Assembly (NCBI RefSeq): GCF_017313765.1
Contig: NZ_JAFLNC010000002.1
Span: 186,001-250,000 of the forward strand
From: Sneathiella sedimenti
Lineage (GTDB): Bacteria; Pseudomonadota; Alphaproteobacteria; Sneathiellales; Sneathiellaceae
DNA length: 64,000 bases
Direction of reading: 5' to 3'
Below the pieces are notes generated by a model, which worked only from the letters and a program-made list of their open reading frames with translations, was not told the origin of the DNA and did not search any database. Numbering within the stretch: the first letter of the stretch is position 1; the number at the start of each line of letters is the position of its first letter. Positions 1 to 64,000 of this stretch are shown here, piece by piece. The translations under genes were made by a program, and so were the position numbers.

Positions 1-508
1 TCTCCAGCCGTTCGGACTCAAAAAACGCTAAAAGAAGCTTTCCCCCAACGGTACAATAAAGTTCGCGATTTTCCCCGATAGGGACGGAATAACGTATGGA
101 ATTTGTGCTTTCCACCTTATCAAGATAGGTCACCATATCGCCTTCATGGTTTAACGCCGCGATTACTGCCGTTTCCCCAGTTTCCCGCGCAAGGTCAACT
201 AGAGTAGGGCGCGCCAGTTTCAGAAATTCCCGGCCTGAAACGGCTCGCATCGCGAGTGTAATGAACCGAGGGCCAAGATAGTATCGGCCGTTCTCATCAC
301 GGCTGACGCATCCCTCCTCGGTTAAGCCGGCGAGGAGGCCGACAAGGCTTGTTTTCGGTGCAGAGGCGGAAATAGCCAATTGAGACAGTGTCGCACCTGT
401 ATCCATGGAGGCGAGTGATTCGAGAATTGAAAATATCCGTCCTACCGACTGCGGACCGCCCCGTGACGCCGATTTTTCGGGCTTTCTGTTCTGGCCGTCA
501 GGCGCCAT
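1..508 (-). CDS. IclR-family transcriptional regulator (partial, C-terminus outside window)
   Basis: The first 169 codons of an IclR-type regulator are present and the gene runs off the left edge. The ATG at 508 follows a GGAG nine bases upstream. The N-terminal helix-turn-helix reads VGRIFSILESLASM, then LSQLAISASAPKTSLVGLL, followed by the wing YYLGPRFITLAM. The start of the effector domain follows, with TYLDKVESTNSIRYSVPIG and YCTVGGKLLLAFF, both typical of IclR_C. Such proteins bind small aromatic or carboxylic acids and control nearby catabolic genes. The gene is co-directional with the SDR gene just upstream of it in transcription (about 65 bp gap), so it probably controls the SDR/MaoC/TRAP block; that link is inferred. 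Confidence 0.88.
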   Translation of the reverse strand, partial: MAPDGQNRKPEKSASRGGPQSVGRIFSILESLASMDTGATLSQLAISASAPKTSLVGLLAGLTEEGCVSRDENGRYYLGPRFITLAMRAVSGREFLKLARPTLVDLARETGETAVIAALNHEGDMVTYLDKVESTNSIRYSVPIGENRELYCTVGGKLLLAFFESERLE

Positions 509-572
509 ATTTCAATTCTCCGTATAAGAGGCAGGCATAGAAGTATGACCCTGTGCCTGCCTCGAGATTCAA

Positions 573-1346
573 CTAAACGCCAATCGTGTAACCGCCATTG
601 ACGGACAGATGCTGACCAGTGATATAGCTGGCAGCGGGCGAGAGCAGGAAGCAAACAGGTTGCGACACCTCGTCCGGCGTCGAGAAACGGCCCATGGGAA
701 CTTGTGCCATTACACCATCGCGGAATTTGTCCGAGCGGATCGTTTCGGTCATTTCAGTTTCGACGACACCGAAGCAAATCGTATTGACGCGGATCTGTTT
801 TGCCGACCATTCACGTGCAGCGCTCATCGTCAGGCCCATAACACCTGATTTTGCGGCCCCGTAGTTGATTTGCCCGATAGTCCCGCGACGTCCTGCGTCG
901 GAAGAAATATTGACGATCGAAGCAGGGCTCGTATCGCCATCCATCGCTCTTTGATACATGTGCCGACCTACGGCCTGCAAACAATAGAAGACGCCAGACA
1001 AGTTAACGTCGATAACCTGCTGCCAGGTCTCGATCGGCATTTTGGTGGCCATAGCAGCGCGGACAATGCCGGCATTATTGACGAGCCCATGGATTGCGCC
1101 ATTGCGTGCGACCGCTTTTTCCACCATGTCCTGAACAAATCCCGGATCAGCAACGGAGCCGACGTAAACCTCCGCCTTGTCGCTTCCCAATTCATCGGCG
1201 ATTGCATTCACCTTGTCTCCCTGCAGGTCGACCAAAATCGCCTTGCCACCGAGATCAACGACGAGTCTGGCAACGGCCTCGCCAATTCCCTGACCTGCAC
1301 CGGTCACGATCACGTTCTGGTTTTCAAGTGACATTGGGTTTATCAT
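573..1346 (-). CDS. SDR-family NAD(P)-dependent oxidoreductase
   Basis: This is a classical short-chain dehydrogenase of 257 aa. It carries the cofactor motif TGAGQGIG (residues 15-22), Asp40 at the end of strand 2 (which favours NAD over NADP), NNAG (90-93), and a catalytic Ser149-Tyr162-Lys166 set. The C-terminus YITGQHLSVNGGY is typical of FabG-like enzymes. I chose the ATG at 1346 because GGAGAAG lies just upstream; the reading frame stays open to 1460, but that extension has no ribosome site and no SDR homology. Divergent transcription from a MaoC hydratase and proximity to a TRAP importer suggest it oxidises a hydroxyacyl-CoA or hydroxy acid. The substrate is unknown. Confidence 0.9.
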   Translation of the reverse strand: MINPMSLENQNVIVTGAGQGIGEAVARLVVDLGGKAILVDLQGDKVNAIADELGSDKAEVYVGSVADPGFVQDMVEKAVARNGAIHGLVNNAGIVRAAMATKMPIETWQQVIDVNLSGVFYCLQAVGRHMYQRAMDGDTSPASIVNISSDAGRRGTIGQINYGAAKSGVMGLTMSAAREWSAKQIRVNTICFGVVETEMTETIRSDKFRDGVMAQVPMGRFSTPDEVSQPVCFLLSPAASYITGQHLSVNGGYTIGV

Positions 1347-1669
1347 TATTTTTCTTCTCCATTTATTGAAAAGCCTGTCGGCGCCGCCGATGCAATAGGC
1401 CATCTGAGTTTTGGCGATTATATTCATATGCGTAATGAATACGTATATCGATACAAACATAATGTGCGCCTGTCAATATCATTACGTTGGAATTTTGTAC
1501 GGGCCGCCGCTGATCTCTCGCCAGTTAATTGAAGGATTTCAATCAAAAAAGCGGATTGACAGTTTAGATATATCAAATATTATATTCGCATAAATATATT
1601 ATATACGCATATACGAACAAAAAAGATAGATAAATAAGTGCGTACTATTATAAGAAAAGGTGAGTAAAC
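1347..1669. promoter_or_regulatory. Divergent AT-rich control region between SDR and MaoC genes
   Basis: This 323-bp gap has no convincing gene. Rightward, TTGACA (1556-1561) is followed after 16 bp by TATTAT (1578-1583), a good sigma-70 match for the MaoC/TRAP operon. Leftward, TTGACA (complement of 1471-1476) has a weak -10, TATCGA, after 17 bp. A 9-mer ATATGCGTA at 1426-1434 recurs inverted as TACGCATAT at 1604-1612, flanking both promoters. ATTCAT (1422-1427) and ATGAAT (1435-1440) form a further inverted repeat around the first copy. These are plausible operator half-sites, possibly for the neighbouring IclR protein. Confidence 0.5.
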
Positions 1670-2527
1670 ATGATCCCGCAAAAAGTTATCGATTACAGTT
1701 TTCCGGATACCGAGGTCAGTTATACAGAGCGTGACGTCATACTTTACGCTCTCGGTGTAAATGTTGGCTTGGATCCGATGAACGAGCGGGAGCTGAAATA
1801 TCTTTTTGAGGACGGGCTGCAGGCATTGCCTTCCTATTCAATGGTCTTGGGGCACCCGGGATTCTGGCTGCGTGATCCCGCCTTGGAAGTTGATTGGGTC
1901 AAACTTTTGCATGCAGAGCAATTCCTCAGCATATCCCGGCCGTTGCCTGCAAAAGGAACGGTACTGGCCAGTCACAAAGTGCTGGGAATTACGGACAAAG
2001 GCGAGGGTAGGGGCGCCATTGTTTACTACGAGAAGCTGCTGTGTGATGCGAAAACCAAGGAAGAATTATGCCGCGTGACAACGGGTGTATTCTGTCGTGG
2101 AGATGGCGGCTGCGGGGATTATGGAGAGACGCCTGATGCCTTGGCGTCGCTGCCCGAGCAATCACCTGAAATCTCAGTGAGTAAAACCACCGACCTGCGG
2201 TCGGCGCTGATTTATCGCCTGAGCGGAGATTACAACCCCTTGCATATTATGCCCGATATCGCGCGTCAGGCGGGATACGACCGACCAATCCTGCATGGCT
2301 TGTGCAGCATGGGTATCGTCGGACTGATTTTGCAGGAAACGGTTGGCAAATCCGACCCGGCCCTTTTTGGCGGGTATGCCTGTCGATTTAGCAGGCCCGT
2401 CTTTCCGGGCGATACGCTGCGGGTCGATATCTGGCCTGATGATCAGGGGGGACGTTTTCGCGTTGTTGTTGAAGATCGAAACGAGGTTGTCCTTGATCGC
2501 GGTCATTTTAGTCTCAGGGCTCCTTAG
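1670..2527 (+). CDS. MaoC-like / hydratase-2-type dehydratase
   Basis: This 285-aa protein has a double hot-dog layout. The N-terminal half is degenerate, and the C-terminal half carries the (R)-specific enoyl-CoA hydratase 2 motif YRLSGDYNPLHIMP, with Asp187 and His192 as the expected catalytic pair, followed by GYDRPILHGL (202-211). Known relatives, such as the hydratase domain of peroxisomal MFE-2, hydrate 2-enoyl-CoA to (R)-3-hydroxyacyl-CoA. The usual Asp after HI is Met194 here, so the substrate may differ. The ATG at 1670 has AGGTGAG upstream. It is the first gene of an operon-like run with TRAP system 1 and faces the SDR gene, so the two enzymes may perform successive steps. Confidence 0.85.
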   Translation: MIPQKVIDYSFPDTEVSYTERDVILYALGVNVGLDPMNERELKYLFEDGLQALPSYSMVLGHPGFWLRDPALEVDWVKLLHAEQFLSISRPLPAKGTVLASHKVLGITDKGEGRGAIVYYEKLLCDAKTKEELCRVTTGVFCRGDGGCGDYGETPDALASLPEQSPEISVSKTTDLRSALIYRLSGDYNPLHIMPDIARQAGYDRPILHGLCSMGIVGLILQETVGKSDPALFGGYACRFSRPVFPGDTLRVDIWPDDQGGRFRVVVEDRNEVVLDRGHFSLRAP

Positions 2528-2695
2528 GTCCTGACCAGTGAAAAGGAGAAAACACGCGTCGCCGTCGTGAATTTGTAGAAAGGAGCCCTGCCGTGATGGG
2601 CGACAAAGCCGGTGAAAAAAGCGAACGCAATATCAAAATTTTTTGTTGAAATCGGCAATAAAGCCGAAACTGAAGTCTAACAATAGGGGAGAAAA

Positions 2696-3766
2696 ATGAA
2701 TTATATAAGTAACTTAAAGACGCTCGTTTGTGCGGGGTTATTGACTGTAGCGGTTGCATTGCCGGCGAGTGCCACCAGAGTCCTGACATGGACCGATGGC
2801 AGTCCAAATCGTGGTACGCGTGCGGAAGCGGCGCAATGGTTTGCGGACGAGTTGGAAAAGCGCACCAATGGTGAACTGAAAATCGAATTTCATTGGGGCG
2901 GCGCGCTTCTGAAGCCAAAAGCTGCGGTCAAGGGTATCGGTGCGGGCGCTGCGGACATGGGGTTGGTGCTGGGTGTATATAACCCCAAACTGCATCAGGC
3001 CTATATTCTTGGCGATCTACCGACAGCTTATTCGGATCCGTGGGTGAGCACCCGTGCCATTTACGATCTGGTGCATCAGAACGAGGATATGCAGGCGGAA
3101 TTCGCCAATTCGAACCTGCAATATATTACCAACGTGACCTCGACCGAAATTCAACTGATTTGTAAGGACAAGCCTGTCAAGACATTGGACGACGTCAAGG
3201 GGTTGAAGATCCGCGGTATTGGCGTCTATGGCAAGATTTTCAACGATTTTGGCGCGACGAATGTGGCAATGCCTGTTTATGAATCATATCAGGCGATTGA
3301 CACAGGTCTTGTGAATTGTACGCAGATTTATGGCTATGCTATTCCGGCGTTCAAACTTCAGGAAGTTGCAAAAGATATTACCAAGCTTGATTGGGGTGCC
3401 TTGCTTGGTCTTGCCTATGTCATGAACAAGGATACCTATAACAGCCTGACCCCTGAGCAGCAGAAAATCATCAATGAACTCGGCGCTGAATCCATTGATT
3501 ATTACGTTGAAAAAATGATGCTGGACAACGATGTCCTGACTAACAATCCAAACTCTGAAATTGATGGAACCAAAGTAAATATCTATGAGTTCTCGGATGC
3601 GGATAAAGCGCGCCTTCTGGAAGCGACCAATAAATATCTCGAGGAATGGCAGAAAAGTGCGACTGAAGCGGGGATCGATGCCGTCGCTTTGCAAAGTCAG
3701 TTTCATGACCTTCTGAAGAAGTATGACGACGAGCGGAAAGCCAAGGGCTATCCATGGAACCGCTAA
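2696..3766 (+). CDS. dctP: TRAP transporter substrate-binding protein (system 1, DctP family)
   Basis: This is a 356-aa periplasmic binding protein with a signal peptide ending near PASA (residue 26). Family landmarks are WTDGSPNRG, FHWGGALL, GAGAADMGL and the ligand-gating segment LKIRGIGVYG followed by AIDTGLVNC. The Arg of the IRG motif normally clamps a substrate carboxylate, so an organic acid is the expected ligand. GGGGAGAAAA lies just before the ATG. The 3' end overlaps the small-permease gene by 13 bp, so the three TRAP genes are co-transcribed. The protein is closest in style to the binding protein of system 3 at 46888-48003, which shares HWGG and GAG-ADMG. Confidence 0.93.
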   Translation: MNYISNLKTLVCAGLLTVAVALPASATRVLTWTDGSPNRGTRAEAAQWFADELEKRTNGELKIEFHWGGALLKPKAAVKGIGAGAADMGLVLGVYNPKLHQAYILGDLPTAYSDPWVSTRAIYDLVHQNEDMQAEFANSNLQYITNVTSTEIQLICKDKPVKTLDDVKGLKIRGIGVYGKIFNDFGATNVAMPVYESYQAIDTGLVNCTQIYGYAIPAFKLQEVAKDITKLDWGALLGLAYVMNKDTYNSLTPEQQKIINELGAESIDYYVEKMMLDNDVLTNNPNSEIDGTKVNIYEFSDADKARLLEATNKYLEEWQKSATEAGIDAVALQSQFHDLLKKYDDERKAKGYPWNR

Positions 3767-4308
3767 CCGGGAACTCCCCGGAGAGGCCGGGGCCTTGGAT
3801 TTTGCAGAAACTGGAGGGGGTACTTGTAACCCTCTCCATCTGCTGCATTCTCGGCATTTGTGCCATTATCAACATCACCATTTTCGGTCGGTTTCTGTTC
3901 GGCGTCTCGATCCCCGATGATGTGATCATGGTGCGGGAGTTGATGATTGGCGCTGTGGTTCTGCCGCTCGCCTATGTCGCGGCGGAGCGAGCACATATCA
4001 TGGTGGAGGTATTTACCAGCCATATGCCCGATCGTTGGCAACCGGGTCTGAACCTTCTGAGCTCGCTGGTCGGGAGCTTGATGCTCCTTCCCATCCTGTA
4101 CGGAGGCTATCTCGACTTTGATAGCGTGACTTCTGACGGCGCCTATTTTTTTGGTGAGCTGAATTTGCCCGAATGGCCAGGGCGCCTGATTTTCCTGGTT
4201 GGTTATATCGTGTTTGTTTTGCGGCTGTTTGTGTTGACAGGCAAGGACGCCATGACCGTCGTCCGATCCTTTACGCACTCATCGTCTCCGCCTTCCGAAG
4301 AAAGCTAA
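3754..4308 (+). CDS. dctQ: TRAP transporter small permease (system 1, DctQ family)
   Basis: This 184-aa inner-membrane protein has four hydrophobic segments (about 25-48, 62-80, 105-125 and 145-165), as expected for the small TRAP subunit. The family signature is present as INITIFGRFLFGVSIPDDV and ERAHIMVEVFT. The ATG at 3754 lies inside the end of the binding-protein gene, which points to translational coupling. Downstream, six bases separate it from the large permease. It works with DctP and DctM as a Na+-driven secondary importer. Confidence 0.9.
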   Translation: MEPLTGNSPERPGPWILQKLEGVLVTLSICCILGICAIINITIFGRFLFGVSIPDDVIMVRELMIGAVVLPLAYVAAERAHIMVEVFTSHMPDRWQPGLNLLSSLVGSLMLLPILYGGYLDFDSVTSDGAYFFGELNLPEWPGRLIFLVGYIVFVLRLFVLTGKDAMTVVRSFTHSSSPPSEES

Positions 4309-4314
4309 TTTCCC

Positions 4315-5655
4315 ATGGATCCGTCAACTATTGGCCTGTTCGGCTTTATTATCACCCTTGTGCTTATCTGCCTGCGCGTGCCTATCGGATTTGCCCTCGC
4401 CGGCCTTGCCATCATCTGCACATATCTGTTCTTCGGGTTTAAGTCCGGCGATGAATTTCAGGCAGCAAAGGCGGTTTATCCGACGCTGGCGCTCATTTCC
4501 TCGAATGTGTTCGAGTTTCTGCATTCCTATCCGTTGAGCATGGTGCCCTTGTTTATCGCGCTCGGCCATATCGCCTACCACGCCGAGATTACCACGGATA
4601 TCTACTATGCGGTGCGTGTCTGGCTGGCGCGGGTCCCGGGCGGACTTGCCATGGCCTCCGCAATCGGCTGTACAGGCTTTTCGGCCATCACCGGATCCAG
4701 CCTAGCCTGTGCGTCGGCGATGGGGCGGATTTGTATCCCGGAAATGATGCGCTTCAACTATAGCCCGCAGCTCGCCACCTCGACGGTGGCGATTGGCGGC
4801 ACCCTCGGGGCGCTGATACCACCGAGTATCCTGTTCATCATGTACGGCCTGTTTACCGAGCAATCGATCAACAAGCTGTTTCTGGCGGGTATCATTCCCG
4901 GTCTCTTGTCACTAGGTGGTATCCTCACGGTCGTTTTTGTCTGGTCCAAGCTGAAGCCGCAGGATGCACCGACCGCCGACACGACCTATACGGCGCGTGA
5001 ACGCTGGCGGGCGACCTTTCGGGCCTGGCCGGCCTTCTCGCTTTTCCTGATAATCATTGGCGGGATCTATGGCGGGATCTTTACCGCGACGGAAGCCGCA
5101 GCAGTTTCGATGTTTATCGCGTTGGCGTATGGAGTTCTGGCGCGCAAGCTGTCCTGGGCGCATTTCCTGCAAGCGATGAAGGACACAGCGGTGCAAAGTG
5201 CGACCATCTTCTTTATCGCTGTCTGTGCCAAGATGTTTGTCGCCTTTGTTTCCCTGACGGGCCTGACCCACGACCTCATCAGCCTCATTGAGTATTACCA
5301 GATGTCGGACTGGGCCATTCTCATAATGATTGCCTTGATCTATCTGGTGATGGGGATGTTCCTGGATCCGCTGGGAATCATGCTGTTGACCTTGCCGTTT
5401 GTCATCCCGTTGATTGAGGGAATGGGCTATGACCTGATCTGGTTCGGCGTTGTTGTTGTCAAGCTGCTGGAAATAGGTCTGATCACGCCACCTGTGGGCC
5501 TCAATGTCTTTATTATCAATAGTGTCGTCAACAATACCATACCGGTACACACCATATTCCGGGGCGTCATCAATTTCCTCGCCATGGACATCGTTGTCTT
5601 CGCGTTGATCCTGGCGTTCCCCATCCTCTCCCTATTTCTTCCAAATTCGCTATAG
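4315..5655 (+). CDS. dctM: TRAP transporter large permease (system 1, DctM family)
   Basis: This 446-aa protein of about 12 membrane segments has the DctM hallmarks: PIGFALAGLA near the N-terminus, GFSAITGSSLACASAMGRI, the hairpin GGTLGALIPPSI, and ITPPVGLNVFIIN near the C-terminus. It is the ion-coupled translocation channel of TRAP system 1. Much of the sequence around FSAITGSS and GTLGALIPPS is shared with the large permease of system 3 (44954-46297), more than with system 2, so systems 1 and 3 look like paralogues. No terminator is evident in the 217 bp that follow. Confidence 0.94.
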   Translation: MDPSTIGLFGFIITLVLICLRVPIGFALAGLAIICTYLFFGFKSGDEFQAAKAVYPTLALISSNVFEFLHSYPLSMVPLFIALGHIAYHAEITTDIYYAVRVWLARVPGGLAMASAIGCTGFSAITGSSLACASAMGRICIPEMMRFNYSPQLATSTVAIGGTLGALIPPSILFIMYGLFTEQSINKLFLAGIIPGLLSLGGILTVVFVWSKLKPQDAPTADTTYTARERWRATFRAWPAFSLFLIIIGGIYGGIFTATEAAAVSMFIALAYGVLARKLSWAHFLQAMKDTAVQSATIFFIAVCAKMFVAFVSLTGLTHDLISLIEYYQMSDWAILIMIALIYLVMGMFLDPLGIMLLTLPFVIPLIEGMGYDLIWFGVVVVKLLEIGLITPPVGLNVFIINSVVNNTIPVHTIFRGVINFLAMDIVVFALILAFPILSLFLPNSL

Positions 5656-5872
5656 GCGCGGGAGCAACAGTAATGTCACGATAGTTTGCAACCTCTAAAT
5701 TTTTTCGTTCTTATGATTGAGCTGAAAGCCATTCATTTTCGGCTCGATTATCAGCTGGCTTTCGATCATCATGCTTATCAGTACACACTGGGATTTGGGT
5801 AGTCTTGTGATAGGATTTCAGGTGTTTGAAATGGAGTAGTGAACGAAGCGATCTAATAAAAAGGTTGTAGTA

Positions 5873-6934
5873 ATGGAGAATGAAAAGAAATTTCCCCCGC
5901 CGAAGATCGACACGCCGAGCGCATGGTATGGACATGAAATGGCGAAGAATACGGATATCTGGCTCACGGATCTCTCATCAATCGAGGTGTCGGAACTAGA
6001 AGATGCTGCTGAACGCTTTCAGGCACGTAATCTTGATCTGGTGCAGATATCGCCGGACAATTTCCCGCTTCCTCAGTTAGGGCCGAAATTGGCGCGATTG
6101 CGCAATGACTTGATGCATGGCATTGGCTTTGAACTTCTGCGTGGCCTGCCGGTGCAACAATACAGCCAGAAAATGGCGGCAACTATATTCTGCGGCATAG
6201 GATCCTATCTCGGCGCGGCGAGGTCGCAAAATGCCGCTGGTCATATCCTCGGCCATGTGCGGGATGTCGGCAGGGATATTAATGATGCCGGGACGCGGAT
6301 TTACCAAACATCAAAGCGTCAGACATTTCACACGGACTCAACGGATGTCGTTGGTCTTATGTGCCTCCGTACGGCGAAGGAGGGAGGGCTTTCTCAACTG
6401 GTCAGCACAGCGACGATCTATAATGAGATGCAGCGGCAAAGACCGGATTTAGCCGCAGAGATGTTTAAACCTGTGGCAACTGATCGCCGAGGGGAGGTCC
6501 CTCCAGGCGAGAAACCCTATTTTGAAATTCCGGTTCTGAACTGGTGTCAGGGATACTTGACAGGTCTTTACCAACGGCAATATGTCAACAGTGCCCAGCG
6601 GTTTCCAGACGCGCCCCGGCTTACCGGCAAGCAGGTGGAGGCCCTTGATTTTTTTGATTCTCTTGCAAATGATCCTGAGCTTCATCTCTCGATGCAGCTG
6701 CAACCGGGAGATATGCAGTTCGTTTATAACCATGCACTTATGCATGATCGGACGGCGTTCGTCGACTGGCCTGAACAGGATAAAAAGCGCCACTTGCTGC
6801 GGTTATGGCTGTCGCTGCCGGGCGACCGACCACTGCCGGACTGTTTCCGGCAACGCTATGGCACTATCGAGATTGGCAATCGTGGCGGCATTATTGTTGA
6901 GGGAACGAAGCTGAATGTTCCGCTGGACGCATAG
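5873..6934 (+). CDS. TauD/TfdA-family Fe(II)/2-oxoglutarate dioxygenase
   Basis: This 353-aa protein has the double-stranded beta-helix iron site. His153 and Asp155 come from FHTDSTD, the distal His is probably His291 in ALMHDRTAF, and an Arg in KKRHLLRLWLS (Arg306 or Arg310) is placed to bind 2-oxoglutarate. Members hydroxylate or cleave taurine, aryloxyacids, amines or other small acids. This subgroup, with its WPEQDKKRHLLRLWL tail, is common beside alphaproteobacterial importers but its substrates are mostly uncharacterised. It lies 217 bp after TRAP system 1 on the same strand, so its substrate may be what that system imports; this is inference. Confidence 0.85.
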   Translation: MENEKKFPPPKIDTPSAWYGHEMAKNTDIWLTDLSSIEVSELEDAAERFQARNLDLVQISPDNFPLPQLGPKLARLRNDLMHGIGFELLRGLPVQQYSQKMAATIFCGIGSYLGAARSQNAAGHILGHVRDVGRDINDAGTRIYQTSKRQTFHTDSTDVVGLMCLRTAKEGGLSQLVSTATIYNEMQRQRPDLAAEMFKPVATDRRGEVPPGEKPYFEIPVLNWCQGYLTGLYQRQYVNSAQRFPDAPRLTGKQVEALDFFDSLANDPELHLSMQLQPGDMQFVYNHALMHDRTAFVDWPEQDKKRHLLRLWLSLPGDRPLPDCFRQRYGTIEIGNRGGIIVEGTKLNVPLDA

Positions 6935-7067
6935 ACAGGGCCTTGCTTAGGAAATGGCGGCAGTTCAAATGCGCGTCAATTGAAATCCATTGAGGGAATA
7001 GTTAAATGCCTTGTTAAAGGTTTGGTCTTTTCAAACCGTGGTGTTCTCTTGATGTTTGGAGGCCTTG

Positions 7068-7907
7068 ATGAATGTGCTGAAAATTGCCGCTTTCTCTGAT
7101 GGAGCTAAAGGCGGAAATCCAGCGGGAGTTGCCCTGAGCGATACGCTTCCCGCCCCGGAAAAAATGCAGGAGAGCGCTGCGGAAGTGGGGTTTTCAGAAA
7201 CGGCTTTTGCGGCGCTGGAAAAGGATCAAAAAACATGGCGGGTCCGGTATTTTTCACCGGAATCTGAGGTGCCGTTTTGCGGTCACGCGACAATAGCGCT
7301 CGGGGCGGCACTGGCGGAAAAATTCGGTCCGGGAAAATATATGCTACGCCTTAATGACGCTGAAATTAGCGTCGAGGGGGAGAAATTGGAGGGTCGTTAT
7401 GCTGCGGCCTTGCAGTCTCCGCCAACGAGAAGCGATCCATTGGGGCAATCGGAAATAGAGGCGACATTGGCTCTATTCGGATACTCTCACGACCAGCTGG
7501 ATGACAGTATCCCGCCCGCGCGCATTCACGGTGGAGCAGATCATTATGTTTTCGCCCTTAAAAACCGGGATGATCTAAGGTCCATGAATTATGACCTGGA
7601 TTCTGGTCGGCAGTTTATGAGAAGCCGGGATTTGATCACCATTATGCTTTTATGGCGCGAGGACGAAACAACCTTTCATGTCCGTAACGCGTTTGCCTCA
7701 GGCGGCGTGCTGGAGGATCCCGCGACCGGGGCGGCCGCGGCGGCGTTTTCCGGATACTTGAGGGACATTGCCTGGCCGCATGGTGGCAAGATAAACATCA
7801 TACAGGGGGAAGATATGGGCGCCCGTTCCTTGATAACCGCTGAAATTGGCGATGAAGCCGGGAGTTCAATACGGGTCTCGGGAATGACCCGTAAGATGGA
7901 TGATTGA
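7068..7907 (+). CDS. PhzF-family isomerase/epimerase
   Basis: This 279-aa protein carries the PhzF fold markers: FSDGAKGGNPAGV at the N-terminus, the catalytic Glu44 in GFSETAF, VPFCGHATIALGAAL (residues 68-81), and GGVLEDPATGAAAAAF near the C-terminus. Family members catalyse metal-independent proton shifts, for example on dihydrohydroxyanthranilate in phenazine synthesis; most genomic members have unknown substrates. I chose the ATG at 7068 because GGAGG lies five bases upstream; a TTG four codons earlier is less likely. No phenazine genes are present, so a catabolic or housekeeping role is more likely. It lies 133 bp after the dioxygenase gene on the same strand. Confidence 0.87.
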   Translation: MNVLKIAAFSDGAKGGNPAGVALSDTLPAPEKMQESAAEVGFSETAFAALEKDQKTWRVRYFSPESEVPFCGHATIALGAALAEKFGPGKYMLRLNDAEISVEGEKLEGRYAAALQSPPTRSDPLGQSEIEATLALFGYSHDQLDDSIPPARIHGGADHYVFALKNRDDLRSMNYDLDSGRQFMRSRDLITIMLLWREDETTFHVRNAFASGGVLEDPATGAAAAAFSGYLRDIAWPHGGKINIIQGEDMGARSLITAEIGDEAGSSIRVSGMTRKMDD

Positions 7908-7980
7908 CAGGCTGCTCAAGCATCCCTGCATGTTCCTCTGTTAAGAAAGAAGGTCACGGCCCTGATAATGGCAACATCAG

Positions 7981-9105
7981 TCAGGAATGCGGAACAAGGT
8001 ATTTTTTGAACTCATTCAGGTCCGGTTCCACGCCAAGACCGGGACTTTCTCTCAAGGTTGCCATGCCGTTGGAGCCCGATAGCATATCGCCAACAAGATC
8101 GGTACGAAGCGGGTTCAGGTTGGCATCTACTTCGAGCAGGCCATCGCCGCCCGCCGCCGCCAGAGCGTGAGCCGAGGCAACAAGACCGATGCCGCCGCCA
8201 AGATAATGTGGACAATAGCGGGCACCGGAGGCAATTATCCGCCGGGCCAGCGGGACGCATTTCGACAGGCCGCCCCATTTTGCAAGGTCCGGCTGAATCA
8301 CGGAGAGGGCTTTGTGAGCAATCGCTGCATCGAAGACGTCATCGCCAGCCATGTTCTCACCGCCAGCCAACGGCATGGGCGCGACGCTTTCTAGCTGAGC
8401 CCATTCCTTTTCGCGTCTGTCAGCGGGAATGGCCTCTTCAAGCCAAGAAAGGCCATACTCCTCAAAACTGCTTGCGGCATAACAGGCTTCCTCGATGTTC
8501 CATGCCTGGTTCGCGTCGGTCATCAACTGCCTGTCAGGCCCCAGGAGATCCCGAAGTGTTCTTAAATTCCGATGGTCGAGTTCCAGTCCAAACCCAACCT
8601 TCAATTTGATTGCCGTATAGCCGTCATTTAGTGCTGCTTCTGCCAGCCGTTCCGGCCTGTCCGGGCTCAAGCCACTTGCGTAGATCGGAACCTGGTTTCG
8701 ATCGCCACCCAGCCTTTTCCAGATCGGCAGGCCGTCCTTCTTGGCGGCTAAATCGTGCAGCGCGATATCAAGGCCCGCGATACATTGTGCAATTGGCCCG
8801 GCTTCCCCGGTTTGTATTGCAAGAATTCGTGTTAAACCGGTTAATTTATTAAAAGCGGATTCGGTGTCGTGAAATGTTTCGCGTAATAGTATCGGAGCAA
8901 AAACATCATCGACAAGCCGCGCGCGATGTTCCGCACCGACATTCGGAAAGTTGCACCATATCTCGCCCCAACCGGTGACGCCATCTGCATCACGGAGGCG
9001 GATAAGTACCATTGGCCGATCCCGCATTGTGCCGAAGGAGGTAACGACTGGTTCAGTAAGCGGGTAGCGAAAAACGAAGCACTCAACTGTCTTGATATCG
9101 ATCAT
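7981..9105 (-). CDS. Mandelate racemase/muconate lactonizing enzyme family protein (acid-sugar dehydratase-like)
   Basis: This 374-aa enolase-superfamily enzyme has Lys167-x-Lys169 (AIKLKVG) as one catalytic base pair. Metal ligands are Asp197 (MTDANQAW), a Glu in WLEEAI (223/224) and Glu250 (GGEN); Asp273 and His300 (YCPHYLGGGIG) form the opposite base. The lid domain is at the N-terminus (1-120). Such enzymes abstract a proton alpha to a carboxylate and usually dehydrate or epimerise sugar acids. The start codon overlaps the stop of the upstream GntR regulator gene (ATGA, 9102-9105), so they form an operon. An aldehyde dehydrogenase gene diverges from the pair, and it may oxidise a downstream product. 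Confidence 0.9.
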   Translation of the reverse strand: MIDIKTVECFVFRYPLTEPVVTSFGTMRDRPMVLIRLRDADGVTGWGEIWCNFPNVGAEHRARLVDDVFAPILLRETFHDTESAFNKLTGLTRILAIQTGEAGPIAQCIAGLDIALHDLAAKKDGLPIWKRLGGDRNQVPIYASGLSPDRPERLAEAALNDGYTAIKLKVGFGLELDHRNLRTLRDLLGPDRQLMTDANQAWNIEEACYAASSFEEYGLSWLEEAIPADRREKEWAQLESVAPMPLAGGENMAGDDVFDAAIAHKALSVIQPDLAKWGGLSKCVPLARRIIASGARYCPHYLGGGIGLVASAHALAAAGGDGLLEVDANLNPLRTDLVGDMLSGSNGMATLRESPGLGVEPDLNEFKKYLVPHS

Positions 9106-9851
9106 GGTTTCATATCCATGTCGAAGCGGATACAGTCCGCGCGGTAGATGACATCAGCAAGGTAAACAATTTCATTGTCTTCTTTCGTTAGAAGCCGCCG
9201 GACTTTGGCGACTGGATCTCCTATCGGGTATTCGAGTAGTTCAGCCGTTTCAATATCGCATTTTCCGATGGTCACCCGTTGCCGGGCGTTGGCGATATTC
9301 AGATTTTCCAAACTGTAAAGAACCGGGAGGACGAGTTGTGTGCGAAACTTTTCTTCTGCCCGTCTGAACACCGTCTCTTCGATGTAGAGGGAAATGATGC
9401 AGTATTTCATGTCCGAACGCATATGCGTGCGTTTCAGATGGTAATAAGAGGGGGCGAGAAGACCTTCCTCTTCCGAAATACTGGGCTGGATAAGGCCTTC
9501 CTCTATATTCTCGACATTTGGTTTATCGCCTTTGTAAATGTCGATCAGATCGGCCATTGTCGTCTCGACGCGCAATGGTCGCCGGGCAATCGCCTTCTGT
9601 GTCACGACCGTTCCACGTCCTCGTTCGGGCAGTAACAATCCTTCGTCACGCAGCAACCTGACGGCTTCTCTTATCGTAACACGGGCAACGGAAAACTCCG
9701 CCATCAGGCTATCGAGGGAGGGGAGAATGTCGCCGGGTTTCCATGTGCCGTCATATACCCGTTGCCGGAAAATTTCGGCCACCTGATGGTAAAGTGGAAT
9801 GGCTCCCGTTCGAGAAAGTGGCGTATGTCGATTTTGTTCGGAGTTATCCAT
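9102..9851 (-). CDS. GntR-family (HutC/UTRA) transcriptional regulator
   Basis: The protein has an N-terminal winged helix (IPLYHQVAEIFRQRV, DILPSLDSLMAEFSVARVTIREAVRLL, LLPERGRGTVV) and a C-terminal UTRA effector domain ending in EIVYLADVIYRADCIRFDMD. It is 249 aa from the ATG at 9851. The frame stays open to a GTG at 9917 (271 aa), but neither start has a strong ribosome site. I prefer 9851 because the repeated candidate operators at 9891-9898 and 9918-9925 then both lie upstream of the gene. It probably represses itself and the overlapping enolase-superfamily gene, responding to a sugar acid or its phosphate. Confidence 0.85.
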   Translation of the reverse strand: MDNSEQNRHTPLSRTGAIPLYHQVAEIFRQRVYDGTWKPGDILPSLDSLMAEFSVARVTIREAVRLLRDEGLLLPERGRGTVVTQKAIARRPLRVETTMADLIDIYKGDKPNVENIEEGLIQPSISEEEGLLAPSYYHLKRTHMRSDMKYCIISLYIEETVFRRAEEKFRTQLVLPVLYSLENLNIANARQRVTIGKCDIETAELLEYPIGDPVAKVRRLLTKEDNEIVYLADVIYRADCIRFDMDMKP

Positions 9852-9890
9852 TTTTACCGTGTACCCTGACCCAGAACTGGAAGCTTTCTG

Positions 9891-9929
9891 TATATAGTTA
9901 CTTGCCCAATTTGTCACTATATAGTACTA
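9891..9929. promoter_or_regulatory. Candidate GntR operator pair
   Basis: The octamer TATATAGT occurs at 9891-9898 and again at 9918-9925, 27 bp apart. The second copy is part of a perfect 10-bp palindrome ACTATATAGT (9916-9925), which overlaps another, TAGTACTA (9922-9929). This is just upstream of the GntR regulator and between it and the divergent aldehyde dehydrogenase, so autoregulation is plausible. Confidence 0.4.
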
Positions 9930-10079
9930 ACTTATTAAAGGTCTATCTTTAGGATGTTTAAAGTGGACGGTTAGACGAAAAAATTGAGATTTCCGGCTTC
10001 TCCGATGCATATAGTCAGACGGGTGACGGCCAACCTTTCACGCCTTGAAAACCCAATTCTTATTATGAAAGCTTGAAAT

Positions 10080-11513
10080 ATGTCATACGAAGAACTTGCG
10101 CTGCTGATCGACGGGCGCTGGACACAGGGAACCTCCGGCAAGACGGAGACAGTAGTAAACCCGTCAACAAATGAAGCGTTGGGGGAGTTACCGCTCGCCT
10201 CCATTGCCGACCTGGATGAAGCGCTTGAGGCCAGTCAAAAAGGCTTTGACGTTTGGCGGAAAACGCCGGCCATTCAGCGGCAGACGATTATGGAGAAAAC
10301 GGCGCGTCTGCTCGAGGAACGGATGGACGTCATCGCCGCCAACCTCACCCGCGAGATGGGGAAGCCTCTTAAGGAAGCGAGGATGGAACTTGGCGCGGCG
10401 ATAGATGTGCTGCGCTGGTACGGGGAAGAGGGAAAGCGCGTCTACGGCCGCGTTGTTCCGTCGCGCATCACAGGCATGCGGCAGACAGTGAAGAAAGAAC
10501 CTATCGGACCGGTTATTGCGTTTGTGGCGTGGAACTTCCCGGCCATCAATGTGATGCGTAAGGTGGCCGGCGCTATCGGCGCGGGATGTTCCATCACCAT
10601 CAAGGCCAGCGAGGAGACTCCGGGCACCTGTATTGCGATCGGGCGGGCGTTTATGGACGCCGGACTGCCGGCGGGCGTCTTGAATATTGTCTTTGGCGAT
10701 CCGGCAACCATATCCTCTCATCTTTGCGCGTCCGACATTCCGAGGAAACTGTCTTTCACCGGAAGCGTTCCGATTGGCAAGCATTTGCAGAAGCTGGCGG
10801 CCGACAAAATGATGCGCTGCACGATGGAACTGGGCGGACATGCCCCTGTCCTGGTATTCAGTGACGCGGACATCGACGCGGCTGTACGCAATTGCGTGGC
10901 CGGAAAATATCGCAATGCCGGTCAGGTCTGCGTCTCTCCCACACGGTTTCTTGTGCAGGAAGCTGTCTACGATAAATTCGCGACTGCCTTTCGGGATCAG
11001 GCGTCGAAACTTGTCGTCGGTGATGGACTTGCCGAGAAAACGGATATGGGCCCGCTCATTGCGGAGAGGCGGATTGAGGTCATGGAAAATTTCATGGCGG
11101 ATGCGTTATCAAACGGCAGCAGCTTGCTGACCGGAGGTGAACGTCTTTCCAATAGCGGAAGTTTCTTCGCACCGACTGTTTTAGGAGACGTCACCGACGA
11201 CGCCCTGATCATGAATGAGGAGCCTTTCGGACCCATCGCGCCTATTTCGAGATTTTCCACACTTGATGAGGCAATCGAACGAGCAAACCGTCTACCGTTC
11301 GGCCTGGCGGCCTATGCGTTCACCAAGAACGCAAAGACAGCAGCGGCATTAAGCTCGGAAATTCAGTCGGGCATGCTGGCGATCAATTCCCTGATGGTGG
11401 CGTCGGCCGAAACGCCGTTCGGCGGCATAAAGGACAGCGGCTATGGATCGGAAGGGTCGATTGAGGGAATGGAGACATTCCTGACGACACGTTTCGTAAC
11501 TGAAATATTCTAA
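10080..11513 (+). CDS. NAD(P)-dependent aldehyde dehydrogenase (succinate-semialdehyde dehydrogenase-like)
   Basis: This 477-aa protein has the full ALDH set: Asn152 in VAWNFPAINV, Lys175 in TIKASEETP, Glu250 in TMELGGHAP and the nucleophile Cys284 in NAGQVCVSPTRF. The tail SAETPFGGIKDSGYGSEGSIEGMETFLTT resembles GabD-type succinate-semialdehyde and glutarate-semialdehyde dehydrogenases. It oxidises an aldehyde to a carboxylate in the cytosol. It diverges from the GntR/enolase-superfamily operon, and alpha-ketoglutarate semialdehyde produced by sugar-acid dehydration is a reasonable substrate; the sequence alone does not prove this. The ATG at 10080 has only a weak ribosome site (GAAAGCTTGA). 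Confidence 0.92.
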   Translation: MSYEELALLIDGRWTQGTSGKTETVVNPSTNEALGELPLASIADLDEALEASQKGFDVWRKTPAIQRQTIMEKTARLLEERMDVIAANLTREMGKPLKEARMELGAAIDVLRWYGEEGKRVYGRVVPSRITGMRQTVKKEPIGPVIAFVAWNFPAINVMRKVAGAIGAGCSITIKASEETPGTCIAIGRAFMDAGLPAGVLNIVFGDPATISSHLCASDIPRKLSFTGSVPIGKHLQKLAADKMMRCTMELGGHAPVLVFSDADIDAAVRNCVAGKYRNAGQVCVSPTRFLVQEAVYDKFATAFRDQASKLVVGDGLAEKTDMGPLIAERRIEVMENFMADALSNGSSLLTGGERLSNSGSFFAPTVLGDVTDDALIMNEEPFGPIAPISRFSTLDEAIERANRLPFGLAAYAFTKNAKTAAALSSEIQSGMLAINSLMVASAETPFGGIKDSGYGSEGSIEGMETFLTTRFVTEIF

Positions 11514-11518
11514 CGTGA

Positions 11519-12400
11519 TTAGCCCGGCAGGGGATGCCGGGCTAAAAATTCCTCGATAACCGCGTCGTCAATCTCGACAATGTTTTCGGGTGCTGGATAT
11601 TCTCCGGACCTGATATCCGCCGCAAATTCCGAAAACGCGGCGATACGTTCCTTTTGCATATCCTGCCGCATTTTGTGAAAATCCCGGTAGATTTTGGCGT
11701 GGCGCGGGAAGGGACCTGGACCATCCCCCAGAATGTCCTGCGCGAACAGGAACTGAACATCGCCACCGTCACCGGATCCCAGGGATACGGTCACAAGGGA
11801 CGTACGTTTTGTAAGCTCGCTCAGGATACGATGCGGAATGACTTCGCATTCAACCGACCACGCACCGGCTTGCTCCAGATTCTTGAAATCATTAAAAATA
11901 CTTTCCGCTTCTGCGACAGTCTTGCCGACTGCCCTCAGCCCACCTGTCCAGGTGCTGCGCCGCGGTACCAATCCGGCATGTCCCTGTACAGGAATCCCCG
12001 CTTTTGCCATTGCTTCAATGAATTTCAGACTCCACGCGCAGTAAATGCCATCTCCGCCACCTTCCATGGCCTCAAAGCCAATTCGAAGGGCCTCCTGTTC
12101 ACTCGTGCAGAGGGTCAGGGGCATGCAGAATGTGGTGAAGGTGCGCGGCGCGGCGTTACAAATCGCAAAGGATTCCCTCGGATCGAGAGGGTTCCAGCGA
12201 ACATTGATCAGGTCGATGCCTGCAGCTTCGGCGGCCGCGGCCTCATCCGGCGTGAAGGCAAGGATTTGGGTCAGTTGCTTCTTGCCTTTCAGGTCCCGGA
12301 TGTCCCGCACCGTATAGTTACGGAGGCAGACGTCGCCTGCCATTGTGACAACGCGCTTTAGGTCTTGGGGCGGACTGGACGTCTCACTTTGCTTTTCCAT
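11519..12400 (-). CDS. PanB-like (ketopantoate hydroxymethyltransferase/PEP-mutase superfamily) protein, divergent
   Basis: This 293-aa protein aligns with PanB through GHAGLVPRRSTWTGGLRAVGKT (140-161), the catalytic-type Glu184 in WSVECEVIPHRI, and VSLGSGDGGDVQFLFAQDILG. However, the usual metal-binding regions differ. The canonical GDS segment after the second strand reads VRWNPLD (67-73), and the canonical ADMPF segment reads TTFCMPL (89-95), so both conserved aspartates appear lost. It is therefore probably not a pantothenate enzyme but a catabolic relative, perhaps a lyase acting on what TRAP system 2 imports. It is the last gene of the GMC-PhyH-TRAP operon and ends in a strong hairpin next to the convergent aldehyde dehydrogenase gene. 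Confidence 0.75.
   Translation of the reverse strand: MEKQSETSSPPQDLKRVVTMAGDVCLRNYTVRDIRDLKGKKQLTQILAFTPDEAAAAEAAGIDLINVRWNPLDPRESFAICNAAPRTFTTFCMPLTLCTSEQEALRIGFEAMEGGGDGIYCAWSLKFIEAMAKAGIPVQGHAGLVPRRSTWTGGLRAVGKTVAEAESIFNDFKNLEQAGAWSVECEVIPHRILSELTKRTSLVTVSLGSGDGGDVQFLFAQDILGDGPGPFPRHAKIYRDFHKMRQDMQKERIAAFSEFAADIRSGEYPAPENIVEIDDAVIEEFLARHPLPG
11520..11544. terminator. Hairpin between convergent ALDH and PanB-like genes
   Basis: TAGCCCGGCA (11520-11529) pairs perfectly with TGCCGGGCTA (11535-11544) around a 5-base loop. The stem is G+C-rich and lies six bases past the ALDH stop, covering the last codons of the PanB-like gene. Neither side has a real T tract, so it may act as a bidirectional 3'-end stabiliser or a weak terminator. 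Confidence 0.45.
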
Positions 12401-12440
12401 TGCGCTCTGTTTGTCCTTTCATTTATTGGGGGAATGCGGC

Positions 12441-13727
12441 TCAACGAAGCAGATTGGGTAGCCACAGGCTGATTTGCGGCAGCAACGTGATCACCACCAG
12501 CATGGCAAGCAAACCGAAGATGAAGGGAAGGACAGCGACAATCATCTTCTCGATCTTGATATTCGCAATCTGCGATGCGACGAAAAGATTGACCCCGAGA
12601 GGTGGTGTCAAGAAAGCGATTTCGATATTCAGGATCAGAATGATCCCAAAGTGAACCGGATCAATGCCGAAGGACAAAATCAGAGGGACCAGCACCGGAC
12701 CCAGAATGATGATGGCAGACAGTGTTTCCATGAAACAACCGATGACAAGCAACAGGATATTGATCATCAGCAGGATAATCAGTGGATTTTCTGTGGCTTG
12801 TGAAAAGATCTCGACAAGGGTCTGCGGTATCCGCTCTAGTGTGATGACACGCGCAAACAGCGTTGAACTGGCAACCACGATCATAAGTGCGCCGGAGATG
12901 ACATGTGTTCTCTCGAATGCTTCCTTCAGCTTTCGCAGAGTGAGGGTCCTGTATATGACGCCACCGACGAACAGGGCGTAGACAACCGCAACTACTGAGG
13001 CTTCGACCGGGGTGAAAATGCCCGTATAAATCCCGCCGAGGATAATAAACGGCATGGCAAGGGCCGCTTTACCCTCCCACAGGGTTTTCCAGATGCTTTG
13101 CTTTTCTTCTTCCGATTGGATGACGGGCTTAATACCGTGATATCGCGCGACGCCATAGGCGATCCCGGCCAGAACAATGCCGACCATGATTCCGGGTATC
13201 ACGCCGGCGATAAACAGGTCGCGGATCGAGGTGTTGGCGATGATCCCATACAGGATGAGCGGATTGCTTGGCGGGATCAGGACACCCAGCGTTCCACCTG
13301 TCGCGGCAGTTGCGGCGGCGTAGGAGGGGGGGTATCTATCACGGATCATGGCGGGGATCAGGATCGCGCCGATGGCAGCGGTGGCACCCGGCCCGGATCC
13401 AGAAATCGCTGCAAAAAACATGCAGGAGAAAATGGTGACGATTCCAAGGCTGCCCGCGACATGGCCAATCATCTGACGGAAAATGCGGACAATCTGCTGG
13501 GTAATCCCACCCTGTTCCATCAGGTTACCGGCAAATATAAAGGCCGGAATGGCCAGTAGCGGAAATTTATCCAGACCGTTCAGAATGCTTTGGGCCGCAA
13601 CCTCCACCGGAGTTCCGAGCACAAAGGCGCAGGCGAAGCCGACAAGACCCAGAGACACATAAATGGGGACGCCAAGGATGAGGAGGGCGGGAAAGGCGAA
13701 GGAAAGTATAAGCTCAACTGGCGTCAC
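12441..13727 (-). CDS. dctM: TRAP transporter large permease (system 2, DctM family)
   Basis: This 428-aa polytopic protein has the DctM signature MFFAAISGSGPGATAAIGAILIP, the hairpin GGTLGVLIPPSNPLILYGI, and FLTPPLGVNLFVAS near the C-terminus. It is a typical C4-dicarboxylate-type large subunit and is clearly more distant from systems 1 and 3, which read GSS-ACASAMGRI at the same place. The start overlaps the stop of the small permease by four bases (ATGA, 13724-13727). It forms the translocation channel of TRAP system 2. Confidence 0.94.
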   Translation of the reverse strand: MTPVELILSFAFPALLILGVPIYVSLGLVGFACAFVLGTPVEVAAQSILNGLDKFPLLAIPAFIFAGNLMEQGGITQQIVRIFRQMIGHVAGSLGIVTIFSCMFFAAISGSGPGATAAIGAILIPAMIRDRYPPSYAAATAATGGTLGVLIPPSNPLILYGIIANTSIRDLFIAGVIPGIMVGIVLAGIAYGVARYHGIKPVIQSEEEKQSIWKTLWEGKAALAMPFIILGGIYTGIFTPVEASVVAVVYALFVGGVIYRTLTLRKLKEAFERTHVISGALMIVVASSTLFARVITLERIPQTLVEIFSQATENPLIILLMINILLLVIGCFMETLSAIIILGPVLVPLILSFGIDPVHFGIILILNIEIAFLTPPLGVNLFVASQIANIKIEKMIVAVLPFIFGLLAMLVVITLLPQISLWLPNLLR

Positions 13728-14248
13728 GATGTGATCTCCCCGGAACTAGGTGCTTGAAGGGCAGGAGGGTCAACAAACCGAGAAAGAATTGTGAATATGA
13801 TAGCAGCGGAAAAGCCGATCGCGGGGGCCAAGAACAAGATATTTTCGTTGAAATTGAGAGTCGGGGACAAATTGGGGTAGCGGAAGCCCTCGATTAGATT
13901 CTCAATTGAATACCAGGTGAAAAGGACGTCGAAGGCAAGCACCGCACACCATTGCAGTTGCGAGACGATCCAACGGCTGCCCCGTCCCAACTTGGCGATC
14001 AATTCAGAGAAGAATTCGACCCGCAGATGCGCACCAGTTTGCGTCGCATAGCTGGCGGCGACGAAGATCATGGCAATAAAGGAGAACCGGGCGAGTTCTT
14101 CCGTCCAGTCGAGTTGCCAACGCATTTGTCGGGCAAGAACCTGAAAGAACAGGCTGCCAACCATGATGGTCAGGGTGATGTGGGCGGCCCAAAGTTGCGT
14201 TTGCCTGAGGAACTTGAAAATAGGGCCTGTAATGTTCGTGGTGCGCAT
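13724..14248 (-). CDS. dctQ: TRAP transporter small permease (system 2, DctQ family)
   Basis: This 174-aa protein has four predicted membrane helices. The signature VLARQMRWQLDWTEELARFSFIAMIFVAASYATQTGAHLRVEFF matches the DctQ core (Arg-Tyr-x-x-x-x-x-x-x-W-T-E-E-x-A-R-like). It is the accessory membrane subunit of TRAP system 2, between the binding protein upstream and DctM downstream, with which it shares an ATGA overlap. A strong hairpin at 14275-14296 separates it from the binding-protein gene. Confidence 0.92.
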   Translation of the reverse strand: MRTTNITGPIFKFLRQTQLWAAHITLTIMVGSLFFQVLARQMRWQLDWTEELARFSFIAMIFVAASYATQTGAHLRVEFFSELIAKLGRGSRWIVSQLQWCAVLAFDVLFTWYSIENLIEGFRYPNLSPTLNFNENILFLAPAIGFSAAIIFTILSRFVDPPALQAPSSGEITS

Positions 14249-14274
14249 GCCTGCCTCTTTAGCACGAAAATGTC

Positions 14275-14296
14275 GGGCCTCCCATACGGGAGGCCC
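14275..14296 (-). terminator. Intercistronic hairpin between dctP and dctQ of TRAP system 2
   Basis: GGGCCTCCC (14275-14283) pairs perfectly with GGGAGGCCC (14288-14296) around ATAC. It lies between the binding-protein gene and the membrane genes of the same operon. Such elements commonly protect or attenuate the transcript so that more binding protein than permease is made. On the minus strand it is followed by GACATTTTCG, only a weak T stretch. Confidence 0.6.
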
Positions 14297-14329
14297 ATTG
14301 AGTATTTATCTCTTGTAACGTTATCCTCG

Positions 14330-15388
14330 TTACTTCATTTTCGCGCGGTATTCCTCAATGATCGCAACCGCTTTATTGGCGACCATTTCTCCATCCGGAC
14401 CAATATTCTGATAGTAATCAGGCCAGATTTTGCGGGCCTTCTCAACCCACTCGGTCTCGTCCTCGATATCTGTTACGACGACATTTTGCTCTTTTGCTTT
14501 TTCCCACCAATGAGCCTCATCGATAGGCTGCCACCAGCGGATATAGTCGGTGGCTTCCTTGCCCGCGCGCAGAATTGCCTCCTGATGCTCTTTGGAGAGA
14601 CCCTGGAACCAGCGTTCCGACACGATAATCGGGTGGGTGAGGATGGTATAATGGAAGCGGGTCATCCGGTTGATAACTTCGTAAAACTTCATTCCGATAA
14701 CGTCGGTTACCGGATTGTCGCCACCGTCAACCACACCCTGTTGCAACGCGTTGTAAAGCTCTGTCCAGCCGAGTGGGACAGGATTGGCACCCCAAGCCTT
14801 ATAGGTAGCAATCATCACAGGATTCGGCGGAACCCGCATTTTGAATTTGGCGAGATCTTCAGGTTTTTCGATCGGGTCGTCCGATTTATAGAAGAAAGCA
14901 CGCCAGCCGCTATTCTCCCAGCCGACGATTCTGACACCTGCTTCTTCAATTACACGCGGCACCAGAAAAGGCGTCAAGTTGTCTTGAAGGTAGTTAACCT
15001 CTTCGGTGCTGGTTGCGATGTAAGGCAGGATAAAGACATTCAGGCTTGGTGCCATCGTTGCCAGGTTGTTTGTCGCCGGCAAGGAGACATGTATCTGTCC
15101 CTGACGGGTCTGCTTCGCCATTTCGCGTTCGCCGCCCAATTGGCCGCCCGGGAAAATTTCCCCGCGGATTTCATTGTTCGTATATATGGCAACAAGTTCA
15201 GTAAAGCGTTTTAGGGTCGCCGTGTGCGAACTCCATTCCATATTCACAGTGTGGGCGACTACCATTTTTATCTGGCCGTCCTTTTCTGGCAGGTTCTTGT
15301 ACGTATACGGATTTTCTTCCGCATGTACAACCGGTGCTACCAGCATGGCCAGCGCAACGGCTACTCCCGAAAATAACAAACGTTTCAT
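14330..15388 (-). CDS. dctP: TRAP transporter substrate-binding protein (system 2, DctP family)
   Basis: This 352-aa secreted protein has a signal peptide (MKRLLFSGVAVALAMLVA, cleavage near VHA). Core features are FPGGQLGGEREMAKQTRQGQI, LAKFKMRVPPNPVM with the conserved carboxylate-binding Arg, and LGWTELYNALQQGVVDGGDNP, the classic DctP layout for dicarboxylate- or uronate-like ligands. The start has GAGAGAAAAA just upstream. It is followed by a hairpin and then dctQM. The upstream genes on the same strand encode a PhyH dioxygenase and a GMC oxidoreductase, the likely enzymes acting on the imported compound. Confidence 0.94.
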   Translation of the reverse strand: MKRLLFSGVAVALAMLVAPVVHAEENPYTYKNLPEKDGQIKMVVAHTVNMEWSSHTATLKRFTELVAIYTNNEIRGEIFPGGQLGGEREMAKQTRQGQIHVSLPATNNLATMAPSLNVFILPYIATSTEEVNYLQDNLTPFLVPRVIEEAGVRIVGWENSGWRAFFYKSDDPIEKPEDLAKFKMRVPPNPVMIATYKAWGANPVPLGWTELYNALQQGVVDGGDNPVTDVIGMKFYEVINRMTRFHYTILTHPIIVSERWFQGLSKEHQEAILRAGKEATDYIRWWQPIDEAHWWEKAKEQNVVVTDIEDETEWVEKARKIWPDYYQNIGPDGEMVANKAVAIIEEYRAKMK

Positions 15389-15469
15389 TTTTTTCTCTCC
15401 CTCTAGATTAATTGATTATTGTTTTTATTGGTACGCATGTACCGGCGAGGATACGCCGGATTTCGCTAC

Positions 15470-16234
15470 TTACTGGGTATTGCAGATGTCATTTTTACCG
15501 CACTTGTCTGTTCCCTTGACGAGATAGAGACGCCGCTTGGAAAGATCCGGCACACCCATTTCCTCTACTTGCCTGCGGGCAAGCTCACGGTCAAAATGAG
15601 AGGTTGCGGGCATATAGCGGAAAACCAGCCCGCCGCGCCGTCGTCCGGAATTGTTGGGCTCGGCGCCGTGAACCAGATTGACGTCGTGGATTGAAAATTC
15701 CCCCGGCTTCAGAATGACATCTCTTGGAGGTTCAAAATCATACTTGCTGATATCAAGGGACTGGTTGAGGACTATCTTGTCACTGTCATCGCGGTCATGG
15801 TCATACAGAACCTGATCCTTGTGTGAACCTGGAATTACGCGCATGCAGCCGTTATCCACATTCACATCATCAATGGCGATCCAGGCTGTCACCGTCGCCA
15901 AGGGACGAATAGGCCAGTAATGACCATCCTGATGCCAGGGCGTCGCCTTTCCGCCAACACCTTTTTTGGCAAAGAGCGCCGAGCCCCAGACAATTATATC
16001 GGGGCCGATCAGGTCGGAAACGATATCGAGGATTTCCGGTGACTTTGCGTATTTGAGCCAGCCTTCGTCCTGATCGATGAGATTAGCCGCGTAATCCTGA
16101 TCGATGCCAGGCTGGCGGGCGAAGAAAGTTTCCATCGCCTCATTTAGCTCTGCCACGGTTTCGGCCGACAGCTTCTTGGGCGAGGTTATCTGCCCATCTT
16201 CGTAGTACTTTGATATTTCAGCCGGCGTGAGCAT
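15470..16234 (-). CDS. Phytanoyl-CoA dioxygenase (PhyH) family protein
   Basis: This 254-aa Fe(II)/2-oxoglutarate oxygenase has His101 and Asp103 in PWHQDGHYW, the distal His189 in DVNLVHGAEPNNS, and an Arg in RRRGGLVFRY for the co-substrate. The family hydroxylates lipids, ectoine, mitomycin-type and other small molecules; the exact substrate cannot be read from the sequence. I chose the ATG at 16234 because GGGAG lies six bases upstream; an in-frame start at 16321 would lie inside the GMC gene with no ribosome site. It overlaps the 3' end of the GMC gene by 17 bp, so the two enzymes are translationally coupled and probably act in one pathway. Confidence 0.88.
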   Translation of the reverse strand: MLTPAEISKYYEDGQITSPKKLSAETVAELNEAMETFFARQPGIDQDYAANLIDQDEGWLKYAKSPEILDIVSDLIGPDIIVWGSALFAKKGVGGKATPWHQDGHYWPIRPLATVTAWIAIDDVNVDNGCMRVIPGSHKDQVLYDHDRDDSDKIVLNQSLDISKYDFEPPRDVILKPGEFSIHDVNLVHGAEPNNSGRRRGGLVFRYMPATSHFDRELARRQVEEMGVPDLSKRRLYLVKGTDKCGKNDICNTQ

Positions 16235-17903
16235 TGATGTCTCCCTGTACAAATTTTGGCCGTTGTATATCCGGCTTTTGTTGTTGAGCGCCTTGCAGAA
16301 CGAGTTCTGCGCCCTTTTCACCGATCATGAGCGAGGCGGCATTCGTATTCGCTGAGGTTACCTTGGGCATGATGGACGCATCAATTACCCGCAATCCTTC
16401 GACACCCCGCACCCTGAGTTCAGGATCGACCACCGCCAAGTCATCCGATCCCGCACGGCAGGTGCCGGTACAGTGGAAAACCGTGCCACCATGGTGCCGG
16501 GCAAAGTCAAGCAGTTCCTGATCTGTCGTGAGGTTGGCACCCGGGAGGATTTCCTTGTCCCACAGGGGCTTGAAGGCAGCCTGTTGATAAATTTCCCGTA
16601 ACATCTTGATCCCGGCAACAATTGTCTTGCGATCAAGATCCTCCTTTAGATAATTCGGGGTAATCCGGGGAGAGGCGAATGGATCATTTGACTGTATATC
16701 GACGCGGCCTCGGGAAAGCGGATGGCATTGCCACACGGATGCCGTGAAGCCTGAAAACTTATGGAGTGGGTCGCCGGGCTTATCGACCGATAGGGGCATG
16801 ACGTTAAATTGTATGTCGGGGCGTTTTCCATCCGAATATTCGGTGCAGGCCGCACCGCCGACTTGCCCCGCACCAACTGTCAGTGGGCCTGTTCCCTTGA
16901 ACAACCATTCAAGGCCCATGGCCGCTAGGCTGATCGGATTGCGAACTGCGTCATTCAGGGATTGCGGATTGTTTAGGCGGACAATGGTCCGCGCCTGATA
17001 GTGATCCTGTAAATTGCCACCGACGTCCGGCGCATCCACTTCGACCTTGATGCCGTGTTGCTGAAGTAGATCGGCTGGGCCTATCCCGGATAGCTGGAGT
17101 AGCTGGGGTGATTGTAATGCACCGGCTGATAAAATGACCTCGCGATCTGTTTCCGCTGAGTGCTTCTCGTCATTATTCACCCATTCGACACCTGTTGCCC
17201 GCCCATTATAAATTTCTATGCGAGTGACCTGCGCGCCCGTGATCACCGTCAAGTTCGGCCTGGATAGAATTGGGTGCAGGAAGGCGACGGCTGAACTCTC
17301 CCGCCACCTTTTGCCGATGCTTAACTGGTAGTTTCCGACGCCGTAGGTCGATGCGCCATTGAAATCCTTGTTCAATGGCAGCCCAAGCTGTTGTGCGGCC
17401 TCAACCCATGCCTGGCAACTGGGATTGTCGTTGCGCAAATTTGAGACAGATAAATCTCCCTCATTTCCCCGGTACTGGTCGGGTTCAGCTGAATTATTCT
17501 CAAGCCGTCGGAAGTAAGGGAGGACTGAATTATATGCCCATCCCGTTGCGCCGAGCTTTTCCCAGTCGTCGAAATCATCCGCCTGCCCACGAATGAATAT
17601 CAGGCCATTTATAGAGCTGGAACCGCCGATGACTCGTCCACGAGGCCAGATAATCCGGCGGCCTGCCGTACCTTCATCCGGTTCGGTCGGGAACTGTCTG
17701 GAATACCGTTGATCCAGCATCGATTTGAAATAACCGACCGGTAGACGGAGCCAGAAATTACGATCCCATCCTCCTGCCTCGAGCAATAGCACGCGGCAGT
17801 TCGGGTCCGCAGATAGCCGGTTGGCAAGGACGCACCCCGCCGAGCCGGCACCAACAATGATGAAATCATAACGTTCTACGCGCACAAGCCATTCTTCCTT
17901 CAC
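16218..17903 (-). CDS. GMC-family FAD-dependent oxidoreductase (choline dehydrogenase-like)
   Basis: This 561-aa flavoenzyme has the N-terminal FAD motif YDFIIVGAGSAGCVLANRL, the GMC signature WPRGRVIGGSSSINGLIFIRGQ, and the C-terminal active-site region GGTVFHCTGTCRAG (catalytic His) followed by ANTNAASLMIGEK (catalytic Asn). Relatives oxidise primary alcohols such as choline, polyethylene glycol or sugar alcohols. The length is normal for the family. It is the first gene of the GMC-PhyH-TRAP2-PanB-like operon, and a strong palindrome lies about 115 bp upstream. A choline-specific role is not supported because no betaine aldehyde dehydrogenase or BetT is adjacent. Confidence 0.92.
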   Translation of the reverse strand: MKEEWLVRVERYDFIIVGAGSAGCVLANRLSADPNCRVLLLEAGGWDRNFWLRLPVGYFKSMLDQRYSRQFPTEPDEGTAGRRIIWPRGRVIGGSSSINGLIFIRGQADDFDDWEKLGATGWAYNSVLPYFRRLENNSAEPDQYRGNEGDLSVSNLRNDNPSCQAWVEAAQQLGLPLNKDFNGASTYGVGNYQLSIGKRWRESSAVAFLHPILSRPNLTVITGAQVTRIEIYNGRATGVEWVNNDEKHSAETDREVILSAGALQSPQLLQLSGIGPADLLQQHGIKVEVDAPDVGGNLQDHYQARTIVRLNNPQSLNDAVRNPISLAAMGLEWLFKGTGPLTVGAGQVGGAACTEYSDGKRPDIQFNVMPLSVDKPGDPLHKFSGFTASVWQCHPLSRGRVDIQSNDPFASPRITPNYLKEDLDRKTIVAGIKMLREIYQQAAFKPLWDKEILPGANLTTDQELLDFARHHGGTVFHCTGTCRAGSDDLAVVDPELRVRGVEGLRVIDASIMPKVTSANTNAASLMIGEKGAELVLQGAQQQKPDIQRPKFVQGDINAHAG

Positions 17904-18018
17904 ATGGCATGAAAAAGCACCGCTAACCTGAAATCAGTGCTATTCGATTTAGTTATTGAACGGGTTGCGACATTCGATACGGCATTGCTGCAGTTGTTTG
18001 GTTATTTATAATATCACT

Positions 18019-18040
18019 AACGTCCTATATATAGGATGTT
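18019..18040. promoter_or_regulatory. Near-perfect 22-bp palindrome (candidate operator)
   Basis: The core TCCTATATATAGGA (18023-18036) is a perfect 14-bp palindrome; it is flanked by AAC-G and T-GTT, giving a 22-bp dyad with one mismatch pair. It lies about 115 bp upstream of the GMC start. The binding protein is unknown; the nearest candidate regulator is the GntR/FCD protein at 21717. Confidence 0.5.
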
Positions 18041-18316
18041 AGAAATTAGTGCCTTTGTCAACACCCTAGATGGGTTAGTAATCCAGCCCTTCGTCGGGAG
18101 CGGGATTCCCGCCTCAATCGCCGAAATTTCATTCATGATAAAATCTCTTGAGCGGGCTTTATCTGTATTGAACGGTAAGGTCGCTGTGCCTGCCGAGCCA
18201 TTACCTCCTGACACAAAATACCAAGATGTTTCTGTGTGCGTTCACGAGTCCTTTGCCGGATAAGCTCATGGTTTTTCTGGGTAAATGTCCCTGACGTCCT
18301 CGTGAAATATAAGATA

Positions 18317-18335
18317 TTGAAATATGATATATCAA
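18317..18335. promoter_or_regulatory. Imperfect dyad upstream of amino-acid ABC operon
   Basis: TTGAAATAT, one central base, then ATATATCAA (18317-18335) is an 8-of-9 inverted repeat. It lies about 90 bp upstream of the binding-protein start at 18422 and is a reasonable operator for the GntR/FCD regulator encoded in the same operon. The downstream half GATATATCAAAT also occurs at 1567-1578. Confidence 0.35.
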
Positions 18336-18421
18336 ATGACATAATTCACGACATGGCCGGTTAGGATGTGGCACACCAGGTCAGAGGAACAAACGTCACA
18401 CATGCTCAGGAAGGATGCGAT

Positions 18422-19444
18422 ATGATAAGAAGTTCGATTTTTGCTGTTACGGTAGCGTTATGCTTTGGAACTGGTGGGGCGGCCAATGCGGCAGATCTGC
18501 TTGACGAAATTAAGGATCGCGGAGAATTGGTCTGCGGCACCCTGAACTACATCGCGGGAGTTGGCTTCCTCGATGACAAGGGGGAATGGAGTGGTTTTGA
18601 CGTTGATTTCTGCAAGGCGGCAGGGGCGGCAATTCTTGGGGATCCAAAAAAAGTTAGATTTGTTGCAACAACCGGTGCGCAAAAATTTCCGGCCCTGCAA
18701 TCAGGAGAAATCGACATCCTGTCCCGTAGTGTAACGGAAACCATTTCACGCGATACGACTCTCGGCTTCAGCTTTATCGGTCCCAATCATATGACCGGTC
18801 AGGGATTTATGGTCCATAAAGACACAGGTGTGACCGATGTTAAGCAGCTGGACGGTGCGTCGGTCTGTGTGCTTGCGGGCACCACAACCGAGCGGTATTT
18901 GGCCGACTGGTTCAAGGCAAACGGAATGTCATTCCAGCCTGTGGCTGCGGAGAACAGCGATCAGATGTACTCGATGTATTTTGACAAGCGGTGCGATGCG
19001 GTGACGATGGAACCACCCTATCTTGCTATCCGCCGTGCACGGGCCGCAAGTCCGGATGATCATGTGATTCTGGAGACACTTATTGCCAAATCATTTGAGG
19101 CTCCGGTTATCCGTGAAGGATCGCCCAAGTTTTTCAAGGTTTTGCAATGGATGCATTATGGAATGATCACTGCGGAAGAGCTCGGCATTACCCAGGCAAA
19201 TGTTGATGAGGTCGCAAAGACGTCGACAAACCCTGTCGTGCTGCGCTTTCTCGGCGTTGAAGGGACGATTGGATCTGACATGGGCGTGCCTAACGACTGG
19301 ATGGTCAAGGTCATCAAGGCTGTGGGTAACTATGGAGAATTCTACAACAACACTCTTGGCAAGAATTCCCACCTGCAGGTTCCGCGTGGTATGAATGCGC
19401 TTTGGCGTGATGGTGGCGCAATGGTCGCTCCTGGCTGGCAATGA
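18422..19444 (+). CDS. Amino-acid ABC transporter substrate-binding protein (AapJ/BztA-like)
   Basis: This 340-aa periplasmic protein has a signal peptide (MIRSSIFAVTVALCFGTGGAANA). Mature features include LLDEIKDRGELVCGTLNYIAGVGFLDDKGEWSGFDVDFCKAAGAAILGD and LSRSVTETISRDTTLGFSF, which match the long AapJ/BztA branch for acidic and general L-amino acids. I chose the ATG at 18422 because AGGAAGGA lies just upstream; a GTG at 18368 would add 18 residues ahead of the signal peptide. Its stop overlaps the start of the first permease (ATGA, 19441-19444). Confidence 0.92.
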   Translation: MIRSSIFAVTVALCFGTGGAANAADLLDEIKDRGELVCGTLNYIAGVGFLDDKGEWSGFDVDFCKAAGAAILGDPKKVRFVATTGAQKFPALQSGEIDILSRSVTETISRDTTLGFSFIGPNHMTGQGFMVHKDTGVTDVKQLDGASVCVLAGTTTERYLADWFKANGMSFQPVAAENSDQMYSMYFDKRCDAVTMEPPYLAIRRARAASPDDHVILETLIAKSFEAPVIREGSPKFFKVLQWMHYGMITAEELGITQANVDEVAKTSTNPVVLRFLGVEGTIGSDMGVPNDWMVKVIKAVGNYGEFYNNTLGKNSHLQVPRGMNALWRDGGAMVAPGWQ

Positions 19445-20616
19445 GATCAGGCCCAGCCTTTCAAGACGTACCCGGGAGGGTACGTCTTGCACGCTTTGTT
19501 ACTCGGCGGGAATTTCAGTCGCAGGCGCTGTTCATTGTCATAGCGGTTCTGTTGGTTTGGGGAGCAATTCAGGTCGCTGCCGATAATCTGGCGGAATCCT
19601 CCGGAAAGTCCGGATTTGCATTTCTGTGGCAGAAGGCTTCCTTCGAATTGGGGGAAAGCCTGATTCCCTACAGCGCCGGAGACACCTATTTCAAGGCCTT
19701 TGTCGTGGGCGTTTTGAACACGTTGAAGGTGGCTGCGCTTGGTATTGTTCTTTCAACATTTATTGGGTTGATCATTGCCCTGGGACAGCTTTCAAAAAGC
19801 GTGGTGATTGCGCGCTTGTGCCGTGGATATGTAGAAGTTGTGCGAAATGTCCCGTTGCTGCTGCAGCTTTTGTTTTGGCATACGTTTCTGTTGCGTGGTT
19901 TGCCGACGGTACGGCAGGCCCTGTCACCGGTTGACGGGGTTTATCTTACCAACCGCGGGCTTTATCTGCTGTCCCCGGTGGCGGAACCGTCCTTCTGGAT
20001 TGTGATGCTGGCATTGGCAGGCGGGATTGCTCTTGCGGTTGGATTATGGTTCTGGCATCGCAAGACAAACGCCGCTTTCCGCCTGTGGCCATGGGGCCTG
20101 ACTATCGCGGTATTGCCGGCCCTCCTGGCAGCCTATGTCGCGGGGGCGCCAATCACTTGGGAGATTCCACGGCTAACCGGTTTTAACTTTACCGGAGGGA
20201 TGACGATCTCCCCGGAGTTTACCGCAATGTTGTTAGGGTTGAGCATTTACACGGGTGCGTTCAATGCGGAGATTATCCGCGCCGGTATTCTGGGCGTATC
20301 GAAAGGTCAAGTCGAAGCCGGCCTCTCCTTGGGCCTCCATCCGGGGCAGGTGATGCGGAAAATCGTCCTGCCGCAAGCGCTGCGCATTATTATTCCGCCT
20401 ATCTCAAACTCCTATCTCAACCTTACCAAGGAGAGTTCCCTTGGTGTGGCGATCGGCTATCCCGAAGTAGTGCGAGTGGCCAATATCACGCTCGCTGAAA
20501 CCAGCCAGTCACTGGAATGTGTTTCGATTATTATGCTCATTTATCTGATCCTCAGTCTGATCACATCGCTGATCCTGAATGTCATGAACGCCCAGACGTC
20601 GAGAGAGGAGCGATAA
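19441..20616 (+). CDS. Amino-acid ABC transporter permease (AapQ/BztB-like)
   Basis: This 391-aa inner-membrane permease has the BPD_transp_1 region FVVGVLNTLKVAALGIVLSTFIGLIIALGQLS and the cytoplasmic EAA loop VSKGQVEAGLSLGLHPGQVMRKIVLPQALRIIIPP, followed by LTKESSLGVAIGYPEV. The long insert between the first helices is typical of AapQ/BztB rather than of short HisQ-type permeases. The start overlaps the binding-protein stop. A perfect hairpin (19463-19488) lies inside codons 8-16, an unusual position. The stop overlaps the start of the next permease by one base (TAATG). Confidence 0.92.
   Translation: MRSGPAFQDVPGRVRLARFVTRREFQSQALFIVIAVLLVWGAIQVAADNLAESSGKSGFAFLWQKASFELGESLIPYSAGDTYFKAFVVGVLNTLKVAALGIVLSTFIGLIIALGQLSKSVVIARLCRGYVEVVRNVPLLLQLLFWHTFLLRGLPTVRQALSPVDGVYLTNRGLYLLSPVAEPSFWIVMLALAGGIALAVGLWFWHRKTNAAFRLWPWGLTIAVLPALLAAYVAGAPITWEIPRLTGFNFTGGMTISPEFTAMLLGLSIYTGAFNAEIIRAGILGVSKGQVEAGLSLGLHPGQVMRKIVLPQALRIIIPPISNSYLNLTKESSLGVAIGYPEVVRVANITLAETSQSLECVSIIMLIYLILSLITSLILNVMNAQTSREER
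19463..19488 (+). other. Perfect 11-bp hairpin at the start of the AapQ-like gene
   Basis: AAGACGTACCC (19463-19473) and GGGTACGTCTT (19478-19488) form a perfect 11-bp stem with a 4-base loop GGGA. It is 19 bases past the binding-protein stop codon and inside the first codons of the permease. It probably stabilises the binding-protein mRNA or attenuates permease expression. It lacks a T tract. Confidence 0.65.
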
Positions 20617-21701
20617 TGTCGGAAGTTGTCTTACATCGACTCCCCTGGTGGCGAAGGCTGACCGCAGAACTGACCAAGTCGCCGGTATCGGCAGTCTTGA
20701 ACATTGCTGCTTTGGTTGTATTTGTATTGATCGCAATCCCATTGGTTAACTGGGCCTTGATCGATGCGGTCTGGACGGGAGAGTCCGGGGACAGCTGTCC
20801 GCCAGGTTCCGGCGCATGTTGGGCTTTTATCGGCAGTAAGCTTCGGCTTATCCTGTTCGGGCGTTTTCCATATGATGAACAGTGGCGCGCCTTTGCAGGG
20901 ACTGTTATTCTGGTCGCGCTGGTTGTGATCTCCCTTAATCCGGTGTTTTGGCGCAAATGGCTGCTGCCGGTCTGGATTGCCGGGCTTCTCTCCTACGGAA
21001 TTCTGATGTGGGGAGGGGTTTTCGGGTTAAGCTTTGTGGAAAGCTCTCTATGGGGTGGATTGCCACTTACTATTTTGCTGACTGTTTTCGGTGTGGGATT
21101 CGGACTGGTGATCTCGGTGCCGATCGCCTTGGGACGACAATCAAAGCTGCCGGTCTTTCGACTGTCTGCGATTGTCTTTGTCGAGGCCGTCCGTGGTGTC
21201 CCATTAATCAGCGTCCTGTTTATGGCTTCCGTGTTGTTACCACTGATTATCCCTGACGGCTTTACGCCGGATGGTCTTGGCCGGGTGTTGATCGGGCTTG
21301 TTTTATTTCTTGCGGCGTATATGGCAGAGGTCCTGCGCGGCGGCCTTCAGGCGATCCCGAAAGGCCAATATGAGGCCTGCAGGTCCCTGGGAATTGCCTA
21401 TTGGCCGATGATGCTGAAGGTCATCTTGCCACAAGCGTTCGAAACGGTATTGCCGGCAATGGTCAATCTTTTTATCGGGGCACTGAAAGGAACGTCACTG
21501 GTTGTTATCGTTGCCATGATGGATCTGCTCGGGGCGGCTCAGGCGGCACTCGCGGACCCGAAATGGATCGGGTTTTATGTCGAGACATATGTTTTTGCCG
21601 GCATAATTTATGCGCTAATGTGCGGAAGCATTTCGTGGTACGGGCGCCAGACCGAACGCTCCCTTCGTGAAATGCGGGAACAATCGAATGACCGGCGATA
21701 A
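20616..21701 (+). CDS. Amino-acid ABC transporter permease (AapM/BztC-like)
   Basis: This 361-aa partner permease has FVESSLWGGLPLTILLTVFGVGFGLVISVPIALGRQS and the EAA loop IPKGQYEACRSLGIAYWPMMLKVILPQAFETVLPAMVN, followed by LKGTSLVVIVAMMDLLG. A hydrophilic insert with Cys-rich SGDSCPPGSGACWAF lies in the first periplasmic loop, as in AapM. I chose the ATG at 20616 because GAGAGGAG lies just before it; the open frame extends to 20517 but only as overlap with the previous gene. An ATPase gene should follow in a standard aapJQMP operon, but a GntR regulator follows instead. Confidence 0.92.
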   Translation: MSEVVLHRLPWWRRLTAELTKSPVSAVLNIAALVVFVLIAIPLVNWALIDAVWTGESGDSCPPGSGACWAFIGSKLRLILFGRFPYDEQWRAFAGTVILVALVVISLNPVFWRKWLLPVWIAGLLSYGILMWGGVFGLSFVESSLWGGLPLTILLTVFGVGFGLVISVPIALGRQSKLPVFRLSAIVFVEAVRGVPLISVLFMASVLLPLIIPDGFTPDGLGRVLIGLVLFLAAYMAEVLRGGLQAIPKGQYEACRSLGIAYWPMMLKVILPQAFETVLPAMVNLFIGALKGTSLVVIVAMMDLLGAAQAALADPKWIGFYVETYVFAGIIYALMCGSISWYGRQTERSLREMREQSNDRR

Positions 21702-21716
21702 AGAGGACAAGTTATA

Positions 21717-22436
21717 ATGGTTTTGCAAACCGACAATCCAAAGGCAGACCCGGCGACCAAGGACTTGCTTGGCGTGGTGGACCGTGGTCCGTCCCTGACC
21801 GACCAGGTGTATGAAAAGCTGAGGCGCGGATTACTGATGGGTGTCTGGAGCCCCGGGGAAAAGCTGACTGCCCGAAAGCTGAGCAGGGACCTGGGTGTCA
21901 GTTTGACGCCTGCGCGTGAAGCGATTATGCGCCTCGTGAATGAAGGGGCGCTGGATGTATCGGAGAAACGGACATTCTCCACTGTTGACCTTAATTGTGA
22001 GCAATACAAGGAAGTCATGCGGCTTCGAGGTGCACTTGAACCGATCGCGATCGAGCTGGCCACACCACTGTTTTCAGAAGAGGAAATCACCCGCCTGATT
22101 GACCTGAACGAGCAGATGAAGGCGATGATCAGCGAAGAACGGTACAATGATGCCTTGCAGATCGATTCCGAATTTCACCTGTCGATTTGCGACCGCGCGG
22201 AACAGCCGCTCATGCGGAGTATTATCGATACCCTGTGGTTGCGGGCCGGACCGACACGAAACCGCTTGTCCTACAGCTATCGCAAACGCCTGATCGGGTA
22301 TGAAAATCATAAACGTATAATTGCCGCCATCCAGTTGCGCGATGCCGCCGCCGCCGCCGCTGCGATAGAGCGCGATCTTTCCGAAGGCGCCGCTGTCATT
22401 GTTGCTGTGTTGAGTGGTGACCAGCCGGATAGCTAG
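21717..22436 (+). CDS. GntR-family (FCD) transcriptional regulator
   Basis: This 239-aa protein has an N-terminal winged helix (LTDQVYEKLRRGLLMGVWSPGEKLTARKLSRDLGVSLTPAREAIMRLVNEGAL) and a C-terminal all-helical FCD domain with likely metal ligands in IDSEFHLSICDRA and the His of YENHKRI. FCD regulators sense small carboxylates or amino acids. AGAGGA precedes the ATG at 21717, 15 bp after the permease gene, so it is part of the amino-acid ABC operon. A run of Ala codons (22346-22366) makes a short poly-Ala helix near the C-terminus, a compositional quirk rather than a repeat element. Confidence 0.9.
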   Translation: MVLQTDNPKADPATKDLLGVVDRGPSLTDQVYEKLRRGLLMGVWSPGEKLTARKLSRDLGVSLTPAREAIMRLVNEGALDVSEKRTFSTVDLNCEQYKEVMRLRGALEPIAIELATPLFSEEEITRLIDLNEQMKAMISEERYNDALQIDSEFHLSICDRAEQPLMRSIIDTLWLRAGPTRNRLSYSYRKRLIGYENHKRIIAAIQLRDAAAAAAAIERDLSEGAAVIVAVLSGDQPDS

Positions 22437-22483
22437 CTTTCGACCCTTCCCATCCAGACGCTCAGTTTTTGAAAGGAATTCCC

Positions 22484-23743
22484 ATGACAAATACAAGAAA
22501 CGCATTTCCTAAAGGCGGCCGTGACTGGCCGGATCTTCAGCGTGATATTCGGGCACGTTGCGCTGATGATATTGACTGGCAGCATGGGCGAACTCCGTTA
22601 TTTGTTTTTCGAAATGATCAGGAAACTTACGAAATTGGCCGGGAAGCCTTTTTTGAGTGCTTCAGCGAAAACGCCTTGGGCCGGAAAAGGGCATTCTTTG
22701 GAATTGGGTCCATGGAAAAGGAGGTTCTGGATTTCGGCCTCGATTTGTTCAGCGCTCCGGAAAGTGGCACAGGCGCGTTTACGTCTGGAGGAACAGAAAG
22801 CATTTTCATCGCCATCAAGGCCGCCCGCGAAGCGCATCGGGCCCGCAATCCGTCTCAGCGTGGTGACGTCTTGAACCTCGTCGTACCGATCACCGTTCAT
22901 CCAGCTTTCGACAAGGCGGCGGAGGCGATGGACCTTGAAATGCTGCGGGCACCGCTCCGGGCTGATAAAAGGGTCGATCCAGCTGAAATGAAAAAGCTTA
23001 TAAATGACCGGACGATTGCGATGGTCGGTTCGGCGCCCTGTTTTCCCCATGGGGTCATTGATCCGATCGATGAATTGAGCGCTATTGCCTTGGATGCGGG
23101 TATCTGGTTGCATGTGGATGCCTGTGTTGGCGGCTGGATTGCGCCCTTCTTTACGCGGATCGGGCGGCCAACCCCGCATTTTGATTTCCGGTTTGAGGGT
23201 GTTCGGTCCATTTCGGCGGACTTGCATAAATTCGGGTTCTGCCCGAAGCCGGCCTCGACAGTGTTTTACCGAGATGCGGCAGATCTTGAACGGGCGACGT
23301 TTAAATCCAATTCCTGGCCGAACGGGCCGTTTGAAACCCCTACTCTCGTTGGCACCAGGCCGGGCGGCGCGGTCGCGGGGGCCTGGGCGGTGCTCAATCA
23401 TCTGGGTATAGAAGGCTATGAGGATGCCGCGCGGCGTCTGGCCAAGATGACGGATCAGTATTGCGAGGGGATTTGCGCCATCGAAGGGATGGAGCTGTTG
23501 GCCAAGCCCGATCTCTCGATCATCAATTACGGATCAACCGAGGTCGATATTTTTGTTGTTTCCGAGAATATGATGAACCGCGGATGGCTTTCCGGCCTGA
23601 CCCGCGAACCCAAGGGCATGCATGCGATGATGTCCCTTTTGCATGACGGGGCTCGCGAGGAATTCCTGAAAGACTTGCGGGAATGTGTGGATCTGGCACG
23701 TAAATCCCCGAATGCTGAGGCCAAGATTCAGGCCAAGTATTGA
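22484..23743 (+). CDS. PLP-dependent group II decarboxylase/lyase (sphingosine-phosphate-lyase-like)
   Basis: This 419-aa fold-type I PLP enzyme has SGGTES (101-106) for phosphate binding, His139 likely stacking on the cofactor, Asp212 in LHVDACVGG and the Schiff-base Lys249 in SADLHKFGF. The sequence is closest in style to group II decarboxylases and sphingosine-1-phosphate lyases, so it may decarboxylate an amino acid or cleave a phosphoamine. I chose the ATG at 22484 because AAAGGA precedes it; a TTG at 22469 is less likely. It follows the amino-acid ABC genes and their regulator, so an amino acid is the expected substrate. A hairpin follows at 23750. Confidence 0.85.
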   Translation: MTNTRNAFPKGGRDWPDLQRDIRARCADDIDWQHGRTPLFVFRNDQETYEIGREAFFECFSENALGRKRAFFGIGSMEKEVLDFGLDLFSAPESGTGAFTSGGTESIFIAIKAAREAHRARNPSQRGDVLNLVVPITVHPAFDKAAEAMDLEMLRAPLRADKRVDPAEMKKLINDRTIAMVGSAPCFPHGVIDPIDELSAIALDAGIWLHVDACVGGWIAPFFTRIGRPTPHFDFRFEGVRSISADLHKFGFCPKPASTVFYRDAADLERATFKSNSWPNGPFETPTLVGTRPGGAVAGAWAVLNHLGIEGYEDAARRLAKMTDQYCEGICAIEGMELLAKPDLSIINYGSTEVDIFVVSENMMNRGWLSGLTREPKGMHAMMSLLHDGAREEFLKDLRECVDLARKSPNAEAKIQAKY

Positions 23744-23749
23744 TTTCTG

Positions 23750-23774
23750 GCGGCGATGTCTTGGGCATCGCCGC
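23750..23774 (+). terminator. Hairpin terminator after the PLP decarboxylase gene
   Basis: GCGGCGATG (23750-23758) pairs with CATCGCCGC (23766-23774) around a 7-base loop, seven bases after the stop codon. TTCCCT follows rather than a long T run, so it is a moderate intrinsic terminator. It separates the catabolic operon from the SOS cassette. Confidence 0.55.
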
Positions 23775-23892
23775 TTCCCTCGACGCTGATGTGTATGCTT
23801 GTGGTGGCAATGTAACCGGATCGCGTTGCTCACCTTCTTTTTACATTATTTATACGGCAACAGCTTTTGACTCTTTGTGTGATCTTGTATAA

Positions 23893-23907
23893 GAACAAAA
23901 CAGGAAC
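23893..23907. promoter_or_regulatory. LexA (SOS) box of imuA-imuB-dnaE2
   Basis: GAAC (23893-23896), seven bases, then GAAC (23904-23907) is an exact match to the alphaproteobacterial LexA direct-repeat site GTTC-N7-GTTC read on the other strand. It lies 15 bp upstream of the imuA start, where LexA would block transcription. This makes SOS control of the cassette very likely. Confidence 0.88.
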
Positions 23908-23922
23908 ACATAAGAGGATGCC

Positions 23923-24582
23923 ATGCGGTATGAAACATTAAGAGAGCAGATTATTGCGTTGGAGCTGGGGCGAAGCGAACGCCAGCTTTTGCCTCTCGGG
24001 CTGGCCGCGATTGACGGTGCATTGCAAGGAGGGCTGGATCTAGGGGCCATACATGAAGTCACAGGTCCGGCGGCTGTTTTTTTTACTCAATTGATTATGC
24101 GGCATAAAGGAGGAGGGGCGTTCTGGCTGACAACCAGAAGCCCGAATGAGGAATATTACCCGCCGGGGATGGCGCAATATGGCGGCCGACCGGAAGATTT
24201 CATCGCGATCTGCCTGCCGGACACACGGGACTTGCTGAAGGTTGCCTATGAAGTATTGGCGGCAAATGTGGCGGGCTGTGTGCTGCTTGAGGTGCCAAAG
24301 CCGCTCACCCAGACGCAAATGCGAAAACTTCAGATTGCCGTGCAGAATACGGACACCCTGGGCCTTGTTACCAGGCTCGCTCATGCGGGGATGGCCTCCC
24401 CAGAGCAGGAAGGTTCATGTGGGTCCGCAATCACCCGCTGGTATGTGACGGTTGTGGACTGGTCCCATGAGAAAACGCAGATCGAGTTATATCTGGTAAA
24501 GAATCGACGCGGGTCTCCGTGTCGCTGGATCGTGGAGATTGACCATGCAACGCATGATTTGCATCTGGTTTCCGTTTCTTGA
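23923..24582 (+). CDS. imuA: ImuA, RecA-like SOS mutagenesis accessory protein
   Basis: This 219-aa protein has the ImuA arrangement: LGRSERQLLPLGLAAIDGALQGGLDLGAIHEVTGP at the N-terminus, where the RecA-like P-loop is degenerate (GPAAVFFTQ), then FWLTTRSPNEEYYPPGMAQYGGRP and CVLLEVPKPLTQTQMRKLQIAVQ. ImuA helps ImuB and DnaE2 carry out translesion synthesis. AAGAGGA precedes the ATG at 23923, directly after the LexA box. Its 3' end overlaps imuB by 38 bp. The protein is somewhat short for the family and probably does not hydrolyse ATP in the RecA way. Confidence 0.9.
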   Translation: MRYETLREQIIALELGRSERQLLPLGLAAIDGALQGGLDLGAIHEVTGPAAVFFTQLIMRHKGGGAFWLTTRSPNEEYYPPGMAQYGGRPEDFIAICLPDTRDLLKVAYEVLAANVAGCVLLEVPKPLTQTQMRKLQIAVQNTDTLGLVTRLAHAGMASPEQEGSCGSAITRWYVTVVDWSHEKTQIELYLVKNRRGSPCRWIVEIDHATHDLHLVSVS

Positions 24583-26050
24583 AAGTGAAAGACTGATCCG
24601 GCAAAACCATGATCTTGCACAGAGACCGTTTGCCCTGATCATGCGGGAGGCAAACCGTGCCTTCGTATCGGCATTGAGCCGGAATGCGGAAAATATGGGG
24701 TTTGCGCCGGGCATGAGCCTGGCTGATGTGCGCGCCGCCGCTCCCGATATGCTCTACTATGATGCAGACCCGATGCAGGATATCCGGTGCCTGCAGGGAC
24801 TATTGCGCTGGACAAGCCGGTTTACGCCCCGTGTTTCGCGTGGTGGCGGACATAACCTGTATCTGGATATCGCCGGCGCGAGTCATCTGTTTGGTGGCGA
24901 AGACGCCCTTCTGGATACACTGGAAACACAGCTGAACGACTTTGGGTTTGCGGCCCGTCTTGCTTTGGCGGACAGTAAGGCCGCCGCCTGGGGGTTTGCC
25001 CATTTCGGGAAGAGTAAAAGCAATATTACCGCCGAGAAATTACAGGACGCAGCAAACGACCTGCCGGTCGAGGCACTACGGCTGTCCTATGCCTCCACTG
25101 CTCTCTGCCAGAGGCTGGGGTTGAGAAAAATCAGGGATTTGAGGGCGTTGCCCCGCGTGACCCTGACCAACAGGATTGGTCTGGAAGGAATAAACCGGCT
25201 TGACCATTTCTTTGGGCGCCGCGCTGAGGTGACAGAGTTTGCGCGTTATAAAAAGAGATTGATGGAAGAGGCGCAGTTTTTTGATCCTCTGGCGACAAAT
25301 GCCGGTGTGGAGGCCGCGTTGGAAGAGCTGCTTGAAAAGTTATGTCATCGCCTGTCCGGGATGCAGCAGGGAATTCGCAAGGCGCGGCTGCAGTTGGAAC
25401 GGGTTGACCATGGAACCATGTCTTTCTCCATTCAACTCACACGGCCGAGCATTGATGTAAACCTTTTGAAGCGACTGTTCCTGCATCATTTTGACCAGAT
25501 TGACGTCGGGTTCGGCATAGATCGGCTGATCCTGATTGCGGAGCAGGCGGCACCGCTCACCCTGCATCAACTTTCCCTGGAAAATTCTAAAGTCCAGAAC
25601 CGGGAACAGGATATGGAGCGTTTGATTACTGAACTGTCGAACATGGTCGGCTACCGGTATATTCATCGGTTCTTTCCGGCGGACAGCCATATCCCGGAGC
25701 GCGCCTTCAGTCGGGAGGCGGCGCTTTATGCATCCAGATCTCAACGCTGGATACGGTCATCCGGCAAACGACCACTTCGGATCCTGAAAAAGCCGGTCTC
25801 TGTTCTCCTGCATGACGGTATTGAAAAGAAGGCACCTGAAACGGTTTTCTGGCATGGCCATAAATGTCATCTGACGCCGCTGTCGGGGCCGGAGCGGATA
25901 GAGCCGGACTGGTGGCGGAATGACCCTGACTGGCGGAACGGGCCCCGTGATTACTGGTGGGCAAAGACACACTTCGGGGCGTTGTTCTGGCTTTACCGGG
26001 TGACCGATGGAATGAAGACACAATGGTTTGTTCATGGGTTGGGGAGTTAA
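24545..26050 (+). CDS. imuB: ImuB, Y-family polymerase-like protein
   Basis: This 501-aa protein resembles a Y-family polymerase: RMICIWFPFLESERL at the start, LLRWTSRFTPRVSRGGGHNLYLDIAGASHLFGGEDALL in the palm, and a helix-hairpin-helix-like segment RLGLRKIRDLRALPRVTL. The acidic residues that bind catalytic metal in active Y-family enzymes are missing (WFPFLES instead of a D-x-D-x-F-type start), which is usual for ImuB, a structural hub linking the clamp, ImuA and DnaE2. I chose the ATG at 24545 because GGAG lies seven bases upstream; the open frame begins with a TTG two codons earlier. It overlaps imuA and ends three bases before dnaE2. Confidence 0.92.
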   Translation: MQRMICIWFPFLESERLIRQNHDLAQRPFALIMREANRAFVSALSRNAENMGFAPGMSLADVRAAAPDMLYYDADPMQDIRCLQGLLRWTSRFTPRVSRGGGHNLYLDIAGASHLFGGEDALLDTLETQLNDFGFAARLALADSKAAAWGFAHFGKSKSNITAEKLQDAANDLPVEALRLSYASTALCQRLGLRKIRDLRALPRVTLTNRIGLEGINRLDHFFGRRAEVTEFARYKKRLMEEAQFFDPLATNAGVEAALEELLEKLCHRLSGMQQGIRKARLQLERVDHGTMSFSIQLTRPSIDVNLLKRLFLHHFDQIDVGFGIDRLILIAEQAAPLTLHQLSLENSKVQNREQDMERLITELSNMVGYRYIHRFFPADSHIPERAFSREAALYASRSQRWIRSSGKRPLRILKKPVSVLLHDGIEKKAPETVFWHGHKCHLTPLSGPERIEPDWWRNDPDWRNGPRDYWWAKTHFGALFWLYRVTDGMKTQWFVHGLGS

Positions 26051-26053
26051 CCA

Positions 26054-29000
26054 ATGCTCCGCTTTGCCGAACTGCATACAACAACAAATTTCACCTTTTT
26101 GGAAGGGGCCTCCCATCCGGAGGATTATGTCCGTCGGGCGAAGGAGCTGGATTTGGAAGCGGTCGCCATTACGGATAGCAATTCTCTCGCGGGTGTTGTC
26201 CGGGCCTATGCGGAAGCGAAAAAAATTGGCCAGCGGATTATTGTCGGCGCGGAACTGCTTTTGTCTGACGGGCAATGTCTGGTTGCCCTGCCGACAGACC
26301 GGAATGCTTATGGACGGCTGTGCCGTCTGATAAGCTGCGGGCGGCGGCGGGCCGAAAAGAGCCAGTGCCTGATCCACAAGGAAGATGTGCTGGAATGGGC
26401 GGAAGGGATGATTTTCATCTTGCAGCCACCGGAGGAAATCGACGGTCATTTCGAAGAATGTTTGCGCTACTGGGTTGCTGAATTGGGATCAGCCCTGTAT
26501 CTGGCGGCAGAGAATTTACTGTTGGGCCATGATGAGTTGAGGCTGGCCCGACTGCATGAAGTCGCGCAGGCGCATAAGGTGCCGCTTGTTGCCAGCAATC
26601 ATGCCGTGATGCATAGGCCGGAAAATCGCCCGGTCGCGGATATTCTGACCTGTATCCGTGAGCATTGCACCATTGATGAGGCCGGCACCCGCCTGCAGAA
26701 GAATGCGGAACGACATCTTAAAAGCACGGAAGAAATGCTGGAGCTTTTTACCGGATATGAGGAGGCAGTCCGCCAGAGCCAGCAAATCAGCCAGAAAATC
26801 AGCTTTTCCCTGGATGAGCTGAAATATGAGTATCCGGAAGAAGTGTCAAACGGGCAGGATCCGCAAACGGAACTGGAACGGCTTGTCATCCATCGGTTGC
26901 CCGCCCGATACCCGGCGCATTTATTCCCACACGGCGTTCCGGAGAAGGTAGCAGAGCTTATTCAGCGGGAGTTGTCTGTTATCAAGGAACTAAACTACGC
27001 CCCCTATTTCCTGACCATTTATGACATTGTCAAATTTGCGACGGAACAGGGAATCCTGTGTCAGGGAAGGGGCTCCGCGGCCAATTCGGTGGTTTGTTAT
27101 ATTCTGGGTATTACCTCCGTTTCGCCGGAACGGCTTGATATGGTGTTTGAGCGGTTCGTTTCCGTCGAGCGTAACGAGCCGCCGGATATTGATGTAGATT
27201 TCGAGCATGAGCGCCGTGAAGAGGTCATCCAGTATATCTATGAGAAATATGGCCGGCACCGCGCCGGTTTGTCGGCAACGGTGATCTGCTATCGTGCCCG
27301 TTCGGCCATTCGCGAAGTGGGCAAGGCGCTCGGCCTGTCGCAGGATACCTTGGCTTCCATGACGAGCCTTGTCTGGGGCTGGTCAATGTCGGACCGGGGT
27401 ACAAGCCGCGCCCAGATAAAGGCGGCGGGCCTTGACCCGGATGACAGGCGACTGGCGCTTTGTGCGGAGTTGAGCCAGAAGATCATGGGCTATCCCCGTC
27501 ATCTGTCCCAGCATGTGGGCGGCTTTATCATTACCAAGTCACGCCTTGACGAAATTGTCCCCGTCGAAAATGCGGCAATGGAAAACCGCACCGTTATTGA
27601 ATGGGATAAGGATGACATCGATACATTGGGAATTTTGAAAGTTGATGTGCTGGGGTTGGGCATGCTGTCCTGCATTCGTCGGGCTTTTGCGCTATTGAAG
27701 AGCCATTACGGCATTTCCCACACGCTGGCCTCTCTGCCCGAGGGAGATACGGCGGTCTATGATATGCTGTGCAAGGCCGATAGCGTTGGGGTCTTTCAGG
27801 TGGAAAGCCGGGCCCAGATGTCCTTCCTGCCACGCATGAAACCGCGCAATTTTTATGATCTGGTGATTGAGGTTGCGATTGTCCGCCCCGGACCTATTCA
27901 GGGCGACATGGTGCATCCTTATATCCGCCGGAGGAATGGGGAGGAAAAAGCGGTTTATCCCTCAAAAGAACTTGAAGGTGTTTTGGGCAAGACACTTGGT
28001 GTGCCGCTTTTTCAGGAGCAGGCCATGCGGATTGCCATTGTCGGTGCCGGGTTCAGCCCCGGTGAGGCCGATCAGTTGCGTCGTGCCATGGCGACTTTCC
28101 GCAAGATGGGCACGATTAATTCATTCCGGGACAAGTTTATCCGGGGGATGGAAAGGAATGGCTATGATACTGAGTTTGCAGAACGATGCTTCAAGCAGAT
28201 TGAGGGATTCGGTGAATATGGCTTCCCCGAAAGTCATGCGGCGTCATTCGCGTTACTTGTGTATGCCTCGGCCTGGCTGAAATGCCATCATCCGGATGTC
28301 TTTGCCTGCGCTTTGCTCAATTCCCAGCCGATGGGGTTTTATGCACCTGCACAGATTATCCGTGATGCCCGCGAGCATGGGGTGACGGTGAAGCCAGCAG
28401 ACGTCAATTACTCGGCGTGGGACAGCATCCTGGAACCAGGAGAGAGCGGGTTGGTGCTGCGTCTGGGTCTGCGTCAGGTCAAAGGCATGAATGAGGGGGA
28501 CGCGGACTGGATCGTTGCGGCAAGGCAGAACGGATATGTTACCGTGCGTGATTTATGGTTGAGGGCCGGCGTGAAGCCTGCGGTTCTCAAACGGCTGGCG
28601 GATGCGGACGCCTTTTCTTCCCTTCATCTGGATCGACGGGAAGCGCTGTGGCAGGCCAGCGGGATCAAGGGCGAGAAACCGTTGCCATTGTTTTCATATG
28701 CGAGAGAAGATGAGCAGGGGATGGAACCAGATGTAATTTTGCCAGAAATGCATGTCGGTGAGAATGTGTTGCAGGACTATCGTTCTCTTCGACTGAGCCT
28801 GCGGGATCACCCGATCAAGCTTCTCCGGCCGCAGTTTCCAGGCACAATGAAATCCAAATCCCTGCTGTCAGTTTCAGATAAGCAGCGCGTGAGTGTAGTG
28901 GGTCTTGTTCTCGCCCGTCAGCGACCAGGCACGTCCAAAGGGGTGGTTTTCATGACGCTCGAAGATGAGGATGGCAGCATTAATATTGTCGTCTGGCGCA

Positions 29001-29260
29001 AGGTATGTGAACGGTACCGACGAGCGGTGATGACCGGACGGCTGGTTCAGATTTCCGGGGTAATTGAACGCAAAGATATTGTGACCCACCTGATTGCAGA
29101 TCGCATTACGGACTATTCATCCTATCTGGAAAAACTGGGTGATGAGAATTTCCTCAAAAAAGCATCCAGAGCCGAACCGGTGAAGAATCGCCCGGTGAGC
29201 CTGCATAAACACCCGCGTGATATGATAAAAGCCCTGTTTCCTTCAAGGGATTTTCATTAA
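26054..29260 (+). CDS. dnaE2: Error-prone DNA polymerase III alpha subunit DnaE2 (ImuC)
   Basis: This 1068-aa C-family polymerase has an N-terminal PHP domain (FAELHTTTNFTFLEGASHPEDYV, VAITDSNSLAGVV), the palm motifs CQGRGSAANSVVCYILGI and PPDIDVDFEHERREEV (catalytic aspartates near residues 378-382), and a C-terminal OB fold (VSVVGLVLARQRPGTSKGVVFMTLEDEDG). It is shorter than replicative DnaE1 and lacks its C-terminal clamp and tau regions, as expected for DnaE2. With ImuA and ImuB it performs mutagenic translesion synthesis after DNA damage. GGGGAG lies about ten bases upstream of the ATG. The whole cassette is under one LexA box. Confidence 0.96.
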   Translation: MLRFAELHTTTNFTFLEGASHPEDYVRRAKELDLEAVAITDSNSLAGVVRAYAEAKKIGQRIIVGAELLLSDGQCLVALPTDRNAYGRLCRLISCGRRRAEKSQCLIHKEDVLEWAEGMIFILQPPEEIDGHFEECLRYWVAELGSALYLAAENLLLGHDELRLARLHEVAQAHKVPLVASNHAVMHRPENRPVADILTCIREHCTIDEAGTRLQKNAERHLKSTEEMLELFTGYEEAVRQSQQISQKISFSLDELKYEYPEEVSNGQDPQTELERLVIHRLPARYPAHLFPHGVPEKVAELIQRELSVIKELNYAPYFLTIYDIVKFATEQGILCQGRGSAANSVVCYILGITSVSPERLDMVFERFVSVERNEPPDIDVDFEHERREEVIQYIYEKYGRHRAGLSATVICYRARSAIREVGKALGLSQDTLASMTSLVWGWSMSDRGTSRAQIKAAGLDPDDRRLALCAELSQKIMGYPRHLSQHVGGFIITKSRLDEIVPVENAAMENRTVIEWDKDDIDTLGILKVDVLGLGMLSCIRRAFALLKSHYGISHTLASLPEGDTAVYDMLCKADSVGVFQVESRAQMSFLPRMKPRNFYDLVIEVAIVRPGPIQGDMVHPYIRRRNGEEKAVYPSKELEGVLGKTLGVPLFQEQAMRIAIVGAGFSPGEADQLRRAMATFRKMGTINSFRDKFIRGMERNGYDTEFAERCFKQIEGFGEYGFPESHAASFALLVYASAWLKCHHPDVFACALLNSQPMGFYAPAQIIRDAREHGVTVKPADVNYSAWDSILEPGESGLVLRLGLRQVKGMNEGDADWIVAARQNGYVTVRDLWLRAGVKPAVLKRLADADAFSSLHLDRREALWQASGIKGEKPLPLFSYAREDEQGMEPDVILPEMHVGENVLQDYRSLRLSLRDHPIKLLRPQFPGTMKSKSLLSVSDKQRVSVVGLVLARQRPGTSKGVVFMTLEDEDGSINIVVWRKVCERYRRAVMTGRLVQISGVIERKDIVTHLIADRITDYSSYLEKLGDENFLKKASRAEPVKNRPVSLHKHPRDMIKALFPSRDFH

Positions 29261-29312
29261 TCTGGAACACCGCTACTGTTTCTTGAGAAAAACAACGCCC
29301 GTCAATAATTTT

Positions 29313-29337
29313 ATCAACCAACCAGTTGGATGATATT
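29313..29337. promoter_or_regulatory. TetR-type operator, site A (upstream of isochorismatase operon)
   Basis: The 25-bp element reads ATCAACCAAC, three bases CAG, then TTGGATGATATT. It contains the dyad CCAAC-N2-GTTGG. It matches site B at 52036-52060 at 22 of 25 positions, differing only in the three central bases, and matches site C (51247-51268, inverted) over 19 consecutive bases. AATAAT (29304-29309), a possible -10 box, lies just upstream in both A and B. It ends about 80 bp before the isochorismatase start. Confidence 0.75.
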
Positions 29338-29416
29338 GACAAAATTTAGATTTATAAGTTAGCTTTGTGAAACGGTTAGGGGCAACAACAAAACATAACT
29401 GCGATAGGGGTAAACT

Positions 29417-30040
29417 GTGGCACCATTGCTTGAAGTAGACAGCCCGGCTCTGTTGATCGTTGATATGCAAAATGATTTCGTGCGTCCCGGCGCTCCCTTG
29501 GAAGTACCGGATGCCCGGACAACAATCGCGCCGCATCAATCTCTCATTTCCGCATTTCGTTCCGCCAAGCGCCCGATTTTTTACACCAAATTCCTTTCCA
29601 CACCCTACAGGTCGCTGCTCTGGAACTGGTCCCCGGAATGTGAAGAAGACACGAAATGTTGCTGGAAAGGTCATCAACGGCTCTATGAAGATCGAAACGA
29701 GCCTCTTGAATGTACCGACATCATCAGTGAAATTTATCCAGAGGCCGGGGATCATATTATCGAGAAGTTCGGCTATGGCGCCTTCCATGGCACAGCCTTG
29801 GCAGACATGCTTCACTCGCTGGATATAAAATCGGTCATCGTCACCGGTACAGTCACACAAATATGTGTCGAGGAAACAGCCCGGGAATCCTTTCACCATG
29901 GCTTCAAAACGGTCATGGTTACGGATGCCGTTTCATCATTTGCCCCGAATCTGCAGGCCGCTACACTGGAAAATTTCGCCATGAAATTTGGCTGGGTCGC
30001 CACCGCCGAAGATGTACTGACACGGATGAAACATGCGTAG
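29417..30040 (+). CDS. Isochorismatase-family cysteine hydrolase
   Basis: This 207-aa protein has the cysteine hydrolase triad Asp16 (LLIVDMQNDF), Lys117 (IIEKFGYGAF) and Cys150 (VTQICVEETAR). The family includes isochorismatase, nicotinamidase, N-carbamoylsarcosine amidase, ureidoacrylate hydrolase (RutB) and biuret hydrolase; the context with an ABC importer and a nitrilase-like enzyme favours amide or ureide hydrolysis. The start is a GTG at 29417 with AGGGG upstream. It overlaps the first permease gene by eight bases. The TetR-type operator at 29313-29337 sits in its promoter region. Confidence 0.9.
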   Translation: MAPLLEVDSPALLIVDMQNDFVRPGAPLEVPDARTTIAPHQSLISAFRSAKRPIFYTKFLSTPYRSLLWNWSPECEEDTKCCWKGHQRLYEDRNEPLECTDIISEIYPEAGDHIIEKFGYGAFHGTALADMLHSLDIKSVIVTGTVTQICVEETARESFHHGFKTVMVTDAVSSFAPNLQAATLENFAMKFGWVATAEDVLTRMKHA

Positions 30041-30977
30041 CCCGTTCACATCCTTACTCAGCAGCAAATACGGGATAATTGTCCTGTTGGGACTGACGGT
30101 GCTGTTCGCCTTTATATTCGTGCCGGAGTTCGGGACGGTAAATAACCTTACCAACATTGCCATCCAGTCCGCGCCGCTGGCGATCCTGGCAATTGGCCAG
30201 ACGGTCGTTATCATTGCCGGCCTTATCGACCTCTCGGTCGGTATGCTGCTCGGCCTTATCGTCGTCATCATCGCAGACCTTATGCAAGGGGAGTCAAGCA
30301 TGACGGTCGTTGCCATTCTGGCCGCCCTTGGACTGGGTGGTGGTGTCGGGATGATCAACGGCCTGCTCAATAACCTGCTTCGTATTCATCCGCTCATATT
30401 GACATTCGGGATGCTCAGCATCCTGCAAGGCTTGATCTTCGTTTATACGGACAGGAGTGTAGGGCAGGTATCGTCCGAGTTTTCCTGGATGGCTAACGGG
30501 ACAGTCATAGGGGTGCCGTTTGCCATCATCTTGCTGATGTTTGTCGCGCTCCTCACTTCATTCCTGTTGTATAAAACACGCCTTGGCGCCCATATCTTTG
30601 CGGTCGGCGGCGGGGAAGAACAGGCCCGTCGCGCGGGCATCATGACGGGGCGGGTCAAGATTTGGGCCTTCATTATTTCCGGGGTATCCGCGGGCGTGGC
30701 CGGTATGCTGGTCGCGGGACGTCTCGGGACCGGATATCCCAATGCAGGTGTCGGATATGAACTTGACGCCATTGTTGCCGTTGTTTTGGGAGGCACCTCA
30801 CTCGCTGGCGGCCGCGGCAGCATACTCGGGACCATTGCGGCGGTTTTTGTTCTCGGTGTTGCCAGCAACATATTGAATCTTATGGAAATATCGTCCTTTG
30901 TTCAGATTTTCGTTAAGGGTCTGATCGTCGTCATTGCCATACTCCTCAACCAGCCAAAAAGGATTATCGCGTCATGA
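30033..30977 (+). CDS. RbsC-like ABC transporter permease (1)
   Basis: This 314-aa permease of the BPD_transp_2 family has about eight to ten membrane segments. Typical motifs are VVIIAGLIDLSVGMLLGLI near the start and DAIVAVVLGGTSLAGGRGSILGTIAAVFVLG near the end. It overlaps the isochorismatase gene by eight bases and the second permease by four (ATGA), so the operon is tightly coupled. Together with the second, non-identical permease it would form a heterodimeric channel of a ribose/autoinducer-2-type importer. Confidence 0.92.
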   Translation: MRSPFTSLLSSKYGIIVLLGLTVLFAFIFVPEFGTVNNLTNIAIQSAPLAILAIGQTVVIIAGLIDLSVGMLLGLIVVIIADLMQGESSMTVVAILAALGLGGGVGMINGLLNNLLRIHPLILTFGMLSILQGLIFVYTDRSVGQVSSEFSWMANGTVIGVPFAIILLMFVALLTSFLLYKTRLGAHIFAVGGGEEQARRAGIMTGRVKIWAFIISGVSAGVAGMLVAGRLGTGYPNAGVGYELDAIVAVVLGGTSLAGGRGSILGTIAAVFVLGVASNILNLMEISSFVQIFVKGLIVVIAILLNQPKRIIAS

Positions 30978-31951
30978 GCGACAGAATGGGCGCCGAGATA
31001 GATGGGGTTCAGACGAAAATCTGGCGATGGGCCAGTTCCAACGCAATCTGGGTCGTTCTGGCCTTGCTGTTCGCGATTGCGGCGCTTCTTTCTGATGCAT
31101 TTCTGCGCCCTGTCTATATTTTCAATGTCGTCCGTCAGGCGGCGCCGGTCGGGATTGCTGCTATCGGGGTGACCCTGGTGATGATCCTCGGGGGGGTTGA
31201 TCTGTCGGTCGGGGCGGTTATTTCCCTGACGGCTGTCTTAACGGCTGTACTGATGGATGGCCAGGTAGCAAACATTCCTCTCGCCGTGACGGTCGCCCTC
31301 GCGGCCGGGGCCTGTATCGGTGGGATCAACGGGACCCTGATTGCCTATAACCGCATTTCGCCGTTCATTCTGACACTTGGAATGGCAGTCGTGGTGACGG
31401 GCATGACACAAATCTATTCCGGGGGAACAGCGCGAGGGATCGTCTCTCCTGGGTTCCGGGAATTCTTCAACTACAGGATTGGCGGAATCGTCCCCGTTCT
31501 TGCGCTCACCTTTCTTGGACTCGCGCTGCTGGGCGTAAGGTTACAGCAAACAACAAAATTCTGTCGCAATCTTTATCTTATCGGGAGTAACCCTCAGGCC
31601 GCGGAGCTTTCCGGGCTGCCCGTCAAAAGAATAACCATTTTCGCCTACGCCCTTTCCGGTCTGATGGGGGCAATGGCGGGCATCGCACTGCTGGCCCGTT
31701 CAGGGGTTTCGAGCACATTTGCTGGCCGCGGGCTGGAGTTTGATGTACTGGCCGCGGTCATCCTCGGCGGCACCACATTCCAAGGCGGCCGTGGCGGGAT
31801 TGGCGGCACGATTGCCGCTGTATTTGTTCTGTTGATTGCGTTCAATTTAGTCAACATCGTTGGGCTTGATTACAACGCTCAACTTATCGTCAAGGGCGCC
31901 ATAATCATTATCGCGTCTTCAGCATACATCTACTTTAAAAAAGTGCGCTAG
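30974..31951 (+). CDS. RbsC-like ABC transporter permease (2)
   Basis: This 325-aa BPD_transp_2 permease has VTLVMILGGVDLSVGAVISLTAVL and LEFDVLAAVILGGTTFQGGRGGIGGTIAAVFVL, parallel to the motifs of permease 1. A pair of distinct permeases is typical of Lsr-, Rhi- or Yph-like systems rather than ribose itself, where RbsC is a homodimer. It is followed 35 bp later by the binding-protein gene. Confidence 0.92.
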   Translation: MSDRMGAEIDGVQTKIWRWASSNAIWVVLALLFAIAALLSDAFLRPVYIFNVVRQAAPVGIAAIGVTLVMILGGVDLSVGAVISLTAVLTAVLMDGQVANIPLAVTVALAAGACIGGINGTLIAYNRISPFILTLGMAVVVTGMTQIYSGGTARGIVSPGFREFFNYRIGGIVPVLALTFLGLALLGVRLQQTTKFCRNLYLIGSNPQAAELSGLPVKRITIFAYALSGLMGAMAGIALLARSGVSSTFAGRGLEFDVLAAVILGGTTFQGGRGGIGGTIAAVFVLLIAFNLVNIVGLDYNAQLIVKGAIIIIASSAYIYFKKVR

Positions 31952-31986
31952 GTATGCAGTGCACGTAACACAATAAGGGGAAGGCA

Positions 31987-33039
31987 ATGAGAAAACTTAT
32001 CACATTTGTCGGAAGCACCTTGGTCGCGATCGGGCTGTTGTCTGGTATGACAGTAGCTGCTGATGATGCCCGGGTTATGCAGGAAAAGCAGGCCGCCGAG
32101 ATGGTTGATACGACTGCATATAAAAAGGATGGGCCCTACAAAATTGGTGTTGCTGCCGGATATATGGGCAACTCCTGGGTTGTGTTCACACTTCAGCATA
32201 TCCGGTATGAGGCCTCGCTTCATGATGAAATTACCGAAGTGCTGGTAACGGACGCGGCCTTTAATCCGACCAAGCAGGTTGCGGATATCGAGGACCTGAT
32301 CAGCAAGGGCGTTGACCTGATCCTGTATTGGCCGGTTGATGACAAGGCGATTGAAGGTGCGCTTCAAAAAGCGAAAGAAAAGGGCATCCCGACTATCAAT
32401 ACCGGTGGGGGTTTTGTCGACAGCCCGTCGGTGACGGCAAGTGTCTTCATCGATCAGTGGAACCTCGGAGAAATGGTGGCGCGTCGTCTATTCCAGGATA
32501 TGGGCGGAAAGGGCAAGATTTTTGCCATGCTTCCCATTGCCGGAACGACAGCGGCGGTTGACCAACTCGCGGCACTTAAAGAAGTTATGAAGGAGTATCC
32601 AGATATCGAGCTGTTGACGGCCGAATATGGTGACTGGAACCGGGCGAAAGCCAAGCAGATTACTGAAAATCTCCTACAGAAATATCCTGAGATTGACGGT
32701 GTGTTCTCTCCGGCCGGACAGATGTCTATCGGTGTGGCCGAGGCGTTTGACGAAGCTGGCCGGCTCGGCGAAGTCGTTATGTCACCGGGAGATGAGTATA
32801 ATGGCTGGCTGAAATGGGTTCGCGCAAATAACCAGGGCGGCGCCGTTACCTTCCCGACACGGGTTGGTCAGGAATCGCTGCGTCTGGGGATGCGGATTCT
32901 GCGTGGCGAAAGTGTCCGTAAGGGCATGAAGGTTCCGTCAGAATATATCTCACCGGGTGCGGCGGGTGTTTATGCGGAAATGGATCGTCCGGATGACTGG
33001 TGGGCCAGCGAGCTACCGGAAGAATGGAAACCGCAATAA
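31987..33039 (+). CDS. Sugar-type ABC transporter substrate-binding protein (Peripla_BP_4)
   Basis: This 350-aa protein has a signal peptide (MRKLITFVGSTLVAIGLLSGMTVA). The mature fold shows YKIGVAAGYMGNSWVVFTLQHIRYEA, NPTKQVADIEDLISKGVDLILYWPVDD and TINTGGGFVDSPSVTASVFIDQWNLGEMVARRL, all characteristic of RbsB/LsrB-type proteins. GGGGAAGGCA precedes the ATG. The ligand is unknown; the flanking isochorismatase- and nitrilase-like hydrolases suggest a nitrogen-containing ring or amide rather than a plain sugar, but this is inference. Confidence 0.92.
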   Translation: MRKLITFVGSTLVAIGLLSGMTVAADDARVMQEKQAAEMVDTTAYKKDGPYKIGVAAGYMGNSWVVFTLQHIRYEASLHDEITEVLVTDAAFNPTKQVADIEDLISKGVDLILYWPVDDKAIEGALQKAKEKGIPTINTGGGFVDSPSVTASVFIDQWNLGEMVARRLFQDMGGKGKIFAMLPIAGTTAAVDQLAALKEVMKEYPDIELLTAEYGDWNRAKAKQITENLLQKYPEIDGVFSPAGQMSIGVAEAFDEAGRLGEVVMSPGDEYNGWLKWVRANNQGGAVTFPTRVGQESLRLGMRILRGESVRKGMKVPSEYISPGAAGVYAEMDRPDDWWASELPEEWKPQ

Positions 33040-33068
33040 GCGAGTAAAGCGCACACAAAGGGACGAAT

Positions 33069-34538
33069 ATGTTGCTTGAAATCAAAGGATTGACGAAGCG
33101 ATTCCCTGGTGTGTTGGCACTGGAGGGCGTGGATTTTACTGCCGAGGCAGGCGAAGTCCACGCTCTTGTCGGTGCCAATGGTGCCGGAAAAAGCACCTTG
33201 ATGAACCTGTTGTCCGGTGTCTTCCGGCCGACTGAAGGCGAAATAGCGATCGATGGTAAATCTGTCCAGCTCTCGTCACCAGGCGTGGCTGTCAGTTGCG
33301 GCGTCAGCACGGTTTACCAGGAATTCAGCTCGATCCCGCAATTAACGGTCGCCCAGAACATCTTTCTGGGGCGGGAACCATGCGGGAAATCCGGTATACT
33401 CAGTCATAAAAAGATGTGCGCAGACGCTCGCGCTATACTGGATAAATATAATCTTGGGCTGGATGAAACGAGTTTGGTCGAGGAATTGTCCGTCGCCAAT
33501 TTGCAATTGGTTGAAATTGCACGGGCTCTGTCAGTGGAGTCCCGAATTCTCATTCTTGACGAGCCTACAGCGGTTCTATCGCTTCCCGAACAGGAAAATC
33601 TTTTCCGGATTATTGAACAGCTGAAACAGCAGGGAATGCTGATCCTCTATGTATCGCATCGCATGGAGGAAATATTCTCAATTTCCGATCGGGTTACCGT
33701 CCTGCGCGATGGCAGAAAAATTGATACTGTTCGGACGGCGGATATCTCGCCGGCGGATATCATCCGGATGATGATCGGTCATGATATAATCCAGTCCTCC
33801 GGCCTCGCCGCGGCGGCAGGGGGAGAGCCTATTCTGGAGGTCAAGTTTAAGGACAGCCGTCGTGGTTTCAAGGTCATAAAGGGCGAGATCCTTGGCGTCG
33901 CCGGCCTTGTCGGGGCAGGGCGCACCCGTCTCGCGCGGAAGCTTATCGGGCTTGAAGGCAATGATGAAATGGACATCATTCTGCACGGGAAGAAAGTTAA
34001 TCCCGGTTCGCCGCAAGACGCTATTCAGCACGGCATTGTTTATCTGACCGAGAACAGGAAATATGACGGCCTGTTCGCCAACCTTTCGGTTCTAAAGAAT
34101 ACGACGGCGTCCGCACTGGAAAGATTTTCCTCGTTCGGCTTCCTGCAGCAGAAGAATGAAAGAGAGGCCGGCACCGAGATACTCGATCGGCTGCATCTTG
34201 TCGCAAGCTCTGTTGACGTTCCGATTAACGAACTTAGCGGGGGAAACCAGCAAAAGGCGATTTTCGGCCGTGCCTTGCTTTGTAATCCCAGTGTCCTGAT
34301 ATGCGATGAGCCGACCCGGGGGGTCGACGTCGGCGCCAAGGAAGAAATCTATCAATTGCTGGTCGGGCTCGCCGAACAGGGGGTTGCTATTATATTTATA
34401 TCGTCTGAAATGAAGGAACTGTTTGCCGCGGCGCATCGCTTGCTGGTTCTGCATGAAGGTGACATCGTTGAGGATTTGCCGACCGATCAGCTGACCGAAG
34501 AGAAAGTGCTTCAGGCGGCCACCGGCACACTGAACTGA
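33069..34538 (+). CDS. RbsA-like ABC transporter ATPase (two nucleotide-binding domains)
   Basis: This 489-aa protein is a tandem ABC ATPase. Domain 1 has Walker A GANGAGKSTLMN (about 37-48), a degenerate signature ELSVANLQLVEIARAL and Walker B RILILDEPTAVL. Domain 2 has a degenerate P-loop GLVGAGRTRLAR, a good signature LSGGNQQKAIFGRAL and CDEPTRGVDVGAKEEIY. This asymmetry is normal for RbsA/MglA proteins. It energises the two permeases encoded upstream. The next gene, a nitrilase-like hydrolase, begins within about 30 bases. Confidence 0.94.
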   Translation: MLLEIKGLTKRFPGVLALEGVDFTAEAGEVHALVGANGAGKSTLMNLLSGVFRPTEGEIAIDGKSVQLSSPGVAVSCGVSTVYQEFSSIPQLTVAQNIFLGREPCGKSGILSHKKMCADARAILDKYNLGLDETSLVEELSVANLQLVEIARALSVESRILILDEPTAVLSLPEQENLFRIIEQLKQQGMLILYVSHRMEEIFSISDRVTVLRDGRKIDTVRTADISPADIIRMMIGHDIIQSSGLAAAAGGEPILEVKFKDSRRGFKVIKGEILGVAGLVGAGRTRLARKLIGLEGNDEMDIILHGKKVNPGSPQDAIQHGIVYLTENRKYDGLFANLSVLKNTTASALERFSSFGFLQQKNEREAGTEILDRLHLVASSVDVPINELSGGNQQKAIFGRALLCNPSVLICDEPTRGVDVGAKEEIYQLLVGLAEQGVAIIFISSEMKELFAAAHRLLVLHEGDIVEDLPTDQLTEEKVLQAATGTLN

Positions 34539-34570
34539 ACATGACTGATTTATATTTTGAAGGGTCCGAA

Positions 34571-35395
34571 ATGACTGAGGGTATCAAGCTGAAACTGGCT
34601 GTCGTGCAAATGGATTGCGCCGTTAGAGATGTCACGTCGAATTTGCAGAAAATTGACAGGTTCGCGCAGACAGCGGGCGCGCAGAATGTCAATCTCGCCA
34701 TATTCCCCGAGTGTGCGACAACAGGGTATTTTATCTCCGAGGATCTGGCGGATCTTGCAGAGCCAACAGATGGACCCACGGATCAGAAGCTTTCTGAAAT
34801 CGCGGCCAGGGCTGGCATTCATCTTGCGGTGGGGACGGTCGTTGCAGACGGTGGTAAGTTTTATAACGCGCAGGTAATTTTCTCGCCTTCCGGGAAACGG
34901 TTGGCCACATATTACAAGGCGCATTTATTCTCGACGGAACGTCTCTCTTATGAGCTTGGAAATACCCCGACAGTTGTCGATACCGATCTGGGGCGTATCG
35001 GCATGACGATTTGCTATGACATGATTTTTCCGGACTACTTTCGAACCCTCGTCAATAAGGGGGCGGAGATCGTGATTAACAGCACGAACTGGATCGGCGA
35101 CTCTTACCAGCAGGATGTCTGGGGTTGGAGTGGGGTGACGACGCAAGGTATGGCGGCCACAAGAGCGTTGGAGAACGGCGTGATCGTTGCGATGGCCAAC
35201 CGTACAGGTAACGAGATGGGTTTTGACAGCCTCGGCCATTCCTGCATTATCGCCCCTTCTGGCCATATCCTGGCCTCGATACCCAAGGGCGAAGATATCG
35301 CCATAGCAGATATTGATTTTAAGGGTGAAGACCTGGAGAAATGGCGCTCGATCGCGACCTATCGCCTGGACCGGCGACCGGAGCTCTACGACTGA
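34571..35395 (+). CDS. Carbon-nitrogen hydrolase (nitrilase-family amidohydrolase)
   Basis: This 274-aa protein has the Glu-Lys-Cys triad: Glu47 (AIFPECATTGY), Lys116 (TYYKAHLF) and Cys148 (MTICYDMIFPDYFR). The family includes aliphatic amidases, beta-ureidopropionase and N-carbamoyl amidases; the sequence has no clear nitrilase-specific feature. I chose the ATG at 34571 because GAAGGG lies six bases upstream; an earlier in-frame ATG at 34541, two bases after the ATPase stop, has no ribosome site but could be used by coupling. As last gene of the isochorismatase-ABC operon it probably hydrolyses a second C-N bond of the imported compound. Confidence 0.9.
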   Translation: MTEGIKLKLAVVQMDCAVRDVTSNLQKIDRFAQTAGAQNVNLAIFPECATTGYFISEDLADLAEPTDGPTDQKLSEIAARAGIHLAVGTVVADGGKFYNAQVIFSPSGKRLATYYKAHLFSTERLSYELGNTPTVVDTDLGRIGMTICYDMIFPDYFRTLVNKGAEIVINSTNWIGDSYQQDVWGWSGVTTQGMAATRALENGVIVAMANRTGNEMGFDSLGHSCIIAPSGHILASIPKGEDIAIADIDFKGEDLEKWRSIATYRLDRRPELYD

Positions 35396-35594
35396 TATGC
35401 TTTCGCTGTACATCATAATTTTCTGACCACCTGCTGTCCCGACCTTTGACAATTTCCGGTATGAGGCGGCTACTGCCCGCGCATATACCTCGCAAAAATA
35501 TTCTCGCTCAGACACTGCTATTCACCTAGAATTGAATAATCCGGGAACCTTTCCGTTTGCCTGTCGTCTAACAGGGCAAAAAGGAATGATTGAT

Positions 35595-36275
35595 ATGCCC
35601 CTGAAGCACGCTGAATTTGAAATGCTGGATGATGTCGAACTCGCACGCTATGCGGCAGCTCGAAACCCGCATGCGGTACGCACGATTACCACCCGCAATA
35701 ACCAGCGACTGTTTCGAACGGCATGGAGCGTCCTTCGCAATCATGCGGATGCGGAAGAGGTGGTCCAGGAGGCTTACTTGAAAGCGTTTAATTCTCTTGA
35801 AACGTTCAATGGCAACTCGAGCCTGTCGACGTGGCTTACCCGTATTGTTTTCAACGCGGCAATAGATCGGAGGCGAGCCATACAGCGTCGTCATACCGAA
35901 TATCTGCAGCAGGATATCGCCATATTGGAAGAATATCAGGCGCGATATGAGGCACAGTCTAGTCCTCGATCGCCGGAATCCGAGCTGCTACGCAAGCAGT
36001 TTTCCGAACTCCTGAAATCTGTCATTGCGCGCTTGCCTGACGAATTTCGCTCGGTCTTTGTTCTTCGGGATATCGAAGGATTGTCTGTAGCCGAAACGGC
36101 CGACGTGCTGCAGATAAAGGAAGCCACTGTCAAGTCGCGGCTTTTTAGAGCCCGCCGCGAACTTCGCAAGCACCTGGAACTCAAGTTCGAGACCATTGCC
36201 TCTGATGCAATCGCCTTCGCCGGTGCTGACTGTGATGCCATGACCAACCGTGTTCTAGCTGCCCTTAATATCTAG
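35595..36275 (+). CDS. ECF-type RNA polymerase sigma factor (sigma-70 family)
   Basis: This 226-aa sigma factor has region 2 (LFRTAWSVLRNHADAEEVVQEAYLKAFNSLETFNGNSSLSTWLTRI) and region 4 (RLPDEFRSVFVLRDIEGLSVAETADVLQIKEATVKSRLFRARRELRKHL). A charged linker of about 45 residues separates them. I chose the ATG at 35595 because AAGGA lies nine bases upstream; a TTG at 35532 and an ATG at 35586 are weaker. No recognisable anti-sigma gene is adjacent; instead a Tat-exported ferritin-like protein and a cytochrome c follow. That suggests control of a redox- or metal-stress regulon by a non-standard partner. Confidence 0.92.
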   Translation: MPLKHAEFEMLDDVELARYAAARNPHAVRTITTRNNQRLFRTAWSVLRNHADAEEVVQEAYLKAFNSLETFNGNSSLSTWLTRIVFNAAIDRRRAIQRRHTEYLQQDIAILEEYQARYEAQSSPRSPESELLRKQFSELLKSVIARLPDEFRSVFVLRDIEGLSVAETADVLQIKEATVKSRLFRARRELRKHLELKFETIASDAIAFAGADCDAMTNRVLAALNI

Positions 36276-36303
36276 TTTCAACCCCCTACCAAGGAGTATT
36301 TCG

Positions 36304-36876
36304 ATGTCAAATAACAGTATGATTCTGTCTTCCCGCCGCGCATTTCTCGGTGCAACTGGTAAAACATTGTCGGCGACGGCTCTCGCCATGGTTGTAGGAA
36401 GTAATATAAAAACGGCTGCCGCCGCCGATGCGTCGCAGGATATTGAAATTCTAAACGCGGCCATTGCCCTGGAGCATGAAGGCATTGCTGCCTATCAGAT
36501 TGCCGCGACCAGTGGACTTTTGGACCCAGCCGTGGTCGATATCGGTGTAACATTTCAGGGGCATCACAAGGGCCATCGGGATGTCCTGGTGAAAGCTGTG
36601 GAAACGCTTGGCGGTAAGCCCGCGGAAGAAAAATCCCTTGGCGCCTATGCCGCAGATCTAAAGGCCTCTAGCCTTAAAAATCAGGTAGATGTGCTGCGTC
36701 TTGCCTTGGACCTGGAGCGTGGCGCGGCGAATGCCTATCTCGGACTGATCCCCTCTCTAGGCCCGGATTATCACCAGGTCGCCGCTCAAATGGCCGGAGA
36801 TGAGGCTTTCCACGCGGCCATACTGGCGAATGCACTCGGTCAGCCTATCCCCAAGGCGGCGTTAATGTTCGGCTAA
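36304..36876 (+). CDS. Tat-exported ferritin-like domain protein
   Basis: This 190-aa protein begins with a twin-arginine signal (SSRRAFLGATGKTLSATALAMVVG, Ala-rich cleavage region near residue 41). The mature part is a four-helix ferritin-like bundle with paired metal-ligand candidates: LEHEGIAAYQ, HHKGHRD, LDLERGAANAYL and MAGDEAFHAAIL. It may bind a diiron centre in the periplasm; iron storage, peroxide reduction or sensing are all possible. AAGGAG precedes the ATG. It lies 28 bp after the ECF sigma factor and 29 bp before the cytochrome c gene, so the three form an operon. Confidence 0.88.
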   Translation: MSNNSMILSSRRAFLGATGKTLSATALAMVVGSNIKTAAAADASQDIEILNAAIALEHEGIAAYQIAATSGLLDPAVVDIGVTFQGHHKGHRDVLVKAVETLGGKPAEEKSLGAYAADLKASSLKNQVDVLRLALDLERGAANAYLGLIPSLGPDYHQVAAQMAGDEAFHAAILANALGQPIPKAALMFG

Positions 36877-36905
36877 GTCAGCATTTCTTTCGATTAGACT
36901 TAAAC

Positions 36906-37376
36906 ATGAAAAAACTTTCAAATGTCATCCTGTGTTTCTCTGTGGTTCTGATATCCAGTAGCGTGGTTGCGAAAGATTCAGTCAACTCCTCCGGCCGAGA
37001 GATAACTCAGGTGACATCACAAGGAGACAGCGTTCCCCCTTACGCTGTCTCCGAACAACTCGTTGTCAAGGGCGAGGAGCTATACAAACGCCGTTGCGGC
37101 GGATGCCACTCCCTTGACAATAACCGGATCGGCCCCCGACATCGCGATGTATATGGGCGCAAGGCCGGTACTGTTGCGGATTATAAGTACAGTAAGGCAC
37201 TCAGAAATCTGGATGTGATCTGGACGGATCAAACACTGGATGAATGGCTGGTAAACCCAACCGCCTTCGCAAAGGGAACCTCCATGGGGTTCCGCCTGAA
37301 AAAGGCCGATGAAAGACACGCCATTATTGAATATCTGAAATTCCTGTCATCTGCGTCGTCCGCCAACGCACAATAG
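36906..37376 (+). CDS. Class I c-type cytochrome (cytochrome c2-like), periplasmic
   Basis: This 156-aa protein has an N-terminal signal (MKKLSNVILCFSVVLISSSVVA) and a single haem site CGGCH in LYKRRCGGCHSLDNNRIGPRHRDVYGRKAG. The Met ligand is likely in KGTSMGFRLKK, and a final helix DERHAIIEYLKFL is present. These features match small soluble electron carriers. As third gene of the sigma/ferritin/cytochrome operon it could carry electrons to or from the ferritin-like protein. The 23-bp gap to the convergent EamA gene has no terminator that I can see. Confidence 0.92.
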   Translation: MKKLSNVILCFSVVLISSSVVAKDSVNSSGREITQVTSQGDSVPPYAVSEQLVVKGEELYKRRCGGCHSLDNNRIGPRHRDVYGRKAGTVADYKYSKALRNLDVIWTDQTLDEWLVNPTAFAKGTSMGFRLKKADERHAIIEYLKFLSSASSANAQ

Positions 37377-37398
37377 GGGAGTGTGTCTGAAAGGGGTA

Positions 37399-38289
37399 TC
37401 AGATCCTTTTAGCCCGACCTTCCCGGATGGTAATATAGGTCGTTGCCGCGATAATCATGCCGCCGCCAATCCAGAGGAAAATCCCCGGAACTTCTCCGAA
37501 GGCAAAAAAGGCAATCACGGAAATCCAGATCAGTCGGGAAAACTCGACAGGAAGAACAACCTGTGCCTCTCCAAATTTGAGTGCGTTCGCCATCGCGAAC
37601 TGCCCGGCGCCACCCATGAGGCCAATCGCGATTAACCAGGCGAAATCATAAAGGGAAGGCGTGGTCCAGAAGAAGAGGGCCGGTATCAAGACAATCGGCG
37701 CCATAACCAGGGACATATAGGCCGTGATCGTTTCCGCGGATTCGGTGCGCCCTAAATCCTTGATGATCATCATGCAAACCGCCCAGCCGAACGCAGCGCC
37801 CAGGGTTACGATACTTTCGATCCCGATATCGGCGAATCCGGGACGGAGAATTACTATTGTGCCTAAAAACCCGACAAAAATCGCCGTCCAGCGGTTCAGG
37901 CCGACCTTTTCCTTGAAAATAAAGACGGCCAGAATAATTCCGAAAAGGGTCGCAGAAAAGCCGAGCGCTGTAACCTGTGCCAAGGGTCCAATCGAGAGGG
38001 CGTAAAAGAAACCCAGCATACAGCCCGCATTGACCACACCGCGAAGGCAAAGCATCGGTAATCTCTTGGTTTTCAGAACAGTGAAGCCGTGTCGATAGAA
38101 AAAAGGCGCCAGGGCAAAAAGGCCAAAGACCAGACGAAAAAAAGCGGTCTCGAACGGATGGACATTCTCCGAAACATGGCGGACCCCTGCATGCATTCCT
38201 GACATTGATATGGTGTAGATGAGCATCCACATAATTCCCGTCAGATTGTTTTTATGTTTCTCTGCGGCGCTGAGGTTGGATACTGTCAC
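37399..38289 (-). CDS. DMT-superfamily (EamA) transporter
   Basis: This 296-aa protein has ten hydrophobic segments arranged as two EamA repeats of five. Typical elements are ETAFFRLVFGLFALAPFF, LGFSATLFGIILAVFIFKEKVGLNRWTAIFVGFLGTIVILRPG at the repeat junction, and a second repeat ending GEVPGIFLWIGGGMIIAATTYITIREGR. Relatives export amino acids, nucleobases or other metabolites. It is transcribed towards the cytochrome c gene and stands alone, with 255 bp of non-coding DNA separating it from the next minus-strand gene. No substrate is suggested by context. Confidence 0.9.
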   Translation of the reverse strand: MTVSNLSAAEKHKNNLTGIMWMLIYTISMSGMHAGVRHVSENVHPFETAFFRLVFGLFALAPFFYRHGFTVLKTKRLPMLCLRGVVNAGCMLGFFYALSIGPLAQVTALGFSATLFGIILAVFIFKEKVGLNRWTAIFVGFLGTIVILRPGFADIGIESIVTLGAAFGWAVCMMIIKDLGRTESAETITAYMSLVMAPIVLIPALFFWTTPSLYDFAWLIAIGLMGGAGQFAMANALKFGEAQVVLPVEFSRLIWISVIAFFAFGEVPGIFLWIGGGMIIAATTYITIREGRAKRI

Positions 38290-38544
38290 TGGACTGAACT
38301 CTCGGAGTGTTGGACTTGTTTGGTGTCGATAGCTGCAGATGGACCTTACAGCTACGTCATTTTCTGGGGGCGCTGAAATTCTTGTGCTTGTAACGGAATG
38401 ACTGTCTAAAGTAGACCCAAGGTTAAACGGTCAGGTGATATAATAAATCGTTTTTTATCGGCTGTCCGAATTAACCTGCAAGACAATGCAAGAAAATGAC
38501 GACGGCCAAAAACGCCATTTTGTTTCCCGGTTAAACTGCCGACT

Positions 38545-39810
38545 TCAGGAATCCAGCTTGGAGAACGCGTCCGAGAAAAAGCTTTCTGCACCAAAGTTTC
38601 CCGATTTTAACGCGAGTGCTATGTCTTGACCGTTGGATGTCGTATATGTCCAGGGTACGCCCGGGGCGATTTCATCTCCAATAGTCAGTTCGCTAACGCC
38701 GAGTGCCTTGACCACGGCGCCAGATGTTTCCCCTCCGGCAATAACAAATCGACGTCTGCCGTGATTTCTTGCATCAATAGCTAATTGTGCGAATGCGCTT
38801 TCGATGATTTCACCCGCCTTTTCAACGCCGAGTTTCTCCTGAGCCAGACGCACTTCGTCCGGTTCTGCTGTCGCATAGATCATTGGTGTGGAGGTTTTTG
38901 AGCGTGACGCTAACCAGTCGCGAGCTTGTTGCGGGCCGCTATCGGCAAGGTCCAGCGGTGACAGCTGAAAACAGTCTGCTTTCCTTGAAAAGGCCGCGAC
39001 CTGCTTCCGTGTCATGGAAGAGCAGCTGCCGGAAAGGACAATCATGCCTCCTTCAATAAAGGGTGTGGATCTTGTCTCCGTGTCCTCCGACAACAGCCCA
39101 TCGGCGGCATAAAGGGCGGGTAAAGGCATTGCCACGGCGCTGCCCCCTGTCATGAGGGGCATGTTACGACAGGCTTCGGCGATTGTGAGAAGATCGTCAT
39201 TGGTCACGGCGTCAATAACAACATGAGCAATGCCATCTTTCTTCAGCTCGTTCAGCCGTGTTTGCAGGGAATTGTAACCTTGCGCAACGCAATGCCGGTT
39301 CGCCAGCCCGATAGGACGGGTCGTTTGAGGCGCCAACAACCGCATGAGATTGCTGTCTCGCATCGGGGTCAGCGGATGATCCTTCATCGGGCTTTCCGCC
39401 AAAGGTAACTCCCCTACAAACAAATTGCCCATGAAAACGGACCGGCCATTTTCCGGAAAAGCGGGGCAGTAGATGGTTTGATCTGTATTGAGGTCAGCCA
39501 TCAAGGCTTCCGCCACAGGGCCGATATTGCCTTTATCCGTGCTGTCGAAAGTGGAGCAGTATTTCCAGAAAAAGCGCGTGGCGCCCGCCTTCTGCAACCA
39601 TGCGAGTGCGGCGCCTGCCTCTGTAACGGCCTGATCAACGGGGGATGTCCGGGATTTTAACGCGATGACCTCGAATGCGGCAGTATTCTCCGGCGGGGAA
39701 GCAGGTGTGCCGATCCGTAAATTGACCTTGTATCCGGAGCGAGCCAGCAACCCTGCTAGATCCGACGCGCCGGTAAAATCGTCGGCAATACATCCTAAAA
39801 CAGTTCCCAA
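38545..39810 (-). CDS. otnK: Four-carbon acid-sugar kinase family protein (3-oxo-tetronate kinase-like)
   Basis: This 421-aa protein has the DUF1537 two-domain layout. The N-terminal substrate domain starts with LGCIADDFTGASDLAGLLARSG, and the C-terminal nucleotide domain contains RRFVIAGGETSGAVVKALGVSELTIGDEIAPGVPW and ALALKSGNFGAESFF. Characterised members phosphorylate 3-oxo-tetronate, D-threonate or D-erythronate intermediates using ATP. The expected partners OtnC aldolase and OtnI isomerase are not adjacent, so the pathway is incomplete here. A perfect 16-bp palindrome (40001-40016), about 190 bp upstream, is a good LacI-type operator. Confidence 0.9.
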   Translation of the reverse strand: MGTVLGCIADDFTGASDLAGLLARSGYKVNLRIGTPASPPENTAAFEVIALKSRTSPVDQAVTEAGAALAWLQKAGATRFFWKYCSTFDSTDKGNIGPVAEALMADLNTDQTIYCPAFPENGRSVFMGNLFVGELPLAESPMKDHPLTPMRDSNLMRLLAPQTTRPIGLANRHCVAQGYNSLQTRLNELKKDGIAHVVIDAVTNDDLLTIAEACRNMPLMTGGSAVAMPLPALYAADGLLSEDTETRSTPFIEGGMIVLSGSCSSMTRKQVAAFSRKADCFQLSPLDLADSGPQQARDWLASRSKTSTPMIYATAEPDEVRLAQEKLGVEKAGEIIESAFAQLAIDARNHGRRRFVIAGGETSGAVVKALGVSELTIGDEIAPGVPWTYTTSNGQDIALALKSGNFGAESFFSDAFSKLDS

Positions 39811-40000
39811 TTTTCTCCCCGTTTATTTGCCTAAACTGCGGTGCCCGAAGAAGATACTAGCAGTTTTTATTCAAACGCAGTCCTAAAATATTCCGGGATA
39901 CTTTTTGTCTAAGTACCTGATCATTATACGAGAAAATATACATCCGTAGATGTGCGGGTCAAAGTGTAGGCGATCAAGAATTGAAGTAATTATATTTCGT

Positions 40001-40016
40001 ATTTAACCGGTTAAAT
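40001..40016. promoter_or_regulatory. Perfect LacI-type palindrome ATTTAACCGGTTAAAT
   Basis: The 16-bp sequence is fully self-complementary and has the central CG step expected of LacI/GalR operators (AACCGGTT). It lies upstream of the OtnK-like kinase gene and just downstream of the PAS and LacI genes. The LacI protein encoded at 40601-41626 is the obvious candidate binder. Confidence 0.6.
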
Positions 40017-40037
40017 ATTGTTAAAAAGAATTCAGCT

Positions 40038-40604
40038 TCATGGTTTAGAAGTCTGATCTTGTCGCGCCTTCCTGCATTCCGCCAATGCAATTTTCAGGTT
40101 TTTTCGTTCTTCAAATTCCTCCGTGACATCCCGCATGACTGCCGCAACGCCGATCAGTTTTCCGGAGTCATCAGATAGGCCCAGAATTGAGAACTGGGTT
40201 GAAAAGCGTTGCCCGTCCTTTCGGATCGCCGGGACTGACAGAAGGTCGCCCGCGCCATATTTGGTTTTGCCGGTTTTCATGGTTTCCGAGTAACCATCCC
40301 AATGCCTTTTGCGAAGGTTTGTTGGAATGATGATGTCAAGTGACTGTCCGATTGCCTCCGTAGCAGAAAATCCAAATAGTCGGGTCGCACCAGAATTCCA
40401 GAACCGGATGATACCGTCTGCATCGGACACGACGATTGCATCGGAGATATTTTGAACGAGCGTTTCCGGAAAGTTTTGAAGATCCATTTCAAGTACCCGA
40501 GAGGTTTGAGGTTCTGTTAGCAATAATGCTGGTTCTTTTTGTGCCATATCCTTGTTAATACGACGGGACTGCAACTTCAAGTGGTGCGCTATGTGGGCGG
40601 TCAT
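40038..40604 (-). CDS. Stand-alone PAS-domain protein
   Basis: This 188-aa protein consists of about 30 N-terminal residues and one PAS domain with C-terminal PAC motif: NISDAIVVSDADGIIRFWNSGATRLFGFSATEAIGQSL, then RKDGQRFSTQFSILGLSDDSGKLIGVAAVMRDVTE, ending in a charged helix. It has no output domain. PAS folds sense redox, light or ligands through haem, flavin or small molecules; no cofactor residue is obvious. Its start overlaps the stop of the LacI gene (ATGA, 40601-40604). This linkage suggests it works with, or at least is co-made with, the LacI repressor. Confidence 0.85.
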   Translation of the reverse strand: MTAHIAHHLKLQSRRINKDMAQKEPALLLTEPQTSRVLEMDLQNFPETLVQNISDAIVVSDADGIIRFWNSGATRLFGFSATEAIGQSLDIIIPTNLRKRHWDGYSETMKTGKTKYGAGDLLSVPAIRKDGQRFSTQFSILGLSDDSGKLIGVAAVMRDVTEEFEERKNLKIALAECRKARQDQTSKP

Positions 40605-41626
40605 TTTAATGGCGGTGCGGTACTTCCACGGATAGTTAAAGATGCGTTGGCCAATGAAGAATGAAGCAGATTTGTTGGCTTTTCTGATTCAATATGGTGC
40701 AGGAACCATAGCCCGCAAGTCGTAGCCAAATCCTCGATAGGCATACATATGGTTGTAAGACCCGGACCCCACCATTTGAACTCGGGATTATCGCCAAATC
40801 CCACTATGGAAATATCCTCCGGCGCAGACACGCCCCTTTGATGCAGGATTTCAAGGATAGCCTGCGTGACCCGGATCGTCCCTGTTATAAGAGCTGTGGG
40901 CGGCTCGGGACGGTTCAGGAGATCAATGACGGCGGTGGCGCCATATTGTGCCGAAGAGGGAGGTCCAAAAACTTCGATCGCGTTGTCAAAATCAACGCCC
41001 ATTTCCGTAAAGGCGCGTCGAAACCCGGCCCTGCGTGCGTTCCCCGTCGATAGATCGCGCGACCCGCCAATGTAAGCGATACGTTGGTGCCCCAGATTGA
41101 GAAGGTGTTTTGTTCCCTCGCACAGGCAGTCTTCATCATTGATGCCGAACCATGCTGATTTATAGGAGTTGACACGACGCAGCAGCTGAACGTGGGGGAA
41201 GTTATTCAGCAGGTCACGGGTTTCCCGCTTCGGATTTGCGGTCGGGACAATGACAATTCCGGCGGCCCGCGCACTGATAAGCTCTGTTACATGGCGTGCC
41301 TCGGTTTCGGGATCGTTTGCAATCGAGAGGGCAAGTTGATATCCGTTTGAACTGCAGCATTCCGAGAGAGCCTCGGCAATAGTGGCATAAAAATAATTTC
41401 GGATGTCCGGCAGCATCAGGCCGATCAGATTGCTTTTTGCGCCACGCATTTGCCGGGCGGGCAGATTGCCGACATAACCGAGCTGGCCCGCGACCTCCCT
41501 CACGCGTGATTTTGTTTTTGCGCTTATCCTTGGATCGTCCGCCAGCGCGCGCCCGACAGTTGATACGGAAACCCCGGCTTTCTCTGCTACTTCTCTGGCT
41601 GTCGCCAATTTATAAGGTTGCTTCAT
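40601..41626 (-). CDS. LacI-family transcriptional regulator
   Basis: This 341-aa regulator has the LacI DNA-binding head (TAREVAEKAGVSVSTVGRALADDPRISAKTKSRVREVAGQLGY), the hinge NLPARQMRGAKSNLIGLMLPDI and a periplasmic-binding-protein-like core ending in EDISIVGFGDNPEFKWWGPGLTTI. I chose the ATG at 41626; a TTG at 41647 would add seven residues, and neither start has a strong ribosome site. It lies between the hydroxyacid dehydrogenase and PAS genes and probably controls the OtnK gene and/or the TRAP-enolase operon. The palindrome at 40001 is the best candidate site. Confidence 0.92.
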   Translation of the reverse strand: MKQPYKLATAREVAEKAGVSVSTVGRALADDPRISAKTKSRVREVAGQLGYVGNLPARQMRGAKSNLIGLMLPDIRNYFYATIAEALSECCSSNGYQLALSIANDPETEARHVTELISARAAGIVIVPTANPKRETRDLLNNFPHVQLLRRVNSYKSAWFGINDEDCLCEGTKHLLNLGHQRIAYIGGSRDLSTGNARRAGFRRAFTEMGVDFDNAIEVFGPPSSAQYGATAVIDLLNRPEPPTALITGTIRVTQAILEILHQRGVSAPEDISIVGFGDNPEFKWWGPGLTTICMPIEDLATTCGLWFLHHIESEKPTNLLHSSLANASLTIRGSTAPPLK

Positions 41627-41691
41627 ATGTGTAGAAATTTGATCCAAAATCAGGCTGAATTTTAAAATAGCTTACTCAAGTAATAGGAAAA

Positions 41692-42630
41692 TTAGCAAAC
41701 TCTGTTTAAGATTGGCTTTCCTGTTGCTATCCTCCGGCAATTTTCCTCAATAACGTTAAGGCTTCTATCAAGAGTCTGCGGGGTAAGCCAAGCGATATGC
41801 GGTGTCATGACAACATTAGGGCATTTTGCCAGCATGCCTGGATTTGTCATAGGCTCGTGCCCAAACACATCCAGACCCGCGCCGGCAAGATGGCCGGAAT
41901 TCAGCGCACCCGCAAGCGCTGCTTCGTCGACAAGCTCCCCTCTCGCTGTATTAACCAGTATAGCACCGGGTTTCATTTTTTGTATTGCCTCGGCATCAAT
42001 AAGGTGGTGCGTTTCGGGCGTTGCCGGAACATGGAGGGAGAGGATATCGCTCGTCCGCAGTAATTCTTTGAATGGTAACGGCGATGCGATCGCATTAGGT
42101 CGGACAGTCCGGCTCCAATACTGAACCTTTGCCCCGAGTGCCGTAAGCTGTAATGCCAACCGCTCCGCAACAGCACCATAACCAACGAGACCTATGACAC
42201 TGCCGTTGATCTCTCCAAGTGCCTCTGATTGGCTAGGCGGCAATTGCCACCCTTTTCCCTGTCGTGTCACCGTGTCGAACATGGGAATGCGGCGCAAAGT
42301 GGCCAGCATAAGGGAAAGCGTATGTTCCGCTACGGCGGCCGTGTTGGTTCCGGGCATATTGGCAACCGCGATGCCGGCCTTCCGGGCGGCTTCCAGGTCG
42401 ATTGTATTGACGCCAACACCGATTTTTTGAATAAGTTTTAGCTTCGGGGCCATGGCGATCATTTGTGCGGTCACCGGCTTCAGGACATGCAGGAATACAT
42501 CGCAATCGCGGATTTCACGCTGAAACCCCATCTCATCTGTTTCATCAATGACGACGATCTCCACGCCGTCGACAGAGGCAAGTTGAGCCTTCAGTCTTAC
42601 AGTGGCGGAAAACTGCAACAATGCTTTCAC
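41692..42630 (-). CDS. D-isomer-specific 2-hydroxyacid dehydrogenase
   Basis: This 312-aa enzyme has the Rossmann segment GSVIGLVGYGAVAERLALQLTALGAKVQYWSR, the catalytic Arg in LVNTARGELVDE, the Glu in GLDVFGHEPM and the His in MTPHIAWLT. It would interconvert a 2-keto acid and a D-2-hydroxy acid with NAD(P)H, like hydroxypyruvate reductase or phosphoglycerate dehydrogenase. Its 3' end is 66 bp from the LacI start region and its start is seven bases from the enolase-paralogue stop. It is therefore part of the TRAP3-kinase-enolase operon and probably acts on the same hydroxy acid. Confidence 0.92.
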   Translation of the reverse strand: MKALLQFSATVRLKAQLASVDGVEIVVIDETDEMGFQREIRDCDVFLHVLKPVTAQMIAMAPKLKLIQKIGVGVNTIDLEAARKAGIAVANMPGTNTAAVAEHTLSLMLATLRRIPMFDTVTRQGKGWQLPPSQSEALGEINGSVIGLVGYGAVAERLALQLTALGAKVQYWSRTVRPNAIASPLPFKELLRTSDILSLHVPATPETHHLIDAEAIQKMKPGAILVNTARGELVDEAALAGALNSGHLAGAGLDVFGHEPMTNPGMLAKCPNVVMTPHIAWLTPQTLDRSLNVIEENCRRIATGKPILNRVC

Positions 42631-42636
42631 GGGATG

Positions 42637-43950
42637 TTAGTCCTCTACAGGTTGAGAGTCAGGGGAGGGAGTAAAAACCAATCCGTCTCTACCGGCAAAT
42701 TTGGCGCGGGATCCCAAGGATTCTTCGATCCTCAAGACTTCATTCCACTTTGCCATGCGCTCGGATCGTGAAAAGGAACCAACCTTGAATTGCCCTGCGT
42801 CCCATCCTGTCGCGAGATGAGCAATAATCACATCTTCCGACTCGCCGGAACGGGCAGAGACAATCGCCCCCAGGCCGTTGGCTTTCGCAGCCTCAAGGGC
42901 CTCGCGCGTTTCTGTTATGGTCCCGGCCTGGTTAGGCTTGATGAGAACGGCCGTCAGCGCCTTATCTTTCGCAGCCTTAACCACCCGGGCTGCATTGGTG
43001 ACAAGATAGTCATCCCCGATGATCTGACATTTCGATCCGTATAGGCGCGTGAAAGTCTGGAATCCTTTCGTGTCATTCTCACCGAGCGGATCTTCAACCG
43101 ATAGTATCGGATAATTGTCCAACCAGTTTCCAAGAATTGCGATCCATTCGTCTGTGTCATATTGCTTGTTTCCGAGCGCGAGTGTGTAAACGCTATTCTC
43201 TTCAAATTCGGATGCGGCAACATCAAGGGATATCCCGATATCGACGCCGGGCTTGAAACCGGCCCTCTCTATCGAGACCACAAGGCTTTCCAGAACTTCC
43301 TCGTTCGATCGGAAGGCGGGCCAGTATCCGCCTTCGTCGGCGACGCCCTGCAGGCTTCCCCGTTCTTTCATAAGCAGGCCAGCGTGACGATATACTTCCG
43401 CCGTCCAATCGAGAGCTTCCGCAAAGGACGATGCACCCGGACACATGATCATAAAATCCTGTATGTCCACCCGTCTTGCCGCATGGGCGCCGCCGCCAAA
43501 AATCTGAATTTCCGGAAGAGGCATGCGAATGTCACTTTCCTGAGCCAGAAATTTCCAGAGCGGGGTTTTGTCGGCCGCGGCGCGGGCTTGCAGGACGGCC
43601 ATTGAAGTCGCAACAATTGCGTTGCCACCCAGTCTGCTGCGATTTGGTGTCCCGTCTAGCGTTGTCATGGCGCGATCGACTTCTTCCTGATTATCGGCAT
43701 CCAACCCTGAAATCCTGGGGCCGACTTCCTCATTGACCGCCGCGACGGCCCGTCGCACATCGAGACCCCCGAAGGCATGGCCCCCATCACGGAGATCAAC
43801 CGCTTCACCGCTTCCCATGGAGGCGCCGGCCGGGGCAATCGCCCGTCCGCGCGCACCGCAACAAAGCTGAACGTCAACCTCAACTGTTGGTCTACCGCGT
43901 GAGTCCCAGACCCGTCGTCCAAGAACAGAAGCAATCGTCGTATCAATCAT
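42637..43950 (-). CDS. Enolase paralogue with altered active site
   Basis: This 437-aa protein is enolase-like throughout (WDSRGRPTVEVDV, GVADEGGYWPAF, GDDYLVTNAARV, KPNQAGTITET, GQFKVGSFSRSERMAK). Metal ligands Asp243, Glu286 and Asp313, catalytic Lys338 and Glu206 are kept. However, the catalytic His of the canonical SHRSGETED is Ala366 (SARSGESED, codon 42853-42855), the canonical QEF Glu is Asp165, and the active-site loop SGAST reads AGASM. It is thus probably not the housekeeping glycolytic enzyme but acts on a related phospho-hydroxyacid. It overlaps the APH-like kinase gene by eight bases in a TRAP operon, which may supply its phosphorylated substrate. Confidence 0.9.
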   Translation of the reverse strand: MIDTTIASVLGRRVWDSRGRPTVEVDVQLCCGARGRAIAPAGASMGSGEAVDLRDGGHAFGGLDVRRAVAAVNEEVGPRISGLDADNQEEVDRAMTTLDGTPNRSRLGGNAIVATSMAVLQARAAADKTPLWKFLAQESDIRMPLPEIQIFGGGAHAARRVDIQDFMIMCPGASSFAEALDWTAEVYRHAGLLMKERGSLQGVADEGGYWPAFRSNEEVLESLVVSIERAGFKPGVDIGISLDVAASEFEENSVYTLALGNKQYDTDEWIAILGNWLDNYPILSVEDPLGENDTKGFQTFTRLYGSKCQIIGDDYLVTNAARVVKAAKDKALTAVLIKPNQAGTITETREALEAAKANGLGAIVSARSGESEDVIIAHLATGWDAGQFKVGSFSRSERMAKWNEVLRIEESLGSRAKFAGRDGLVFTPSPDSQPVED

Positions 43951-44947
43951 TCGCTAAATTCCTTGCCCATGAGTTTTTGAACTCAGAGAGCTGACTCGTC
44001 GTCGTTTTAATGAAGGGGAGGGCCGTATTTCTCACAAGATCTTTGGCATCCTCAGACTGAATGTATTCAACAGGAGATTTGCCATCAATTCGGGCAAGAA
44101 ACAGAGCGGGAAGCAATCTTGCTGTGCGCGCTTCAAGGTCCTTTACGGGCTCCCAATCGACTTTAGTAAAATAGGCAGTGTGGAGTGCGTCGAACGACGC
44201 GAGAAGCGCATCCTTCTTCTTTGGCACATGGACACACTTCAACAGCATGTGGTTCAAACAGAACGCAAGATCAAATGCAGGCTCCCCATACCAAGCACAT
44301 TCCGCGTCGAGAAAAATAGGTCCGGCTGTCTCAACCAGAATATTCTTTGGGCTGACATCTCCGTGTACGAGTGCACGCTTGGCAGAGAGAGTATCCGACG
44401 CGAGCTGGAGAAGCTGTTCCGATACCGACGGCTGGGCTTTTGCTGTTGCCTTCAGGTAGGGCTCGACCCTGAGTGCGTCAAACGTTTCTGGCACCATAAA
44501 TTTACTTGCGATCATGGCGGAATTAGCTGTCGCCTGATGTATCTTGCCGAGTGTTTCCCCGACTTTCGCGGCAAAGTAAATGTCCACGTCGCCACGCATC
44601 AACTGGTCTTTCCACGTCGGGCAATCCAGAAACTCCATGATGAACATTTTGGCGTCCGGTTCACAGTAAAGAATTTTCGGAACGGCATTCGGTGTGATTC
44701 CCGCAACTTCCCGGATCCAGTTGACCTCATTTACATTACGTGAGAGGGGGGCCTCCCAATGCTGCGACACTCTCAATTCCGGTAGCGCCTGCTTGAGAAC
44801 AAATATTCGTGACTCCGTGTCTATTCTCCATATGTCTGAAGAGATACCTCCGGTGAGTTTTTCTGCCCGAATATTTGACTCATCGGTAATCAGTTTGCTG
44901 CGCGACAGGAATTGCCGGGTTTCTGTATCAAGCATTTGAATTTCCAC
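43943..44947 (-). CDS. APH/choline-kinase-fold phosphotransferase
   Basis: This 334-aa protein has the aminoglycoside phosphotransferase fold. The N-lobe has a nucleotide loop KLTGGISSDIWRID and Lys in FVLKQA. The C-lobe has the catalytic loop LVHGDVSPKNILV and the metal Asp in IFLDAECAWYGEPAFDLAF. The family phosphorylates hydroxyls of small molecules, not only antibiotics. Here it sits between TRAP system 3 and an enolase paralogue with an overlap, so a hydroxy-acid or sugar kinase role is much more likely than resistance. It starts just seven bases after the DctM stop. Confidence 0.87.
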   Translation of the reverse strand: MEIQMLDTETRQFLSRSKLITDESNIRAEKLTGGISSDIWRIDTESRIFVLKQALPELRVSQHWEAPLSRNVNEVNWIREVAGITPNAVPKILYCEPDAKMFIMEFLDCPTWKDQLMRGDVDIYFAAKVGETLGKIHQATANSAMIASKFMVPETFDALRVEPYLKATAKAQPSVSEQLLQLASDTLSAKRALVHGDVSPKNILVETAGPIFLDAECAWYGEPAFDLAFCLNHMLLKCVHVPKKKDALLASFDALHTAYFTKVDWEPVKDLEARTARLLPALFLARIDGKSPVEYIQSEDAKDLVRNTALPFIKTTTSQLSEFKNSWARNLAND

Positions 44948-44953
44948 TCCCCA

Positions 44954-46297
44954 CTAGAACATTGTTTTTGGAAGAAGAAGAGATATGTCGGGAAACACGA
45001 TTATCAGATAGAGGACAACCAGGTCCGCCAAAATGAAAATTGCAGCCCCTTTAAATATCTGGTTCAGATCAACACTATCACCAACAACCGACTTGATAAC
45101 GAAAACATTTATGCCGACAGGGGGTGTTACTAATCCGACTTCGATCAATTTCACGATAACAATACCAAACCAGATCAAGTCATAACCAAGCGATTCAATG
45201 ATGGGGACCGCAAGCGGAAGAGTCAGTAGAAGGATGCCGATCGCATCCAGGAAGGTTCCGAGGACGAGGTAGAGAACACAGATCATCAGCATAACGAGAG
45301 CCGGGGAGAAGTTCTGTTCGGTTGTCCAGATGACAAGGTCGCTTGCGATATTCGTAATGCCCACAAAGGAGACCATCAGCTTTGCACCGATGGCGAGCAC
45401 AAAAATAATGGCGCATTGATAGGCCGTTTCCTGCAGAGCCTCTAAAAACGCCTCCAGAGACAGTCGTTTCAGCAAAAACCCGATAATGATAGCAATGGCG
45501 GCCGCGACTGCGGCTGATTCCGTTGCCGTGAGGAAACCGCTGTAAATTCCACCAATTACCACCACGGCAATCAGGGTAATTGGCCACATATTGAGGACGG
45601 CCTTTATCTGTTCGCTCGAGGTGCTGGTGATATGGTTCTCTGGAGCTGCGTTCGGCTTTATCCGGACCCACAGGAAAATAGTCACCACATACGCCAGCAC
45701 ACTGATGGCGCCGGGAATAATGCCTGCAACGAAAAGCTTCCCGATGGACTGCTCTGTAAAGACGCCGTAAATGACAAGCACCAGCGATGGCGGGATCAGG
45801 GAGCCGAGGGTGCCACCGGCGGCCACCGAGGCGGTCGCAAGAGACTTGCTGTATCCGAACTTTAGCATTTCTGGAACCGCAATTCTGCCCATCGCCGAAG
45901 CGCAGGCCATGCTGGATCCGGAGATTGAGGAGAAGCCGGCGCAACCGACGACGGAAGCAATCGCCAACCCGCCCGGCAACCGGGGAAGCAAAATGCGGAT
46001 GGCGTAAAAGAGGTCCGTGGTGAAACGGGCACGATGCGCAACATGTCCCAACACGATGAACAGGGGGACCATCGTAAAGGTATAGGTTTTGATAAATGAA
46101 AATGGGTCCGTCCCGAGAAATGCCTGAACTGGGCGTAAGGCTCGGCCAGGGTTAAAGGGCTGTCCGGCGGGCCAGGCAAAGATCAGGAACATGCCGATAA
46201 TGGCGACGGTGCATAAAGCAAATGCAATCGGTACACGCAGGAAAAGCAGGATCAGCAGCCCTACCAAGACGGCAATCGCAAGTGTAGTCGGGTCCAT
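44954..46297 (-). CDS. dctM: TRAP transporter large permease (system 3, DctM family)
   Basis: This 447-aa polytopic protein has PIAFALCTVAIIG, GFSSISGSSMACASAMGRIAVPEM, GGTLGSLIPPSLVLVIYG and VTPPVGINVFVIKS. These segments match the large permease of system 1 almost position by position (ACASAMGRI, GTLG-LIPPS, PPVG-NVF-I), so the two belong to one DctM subfamily, distinct from system 2. It is the channel for the organic acid handled by the kinase/enolase-like operon downstream. Confidence 0.94.
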   Translation of the reverse strand: MDPTTLAIAVLVGLLILLFLRVPIAFALCTVAIIGMFLIFAWPAGQPFNPGRALRPVQAFLGTDPFSFIKTYTFTMVPLFIVLGHVAHRARFTTDLFYAIRILLPRLPGGLAIASVVGCAGFSSISGSSMACASAMGRIAVPEMLKFGYSKSLATASVAAGGTLGSLIPPSLVLVIYGVFTEQSIGKLFVAGIIPGAISVLAYVVTIFLWVRIKPNAAPENHITSTSSEQIKAVLNMWPITLIAVVVIGGIYSGFLTATESAAVAAAIAIIIGFLLKRLSLEAFLEALQETAYQCAIIFVLAIGAKLMVSFVGITNIASDLVIWTTEQNFSPALVMLMICVLYLVLGTFLDAIGILLLTLPLAVPIIESLGYDLIWFGIVIVKLIEVGLVTPPVGINVFVIKSVVGDSVDLNQIFKGAAIFILADLVVLYLIIVFPDISLLLPKTMF

Positions 46298-46330
46298 TTT
46301 TATTTTAACCTTTCTGGGACAGTTTCTCGG

Positions 46331-46891
46331 CTACGAGAGATGTTCGGAGGGTTGCTGGATTTCGGGGGCTTTTTTCAATCCAAGGTCTTCGCAAAGATTC
46401 ATGAGGAGACGCAGGCAAAATAAGGCCAGGGCGATCACGAATACCAGCTTCGCGGGCCAGACCGGGAGGGCCAGTTCCCCTTCATAATATTGGCCGCTAT
46501 CCAGATCTTTGAGGACGCCAATCCAGACACACCATAGAATGGCCGAGAAAATCAACAGGGCGAGCAAATGCGCAAACGCGCTCAAGGGTTTGAGGAACTG
46601 CTGCGGCAGCCAGGATGTGAAGACCTCCACCTCAATATGACCCCGCCGCGCCGTCGCATAGGCGAAGGGAAGGGCGACAATCACTGGCATGAGGTTTTCG
46701 GCCAGAACCACATCATCCGGGATCGGCCAGTTAAAGAAAGTTCGGCCCAGAACGGAGATGCAAATGAGGGCAAGGAGAATAACAATCGTCAGCATGGAGA
46801 ACTTGAGAAATACCTGCTCAACACAGCCAACTGCTCGTTCGACAGGCGTGTTGCCTGCCGAACGACCGCTAAATCTGAAGCGAATCATCAA
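46331..46891 (-). CDS. dctQ: TRAP transporter small permease (system 3, DctQ family)
   Basis: This 186-aa membrane protein has four hydrophobic segments and the DctQ core LGRTFFNWPIPDDVVLAENLMPVIVALPFAYATARRGHIEVEVFTSWLP. The phrase IPDDV and the GHIEVEVFTSWLP segment parallel the system 1 subunit (IPDDV, AHIMVEVFTSHMP), again marking the two systems as paralogues. Its start overlaps the stop of the binding protein (ATGA, 46888-46891). Confidence 0.91.
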   Translation of the reverse strand: MMIRFRFSGRSAGNTPVERAVGCVEQVFLKFSMLTIVILLALICISVLGRTFFNWPIPDDVVLAENLMPVIVALPFAYATARRGHIEVEVFTSWLPQQFLKPLSAFAHLLALLIFSAILWCVWIGVLKDLDSGQYYEGELALPVWPAKLVFVIALALFCLRLLMNLCEDLGLKKAPEIQQPSEHLS

Positions 46892-48003
46892 TTGGTGCCT
46901 TTATTTGCTTCCCAAGGATAACCGTTTTTATCGAAATCAGCCTGATATTTTTCTATAAGAGCCTGATATTCATCCGCTACTTCCCGGGCGGGAAGCCCTT
47001 TCGCATTGACGGATTCAATCCACTCATCAGCAAGGCTGGCACCGTGTTTTTTGATCTGATCGAGCATTCCAGCAGGAGGGGCCGAGTAAATCACCTGATA
47101 CTCTTTTTCATCACTGGAAAGCTTAGCCTTCGCTGAACCGACACGTGCAAGATGATCCGAAACAACCCGTGCATTTAGGTCATCGGCGACTTCCCGGATC
47201 AGCTTTCTTTGGTCTTCGGTCAAGTCGCCCCAGAGGTCCTTGTTCATAATGATGCCATAGGCCATGACCAGACCAAAATCGAGTTCAACGACATATTTGG
47301 CCACTTCGTACTGACGGAAGCCTTCAATCGCGAGATGATAGATCTGGTTACAGTCAACAAGACCTGTTGAAAGAGCCTGATAGACCTCCGTCTGTGGCAT
47401 GGCAATCGTGGTTGCGCCCATACGCTTCAGCACGTCTGTGTAGGGTCCGCCCGTTCGAATTTTCAGGTCTTTCAGCTGATCAAGGGATGTAAGCGGGGCC
47501 TTGCAAATCAATTGAACAGCACCGGCATTGAAATTCCCGATATATTCAAGATTATTCTTCGCAAACTGCTGCTTAACGGCATCGTTGGTAGTCGCGAGTT
47601 CATAAATCGCCTGCTGGGCAACCCATAGGTTTGACGGGCCGACAAGCTGGTTTCCGACTTCATACAGATCCAATAAGCCAGGCGTATAGGAGGATACTAT
47701 TGTCCCCATATCTGCGAGACCAGCGCCAACAACCCGGGGCACGTCCGCCGGGGCACCAAGTGATCCACCCCAGTGAATATCCAGTCGGATGTCGCCATTA
47801 GAACGGGTTTCTAGCTGATCTTTAAACCAGTTCATGTTGTCACCCATGCCGCCTCTATTGGCGCCAAAATGTGCGTACCGGATCGTTATCGGATCAGCTG
47901 TGGCCGCAGGGGCAAATGCTGTAAGCGTTACCGCGGCGCTGGCAATTCCTGCCGCCAGGCACAATGCCCGGTAAGAATTTTTCAATGACAAATCAATTTT
48001 CAT
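46888..48003 (-). CDS. dctP: TRAP transporter substrate-binding protein (system 3, DctP family)
   Basis: This 371-aa secreted protein has a longer signal peptide ending near AATA (residue 36). It shows IRYAHFGANRGGMGDNMNWFKDQLE, DIHWGGSLGAPADVPRVVGAGLADMG, LKDLKIRTGGPYTDV with the ligand-binding Arg, and ALSTGLVDCNQIYHLA, parallel to the system 1 protein. The ligand is expected to be an organic acid; the downstream kinase, enolase-like and hydroxyacid dehydrogenase genes make a hydroxy acid likely. It is the first gene of the long minus-strand operon and faces the FAH gene across a 196-bp control region. Confidence 0.93.
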   Translation of the reverse strand: MKIDLSLKNSYRALCLAAGIASAAVTLTAFAPAATADPITIRYAHFGANRGGMGDNMNWFKDQLETRSNGDIRLDIHWGGSLGAPADVPRVVGAGLADMGTIVSSYTPGLLDLYEVGNQLVGPSNLWVAQQAIYELATTNDAVKQQFAKNNLEYIGNFNAGAVQLICKAPLTSLDQLKDLKIRTGGPYTDVLKRMGATTIAMPQTEVYQALSTGLVDCNQIYHLAIEGFRQYEVAKYVVELDFGLVMAYGIIMNKDLWGDLTEDQRKLIREVADDLNARVVSDHLARVGSAKAKLSSDEKEYQVIYSAPPAGMLDQIKKHGASLADEWIESVNAKGLPAREVADEYQALIEKYQADFDKNGYPWEANKGTN

Positions 48004-48199
48004 CTGTAGTCCCCGTTAGTAGTTGATTATTTTTATGCAATTGTTAGCATAACAAAAAATTAGTTGTCAATCCGCTTTCCGGCCAAATATTAAGCCTAAA
48101 GCTATGAATATGGTCGCTGAAAAGAGGAACTGATTGACAAAACCAGATTAAGATGCATAAAAAATGCAAACGAAAGCATAATAATCGGGAGATATAAGA
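48004..48199. promoter_or_regulatory. Divergent control region of TRAP system 3 and FAH-family operons
   Basis: Rightward, TTGACA (48133-48138) is followed after 16 bp by CATAAA (48155-48160), a fair sigma-70 promoter for the FAH gene. TTATGC (48033-48038) and GCATAA (48047-48052) form a dyad next to the TRAP start, and TGCAT (48153-48157) with ATGCA (48163-48167) a second dyad over the FAH -10 box. Both contain TTTTTATGCA on one strand, so the same regulator could bind both; which one is unknown. Confidence 0.4.
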
Positions 48200-49117
48200 A
48201 TGCATGCATCCACGCGCTATGCCCTTTGCACTATTCAAACAGACGAAGGTGCAACACCGGCAATTACAGTGGCCGGCAAGGTCTGGAAACTAAGCAAGGT
48301 CGCGCCGCAACTTGACCTTGAATCTAACGGCTTGATGAACCTGTTCGCGGATTGGGGGGCAAGTAAAAGTTTTCTGGCGCGTCTTGCTGATGATTTGGGT
48401 GCCGGCAAGCATGGGGGTGGAATTGAGGGGGCAGACCTGATCTATCTTACGCCTTTGCAATACCCGCCCAAAATCATATGCGCAGGCACCAATTATATCG
48501 ACCATATTGAAGCGGTTGGATATTCAAGCTTCAGTAAGGAAGAGAATATACCTGCCATGTTTATGAAACCTCCGAGGACGGCTCTTGTCGGTGCCGGGAA
48601 GACTGTCAGATGTCCGACAGGTTCCAGCCAGTTTGACTGGGAGATCGAGCTCGGTGTCGTCATTGGAAAAACAGTTCCCGCAGGGTCGTCGATATCCAAA
48701 GATCTGGATATGGTGGCAGGCTATATGACTACATTGGACATGTCCGCGCGTGATTTTCAGCGCAATCCCAAGCATTTTGCAAAATCCGATTTGTTTTTAG
48801 GGAAGGCCTTCGATTCCAGCTGTCCGGCGGGTCCCTATTTTGTGTCGGCCGAGTTTATCGAAGATCCGCAAAATCTGTCGATGCAGCTTTGGCGCAATGG
48901 CAAGATCGAGCAGGATTCGAGCACTTCAAAAATGATCTGGTCGGTGTTCGAGTTGCTGGAGATTGCGACCAAGAACGTCACCCTAGAGCCTGGTGATCTC
49001 ATTCTGACGGGTACGCCGGCCGGTACGGGCATCGAAAGCGGTGTGTATGCCAATGTCGGTGACGTTATCGAGGCTGAGATCGAGAATCTCGGGCGTCTCA
49101 AGGTCGAAATTTATTAA
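48200..49117 (+). CDS. Fumarylacetoacetate hydrolase (FAH) family protein
   Basis: This 305-aa protein has a C-terminal FAH fold with likely metal ligands Glu148 and Glu150 in FDWEIELGVVIGK and Asp180 in TTLDMSARDFQ. It also has KSDLFLGKAFDSSCPAGPYFV and the closing motif LTGTPAGTGIESG. Relatives are 2-hydroxyhepta-dienedioate isomerases, acylpyruvate hydrolases, oxaloacetate decarboxylases and ring-fission hydrolases. The ATG at 48200 follows GGGAGATATAAGA. The next gene, a NodB-fold protein, starts 35 bp later on the same strand, so the two probably work together in an organic-acid degradation step. Confidence 0.9.
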   Translation: MHASTRYALCTIQTDEGATPAITVAGKVWKLSKVAPQLDLESNGLMNLFADWGASKSFLARLADDLGAGKHGGGIEGADLIYLTPLQYPPKIICAGTNYIDHIEAVGYSSFSKEENIPAMFMKPPRTALVGAGKTVRCPTGSSQFDWEIELGVVIGKTVPAGSSISKDLDMVAGYMTTLDMSARDFQRNPKHFAKSDLFLGKAFDSSCPAGPYFVSAEFIEDPQNLSMQLWRNGKIEQDSSTSKMIWSVFELLEIATKNVTLEPGDLILTGTPAGTGIESGVYANVGDVIEAEIENLGRLKVEIY

Positions 49118-49151
49118 ATCGAATGGATTAGTTCCTGATATGGAGAACATG

Positions 49152-49967
49152 ATGAATCAGTCGCATGGCTGGGGGCCGGAGGGCGCGCGCGCCGCATTAA
49201 ATATAACATTTGATAATTTGGGGGCCGTTGCCGAGGAAGAAATCGGTCTTCCCTCGATGATGGGTGAGGGGGGTGTTCACGCATCGATCGAGGTGCTGCC
49301 AGACCTGCTGCGGATCTTGAATGGGGTTAAGGTCACCTATTTCATCGAAGGCTGGAATTGTGGTGCCCATCCCGAAGAAATCAAATCGATTTGTCAGGCG
49401 GGTCATGAAGTAGCTGTGCATGGTTGGCGTCATGAAAACTGGGCGAACACGGCGGTTTCGACAAGGAAAGATGCGCTGAAGAAGGCTGTCGACGCATTTA
49501 CGGCAATGGGTGTCGATGTGGCTGGATTTCGGCCGCCCGGGGGTAAGATTGATCTGGCGGAGCTAAAGGCTGAATGTCAGGCGGTCGGCTTGAGCTATGC
49601 GTCTCCATTGGGCGCGATTGGGGACGACAGGAACGATGGCGAGTTTATAACCTTTCCCTTCGCATGGCAGCATGTCGACGCATATATGCTCAATCCCGAT
49701 CTCGGGGCACTGCGACAAACTTTCGGGGATCCGGAAGAGCCCTATAGCCTTGAACAGTGGGGCACGCTGATTGAAGAGCTTCTTGAAAAAATTAAGCAGG
49801 ACGGCACACACGCAACCCTGATCTTTCACCCCTTCATGTTAAAGCAAAGCGAAAAAGCGCTGGAAATATTTGCGAAGCTAGTGAAGTCAGTGCGAGCGGA
49901 TGATGATATCTGGACGCCCACATGCGGGGAACTGGCGGCCTGGATGCGGCGAAGTCAAGCAGCATAG
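49152..49967 (+). CDS. Polysaccharide-deacetylase (NodB-fold) family protein
   Basis: This 271-aa cytosolic protein (no signal peptide) has a NodB-type core: ITFDNLG (Asp21-Asn22), the metal-binding His90-x3-His94 in HEVAVHGWRHENW, and FRPPGGKID (127-134). The canonical second Asp of TFDDG, normally a metal ligand, is Asn22, so activity may differ from true deacetylases. Cytosolic members include allantoinase PuuE-like amidohydrolases, which fits better than cell-wall editing. I chose the ATG at 49152 because GGAGA lies about six bases upstream; the frame stays open into the FAH gene to 49041. It probably hydrolyses an amide or acyl group in the same pathway as the FAH protein. Confidence 0.82.
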   Translation: MNQSHGWGPEGARAALNITFDNLGAVAEEEIGLPSMMGEGGVHASIEVLPDLLRILNGVKVTYFIEGWNCGAHPEEIKSICQAGHEVAVHGWRHENWANTAVSTRKDALKKAVDAFTAMGVDVAGFRPPGGKIDLAELKAECQAVGLSYASPLGAIGDDRNDGEFITFPFAWQHVDAYMLNPDLGALRQTFGDPEEPYSLEQWGTLIEELLEKIKQDGTHATLIFHPFMLKQSEKALEIFAKLVKSVRADDDIWTPTCGELAAWMRRSQAA

Positions 49968-50053
49968 CAAACTGATGCGAGGGCTTAAATCGCAGCTGCG
50001 GATCGAAAATTGTTGGATATGACAACCTGACCGTATGCTAGTACCGCAAAAAA

Positions 50054-50084
50054 AAGGCCAGCCGAATTTACTCCGGCTGGCCTT
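50054..50084 (-). terminator. Intrinsic terminator of the THI5-like binding-protein gene
   Basis: On the minus strand AAGGCCAGCCG pairs with CGGCTGGCCTT (50054-50064 with 50074-50084) around a 9-base loop and runs straight into a T tract (complement of the A run ending at 50055). This is a textbook rho-independent terminator for the gene ending at 50108. Confidence 0.88.
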
Positions 50085-50107
50085 CTCTCGTTCAATGGTT
50101 TTGTTTT

Positions 50108-51103
50108 TTAATTGGCGGTCATCTTGATGTTTTTATCGAGATATTCATTCGTATAGGATTCTGCCGGATCAAACGGCTTTTCGACGCCGAAATAGGTTTC
50201 GATCAAATCATAGGTTTTCTGAATGCGATCCCCACTGAAAAAGCCGAGTCCCTCTGTCGTTGTGGTCTCGTCAGCCATGAGTTCCTTAACACGTGTCCAT
50301 TGATCATCCATGGCTTCTTTATTCAGGCCGCTGGCCACATCCATGAGTGACTTGATGCATGGATCCGGGTTTTCGACGCAGGCATGAAAGGCGCGTTGGG
50401 TAACGGCGGCAAATTTCGCGACGACTTCCGGGTTTTCTTTCATATAGGAAGTGTTGACGATGAAAGAGTTGCCGTAAGGGTTAATGCCGACCTCGCTCCA
50501 GCGAAGGGAGGCTAGGTCATCGCCAAATGCAGCCAATTTCGCATCATGACCATTGTAGAATTCACTGATGATATCAACGCGGTCTGCGGCGAGGGAGGGG
50601 TTCTTCGCAGGCGGCGCAAGATTAACGAAGCTGACAGACCCATCTTCCAGTCCGACCGCTTTTGCAAAGGCTGGCCAAAGAACACGGGCCGCATCACCTG
50701 GAGGATTCCCCAATGTATGGCCCGCGAAATCCTTCGGGCCTTTCATGCCGGATGACTTCTTCCAGTAAAGGGTCAGGGGAGAGTTGGCGTAAAGCACCAT
50801 GATTGCTGTAAGGTCGGCGCCCTTGGATTTGGCGACAAAGGCAGTGCCAAGTTCCGCTATCCCGAATTCAGAAGCGCCTGTCCCGACTGTCTGCGCCGCA
50901 AGGCCGGAGCCCTTTCCGCTATTTACCTTCAGGTCGATGCCGGCATCGGCATACCAGCCCTGATCAAGCGCATAATAAATTGGCGCATGATCTGCGCCTG
51001 GTGTCCAGTTAAGGATAAGACTTGCTTCTTCAGCAAAGCTGGCTGTCGCCGACAGGCTCAGCATGGCGGCGCCGGCGAACCAGGCTCCTAAAAGCTTCTT
51101 CAT
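50108..51103 (-). CDS. ABC transporter substrate-binding protein (NMT1/THI5-like)
   Basis: This 331-aa periplasmic protein has a signal peptide (MKKLLGAWFAGAAMLSLSATASFA). The mature part has LILNWTPGADHAPIYYALDQGWYADAGIDLKVNSGKGSGLAAQTVGTGASEFGIAELG, the standard opening of the SsuA/THI5 family, which binds pyrimidines, riboflavin, sulfonates or related aromatics. Its permease and ATPase lie on the opposite strand at 52084 and 55455. A TetR-type operator (site C, 51247-51268) lies just upstream of its TTGACT -35-like box, so it is probably under the same control. Confidence 0.92.
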   Translation of the reverse strand: MKKLLGAWFAGAAMLSLSATASFAEEASLILNWTPGADHAPIYYALDQGWYADAGIDLKVNSGKGSGLAAQTVGTGASEFGIAELGTAFVAKSKGADLTAIMVLYANSPLTLYWKKSSGMKGPKDFAGHTLGNPPGDAARVLWPAFAKAVGLEDGSVSFVNLAPPAKNPSLAADRVDIISEFYNGHDAKLAAFGDDLASLRWSEVGINPYGNSFIVNTSYMKENPEVVAKFAAVTQRAFHACVENPDPCIKSLMDVASGLNKEAMDDQWTRVKELMADETTTTEGLGFFSGDRIQKTYDLIETYFGVEKPFDPAESYTNEYLDKNIKMTAN

Positions 51104-51246
51104 AACTCCCTCCTGTAAATTGAAAGATGTATTGACTTTTTCTAATTAATCTTTAGCCACCTGCTAAGATCAATTATATTTTCTACGGTCGATATAAGTT
51201 GTCAGATGGCGCAATAATGTTATCTATGTCATAATATAAGTCAATA

Positions 51247-51268
51247 TATATCCAACTGGTTGGTTGAT
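51247..51268. promoter_or_regulatory. TetR-type operator, site C (between binding-protein gene and TetR)
   Basis: Read on the minus strand it gives ATCAACCAACCAGTTGGAT, identical to site A over 19 bases. The core CCAAC-N2-GTTGG is a dyad. It ends 11 bp before the TetR start and lies next to a TTGACT box (complement of 51238-51243) for the divergent binding-protein gene, fitting autoregulation and joint control. Confidence 0.72.
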
Positions 51269-51279
51269 TTAGAGGGAAA

Positions 51280-51951
51280 ATGGGCAGAGTCTCGACGAAG
51301 CAAAATGAGAAGCCGTTGGCAGGTGAAAAACAACCGAAGAAGCGTGTACCGGGCGCCGCACGACGCAAGCTGCTGGCCGCTGGTCGGAAGGAATTCGCCA
51401 ATCGTGGGTTTGAGGGCGCCCGTGTTGATGAGATTGCAAAACGTGCAGGTGTGAACAAGCAGCTCGTCTATCACCACTTCGGAAACAAGGACGAGCTTTA
51501 TCGTCATGTGCTTGAGAGCATTTACCAGGATATCCGCAAGCGGGAACTGGCGCTTAAACTGGATACTCTTCCCCCGCTCGAGGCGATAAAGAAGCTGGTT
51601 GAGTTTTCCTTTGATCATACGGCGAAGAACAGGGATTTTGCGTCAATTCTGATTGATGAGAATGTCCATAAGGGTCGCCATATGAAGGAGATCCAGGATT
51701 TGGAATCCTTGCATTCGCCCTTGATCGCTGCGATTAGCCAGATATTGGAAAGAGGGGAGAAGGAGGGGTTGTTCCGCAGCGGGCTTAATCCGGAACAGCT
51801 GTATATCTCCATCGCCGCCCTCGGCTTCTTCTACTTCAGTAATATTTATACATTGTCCGCAATTTTTGGGCATAAACTTGATGCGCGCGAGAATATCGCA
51901 GAGAGAAAAGCGCATGTCGTCAAGTTGATTACGGACGCGATCGTCAAGTGA
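51280..51951 (+). CDS. TetR/AcrR-family transcriptional regulator
   Basis: This 223-aa regulator has the TetR helix-turn-helix AARRKLLAAGRKEFANRGFEGARVDEIAKRAGVNKQLVYHHFGNKDELYRHVLE and an all-helical ligand domain with FSFDHTAKNRDFASILIDENVHKGRHMKEI, which is RutR-like in style. RutR proteins respond to pyrimidines, consistent with, but not proof of, a pyrimidine-like effector. AGAGGG precedes the ATG. Operator-like copies occur just upstream (site C), before the permease operon (site B) and 22 kb away before the isochorismatase operon (site A), so this protein is the best candidate to control all three. Confidence 0.92.
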   Translation: MGRVSTKQNEKPLAGEKQPKKRVPGAARRKLLAAGRKEFANRGFEGARVDEIAKRAGVNKQLVYHHFGNKDELYRHVLESIYQDIRKRELALKLDTLPPLEAIKKLVEFSFDHTAKNRDFASILIDENVHKGRHMKEIQDLESLHSPLIAAISQILERGEKEGLFRSGLNPEQLYISIAALGFFYFSNIYTLSAIFGHKLDARENIAERKAHVVKLITDAIVK

Positions 51952-52007
51952 TGGAATGCGGGAAGCGACAGCCTTGATGTAAGCGACTAAGCCCTGACGT
52001 TCTGATA

Positions 52008-52060
52008 TTGACAGCAGATATTTTTATGTTCAATAATCAACCAACTGTTTGGATGATATT
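52008..52060 (+). promoter_or_regulatory. Promoter with overlapping TetR-type operator, site B
   Basis: TTGACA (52008-52013) and AATAAT (52032-52037), 18 bp apart, form a good sigma-70 promoter. The 25-bp operator (52036-52060) reads ATCAACCAAC, TGT, then TTGGATGATATT. It begins inside the -10 box and covers the start point, the ideal place for repression. Translation of the permease gene starts 24 bp further on. Confidence 0.75.
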
Positions 52061-52083
52061 ACAGGTTGGCATAGGAAATATAG

Positions 52084-52953
52084 ATGAGCGGACGAATGGA
52101 AAGTGCGACCCCGAAACCAGATGCCGAAGATAATATTGCCAGCGAACAACCTTCCGCTTCCTGGTTAGGCAAGCGGTGGTCGCAACTCGTTTCCAATCTG
52201 CCGAGATATTCCGTTGTCGTGTTTGTCCATATCCTCGTTATCGTGCTTTGGTATGCGGTAACGGCAACCGGCCTTGTTCATAAACTGATATTGCCGTCGC
52301 CGGGCGAAACCTTGTCGACCCTCACCCAACCGCAATATCAATGGATGGAAAATACGTTCGTCACCGCGTGGGAGATCGTGGCGGGTTATTGTTTGGCGGT
52401 GGTTGTTGGTGTCTTGCTCGCCCTGATGTTTTCCTGGTTCCGTAGTCTGCAGACAACATTATTTCCCTTGTTCGTGACCTTCAGCATGATCCCGAAAATC
52501 GCCTTGGGTCCGCTTCTGATCGTCTGGTTCGGTTATGGGATTGGAACGAACATATTCTTCGCGTTCATCTTATCATTCTTCCCGATCCTGATAACATCGG
52601 GGCGGGGTCTGCGGGAGGTGGAGCCGGATCTTCTCGATCTGGTTCGGGCGCTTAAGGGAACGCGCTGGCAGATTTTCCGGAAAATCCAGCTGCCGGGCGC
52701 TATGCCGTATATTTTCTCGTCCATGAAGGTGGGCGCTATCCTGGCGCTCGCCGGCGCTATCGTGGGTGAATTTGTAGCTTCTAGTCAGGGTCTTGGCTAT
52801 TTGATGATTCAGGTTCAGTCGACGCTCGATACAGCGGCCATGTTCATGGCGGTGATATTGTTGAGTGTATTGGGGATTGGTCTTTTCGGGCTGGTTACCC
52901 TGCTTGAGTATATTTTTGTGCCAAGTGATGCCCGTCTGGACAATAAGACTTAA
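52084..52953 (+). CDS. ABC transporter permease (SsuC/ThiX-like)
   Basis: This 289-aa inner-membrane protein has about six helices and the BPD_transp_1 motifs LILPSPGETLSTL, FVTAWEIVAGYCLAVVVGVLLALMFSW and the cytoplasmic EAA loop DLLDLVRALKGTRWQIFRKIQLPGAMPYIFSSMKVGAILALAGAIVGEFVAS. It matches the permeases that pair with NMT1/THI5-like binding proteins. The gene is directly downstream of the TetR-type operator B. The operon continues with an amidase, a GNAT protein and the ATPase. Confidence 0.92.
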   Translation: MSGRMESATPKPDAEDNIASEQPSASWLGKRWSQLVSNLPRYSVVVFVHILVIVLWYAVTATGLVHKLILPSPGETLSTLTQPQYQWMENTFVTAWEIVAGYCLAVVVGVLLALMFSWFRSLQTTLFPLFVTFSMIPKIALGPLLIVWFGYGIGTNIFFAFILSFFPILITSGRGLREVEPDLLDLVRALKGTRWQIFRKIQLPGAMPYIFSSMKVGAILALAGAIVGEFVASSQGLGYLMIQVQSTLDTAAMFMAVILLSVLGIGLFGLVTLLEYIFVPSDARLDNKT

Positions 52954-53042
52954 GGCCTGGGCGGCTAGTAAGTGTTCGCCGAAAAAGATGCCGGAGTTTG
53001 CAAAATGGGACGTAAAAAATTACCTGGGCAAAGGATCGGTGA

Positions 53043-54443
53043 ATGACCGAAGAACTCGCCTTTAAATCCGCGCAAAGCCTTTCACGCTCATTTCGTTCTG
53101 GTGAGCTTTCGCCGATTGAGGTCGTGGAGAATCTTTTCTCTCGGATTGAAATGCTGGAGCCGATCCTCAACGCTTTTTGTGTGCTTGATCGGGATGCGGC
53201 AATGACAGCCGCCCGGGCTTCGGAGAAAAGATGGGCGATGGGCCGGCCATTAAGCCCCCTTGATGGAATTCCGGTCTCCGTAAAGGACATTATCCTCACC
53301 AAGGGGTGGCCGACCCTGCGGGGGTCTCTGACAATCGACCCGGATCAGGCCTGGGATGTCGATGGTCCGGCCGTAGCGCGCCTGCGTGAAGCCGGCGCGG
53401 TTATATTCGGCAAGACAACGACGCCTGAGTTTGCGTCCAAGCCGGTCACGAATAGCGCCTTGACCGGCATTACGCGAAACCCCTGGAATCCTGCTCTTAC
53501 CCCGGGCGGATCGAGTGGTGGCGCGGCGGCGGCGGTGGCGTCCGGTCTGGGGCCGCTGGCGCTCGCCACGGATGCGGGGGGATCGATCAGGATACCGGCC
53601 AGCCTTTGTGGCGTGTTCGGCCATAAACCCAGTGGCGGCCGTGTACCGATGTTTCCGCCGACCCCTTACGCAAGTCTTGCCGGGTTCGGCCCGATTACGC
53701 GTACTGTCGGTGATGCGGCAATGATGTTGAGTGTGATTTCCCGTCCTGACCCCAGGGATTTCGGCAGCTTGCCCTATGACCCGGTTACCTATGAGGTTGA
53801 ACTTGAACGCGCTGATCTTTCGACACTGAGAATTGCCTATAGCCCTACATTGGGCTACGCAAATGTGGATGCGGAAGTGGAAGGCGTCGTCCGAAAGGCA
53901 GTCGGTCTGCTTAAAGATGCCGGCACCCGGGTTGACGAGATTGACAAGGTCATGAACAGCCCGATCGAGTTGCTGGAGCGCCTGAAAAGAGGGTTCGCCG
54001 ATTACGCCTTTCGTCATCTGGGGCCGGAGAAACTGGCAATGGTCGATCCGCAAATTGCCGCGGAGATTGAGGCGGCGCGGGGTGCAGATCTTGCTGAGCA
54101 TTTTGACGCGGAAATGGAGCGTGCGGAACTGCATCGGCAAATGGCGGAATTTCACCAGACCTATGACATATTACTCTCTCCTGCTATTTCCGCTCAGGCT
54201 TTTCCCGCAGAATTGGATGCTCCAGAGGGTAGCGGTCGGTATGGCTGGATACCTTTTACGTCGCCCTTCAACTTGACGCGGCAGCCTGCTGCTTCAATCC
54301 CGTGCGGCTTTTCTGCGACGGGAATGCCGATCGGGATGCAGATTGTCGGACCGCAGTTTGCAGACAAGACGGTTCTGCAGGCGGCGCGGTTGTTTGAGAA
54401 AATTTTACCCTGGGCTGAGTTCAGGCCAGGTTTTGGAAAGTGA
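53043..54443 (+). CDS. Amidase (amidase-signature family)
   Basis: This 466-aa hydrolase has the amidase-signature Ser-cisSer-Lys triad: Lys81 (PVSVKDI), Ser157 (TPGGSSGGAAA) and nucleophile Ser181 (DAGGSIRIPA). The region FGHKPSGGRVP and the tail ASIPCGFSATGMPIGMQIVGP are typical. It hydrolyses an amide (or carbamate) to acid and ammonia in the cytosol and is not GatA, since no GatB/C is nearby. It lies between the permease and ATPase genes of a THI5-like importer, so the imported compound is probably its substrate. The start at 53043 has a weak GG-rich site and follows the permease by 89 bp. Confidence 0.92.
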   Translation: MTEELAFKSAQSLSRSFRSGELSPIEVVENLFSRIEMLEPILNAFCVLDRDAAMTAARASEKRWAMGRPLSPLDGIPVSVKDIILTKGWPTLRGSLTIDPDQAWDVDGPAVARLREAGAVIFGKTTTPEFASKPVTNSALTGITRNPWNPALTPGGSSGGAAAAVASGLGPLALATDAGGSIRIPASLCGVFGHKPSGGRVPMFPPTPYASLAGFGPITRTVGDAAMMLSVISRPDPRDFGSLPYDPVTYEVELERADLSTLRIAYSPTLGYANVDAEVEGVVRKAVGLLKDAGTRVDEIDKVMNSPIELLERLKRGFADYAFRHLGPEKLAMVDPQIAAEIEAARGADLAEHFDAEMERAELHRQMAEFHQTYDILLSPAISAQAFPAELDAPEGSGRYGWIPFTSPFNLTRQPAASIPCGFSATGMPIGMQIVGPQFADKTVLQAARLFEKILPWAEFRPGFGK

Positions 54444-54479
54444 GATATTGAAACATGCAACTTGCAGTCAGGGTTCCCT

Positions 54480-55316
54480 ATGAATGATGTAGAGGCATTG
54501 CGGTTTGATACTTTGACTCCGGCGGACATGCAGGGTGTCTTTGCGTTGTCGGAAGAGGCTGGGTGGACGCAGGTGGCTGATGACTGGGCGCTGATGATGA
54601 AGCAGGGTTCCTGCATCGGTTATCGCGATCCGTCGGGTCGACCGATTGCATCTGGCGTCGCCTTGCCGATGGACGATCAAATCGGCTGGGTCAGTATGGT
54701 GCTGGTAACAAAAAGCTGGCAGCGAAAGGGGCTGGCGACAAAGATTGTTGAAAAATGCTGCGAATGGCTAGAGGGGCAGGGAATTATTCCCTTGCTCGAC
54801 GCTACCCCCGACGGCAGAACAGTCTATTCGCAGATGGGATTTCAGGATCAGCTTGCTATCACGCGGTGGCGAGTTGATACAGAAGTCCGTGGCAATGAAG
54901 CGTCGGTCGGCCCGGCACGAGCGGATGACCTGATCTGGATCGCCGACTATGACGAAGAAGTCTTTGGCGCGCGTCGAACACCTATACTCGGCGACCTGAT
55001 AATGCGTGGACCCGCCTATGCCGCTGACGGCAATGCTGGATTTTTGCTTGGACGAGAGGGGCGGGGCGTTACCCAAATTGGTCCTCTTTCTGCAGAGAGC
55101 CTGTCGATTGCAATTAACCTTCTGGATGCTGCATTAGCGTCCCTCTCAGGTGCCGTTACGATTGATGCGTTTGATGCGCAGGCCGAGTTCACGGATCACC
55201 TCGCCGCACGGGGGTTCAAGGCGCAGCGAAGTTTCACCCGGATGATACGCGGACCTGTCAGAATAATCGGAGATGCTTCGCGCGCGTTTGCTGCTGCAGG
55301 TCCGGAGCTTGGGTGA
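54480..55316 (+). CDS. GNAT-family N-acetyltransferase
   Basis: This 278-aa protein has a GNAT domain in the first half: DTLTPADMQGVFALSEEAGW, WVSMVLVTKSWQRKGLATKIVEKC (acetyl-CoA loop Q/R-x-x-G-x-A) and a second, less conserved half with GFLLGREGRGVTQIGPL, as in bacterial proteins of the DUF-tailed YobR-like GNAT group. I chose the ATG at 54480 because AGGG lies six bases upstream; an alternative TTG start is at 54462. It is co-transcribed with the amidase and ABC genes. It may acetylate an amine released by the amidase, which is inferred only. Confidence 0.83.
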   Translation: MNDVEALRFDTLTPADMQGVFALSEEAGWTQVADDWALMMKQGSCIGYRDPSGRPIASGVALPMDDQIGWVSMVLVTKSWQRKGLATKIVEKCCEWLEGQGIIPLLDATPDGRTVYSQMGFQDQLAITRWRVDTEVRGNEASVGPARADDLIWIADYDEEVFGARRTPILGDLIMRGPAYAADGNAGFLLGREGRGVTQIGPLSAESLSIAINLLDAALASLSGAVTIDAFDAQAEFTDHLAARGFKAQRSFTRMIRGPVRIIGDASRAFAAAGPELG

Positions 55317-55454
55317 GCCATGAAGGTTCTGAAGGGTAAAGTGATACTAGTTAAGCGAGGGAGTGGCGCTCTGGCCTGGGTGACTTCCTTCAACCTCCGC
55401 GCAGGGATATTTTCCCGCCAGTTATTGTAAATTCTTGAATTGAAAGCAGAAAGT

Positions 55455-56222
55455 ATGACAACGGATACGATAATTAACCTTTCCGGTATCAAGAAAATCT
55501 ACCGTACCAAGGAAAAGGAAACCATAGCCGTCTCCGACGTCAGTATGCAGATCAATACGGGTGACTTTATCTCTCTGGTCGGTCCGTCCGGTTGCGGTAA
55601 ATCGACGATCCTGAAGATCATTGCCGACCTCATTCCCGCAGAAGGCGGGTCAATAGAAATTGGCAATGCAAATCGGCAGATAGACCGAAGCCGGGATATT
55701 GGCATGGTGTTTCAGCAAGCCCTGCTCCTGAAGTGGCGAAAAATTATCGACAACGTTCTATTGCCCGCCGAAATTCTCGGGCTGCCGATGAAGGAGGCGC
55801 GGGGGCGAGCGAAAGATCTTCTCGAGATGGTCGGTCTCCGGGGGTTTGAAGATGTCTATCCTTACGAGCTGTCCGGCGGTATGCAGCAACGCGCGGCAAT
55901 TGCCCGATCTCTTGTGCATGATCCGGAAATTATTCTGATGGATGAACCGTTTGGTGCGCTTGATGCGCTCACTCGAGAGAAAATGAATACGGAACTTCAC
56001 CAGATTTGGCGAAAATCGGGCAAGACGGTGCTTTTTGTCACTCACAGTATTCAGGAGGCCGTATTTCTCGGAACCCATTGCGCGGTTCTAACAGCGGGGC
56101 CGGCACGAATGGCCTCCTATTTTCCGATCGAGCTTGCGGTGCCGCGTCAAATTGCAATTAAGACCGAGCCGGAATTCGGTGCCTATACCCGAAAAATTTA
56201 CGACCTGCTCGGTGTCGAATAG
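55455..56222 (+). CDS. ABC transporter ATPase (SsuB/ThiZ-like)
   Basis: This 255-aa ATPase has Walker A GPSGCGKST, Q-loop VFQQALLLKW, signature LSGGMQQRAAIARSL, Walker B IILMDEPFGALD and the switch His in FVTHSIQEA. It belongs to the nitrate/sulfonate/taurine family and should pair with the permease at 52084 and the binding protein at 50108. I chose the ATG at 55455; the open frame starts with a TTG at 55440 and neither start has a strong ribosome site. It lies about 140 bp after the GNAT gene on the same strand. Confidence 0.93.
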   Translation: MTTDTIINLSGIKKIYRTKEKETIAVSDVSMQINTGDFISLVGPSGCGKSTILKIIADLIPAEGGSIEIGNANRQIDRSRDIGMVFQQALLLKWRKIIDNVLLPAEILGLPMKEARGRAKDLLEMVGLRGFEDVYPYELSGGMQQRAAIARSLVHDPEIILMDEPFGALDALTREKMNTELHQIWRKSGKTVLFVTHSIQEAVFLGTHCAVLTAGPARMASYFPIELAVPRQIAIKTEPEFGAYTRKIYDLLGVE

Positions 56223-56237
56223 CCTCTCCATCTGCGG

Positions 56238-56402
56238 CTATTCTGCTTGTTTTATACAGCGTAGATTGGCTTTGACATAACGCTGGATGCCGTCCAGTAG
56301 CGGGCGGTACCGGCTGTTCGCCAGGAAAATCAGAGCTTGTGCCGAGTGGTTGTTTGCCGCAATCACGCGGTTTCCTGTGTCGATGACAAATACCTTCCCA
56401 GA
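56238..56402 (-). pseudogene. Possible remnant of a LuxR/PAS-type regulator
   Basis: Between a TAA on the minus strand at 56403-56405 and a TAG at 56238-56240 the frame reads GKVFVIDTGNRVIAANNHSAQ and onwards, with the pattern V-I-D-x-x-x-R-V-I-x-A-N seen in PAS-like domains preceding LuxR helix-turn-helix regions. There is no start codon, no upstream continuation and no DNA-binding part. It may be a decayed gene fragment or chance. Confidence 0.25.
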
Positions 56403-56520
56403 TTATATTTTCCCCAGCTGAAATGGCGGGAATGGGCATATGATTTACATAATCCCACTCTTTTTGCGCTTATTTAAGGGTGTAAATGGGCTGCCCATAT
56501 TTGGCGACAAAATTGCCTAA

Positions 56521-56538
56521 AATATTGTTGACAATATT
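56521..56538. promoter_or_regulatory. Perfect palindrome, candidate GntR (FadR-type) operator
   Basis: AATATTGT, TG, ACAATATT is a perfect 18-bp dyad. Its centre TTGT-TG-ACAA fits the T-N-G-T-N2-A-C-N-A pattern bound by FadR-subfamily GntR proteins. It contains TTGACA (56528-56533), a possible -35 box with a weak -10 TAACGT at 56551-56556, so binding would block transcription of the GntR gene 60 bp downstream. Confidence 0.6.
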
Positions 56539-56597
56539 ATCGGCAATGAATAACGTTCCTTCAACAGGGAAACAAAATCAGCAAAATTTGAAAATTT

Positions 56598-57296
56598 ATG
56601 ACGAAAAGAAATGTCACTAAACTAACGACGGTTACGTCCGGTCCTAAGTCCGGCGGTTCGGATACTGACAGGCTTGTCGATGAGTTGCGCCGACGTATCG
56701 TGACCAATCAAATGCCGCCCGGTTCACGCATTCGGGAAAATGAACTATCGGAAGAATTCGGCGTCTCCCGTTCCCGCGTTCGCGACGCGTTCGGAATTCT
56801 GGAAGAGCGGGGACTTATCGAGCGAATTCCGAATAAAGGCGCCGTCGTCATGCGCCTGGAAGCGGACAGTTTCCTCGAACTATTTGACGTTCGTGAGGTG
56901 CTGGAAGGGTTGATGGTGCGTCTAGCGACGCAAAATACCGAGCCTGAGTATTGGGATGACCTGATCAATCTATTCGGTGCGGATTTGGAAAAGGCTGTCG
57001 AGAATAATGATTTCAACGCCTATATGGCGGCGATTGCGCAGTTCCGCCAAACCTGCATCGAGGCAGCCGGTAGTGGCACCTTGCGCGGTTTGCTGGATGA
57101 CATTTATGACCGCGTTCTGAGTATGACACGCCGCCTGATGCTGGTGCCCGGACGTGCGAGCGAAGGGTTCCGGCAGCATCAGGGAATCCTCCGGGCCATG
57201 CAGGAAGGCGATGCGGAAAAGGCCGAGCGCCTCAAACGAGAGAATATTCGAAGCGCGCGTCAATGGTTCCTTAAATACAACGACTTCCTCCTCTAA
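56598..57296 (+). CDS. GntR-family (FCD) transcriptional regulator
   Basis: This 232-aa protein has a winged helix (DRLVDELRRRIVTNQMPPGSRIRENELSEEFGVSRSRVRDAFGILEERGLIERIPNKGAVVMRL) and a C-terminal FCD ligand domain (ELFDVREVLEGLMVRLATQN, then helices to RSARQWFLKYNDF). FCD regulators usually sense carboxylates or acyl-CoA-related metabolites. It lies 14 bp upstream of the CaiB gene on the same strand, so it is the local regulator of the carboxyltransferase/TAXI-TRAP operon. The perfect palindrome at 56521-56538 is its likely operator. Confidence 0.91.
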   Translation: MTKRNVTKLTTVTSGPKSGGSDTDRLVDELRRRIVTNQMPPGSRIRENELSEEFGVSRSRVRDAFGILEERGLIERIPNKGAVVMRLEADSFLELFDVREVLEGLMVRLATQNTEPEYWDDLINLFGADLEKAVENNDFNAYMAAIAQFRQTCIEAAGSGTLRGLLDDIYDRVLSMTRRLMLVPGRASEGFRQHQGILRAMQEGDAEKAERLKRENIRSARQWFLKYNDFLL

Positions 57297-57310
57297 CGAT
57301 AGATCTGAGT

Positions 57311-58603
57311 ATGACGGCCAAGAATAAAAACAAGAATGCCGGTGCCGGTCCTTTGAAGGGCATACGGGTCATAGAGTTGGGGTCGACCGTCGCCGGGCCA
57401 TTTTGTGCGCGCCTGATGGCGGACTTCGGCGCCGATGTTATCAAGGTTGAACAGCCGGAAGGAGACGCGGTCCGGTCCATGGGCACACGACGCGACGGCC
57501 ATTCTCTGTATGGCGCATCGATCTTTCGCAACAAACGACTTGTATCCGTCAACATGCGGCAGGAAGAGGGACGCCAGCTCGTCCGGCAGCTCTGCCTTGG
57601 GGCGGATATTGTTGTGGAAAATTTCCGCCCCGGTACACTCGAGCGCTGGGGTCTTGGTTATGAAGATTTGTCTGAAAAGAACCCGGGATTGGTCCTGGTG
57701 CGTATCAGTGGTTTTGGACAGACCGGGCCCTATAGCAGCCGAAGCGGATACGGGGTAGTTGGTGAGGCGGTCAGTGGACTTAGGGAGATAACTGGCGATC
57801 CCGACAGACCACCACCTCGCGTAGCAACGTCTCTCACGGATTATATAACCGGCCTGTATGGGGCGTTCGGTGCGATGATGGCGCTGGTGGAGCGCAATCG
57901 TACCGGCCTTGGGCAGGTCGTGGATTCCGCCTTGTATGAATCCGCTTTCAGTTTCATGGAGCCTCATGTCCCCGCCTATCAGCAGATGGGAATCATTGCG
58001 CAGCGCGCCGGTTCCCGCCTGCCGGGAAATACACCAAACTCGATCTATCCTACGGGCGATAAGCGATTTGTCGTTATCGCGGCCGCGTCCGATCCTGTTT
58101 TCCGGCGGCTCGCAAGCGTTATCGGTAAACCGGGATTGGCGGAAGACCCGAAATTTGTGACCGCAGTCGCTCGTGCAGAAAATGAAGATGATTGTGATGG
58201 CTTCATCACAGAGTGGACCCGGTCCAAATCGGTCGAAGAAATAGAAACCGAACTGCTGGCCGCCAATGTTCCCGCCGCGCGTATCTACACGATGGAAGAT
58301 ATTTTCGACGATCCGCAATTTCAGGCGCGGGACATGCTTGTCGATGTAGAGGACCCGACGCTTGGGGATATCACGGTGGCAGGGGTGGTGCCGAAACTTT
58401 CGGGCACCCCGGGAGAGATTTGGCGGGCCGGCGCTCAATGCGGAGAGGATACCAATGAGGTACTCGCTAAAGAGCTCGGCCTTTCACCGGATCAAATCAG
58501 TCAACTTGAGAGCAGGTCGATAATAAAGGGTCTGCAAAAGGCGCATGGCCAGACAAAAAGCAAAAACAAGAACCTGAAACAGCCAGCCGGAGCGTCGAAA
58601 TGA
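57311..58603 (+). CDS. CaiB/BaiF-family (type III) CoA-transferase
   Basis: This 430-aa protein has the family III CoA-transferase layout: LKGIRVIELGSTVAGPFCARLMADFGADVIKVEQPEGD at the N-terminus, VVENFRPGTLERWGLGYEDL, and the catalytic Asp177 in ATSLTDYITGLYGAFGAMMAL. It moves CoA between carboxylic acids (as formyl-, carnitine- or succinyl-CoA transferases do), activating the imported acid without ATP. The C-terminal tail (about 410-430) is Lys/Gln-rich and unusual. Its last four bases overlap the start of the first carboxyltransferase gene (ATGA, 58600-58603). Confidence 0.92.
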   Translation: MTAKNKNKNAGAGPLKGIRVIELGSTVAGPFCARLMADFGADVIKVEQPEGDAVRSMGTRRDGHSLYGASIFRNKRLVSVNMRQEEGRQLVRQLCLGADIVVENFRPGTLERWGLGYEDLSEKNPGLVLVRISGFGQTGPYSSRSGYGVVGEAVSGLREITGDPDRPPPRVATSLTDYITGLYGAFGAMMALVERNRTGLGQVVDSALYESAFSFMEPHVPAYQQMGIIAQRAGSRLPGNTPNSIYPTGDKRFVVIAAASDPVFRRLASVIGKPGLAEDPKFVTAVARAENEDDCDGFITEWTRSKSVEEIETELLAANVPAARIYTMEDIFDDPQFQARDMLVDVEDPTLGDITVAGVVPKLSGTPGEIWRAGAQCGEDTNEVLAKELGLSPDQISQLESRSIIKGLQKAHGQTKSKNKNLKQPAGASK

Positions 58604-60159
58604 ACCAGAGTCAACTCCCTGAAACACTAGAGGAAAAGCTAGAGCAGCTGGGGCAGCGAGAAGAAACCGCACGTCAGATGGGCGGAAAAGACAAGATCGC
58701 CCGGCGGACGGCGGCGGGTATCATGAATGCGCGCAGCCGTATCGACGCGCTGCTTGACCCGGGAACCTTCTCGGAAACCGGATTGCTTGGCGTCTCCACT
58801 GTCTATGAAGAAGACCGTGATAAAACGCCGGCGGATGGCAAGGTGGCAGGGTTCGGTCTGATCGATAACAGGCGGGTGGGCGTTGTCTCCAACGATTTCA
58901 CCGTTAAGGGCGCGTCGTCCAGCATGACCAATATGAAGAAGATCGGACATGTAAAACGGACGGCAACGGATCGGGGATTTCCGCTCATTTTCCTCGGTGA
59001 ATCCTCAGGTGCGCGGATGCCGGACAATATGGGGTCTGAGGGTATGGGTACGATGCTCGGCAACGATCCGCATCAGTATGTCAGACATCGGGAAACACCC
59101 TGGGTGTCGGCTGTATTGGGACAGTGTTTTGGGTCGTCTGCCTGGTATTCCTGCCTCGCCGATTTCACGGTGATGCGGAAAGGAGCTGTGCTGGCGGTGG
59201 CAAGCCCGGCGCTCGCTTCTCTCGCCATCGGCCAGAAGGTCGCGCCCGAGGATTTGGGCGGTTGGAAGTTGCACAGCGAGGAAACCGGCCTCGTCGACCG
59301 GGTGGTGGAGACGGATGAAGAGGCACTTGCCGAAATACGTAAATTCCTCTCCTACATGCCGTCGCACAATGGTGAAACGCCACCGGTTGCCGAAGTGCAC
59401 GAGGGCAGTGATGAAGCCGCCGAGTATATAACGCAAATCCTGCCGGACAGCCGCAAGCGTGGGTACGACGTTCGCAAAATCATCAACTGCATTGTCGATC
59501 TGGAAAGCTTTTTCGAGTTCAAGCCTCGCTTCGGCCGCACGGCGGTTACGGGGCTTGCCCGCCTGGATGGCAGGGTGGTCGGGATGGTCGCCAACAATCC
59601 GTTGGCCAAGGCCGGCGCGCTGGACGTCTCCGGGTGCGAGAAGGTCACGCGTTTTCTCGTGATGTGCGACTCCTTTAATATTCCAATCATTAACCTGGTT
59701 GACACGCCCGGTTTCGTTATCGGCATTGAAGGAGAGAAGAAGAAAGCGCCCGGTAAGATCATGAACTTCATGACGGCCTTGCAGATGTGCACGGTGCCAA
59801 AACTCTCCGTCATCATGCGCAAAAGCTATGGCCAGGCGTATCTGAATATGGGGGGAGGCCGGAACTCGGATTCTGTTGCCGTCTGGCCGACCGCGGAAGT
59901 CAGCTTTATGGACCCGCAGTACGCAACGGAAGTCGTTACCTGGGGTAAGGATGCTAGCGACGAGGAGAAGAGTGCCATTCGCGAGGAAATGGAGCGTAAC
60001 AGCACTTACCTTGGACTCGCCCAGATATTCGCGGCCCAAAGTGTTATCGCCCCGCAGGATACGCGCAAATACCTCATCGAGGAGCTAAAGATTCAGCAGT
60101 TGCGACGCAGTGGCGGTATCGGCCGTCATAACATGGCCAGCTGGCCGACAACTTATTAA
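58600..60159 (+). CDS. Acyl-CoA carboxyltransferase subunit (propionyl-CoA carboxylase beta-like), 1
   Basis: This 519-aa protein spans both halves of the biotin-dependent carboxyltransferase fold. The N-half has RTAAGIMNARSRIDALLDPGTFSETG, VSNDFTVKGASSSMTNMKK and the first oxyanion site FLGESSGARMPDNMGSEG. The C-half has ARLDGRVVGMVANNPLAKAGALDV, DTPGFVIGIEGEKKKAPGK and YLNMGGGRNSDSVAVWPTAEVSFM. It transfers CO2 between biotin and an acyl-CoA. It is 23 bp upstream of a biotin carrier and is followed by a second, different carboxyltransferase. No biotin carboxylase is encoded in the operon as far as it can be seen. Confidence 0.93.
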   Translation: MNQSQLPETLEEKLEQLGQREETARQMGGKDKIARRTAAGIMNARSRIDALLDPGTFSETGLLGVSTVYEEDRDKTPADGKVAGFGLIDNRRVGVVSNDFTVKGASSSMTNMKKIGHVKRTATDRGFPLIFLGESSGARMPDNMGSEGMGTMLGNDPHQYVRHRETPWVSAVLGQCFGSSAWYSCLADFTVMRKGAVLAVASPALASLAIGQKVAPEDLGGWKLHSEETGLVDRVVETDEEALAEIRKFLSYMPSHNGETPPVAEVHEGSDEAAEYITQILPDSRKRGYDVRKIINCIVDLESFFEFKPRFGRTAVTGLARLDGRVVGMVANNPLAKAGALDVSGCEKVTRFLVMCDSFNIPIINLVDTPGFVIGIEGEKKKAPGKIMNFMTALQMCTVPKLSVIMRKSYGQAYLNMGGGRNSDSVAVWPTAEVSFMDPQYATEVVTWGKDASDEEKSAIREEMERNSTYLGLAQIFAAQSVIAPQDTRKYLIEELKIQQLRRSGGIGRHNMASWPTTY

Positions 60160-60182
60160 CCGCCGTATTTGGAGATGCGTAA

Positions 60183-60404
60183 ATGACAATAACGAATGTT
60201 GCTTCGGAAGTAATTGGGTCTGTCTGGAAGGTAGAGATGAACGTGGGGGACGCCGTCAAGGCCGGCGACACCATAATGATTTTGGAATCCATGAAAATGG
60301 AAATCCCGGTAGAAGCCCCGGTTGATGGCAAAATTACCGAATTCAAGGTGCAACCCGAGGATTCTGTCGATGAGGACCAGGTGCTATGCACAATCGAGAG
60401 TTAG
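60183..60404 (+). CDS. Biotin/lipoyl attachment domain protein (biotin carboxyl carrier)
   Basis: This 73-aa protein is a stand-alone biotinyl domain: TNVASEVIGSVWKVEMNVGDAVKAGDTIMILESMKMEIPVEAPVDGKITEF. The biotinylated Lys is Lys38 in the ESMKMEIP motif. Free-standing carriers of about 70-80 aa of this kind occur in acyl-CoA carboxylases, decarboxylases and transcarboxylase (1.3S subunit). It lies between two carboxyltransferase genes and its last 19 bases overlap the second. GGAGATGCGTAA precedes the ATG. Confidence 0.93.
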   Translation: MTITNVASEVIGSVWKVEMNVGDAVKAGDTIMILESMKMEIPVEAPVDGKITEFKVQPEDSVDEDQVLCTIES

Positions 60405-62002
60405 GCTCCGAAATGAGTGACGCAGGTAAAAAAGACGTTGCGGAGACGCCGATCAACGAGGAGCTTTATTTCCGCCGTGTTGCTGCCCTGGAAATGGGCG
60501 GGAAGGAAGCGATTGAGCGCCAGCACGCGAATGGGCGCCTGACGGTGCGGGAACGCTTTTCCGAATTAACGGATAAAGAGAGTTTCCGGGAAGTTGGCAC
60601 GCTTGCCGGTTCTGGCGAATATGATGAGAATAACAAATTGGTCCGGGTAACGCCTGCGCCCTATGTCGCGGGAATGGCTCGCGTAAACGGTCGTCCGGTT
60701 GCCATCGGTGGTGAAGATTTTACCGTTCGCGGCGGCACGACCTTCGGGGCAGCGCGTCGAAAAGGCGGGCAGGGCGGCTTTATCGAGGACCTGGCCCATT
60801 ATTATAAAATTCCCCTGGTCAACCTGATTGACGGGGCCGGGGGAACGGTTACTTCAGCCAAGCGACGCGGCTATGTCGCGTTTCCGGGTGTGCATGGATT
60901 TGAACGCTCGGTTCAGCTGTTGGGTGAAGTGCCTGTCGTCTCCGCTGTGTTGGGAACTGCTGCCGGGGGGCCAGCGGGACGCGCAATTCTGTCGCACTTT
61001 TCGGTTATGGTTCGGGGAACGAGCCAGATTTTTGCAGCCGGTCCGCCTGTGGTGAAAAGATCGCTGGGACGCGACATCGATAAGGAAGAACTTGGTGGGG
61101 CGGCTACCGCTGTTGACAAGGCAGGAACCATTCACAACGCGGCGGATACGGAAGAGGAGGCGCTTGAACAGATTCGCCGCTTCCTAAGTTATATGCCGCA
61201 GAATGTATGGGAATTGCCGCCCGTTGTCCCGTGCGATGATCCGGTGGATCGATGTGAAGTGGCGCTTCGGGATATCGTGCCGGAAAAGCGTACGCAACCC
61301 TACAGCATGCATGATCTGATTGACCTGGTTGTGGATAAGGATTCCAGCTTTGAGATCCAGCCAACAAACGGCAAGTCGGTCATAACCACGCTCGCGCGGC
61401 TGGATGGTCGCGTGGTCGGCATTGTTGCCAATAACCCGAAGTTCTACTCCGGGGCCATGGATGCCTCCTCTGCCCATAAGCAGATCCGTTTTATGGAGCT
61501 TTGCGACACCTTTCATATTCCGCTGGTATTCCTTGTCGATGTGCCGGGCTTCATGGTCGGGTTGAAGGCTGAGCAGGAAGCAACTTTGCGCGAAGGCATG
61601 CGTGCTGTGTATGTGGCGGGTCAACTGACGGTTCCAACGATCACCCTTGTTATCCGGAAATGTTACGGCATGGCGGGCATGGCGACCTGCAACAAGAACG
61701 ATATCGATTTGAAACTAAGTTGGCCTAGCGGTGAATGGGGCTCCCTGCCTGTGGAAGGGGGCGTCGCCGCCGCTTTCCGTCGCGATATAGCGAATTCCGA
61801 CGACCCGAAGGCGCGTGAAAAGGAACTTGAAGCGGAACTGAGGGCCTATGCCTCGCCGTTCCGAACAGCAGAAGCGTTCGCGGTCGAAGAGATAATCGAC
61901 CCGAGTGAAACCCGTCCAATCCTTTGTGAGTATATCGCGCTCGCAGAAGGTCGTCTCAGGGCCAATCTTGGCCCGAAAAGGAAGGCGGGCGTTTCACCCT
62001 GA
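60386..62002 (+). CDS. Acyl-CoA carboxyltransferase subunit (propionyl-CoA carboxylase beta-like), 2
   Basis: This 538-aa full-length carboxyltransferase has ALEMGGKEAIERQHANGRLTVRERFSELTDKESFREVG, the first oxyanion site LIDGAGGTVTSAKRRGY and the second DVPGFMVGLKAEQEATLREGMRAVYVA with MAGMATCNKNDIDLKLSWPSGEWGSLP. It differs clearly from the first one in both active-site loops, so it is not a recent duplicate and probably uses another acyl-CoA. The ATG at 60386 has GAGGA nine bases upstream and overlaps the biotin carrier gene; a second ATG at 60413 just after that gene is also possible. Confidence 0.93.
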   Translation: MHNRELGSEMSDAGKKDVAETPINEELYFRRVAALEMGGKEAIERQHANGRLTVRERFSELTDKESFREVGTLAGSGEYDENNKLVRVTPAPYVAGMARVNGRPVAIGGEDFTVRGGTTFGAARRKGGQGGFIEDLAHYYKIPLVNLIDGAGGTVTSAKRRGYVAFPGVHGFERSVQLLGEVPVVSAVLGTAAGGPAGRAILSHFSVMVRGTSQIFAAGPPVVKRSLGRDIDKEELGGAATAVDKAGTIHNAADTEEEALEQIRRFLSYMPQNVWELPPVVPCDDPVDRCEVALRDIVPEKRTQPYSMHDLIDLVVDKDSSFEIQPTNGKSVITTLARLDGRVVGIVANNPKFYSGAMDASSAHKQIRFMELCDTFHIPLVFLVDVPGFMVGLKAEQEATLREGMRAVYVAGQLTVPTITLVIRKCYGMAGMATCNKNDIDLKLSWPSGEWGSLPVEGGVAAAFRRDIANSDDPKAREKELEAELRAYASPFRTAEAFAVEEIIDPSETRPILCEYIALAEGRLRANLGPKRKAGVSP

Positions 62003-62077
62003 AGGGTGTCCTATCGCTGTCGTTACTTGGAGGTGTTCGGCAGCGATTCTTGATGATTTATGAGGGAGGTAACTAAA

Positions 62078-63058
62078 ATGATAATTCGTAACAGTATCGC
62101 GGCCGCTTGCGCCGTATTTATGCTTGCAGGCGGGGCAAATGCCGCCGACCGGATAGCATTTGGAACAACAGCGCTTAAATCAGTGCATTACACCTATGCG
62201 GCTTCTGCGGCAAAGGCCATCAATGAAAAATCGGGGGACAAGGTTGATATTACCGTCATATCGACCGGCGGCGCCGTTGATAACCTGAAACGTATCGGTC
62301 AGGGCCAGATCAATATGGGGCTCGGTACCTATGCAACGATCTATCAGGCTTACAAAGGCATTGGCAAATTTGAAGGCAATGCAATGCCTGAGCTTCGCGG
62401 ACTATGGGTGCATGCCCCGGCTCTGCAGGCATGGGTTGTCCGGGAGGATTCCGGAATTAAGTCTATATCCGACCTGGCGGGAAAGGAATTCACCCCCGGT
62501 CAACGTGGTTCCGCGACTGAGCAACTTGCCATCCAGATGCTGGAAGCGGTTGACGTAAAACCGGATCTTTATCGCGCCAGCCTGGCGGATGCAGTGGCTG
62601 CCGTTAAGGACAATCGTTCTAATGGCTATGTAAAAGCGGGCGGTACAGCCGTTCTGGATGGGACGACGCTTGAACTGATGGCTTTTACACCAATAAGACT
62701 GCTCGGCTTCACCGATGACGAAGTGGCCAAAGTGAAAGAGAAATTCCCTTTTATCAACTTCCAGAAATATAAAGATAACGAAGTTGAAAATTTCCCTGCC
62801 TTTACGTCGCCGGTACAGGTGATTGGCCAGTTTGCGCTTGCCGATAGTCTGACGGACGAGCAGGTGATCGCCATTCTGGAAGGCGTGGTTGACAACCCGG
62901 GACCGCAGGTCGCGGCATTTCCATCCTTTGGCAAGCTTGATGTAATGCAGGATTCCCTGAATCTCATCACCATTCCTCTTCATAGCGGTGCCGTGAAGTT
63001 CTACCGCTCCCGCGGCCTTGAAGTGCCGGAACGTCTTATTCCACCGGAAATGAAATAG
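62078..63058 (+). CDS. TAXI-family TRAP transporter substrate-binding protein
   Basis: This 326-aa periplasmic protein has a signal peptide (MIIRNSIAAACAVFMLAGGANAAD). Mature motifs are ISTGGAVDNLKRIGQGQINMGLGTYATIYQAYKG, LWVHAPALQAWVVREDSGIKSISDLAGKEFTPGQRGSATEQL and the tail PLHSGAVKFYRSRGLEVPERLIPPEMK, which identify the TAXI group. I chose the ATG at 62078 because GGGAGG lies nine bases upstream; an ATG 18 bases earlier is less likely. It delivers a carboxylate to the fused permease encoded next, probably the substrate of the CoA-transferase/carboxyltransferase enzymes. Confidence 0.92.
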   Translation: MIIRNSIAAACAVFMLAGGANAADRIAFGTTALKSVHYTYAASAAKAINEKSGDKVDITVISTGGAVDNLKRIGQGQINMGLGTYATIYQAYKGIGKFEGNAMPELRGLWVHAPALQAWVVREDSGIKSISDLAGKEFTPGQRGSATEQLAIQMLEAVDVKPDLYRASLADAVAAVKDNRSNGYVKAGGTAVLDGTTLELMAFTPIRLLGFTDDEVAKVKEKFPFINFQKYKDNEVENFPAFTSPVQVIGQFALADSLTDEQVIAILEGVVDNPGPQVAAFPSFGKLDVMQDSLNLITIPLHSGAVKFYRSRGLEVPERLIPPEMK

Positions 63059-63242
63059 ATGTCCTGATGAATGTAGCAGATGTGCCCGGTGCGCACCTCG
63101 CCTGCCGGACCCATCCGCATCGAAAAGATAATCGCAGTTACCAGAGAGGGATGGGCCGCCAGCGTCAACGTCGCCACCTTGGGCGTTGGTAACGATAAAT
63201 CATCCAGTATTCAGCTCAAAATATCGGCAGGGACTAAACGAC

Positions 63243-64000
63243 ATGAGCGCGGGAGAATTATTGCAAGAAGAAGATGAAGAAAATGCCTTGGATGCATTAC
63301 CCCGGCTTTATCGGCCGTTGATGTGGGTTTTGTGCATGGCACTCGTCTTTTTCCAGATCTACACCGCTGGCTTTGGACAGTTGCCGCCCTTGTCTCAACG
63401 GGCGGTTCACGTCGGGCTTGGACTTGCAATTGTCTTCCTCGGTTTTGTCCGATTTTACGGCACCATGGATACGCGGCAAAAGTTCTGGCGTGCAGGTGAT
63501 GTTATCTTCGCAGCGTTGTCCGCTGCCACGACCATCTACATCCTGACTCAGGAAACAAGAATAACAGAGTCCTTTAATCTGGCGGTAATGCCGATAGATC
63601 TCATTTTGGGATCAATTCTTACCGTAATTCTGTTGATTGCCGCCTGGCGAACCACGGGACCGGCTCTTCCGATCCTCGCAATCATCATGCTGCTCTATAC
63701 GTTGTTGGGGCAGCATATACCCGGCACATGGGGGCATCCGGGTTTTGATTTCCAGTACTTGGTTGAACATTTATATCTCGGGACTGAGGGGATATGGGGC
63801 ACAGTTACGGGCCTATCCGCAAACCTTATCGCCATCTTCATAATCTTCGGGGCATTTTTGATGGCAACGGGGGCGGCCCAGACTTTTATGGATATGGCAC
63901 TGATCGCCGCGGGGCGCTTTCCGGGCGGCGCGGCGAAGGTAGCGACAGTGTCCAGCGCGCTGTTTGGGATGTTAAATGGCGCGGCGGTTGCCAACGTTGC
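63243..64000 (+). CDS. TAXI-type TRAP transporter fused permease (partial, cut by right edge)
   Basis: The first 252 codons of a fused small-plus-large TRAP permease are present, starting with ATG AGC GCG GGA GAA at 63243. The N-terminal part has several hydrophobic segments (for example VLCMALVFFQIYTAGF, AVHVGLGLAIVFLGFVRFYG, LGSILTVILLIAAW, LPILAIIMLLYTLLG). Then comes the DctM-like start ANLIAIFIIFGAFLMATGAAQTFMDMALIAAGRFPGGAAKVATVSSALFGMLNGAAVANV, the site where standard permeases read SGSAVANV. Upstream (63059-63242) nothing further is seen. It is the channel partner of the TAXI binding protein. Confidence 0.9.
   Translation, partial: MSAGELLQEEDEENALDALPRLYRPLMWVLCMALVFFQIYTAGFGQLPPLSQRAVHVGLGLAIVFLGFVRFYGTMDTRQKFWRAGDVIFAALSAATTIYILTQETRITESFNLAVMPIDLILGSILTVILLIAAWRTTGPALPILAIIMLLYTLLGQHIPGTWGHPGFDFQYLVEHLYLGTEGIWGTVTGLSANLIAIFIIFGAFLMATGAAQTFMDMALIAAGRFPGGAAKVATVSSALFGMLNGAAVANV

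What the first reader, a model, noticed from the sequence alone, without database searches (positions are those of the whole stretch)
29313..52060. One TetR-type operator shared by two amide-hydrolase/ABC-import operons 22 kb apart
The element ATCAACCAAC, N3, TTGGATGATATT occurs at 29313-29337 (before the isochorismatase-RbsABC-nitrilase operon) and at 52036-52060 (before the permease-amidase-GNAT-ATPase operon), identical at 22 of 25 positions. An inverted copy at 51247-51268, 19 bases identical to the first, lies before the TetR gene. At the 52-kb site it overlaps the -10 box. This suggests a local regulon in which the RutR-like TetR at 51280 controls two importers and three C-N-bond hydrolases, perhaps stages of one nitrogen-compound pathway. 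That functional link is not obvious from gene order.
Basis: partly seen in the sequence, partly recalled or inferred. Interest (0 to 1): 0.85.

Follow-up and report, generated by a model that had tools for sequence, protein, structure and literature searches.

The report
One repressor site links two operons
A single DNA-binding switch protein appears to control two separate sets of uptake and amide-cutting genes in this bacterium, probably parts of one still-unknown nutrient-use pathway; nothing has yet been tested in the laboratory.

Summary
In the 3.58-Mb genome the pattern (up to 3 mismatches) hits these three places and one other. All three sites recur in two sister species.

TetRs of this clade carry a Gln recognition helix, and 39 of 41 have this operator type beside them. 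Relatives with Arg have it in 0 of 69; control windows in 2 of 2120. This reflects only one or two evolutionary changes.

Two Mesorhizobium loci hold such a TetR with RbsABC, the isochorismatase, a more distant amidase and a GNAT, but no nitrilase and no NitT/TauT importer. In another genus a TetR of the same clade is divergent from the isochorismatase–RbsABC–nitrilase operon, with the operator between. The regulon is well supported; "one pathway" is likely but less secure. Substrate, inducer, direct binding, and the sign of control at the isochorismatase operon are unshown. The TetR is not RutR. A new regulon of a known kind.

The parts
29313..29334 (.). operator O1, 22-bp palindrome before the isochorismatase operon
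   Evidence: counterpart in G007 and G019; same placement in G001 (L075) and Mesorhizobium L135
29336..29341 (+). TTGACA, candidate -35 box one base after O1; no acceptable -10 found
   Evidence: the consensus scan finds no + strand promoter-like site here
29417..30040 (+). isochorismatase-like cysteine hydrolase; D16, K117 and C150 align with the RutB-type triad
   Evidence: PF00857; alignments
30033..30977 (+). RbsC-type ABC permease 1
   Evidence: PF02653
30974..31951 (+). RbsC-type ABC permease 2
   Evidence: PF02653
31987..33039 (+). RbsB-type substrate-binding protein
   Evidence: PF13407; nearest solved structures are mostly named sugar-binding proteins
33069..34538 (+). RbsA-type double ATPase
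34541..35395 (+). nitrilase-superfamily C-N hydrolase; E57, K126 and C158 align with the triad positions of PH0642
   Evidence: PF00795; alignments
50108..51103 (-). NitT/TauT (NMT1/THI5-like) substrate-binding protein, divergent from tetR
51247..51268 (.). operator O2 between the substrate-binding-protein gene and tetR, ending 11 bases before the tetR start codon
51280..51951 (+). TetR-family regulator with recognition helix VNKQLVYHHF (Q clade)
52008..52037 (+). promoter-like site TTGACA-N18-AATAAT of the permease operon
   Evidence: both hexamers identical in 4 of 4 same-genus genomes aligned
52036..52057 (.). operator O3, overlapping the end of the -10 box
   Evidence: 22 of 22 bases identical in 4 of 4 same-genus genomes aligned
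52084..52953 (+). NitT/TauT-type ABC permease
53043..54443 (+). amidase, above the NCBIfam NF004815 cut-off
54462..55316 (+). two-domain GNAT acetyltransferase (listed TTG start; a later ATG is likely)
55440..56222 (+). NitT/TauT-type ABC ATPase (listed TTG start; a later ATG is likely)

Best explanation
The element is the operator of the TetR protein encoded at 51280-51951, which runs a local regulon. The TetR dimer binds three 22-bp palindromes. With no ligand bound it blocks its own gene and probably the divergent substrate-binding-protein gene (O2), the permease-amidase-GNAT-ATPase operon by covering the -10/start region (O3), and most likely the isochorismatase-RbsABC-nitrilase operon by sitting against the -35 box (O1). 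A small molecule made or imported by the pathway releases it. The two operons then supply two importers and three C-N hydrolases, probably for one catabolic pathway; an amide-bearing, polar, sugar-acid-like substrate is a guess from enzyme families. Shown by sequence: the sites, their conservation, the near absence of other copies in this genome, and their match to the Q-helix TetR clade. Inferred: binding, repression, induction and the shared pathway. Unknown: the substrate.
For: Near-exclusivity in the genome. All three sites in G007 and G019, O2 and O3 counterparts in G012 and G014. In 25 genomes of the order the motif tracks the TetR: five genomes have both, G001 has a Q-clade TetR without the 22-mer at 2 mismatches, G008 has the 22-mer without it, 18 have neither (Fisher p = 6e-4). 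Helix and operator go together: Q-helix TetRs have the TCAACCA-NN-TGGTTGA type (at least 12 of 14) nearby in 39 of 41, R-helix TetRs in 0 of 69, 640-nt control windows in 2 of 2120. O3 overlaps a promoter-like site of 11 of 12. L127 and L135 (Mesorhizobium) join a Q-clade TetR with RbsABC, the isochorismatase, an amidase, GNAT, epimerase-like and DHDPS-like genes, with operators at several gene starts. In L075 (G001) a Q-clade TetR is divergent from the isochorismatase-RbsABC-nitrilase operon with an operator between. Across 385 class genomes, 6 of 7 with the isochorismatase (E up to 1e-50) also hold a TetR of this subfamily (30 of 385 do); without the own genus 4 of 5, p = 1e-4.
Against: No binding or expression data. 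No acceptable -10 after O1, so its placement could also suit activation. Five of 5 isochorismatase homologues outside the order in the class scan have no motif before them and no adjacent TetR. The Mesorhizobium loci lack a nitrilase and the NitT/TauT importer, their amidase is only 34-35% identical and in L127 scores best to another amidase model, and the stretch between RbsABC and tetR has only a sub-threshold element, 13 of 20. The helix/operator match reflects one or two changes on the tree, and the consensus was drawn up after seeing some of the same loci. Two of 41 Q-helix loci (L141, L149) lack the operator; L172, with Ala in the helix, has it outside the clade. Bradyrhizobium sites fit a 16-bp rather than a 22-bp spacing, and the 16-bp form is not rare in this genome (26 places, control 10). 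Class-wide, 6 of 10 genomes with the 22-mer have it at an unrelated place, and only 4 of the 10 class-scan genomes with a Q-helix TetR show it.
Confidence: 0.85

Rival explanations
1. The three sites are bound by another regulator, for example the second TetR paralogue 22 kb downstream, and the adjacent TetR is incidental.
For: A paralogue (47% identity) lies at G000:C2:259331.
Against: The paralogue has an Arg-type helix and a different conserved site, AAGTATCCAGCAGGTTACTTA, before its own tctC-led cluster in 3 same-genus genomes; a fourth paralogue locus (L077, G020) showed no such site. G012 has TetR1 and its two sites with no match to the paralogue at 1e-30.
Confidence: 0.06
2. The shared operator is real, but the two operons serve different substrates that merely respond to one inducer.
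For: The importers are of different families (RbsABC and NitT/TauT). The isochorismatase occurs without an adjacent TetR in 5 of 5 class-scan genomes outside the order. The Mesorhizobium loci hold no nitrilase and no NitT/TauT importer, and a different amidase.
Against: L127 and L135 still join RbsABC and the isochorismatase with GNAT, epimerase-like and DHDPS-like genes that elsewhere go with the NitT/TauT importer. Co-occurrence in genomes where the genes lie on different contigs.
Confidence: 0.3
3. TetR acts as an activator at the isochorismatase operon and as a repressor at its other two sites.
For: O1 ends one base before TTGACA, and the operator with one base before TTGAC recurs in G007, G019, L075 (G001) and L135.
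Against: Most TetR proteins repress (general knowledge). In L135 and L127 the operator before the DHDPS-like gene overlaps a TTGACA, which suits blocking.
Confidence: 0.12
4. The similarity is a chance or recent-duplication artefact without function.
For: Within the window alone there are only three sites.
Against: 0 in 100 shuffles. Flanks of O1 and O3 differ between species while the cores are kept. The sites are palindromic and lie before genes.
Confidence: 0.02

Closest known systems
RutR regulon, pyrimidine use (PMC10891134 and PMC5343134: passages found by search terms, not whole texts)
   Same: TetR family; RutR is the best of 18 NCBIfam models for this protein; a palindromic operator of similar size (about 16 bp for RutR); control of a RutB-like cysteine hydrolase
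   Different: score 53 against a cut-off of 368 bits; the RutR box (TTGACCA-NN-TGGTCAA, recalled, not seen in a call) scores only 9 of 14 beside this tetR; a rut gene set was not searched for
TrtA/BiuH/AtzF triuret-biuret pathway (PMC7948467: abstract and passages)
   Same: isochorismatase-like hydrolase working with an amidase-family enzyme
   Different: this isochorismatase scores 78 against the BiuH cut-off of 370; this amidase passes NF004815 and scores 153 against the allophanate hydrolase cut-off of 511
Comparative-genomic regulons of Proteobacteria, RegPrecise (PMC5343134: passages)
   Same: a local catabolic regulon inferred from operator conservation
   Different: the words amidase, nitrilase and isochorismatase do not occur in the main text of that paper; its supplements and the RegPrecise database were not seen

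Membership tests
RutR (TIGR03613) | profile score above the curated cut-off | tested here: not met
   53.2 against 368 bits
RutR | operator TTGACCA-NN-TGGTCAA (consensus recalled) | tested here: not met
   best 9 of 14 beside the window tetR
RutR | uracil as ligand, rutA-G gene set under control | not tested
   no binding assay possible; rut genes not searched for
TetR family repressor | TetR-type homology | tested here: met
   18 NCBIfam regulator models, 105 distinct PDB sequences at E 0.001 or better
TetR family repressor | palindrome next to its own gene and at a target promoter | tested here: met
   positions of O2 and O3
TetR family repressor | binding and ligand-dependent release | not testable with these tools
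   no assay
Isochorismatase-like hydrolase | PF00857 and Asp-Lys-Cys triad | tested here: met
   D16, K117 and C150 aligned
Biuret hydrolase BiuH / RutB | equivalog cut-off | tested here: not met
   78.1 of 370 and 76.7 of 378 bits
Nitrilase superfamily | PF00795 and Glu-Lys-Cys triad | tested here: met
NF004815 amidase | equivalog cut-off | tested here: met
   582.5 against 506 bits

The most novel reading that the evidence does not exclude
A pair of sister TetR regulators, insulated from each other by a recognition-helix change (Gln versus Arg) and a matching operator change (TCAACCA versus GTAACCA half-sites), divides one undescribed catabolic pathway in this genome. TetR1 runs two importers and three C-N hydrolases. 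TetR2, 22 kb away, runs a TctABC importer with the genome's only detected epimerase-like and DHDPS-like enzymes, which in other bacteria stand beside a TetR1-type regulator. Modules have passed between the two regulators across Alphaproteobacteria.
Probability: 0.35. Interest if true: 0.6.

Novelty: new member of a known kind. Interest (0 to 1): 0.42.

Why it matters
It gives a concrete, testable three-site regulon for uncharacterised amide hydrolases and two orphan importers, and ties together two gene sets that gene order alone does not connect. The paralogous pair with matched helix and operator differences offers a natural case for studying how TetR copies become insulated. The pathway and its substrate are open. 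The regulatory logic itself is ordinary.

Tried and rejected
RutR identity: rejected on score and operator. A wider regulon from the 16-bp form of the motif: not discriminating (26 places against 10 in the control), so not used. G008, which looked like a genome with sites and no TetR: both hits lie inside open reading frames, one of them cysN/C-like. Class-wide 22-mer scan: 10 of 385 genomes match. Four match at Q-helix TetR loci or their operons (G000, G019, G225, G339); six at unrelated places, 3 inside open reading frames and 3 between them. Isochorismatase homologues in G379, G302, G209, G208 and G116: no motif before them and no TetR beside them; L098 (G379) has one 16-bp match about 8 kb away. 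In G379, G302 and G209 the gene is divergent from a GMC-oxidoreductase-like gene, judged by its N-terminal sequence only. Substrate from solved structures: only broad classes, mostly sugar-binding for RbsB, NMT1/THI5-like for the other binding protein, N-carbamoyl-type hydrolases for the isochorismatase. Literature: searches (7 of 7 papers listed; 20 of 49; 0 papers; 20 of 33; 4 of 4; 6 of 6) listed no paper on this regulon, judged from titles and abstract starts, in one open-licence library. No structure prediction was run, as it would not test binding.

Limits of the counts; 121 TetR rows, of which 5 identical ones were dropped (L065, L137, L080, L128, L170); 41 Q, 69 R, 6 other or missing (1 with type A, 1 with type B, 4 with neither). 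The Q set includes the window and loci seen before the consensus was fixed. One search used 115 rows of at least 150 residues. One search scored at most 7 candidates per genome. In the per-genus figure, genus g167 counts as having the TetR although one of its three isochorismatase genomes (G379) lacks it.
Full report
OBSERVATION. The two direct copies agree at 22 of 25 positions, and the inverted copy shares 19 bases with the first. No match with up to 3 mismatches appears in 100 dinucleotide shuffles of the window. In the whole 3.58-Mb genome, ATCANCCAACNNNTTGGNTGAT with up to 3 mismatches is found at these three places and one more that matches on one strand only; the reversed control pattern gave 3 forward and 1 reverse matches. 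The element is an imperfect 22-bp palindrome, a size that suits a TetR dimer.

GENES. O1 precedes an isochorismatase-like hydrolase, two RbsC-type permeases, an RbsB-type binding protein, an RbsA-type ATPase and a nitrilase-superfamily hydrolase. The catalytic residues of both hydrolases are kept in alignment with solved relatives. O2 lies between tetR and a divergent NitT/TauT-type binding-protein gene. O3 precedes the permease, an amidase above the NF004815 cut-off, a two-domain GNAT protein and the ATPase. So O2 and O3 together stand before all parts of the second importer.

PROMOTERS. O3 overlaps the last two bases of the -10 in TTGACA-N18-AATAAT. Both hexamers and the 22 operator bases are identical in four of four same-genus genomes aligned, while other positions vary. 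O2 ends 11 bases before the tetR start codon; G007 is identical to the window in O2, G019 and G012 differ at one position each. O1 ends one base before TTGACA at 29336-29341. In the alignment of G000, G007 and G019 the operator plus TATTGAC is the main conserved block, and one base between operator and TTGAC recurs in G001 (L075) and Mesorhizobium L135. No acceptable -10 was found after O1, so repression there is likely but activation is not excluded.

CONSERVATION IN THE ORDER. Of 25 genomes, 8 have a TetR match at 1e-30; five of these (own genome included) hold an orthologue at 53% identity or more. The 22-mer with up to 2 mismatches occurs in 6 genomes: those five and G008, whose two hits lie inside open reading frames. 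The isochorismatase occurs in 4 of 25 genomes. Three of these (G000, G007, G019) have the operator before it. The fourth (G001, another genus) has its own Q-clade TetR divergent from the isochorismatase-RbsABC-nitrilase operon with ATCAACCAAACGGTTGGACATC between; this scores 15 of 20. The two modules lie about 12 kb apart in G019 and 15 kb in G007, against 22 kb here.

HELIX AND OPERATOR. In the loci from the named-genome scan, the order and class scans and plasmids, two operator types appear beside TetRs of this subfamily: A (TCAACCA-NN-TGGTTGA and the 22-bp form seen here) and B (GTAACCA-NN-TGGTTAC). Among non-redundant TetRs with Gln at the position of Gln61 (NKQL), 39 of 41 have type A (at least 12 of 14) within the tested stretches and none has type B. 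Among those with Arg, 0 of 69 have A and 31 of 69 have B; 38 of 69 have neither. In 2120 random 640-nt windows of the same loci, A occurs in 2 and B in 24. On a tree of 115 rows, 40 of the 41 Q proteins form one supported clade; the other (L169) sits on a long branch, and L172 (Ala) has type A outside the clade. The correlation therefore rests on one or two events, and it is partly circular, since the consensus was drawn from some of these loci.

MODULES IN OTHER BACTERIA. In Bradyrhizobium and others the core is: binding protein divergent from tetR-permease-NAD-epimerase-like-GNAT-DHDPS-like-ATPase. Two Mesorhizobium loci join parts of both modules: L127 (about 18.5 kb) and L135 (about 13 kb, cut at its left edge) hold a GMC oxidoreductase, an amidase, the epimerase-like and GNAT genes, RbsABC (50-58% identity), a Q-clade TetR, the DHDPS-like gene and the isochorismatase (54 and 58%); L127 also has an aldehyde dehydrogenase. 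Operators lie before the DHDPS-like gene in both (16 and 17 of 20), before the isochorismatase clearly in L135 (18 of 20) and weakly in L127 (15 of 20), and before the GMC gene and the aldehyde dehydrogenase in L127 (16 and 17 of 20). Limits: no nitrilase and no NitT/TauT binding protein or permease was found in either locus at E up to 1e-3, the amidase is 34-35% identical to the window's and in L127 scores best to another amidase model, and between RbsABC and tetR there is only an element of 13 of 20. Even so, this is the best evidence that the two operons belong to one metabolic system.

SECOND REGULATOR. In the own genome the only epimerase-like and DHDPS-like genes found (E up to 1e-5) flank a second TetR at C2:259331, beyond the window, in a TctABC/sugar-epimerase cluster. 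That TetR has the Arg helix, and a B-like site AAGTATCCAGCAGGTTACTTA is conserved before the tctC gene in G000, G007 and G019; a fourth locus, L077 of G020, showed none. B-like sites also stand before several genes of L076 of G001, where TctABC, epimerase-like, GNAT, binding protein, DHDPS-like, permease and ATPase genes share one locus with an Arg-helix TetR.

CO-OCCURRENCE. In the class scan, 6 of 7 genomes with the isochorismatase have a TetR of the subfamily (30 of 385 overall); leaving out the own genus, 4 of 5 (p = 1e-4); counted by genus, 3 of 3 (p = 3e-4). In those four genomes the TetR is of the Arg type and lies on another contig than the isochorismatase.

AGAINST. Five of 5 isochorismatase homologues outside the order in the class scan lack the motif before them and an adjacent TetR. 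Two Q-type loci lack the operator. Class-wide, 6 of 10 genomes with the 22-mer have it at unrelated places, and the 22-mer is seen in only 4 of the 10 class-scan genomes with a Q-helix TetR. The 16-bp form alone cannot define the regulon. Nothing here shows binding.

VERDICT. A local TetR regulon of three sites and two importer/hydrolase modules is well supported by comparison. The shared-pathway reading is likely but less secure. The substrate is unknown; an amide-bearing sugar-acid-like compound is a guess from enzyme families only. The kind of system is known. No paper on this regulon was seen in six literature searches (two of them listed only 20 of 49 and 20 of 33 papers) of one open-licence library.

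Noticed in passing
G000:C2:259331-259936 (L066:9331-9936), 9 kb past the window's end: A second TetR of the same subfamily with an Arg-type recognition helix, in a TctABC/epimerase-like/DHDPS-like/DUF993 cluster, with its own conserved B-like site before tctC in three genomes.
   Followed up: partly
window 38545-48003 (-): Cluster of a DUF1537-type kinase, LacI regulator, 2-hydroxyacid dehydrogenase, an enolase paralogue, an APH-family kinase and TRAP transporter parts lying between the two regulated modules; most of it gave no match between them in G007 and G019.
   Followed up: partly
window 24539-29260 (+): A Y-family polymerase-like gene (IMS domains) followed by a DnaE-type polymerase III alpha gene directly upstream of the isochorismatase operon; looks like an ImuB/DnaE2-type mutagenesis cassette (label recalled).
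   Followed up: no
window 35532-37376 (+): ECF sigma factor, Ferritin_2 protein and cytochrome c genes just after the nitrilase gene; the sigma factor gene follows the nitrilase gene in G007 and G019 too.
   Followed up: no
window 56598-63058 (+): GntR regulator, CoA-transferase family III, two carboxyltransferase-domain proteins and an NMT1_3 binding protein; kept beside the second module in G007 but not found there in the G019 stretch read.
   Followed up: no
L210:1501-1522 (G362:C28:7353-7374): A good palindrome ATCAACCAAACGGTTGGTTTAT between open reading frames, before a short one; the 3-kb locus was not searched for a TetR of this subfamily.
   Followed up: no
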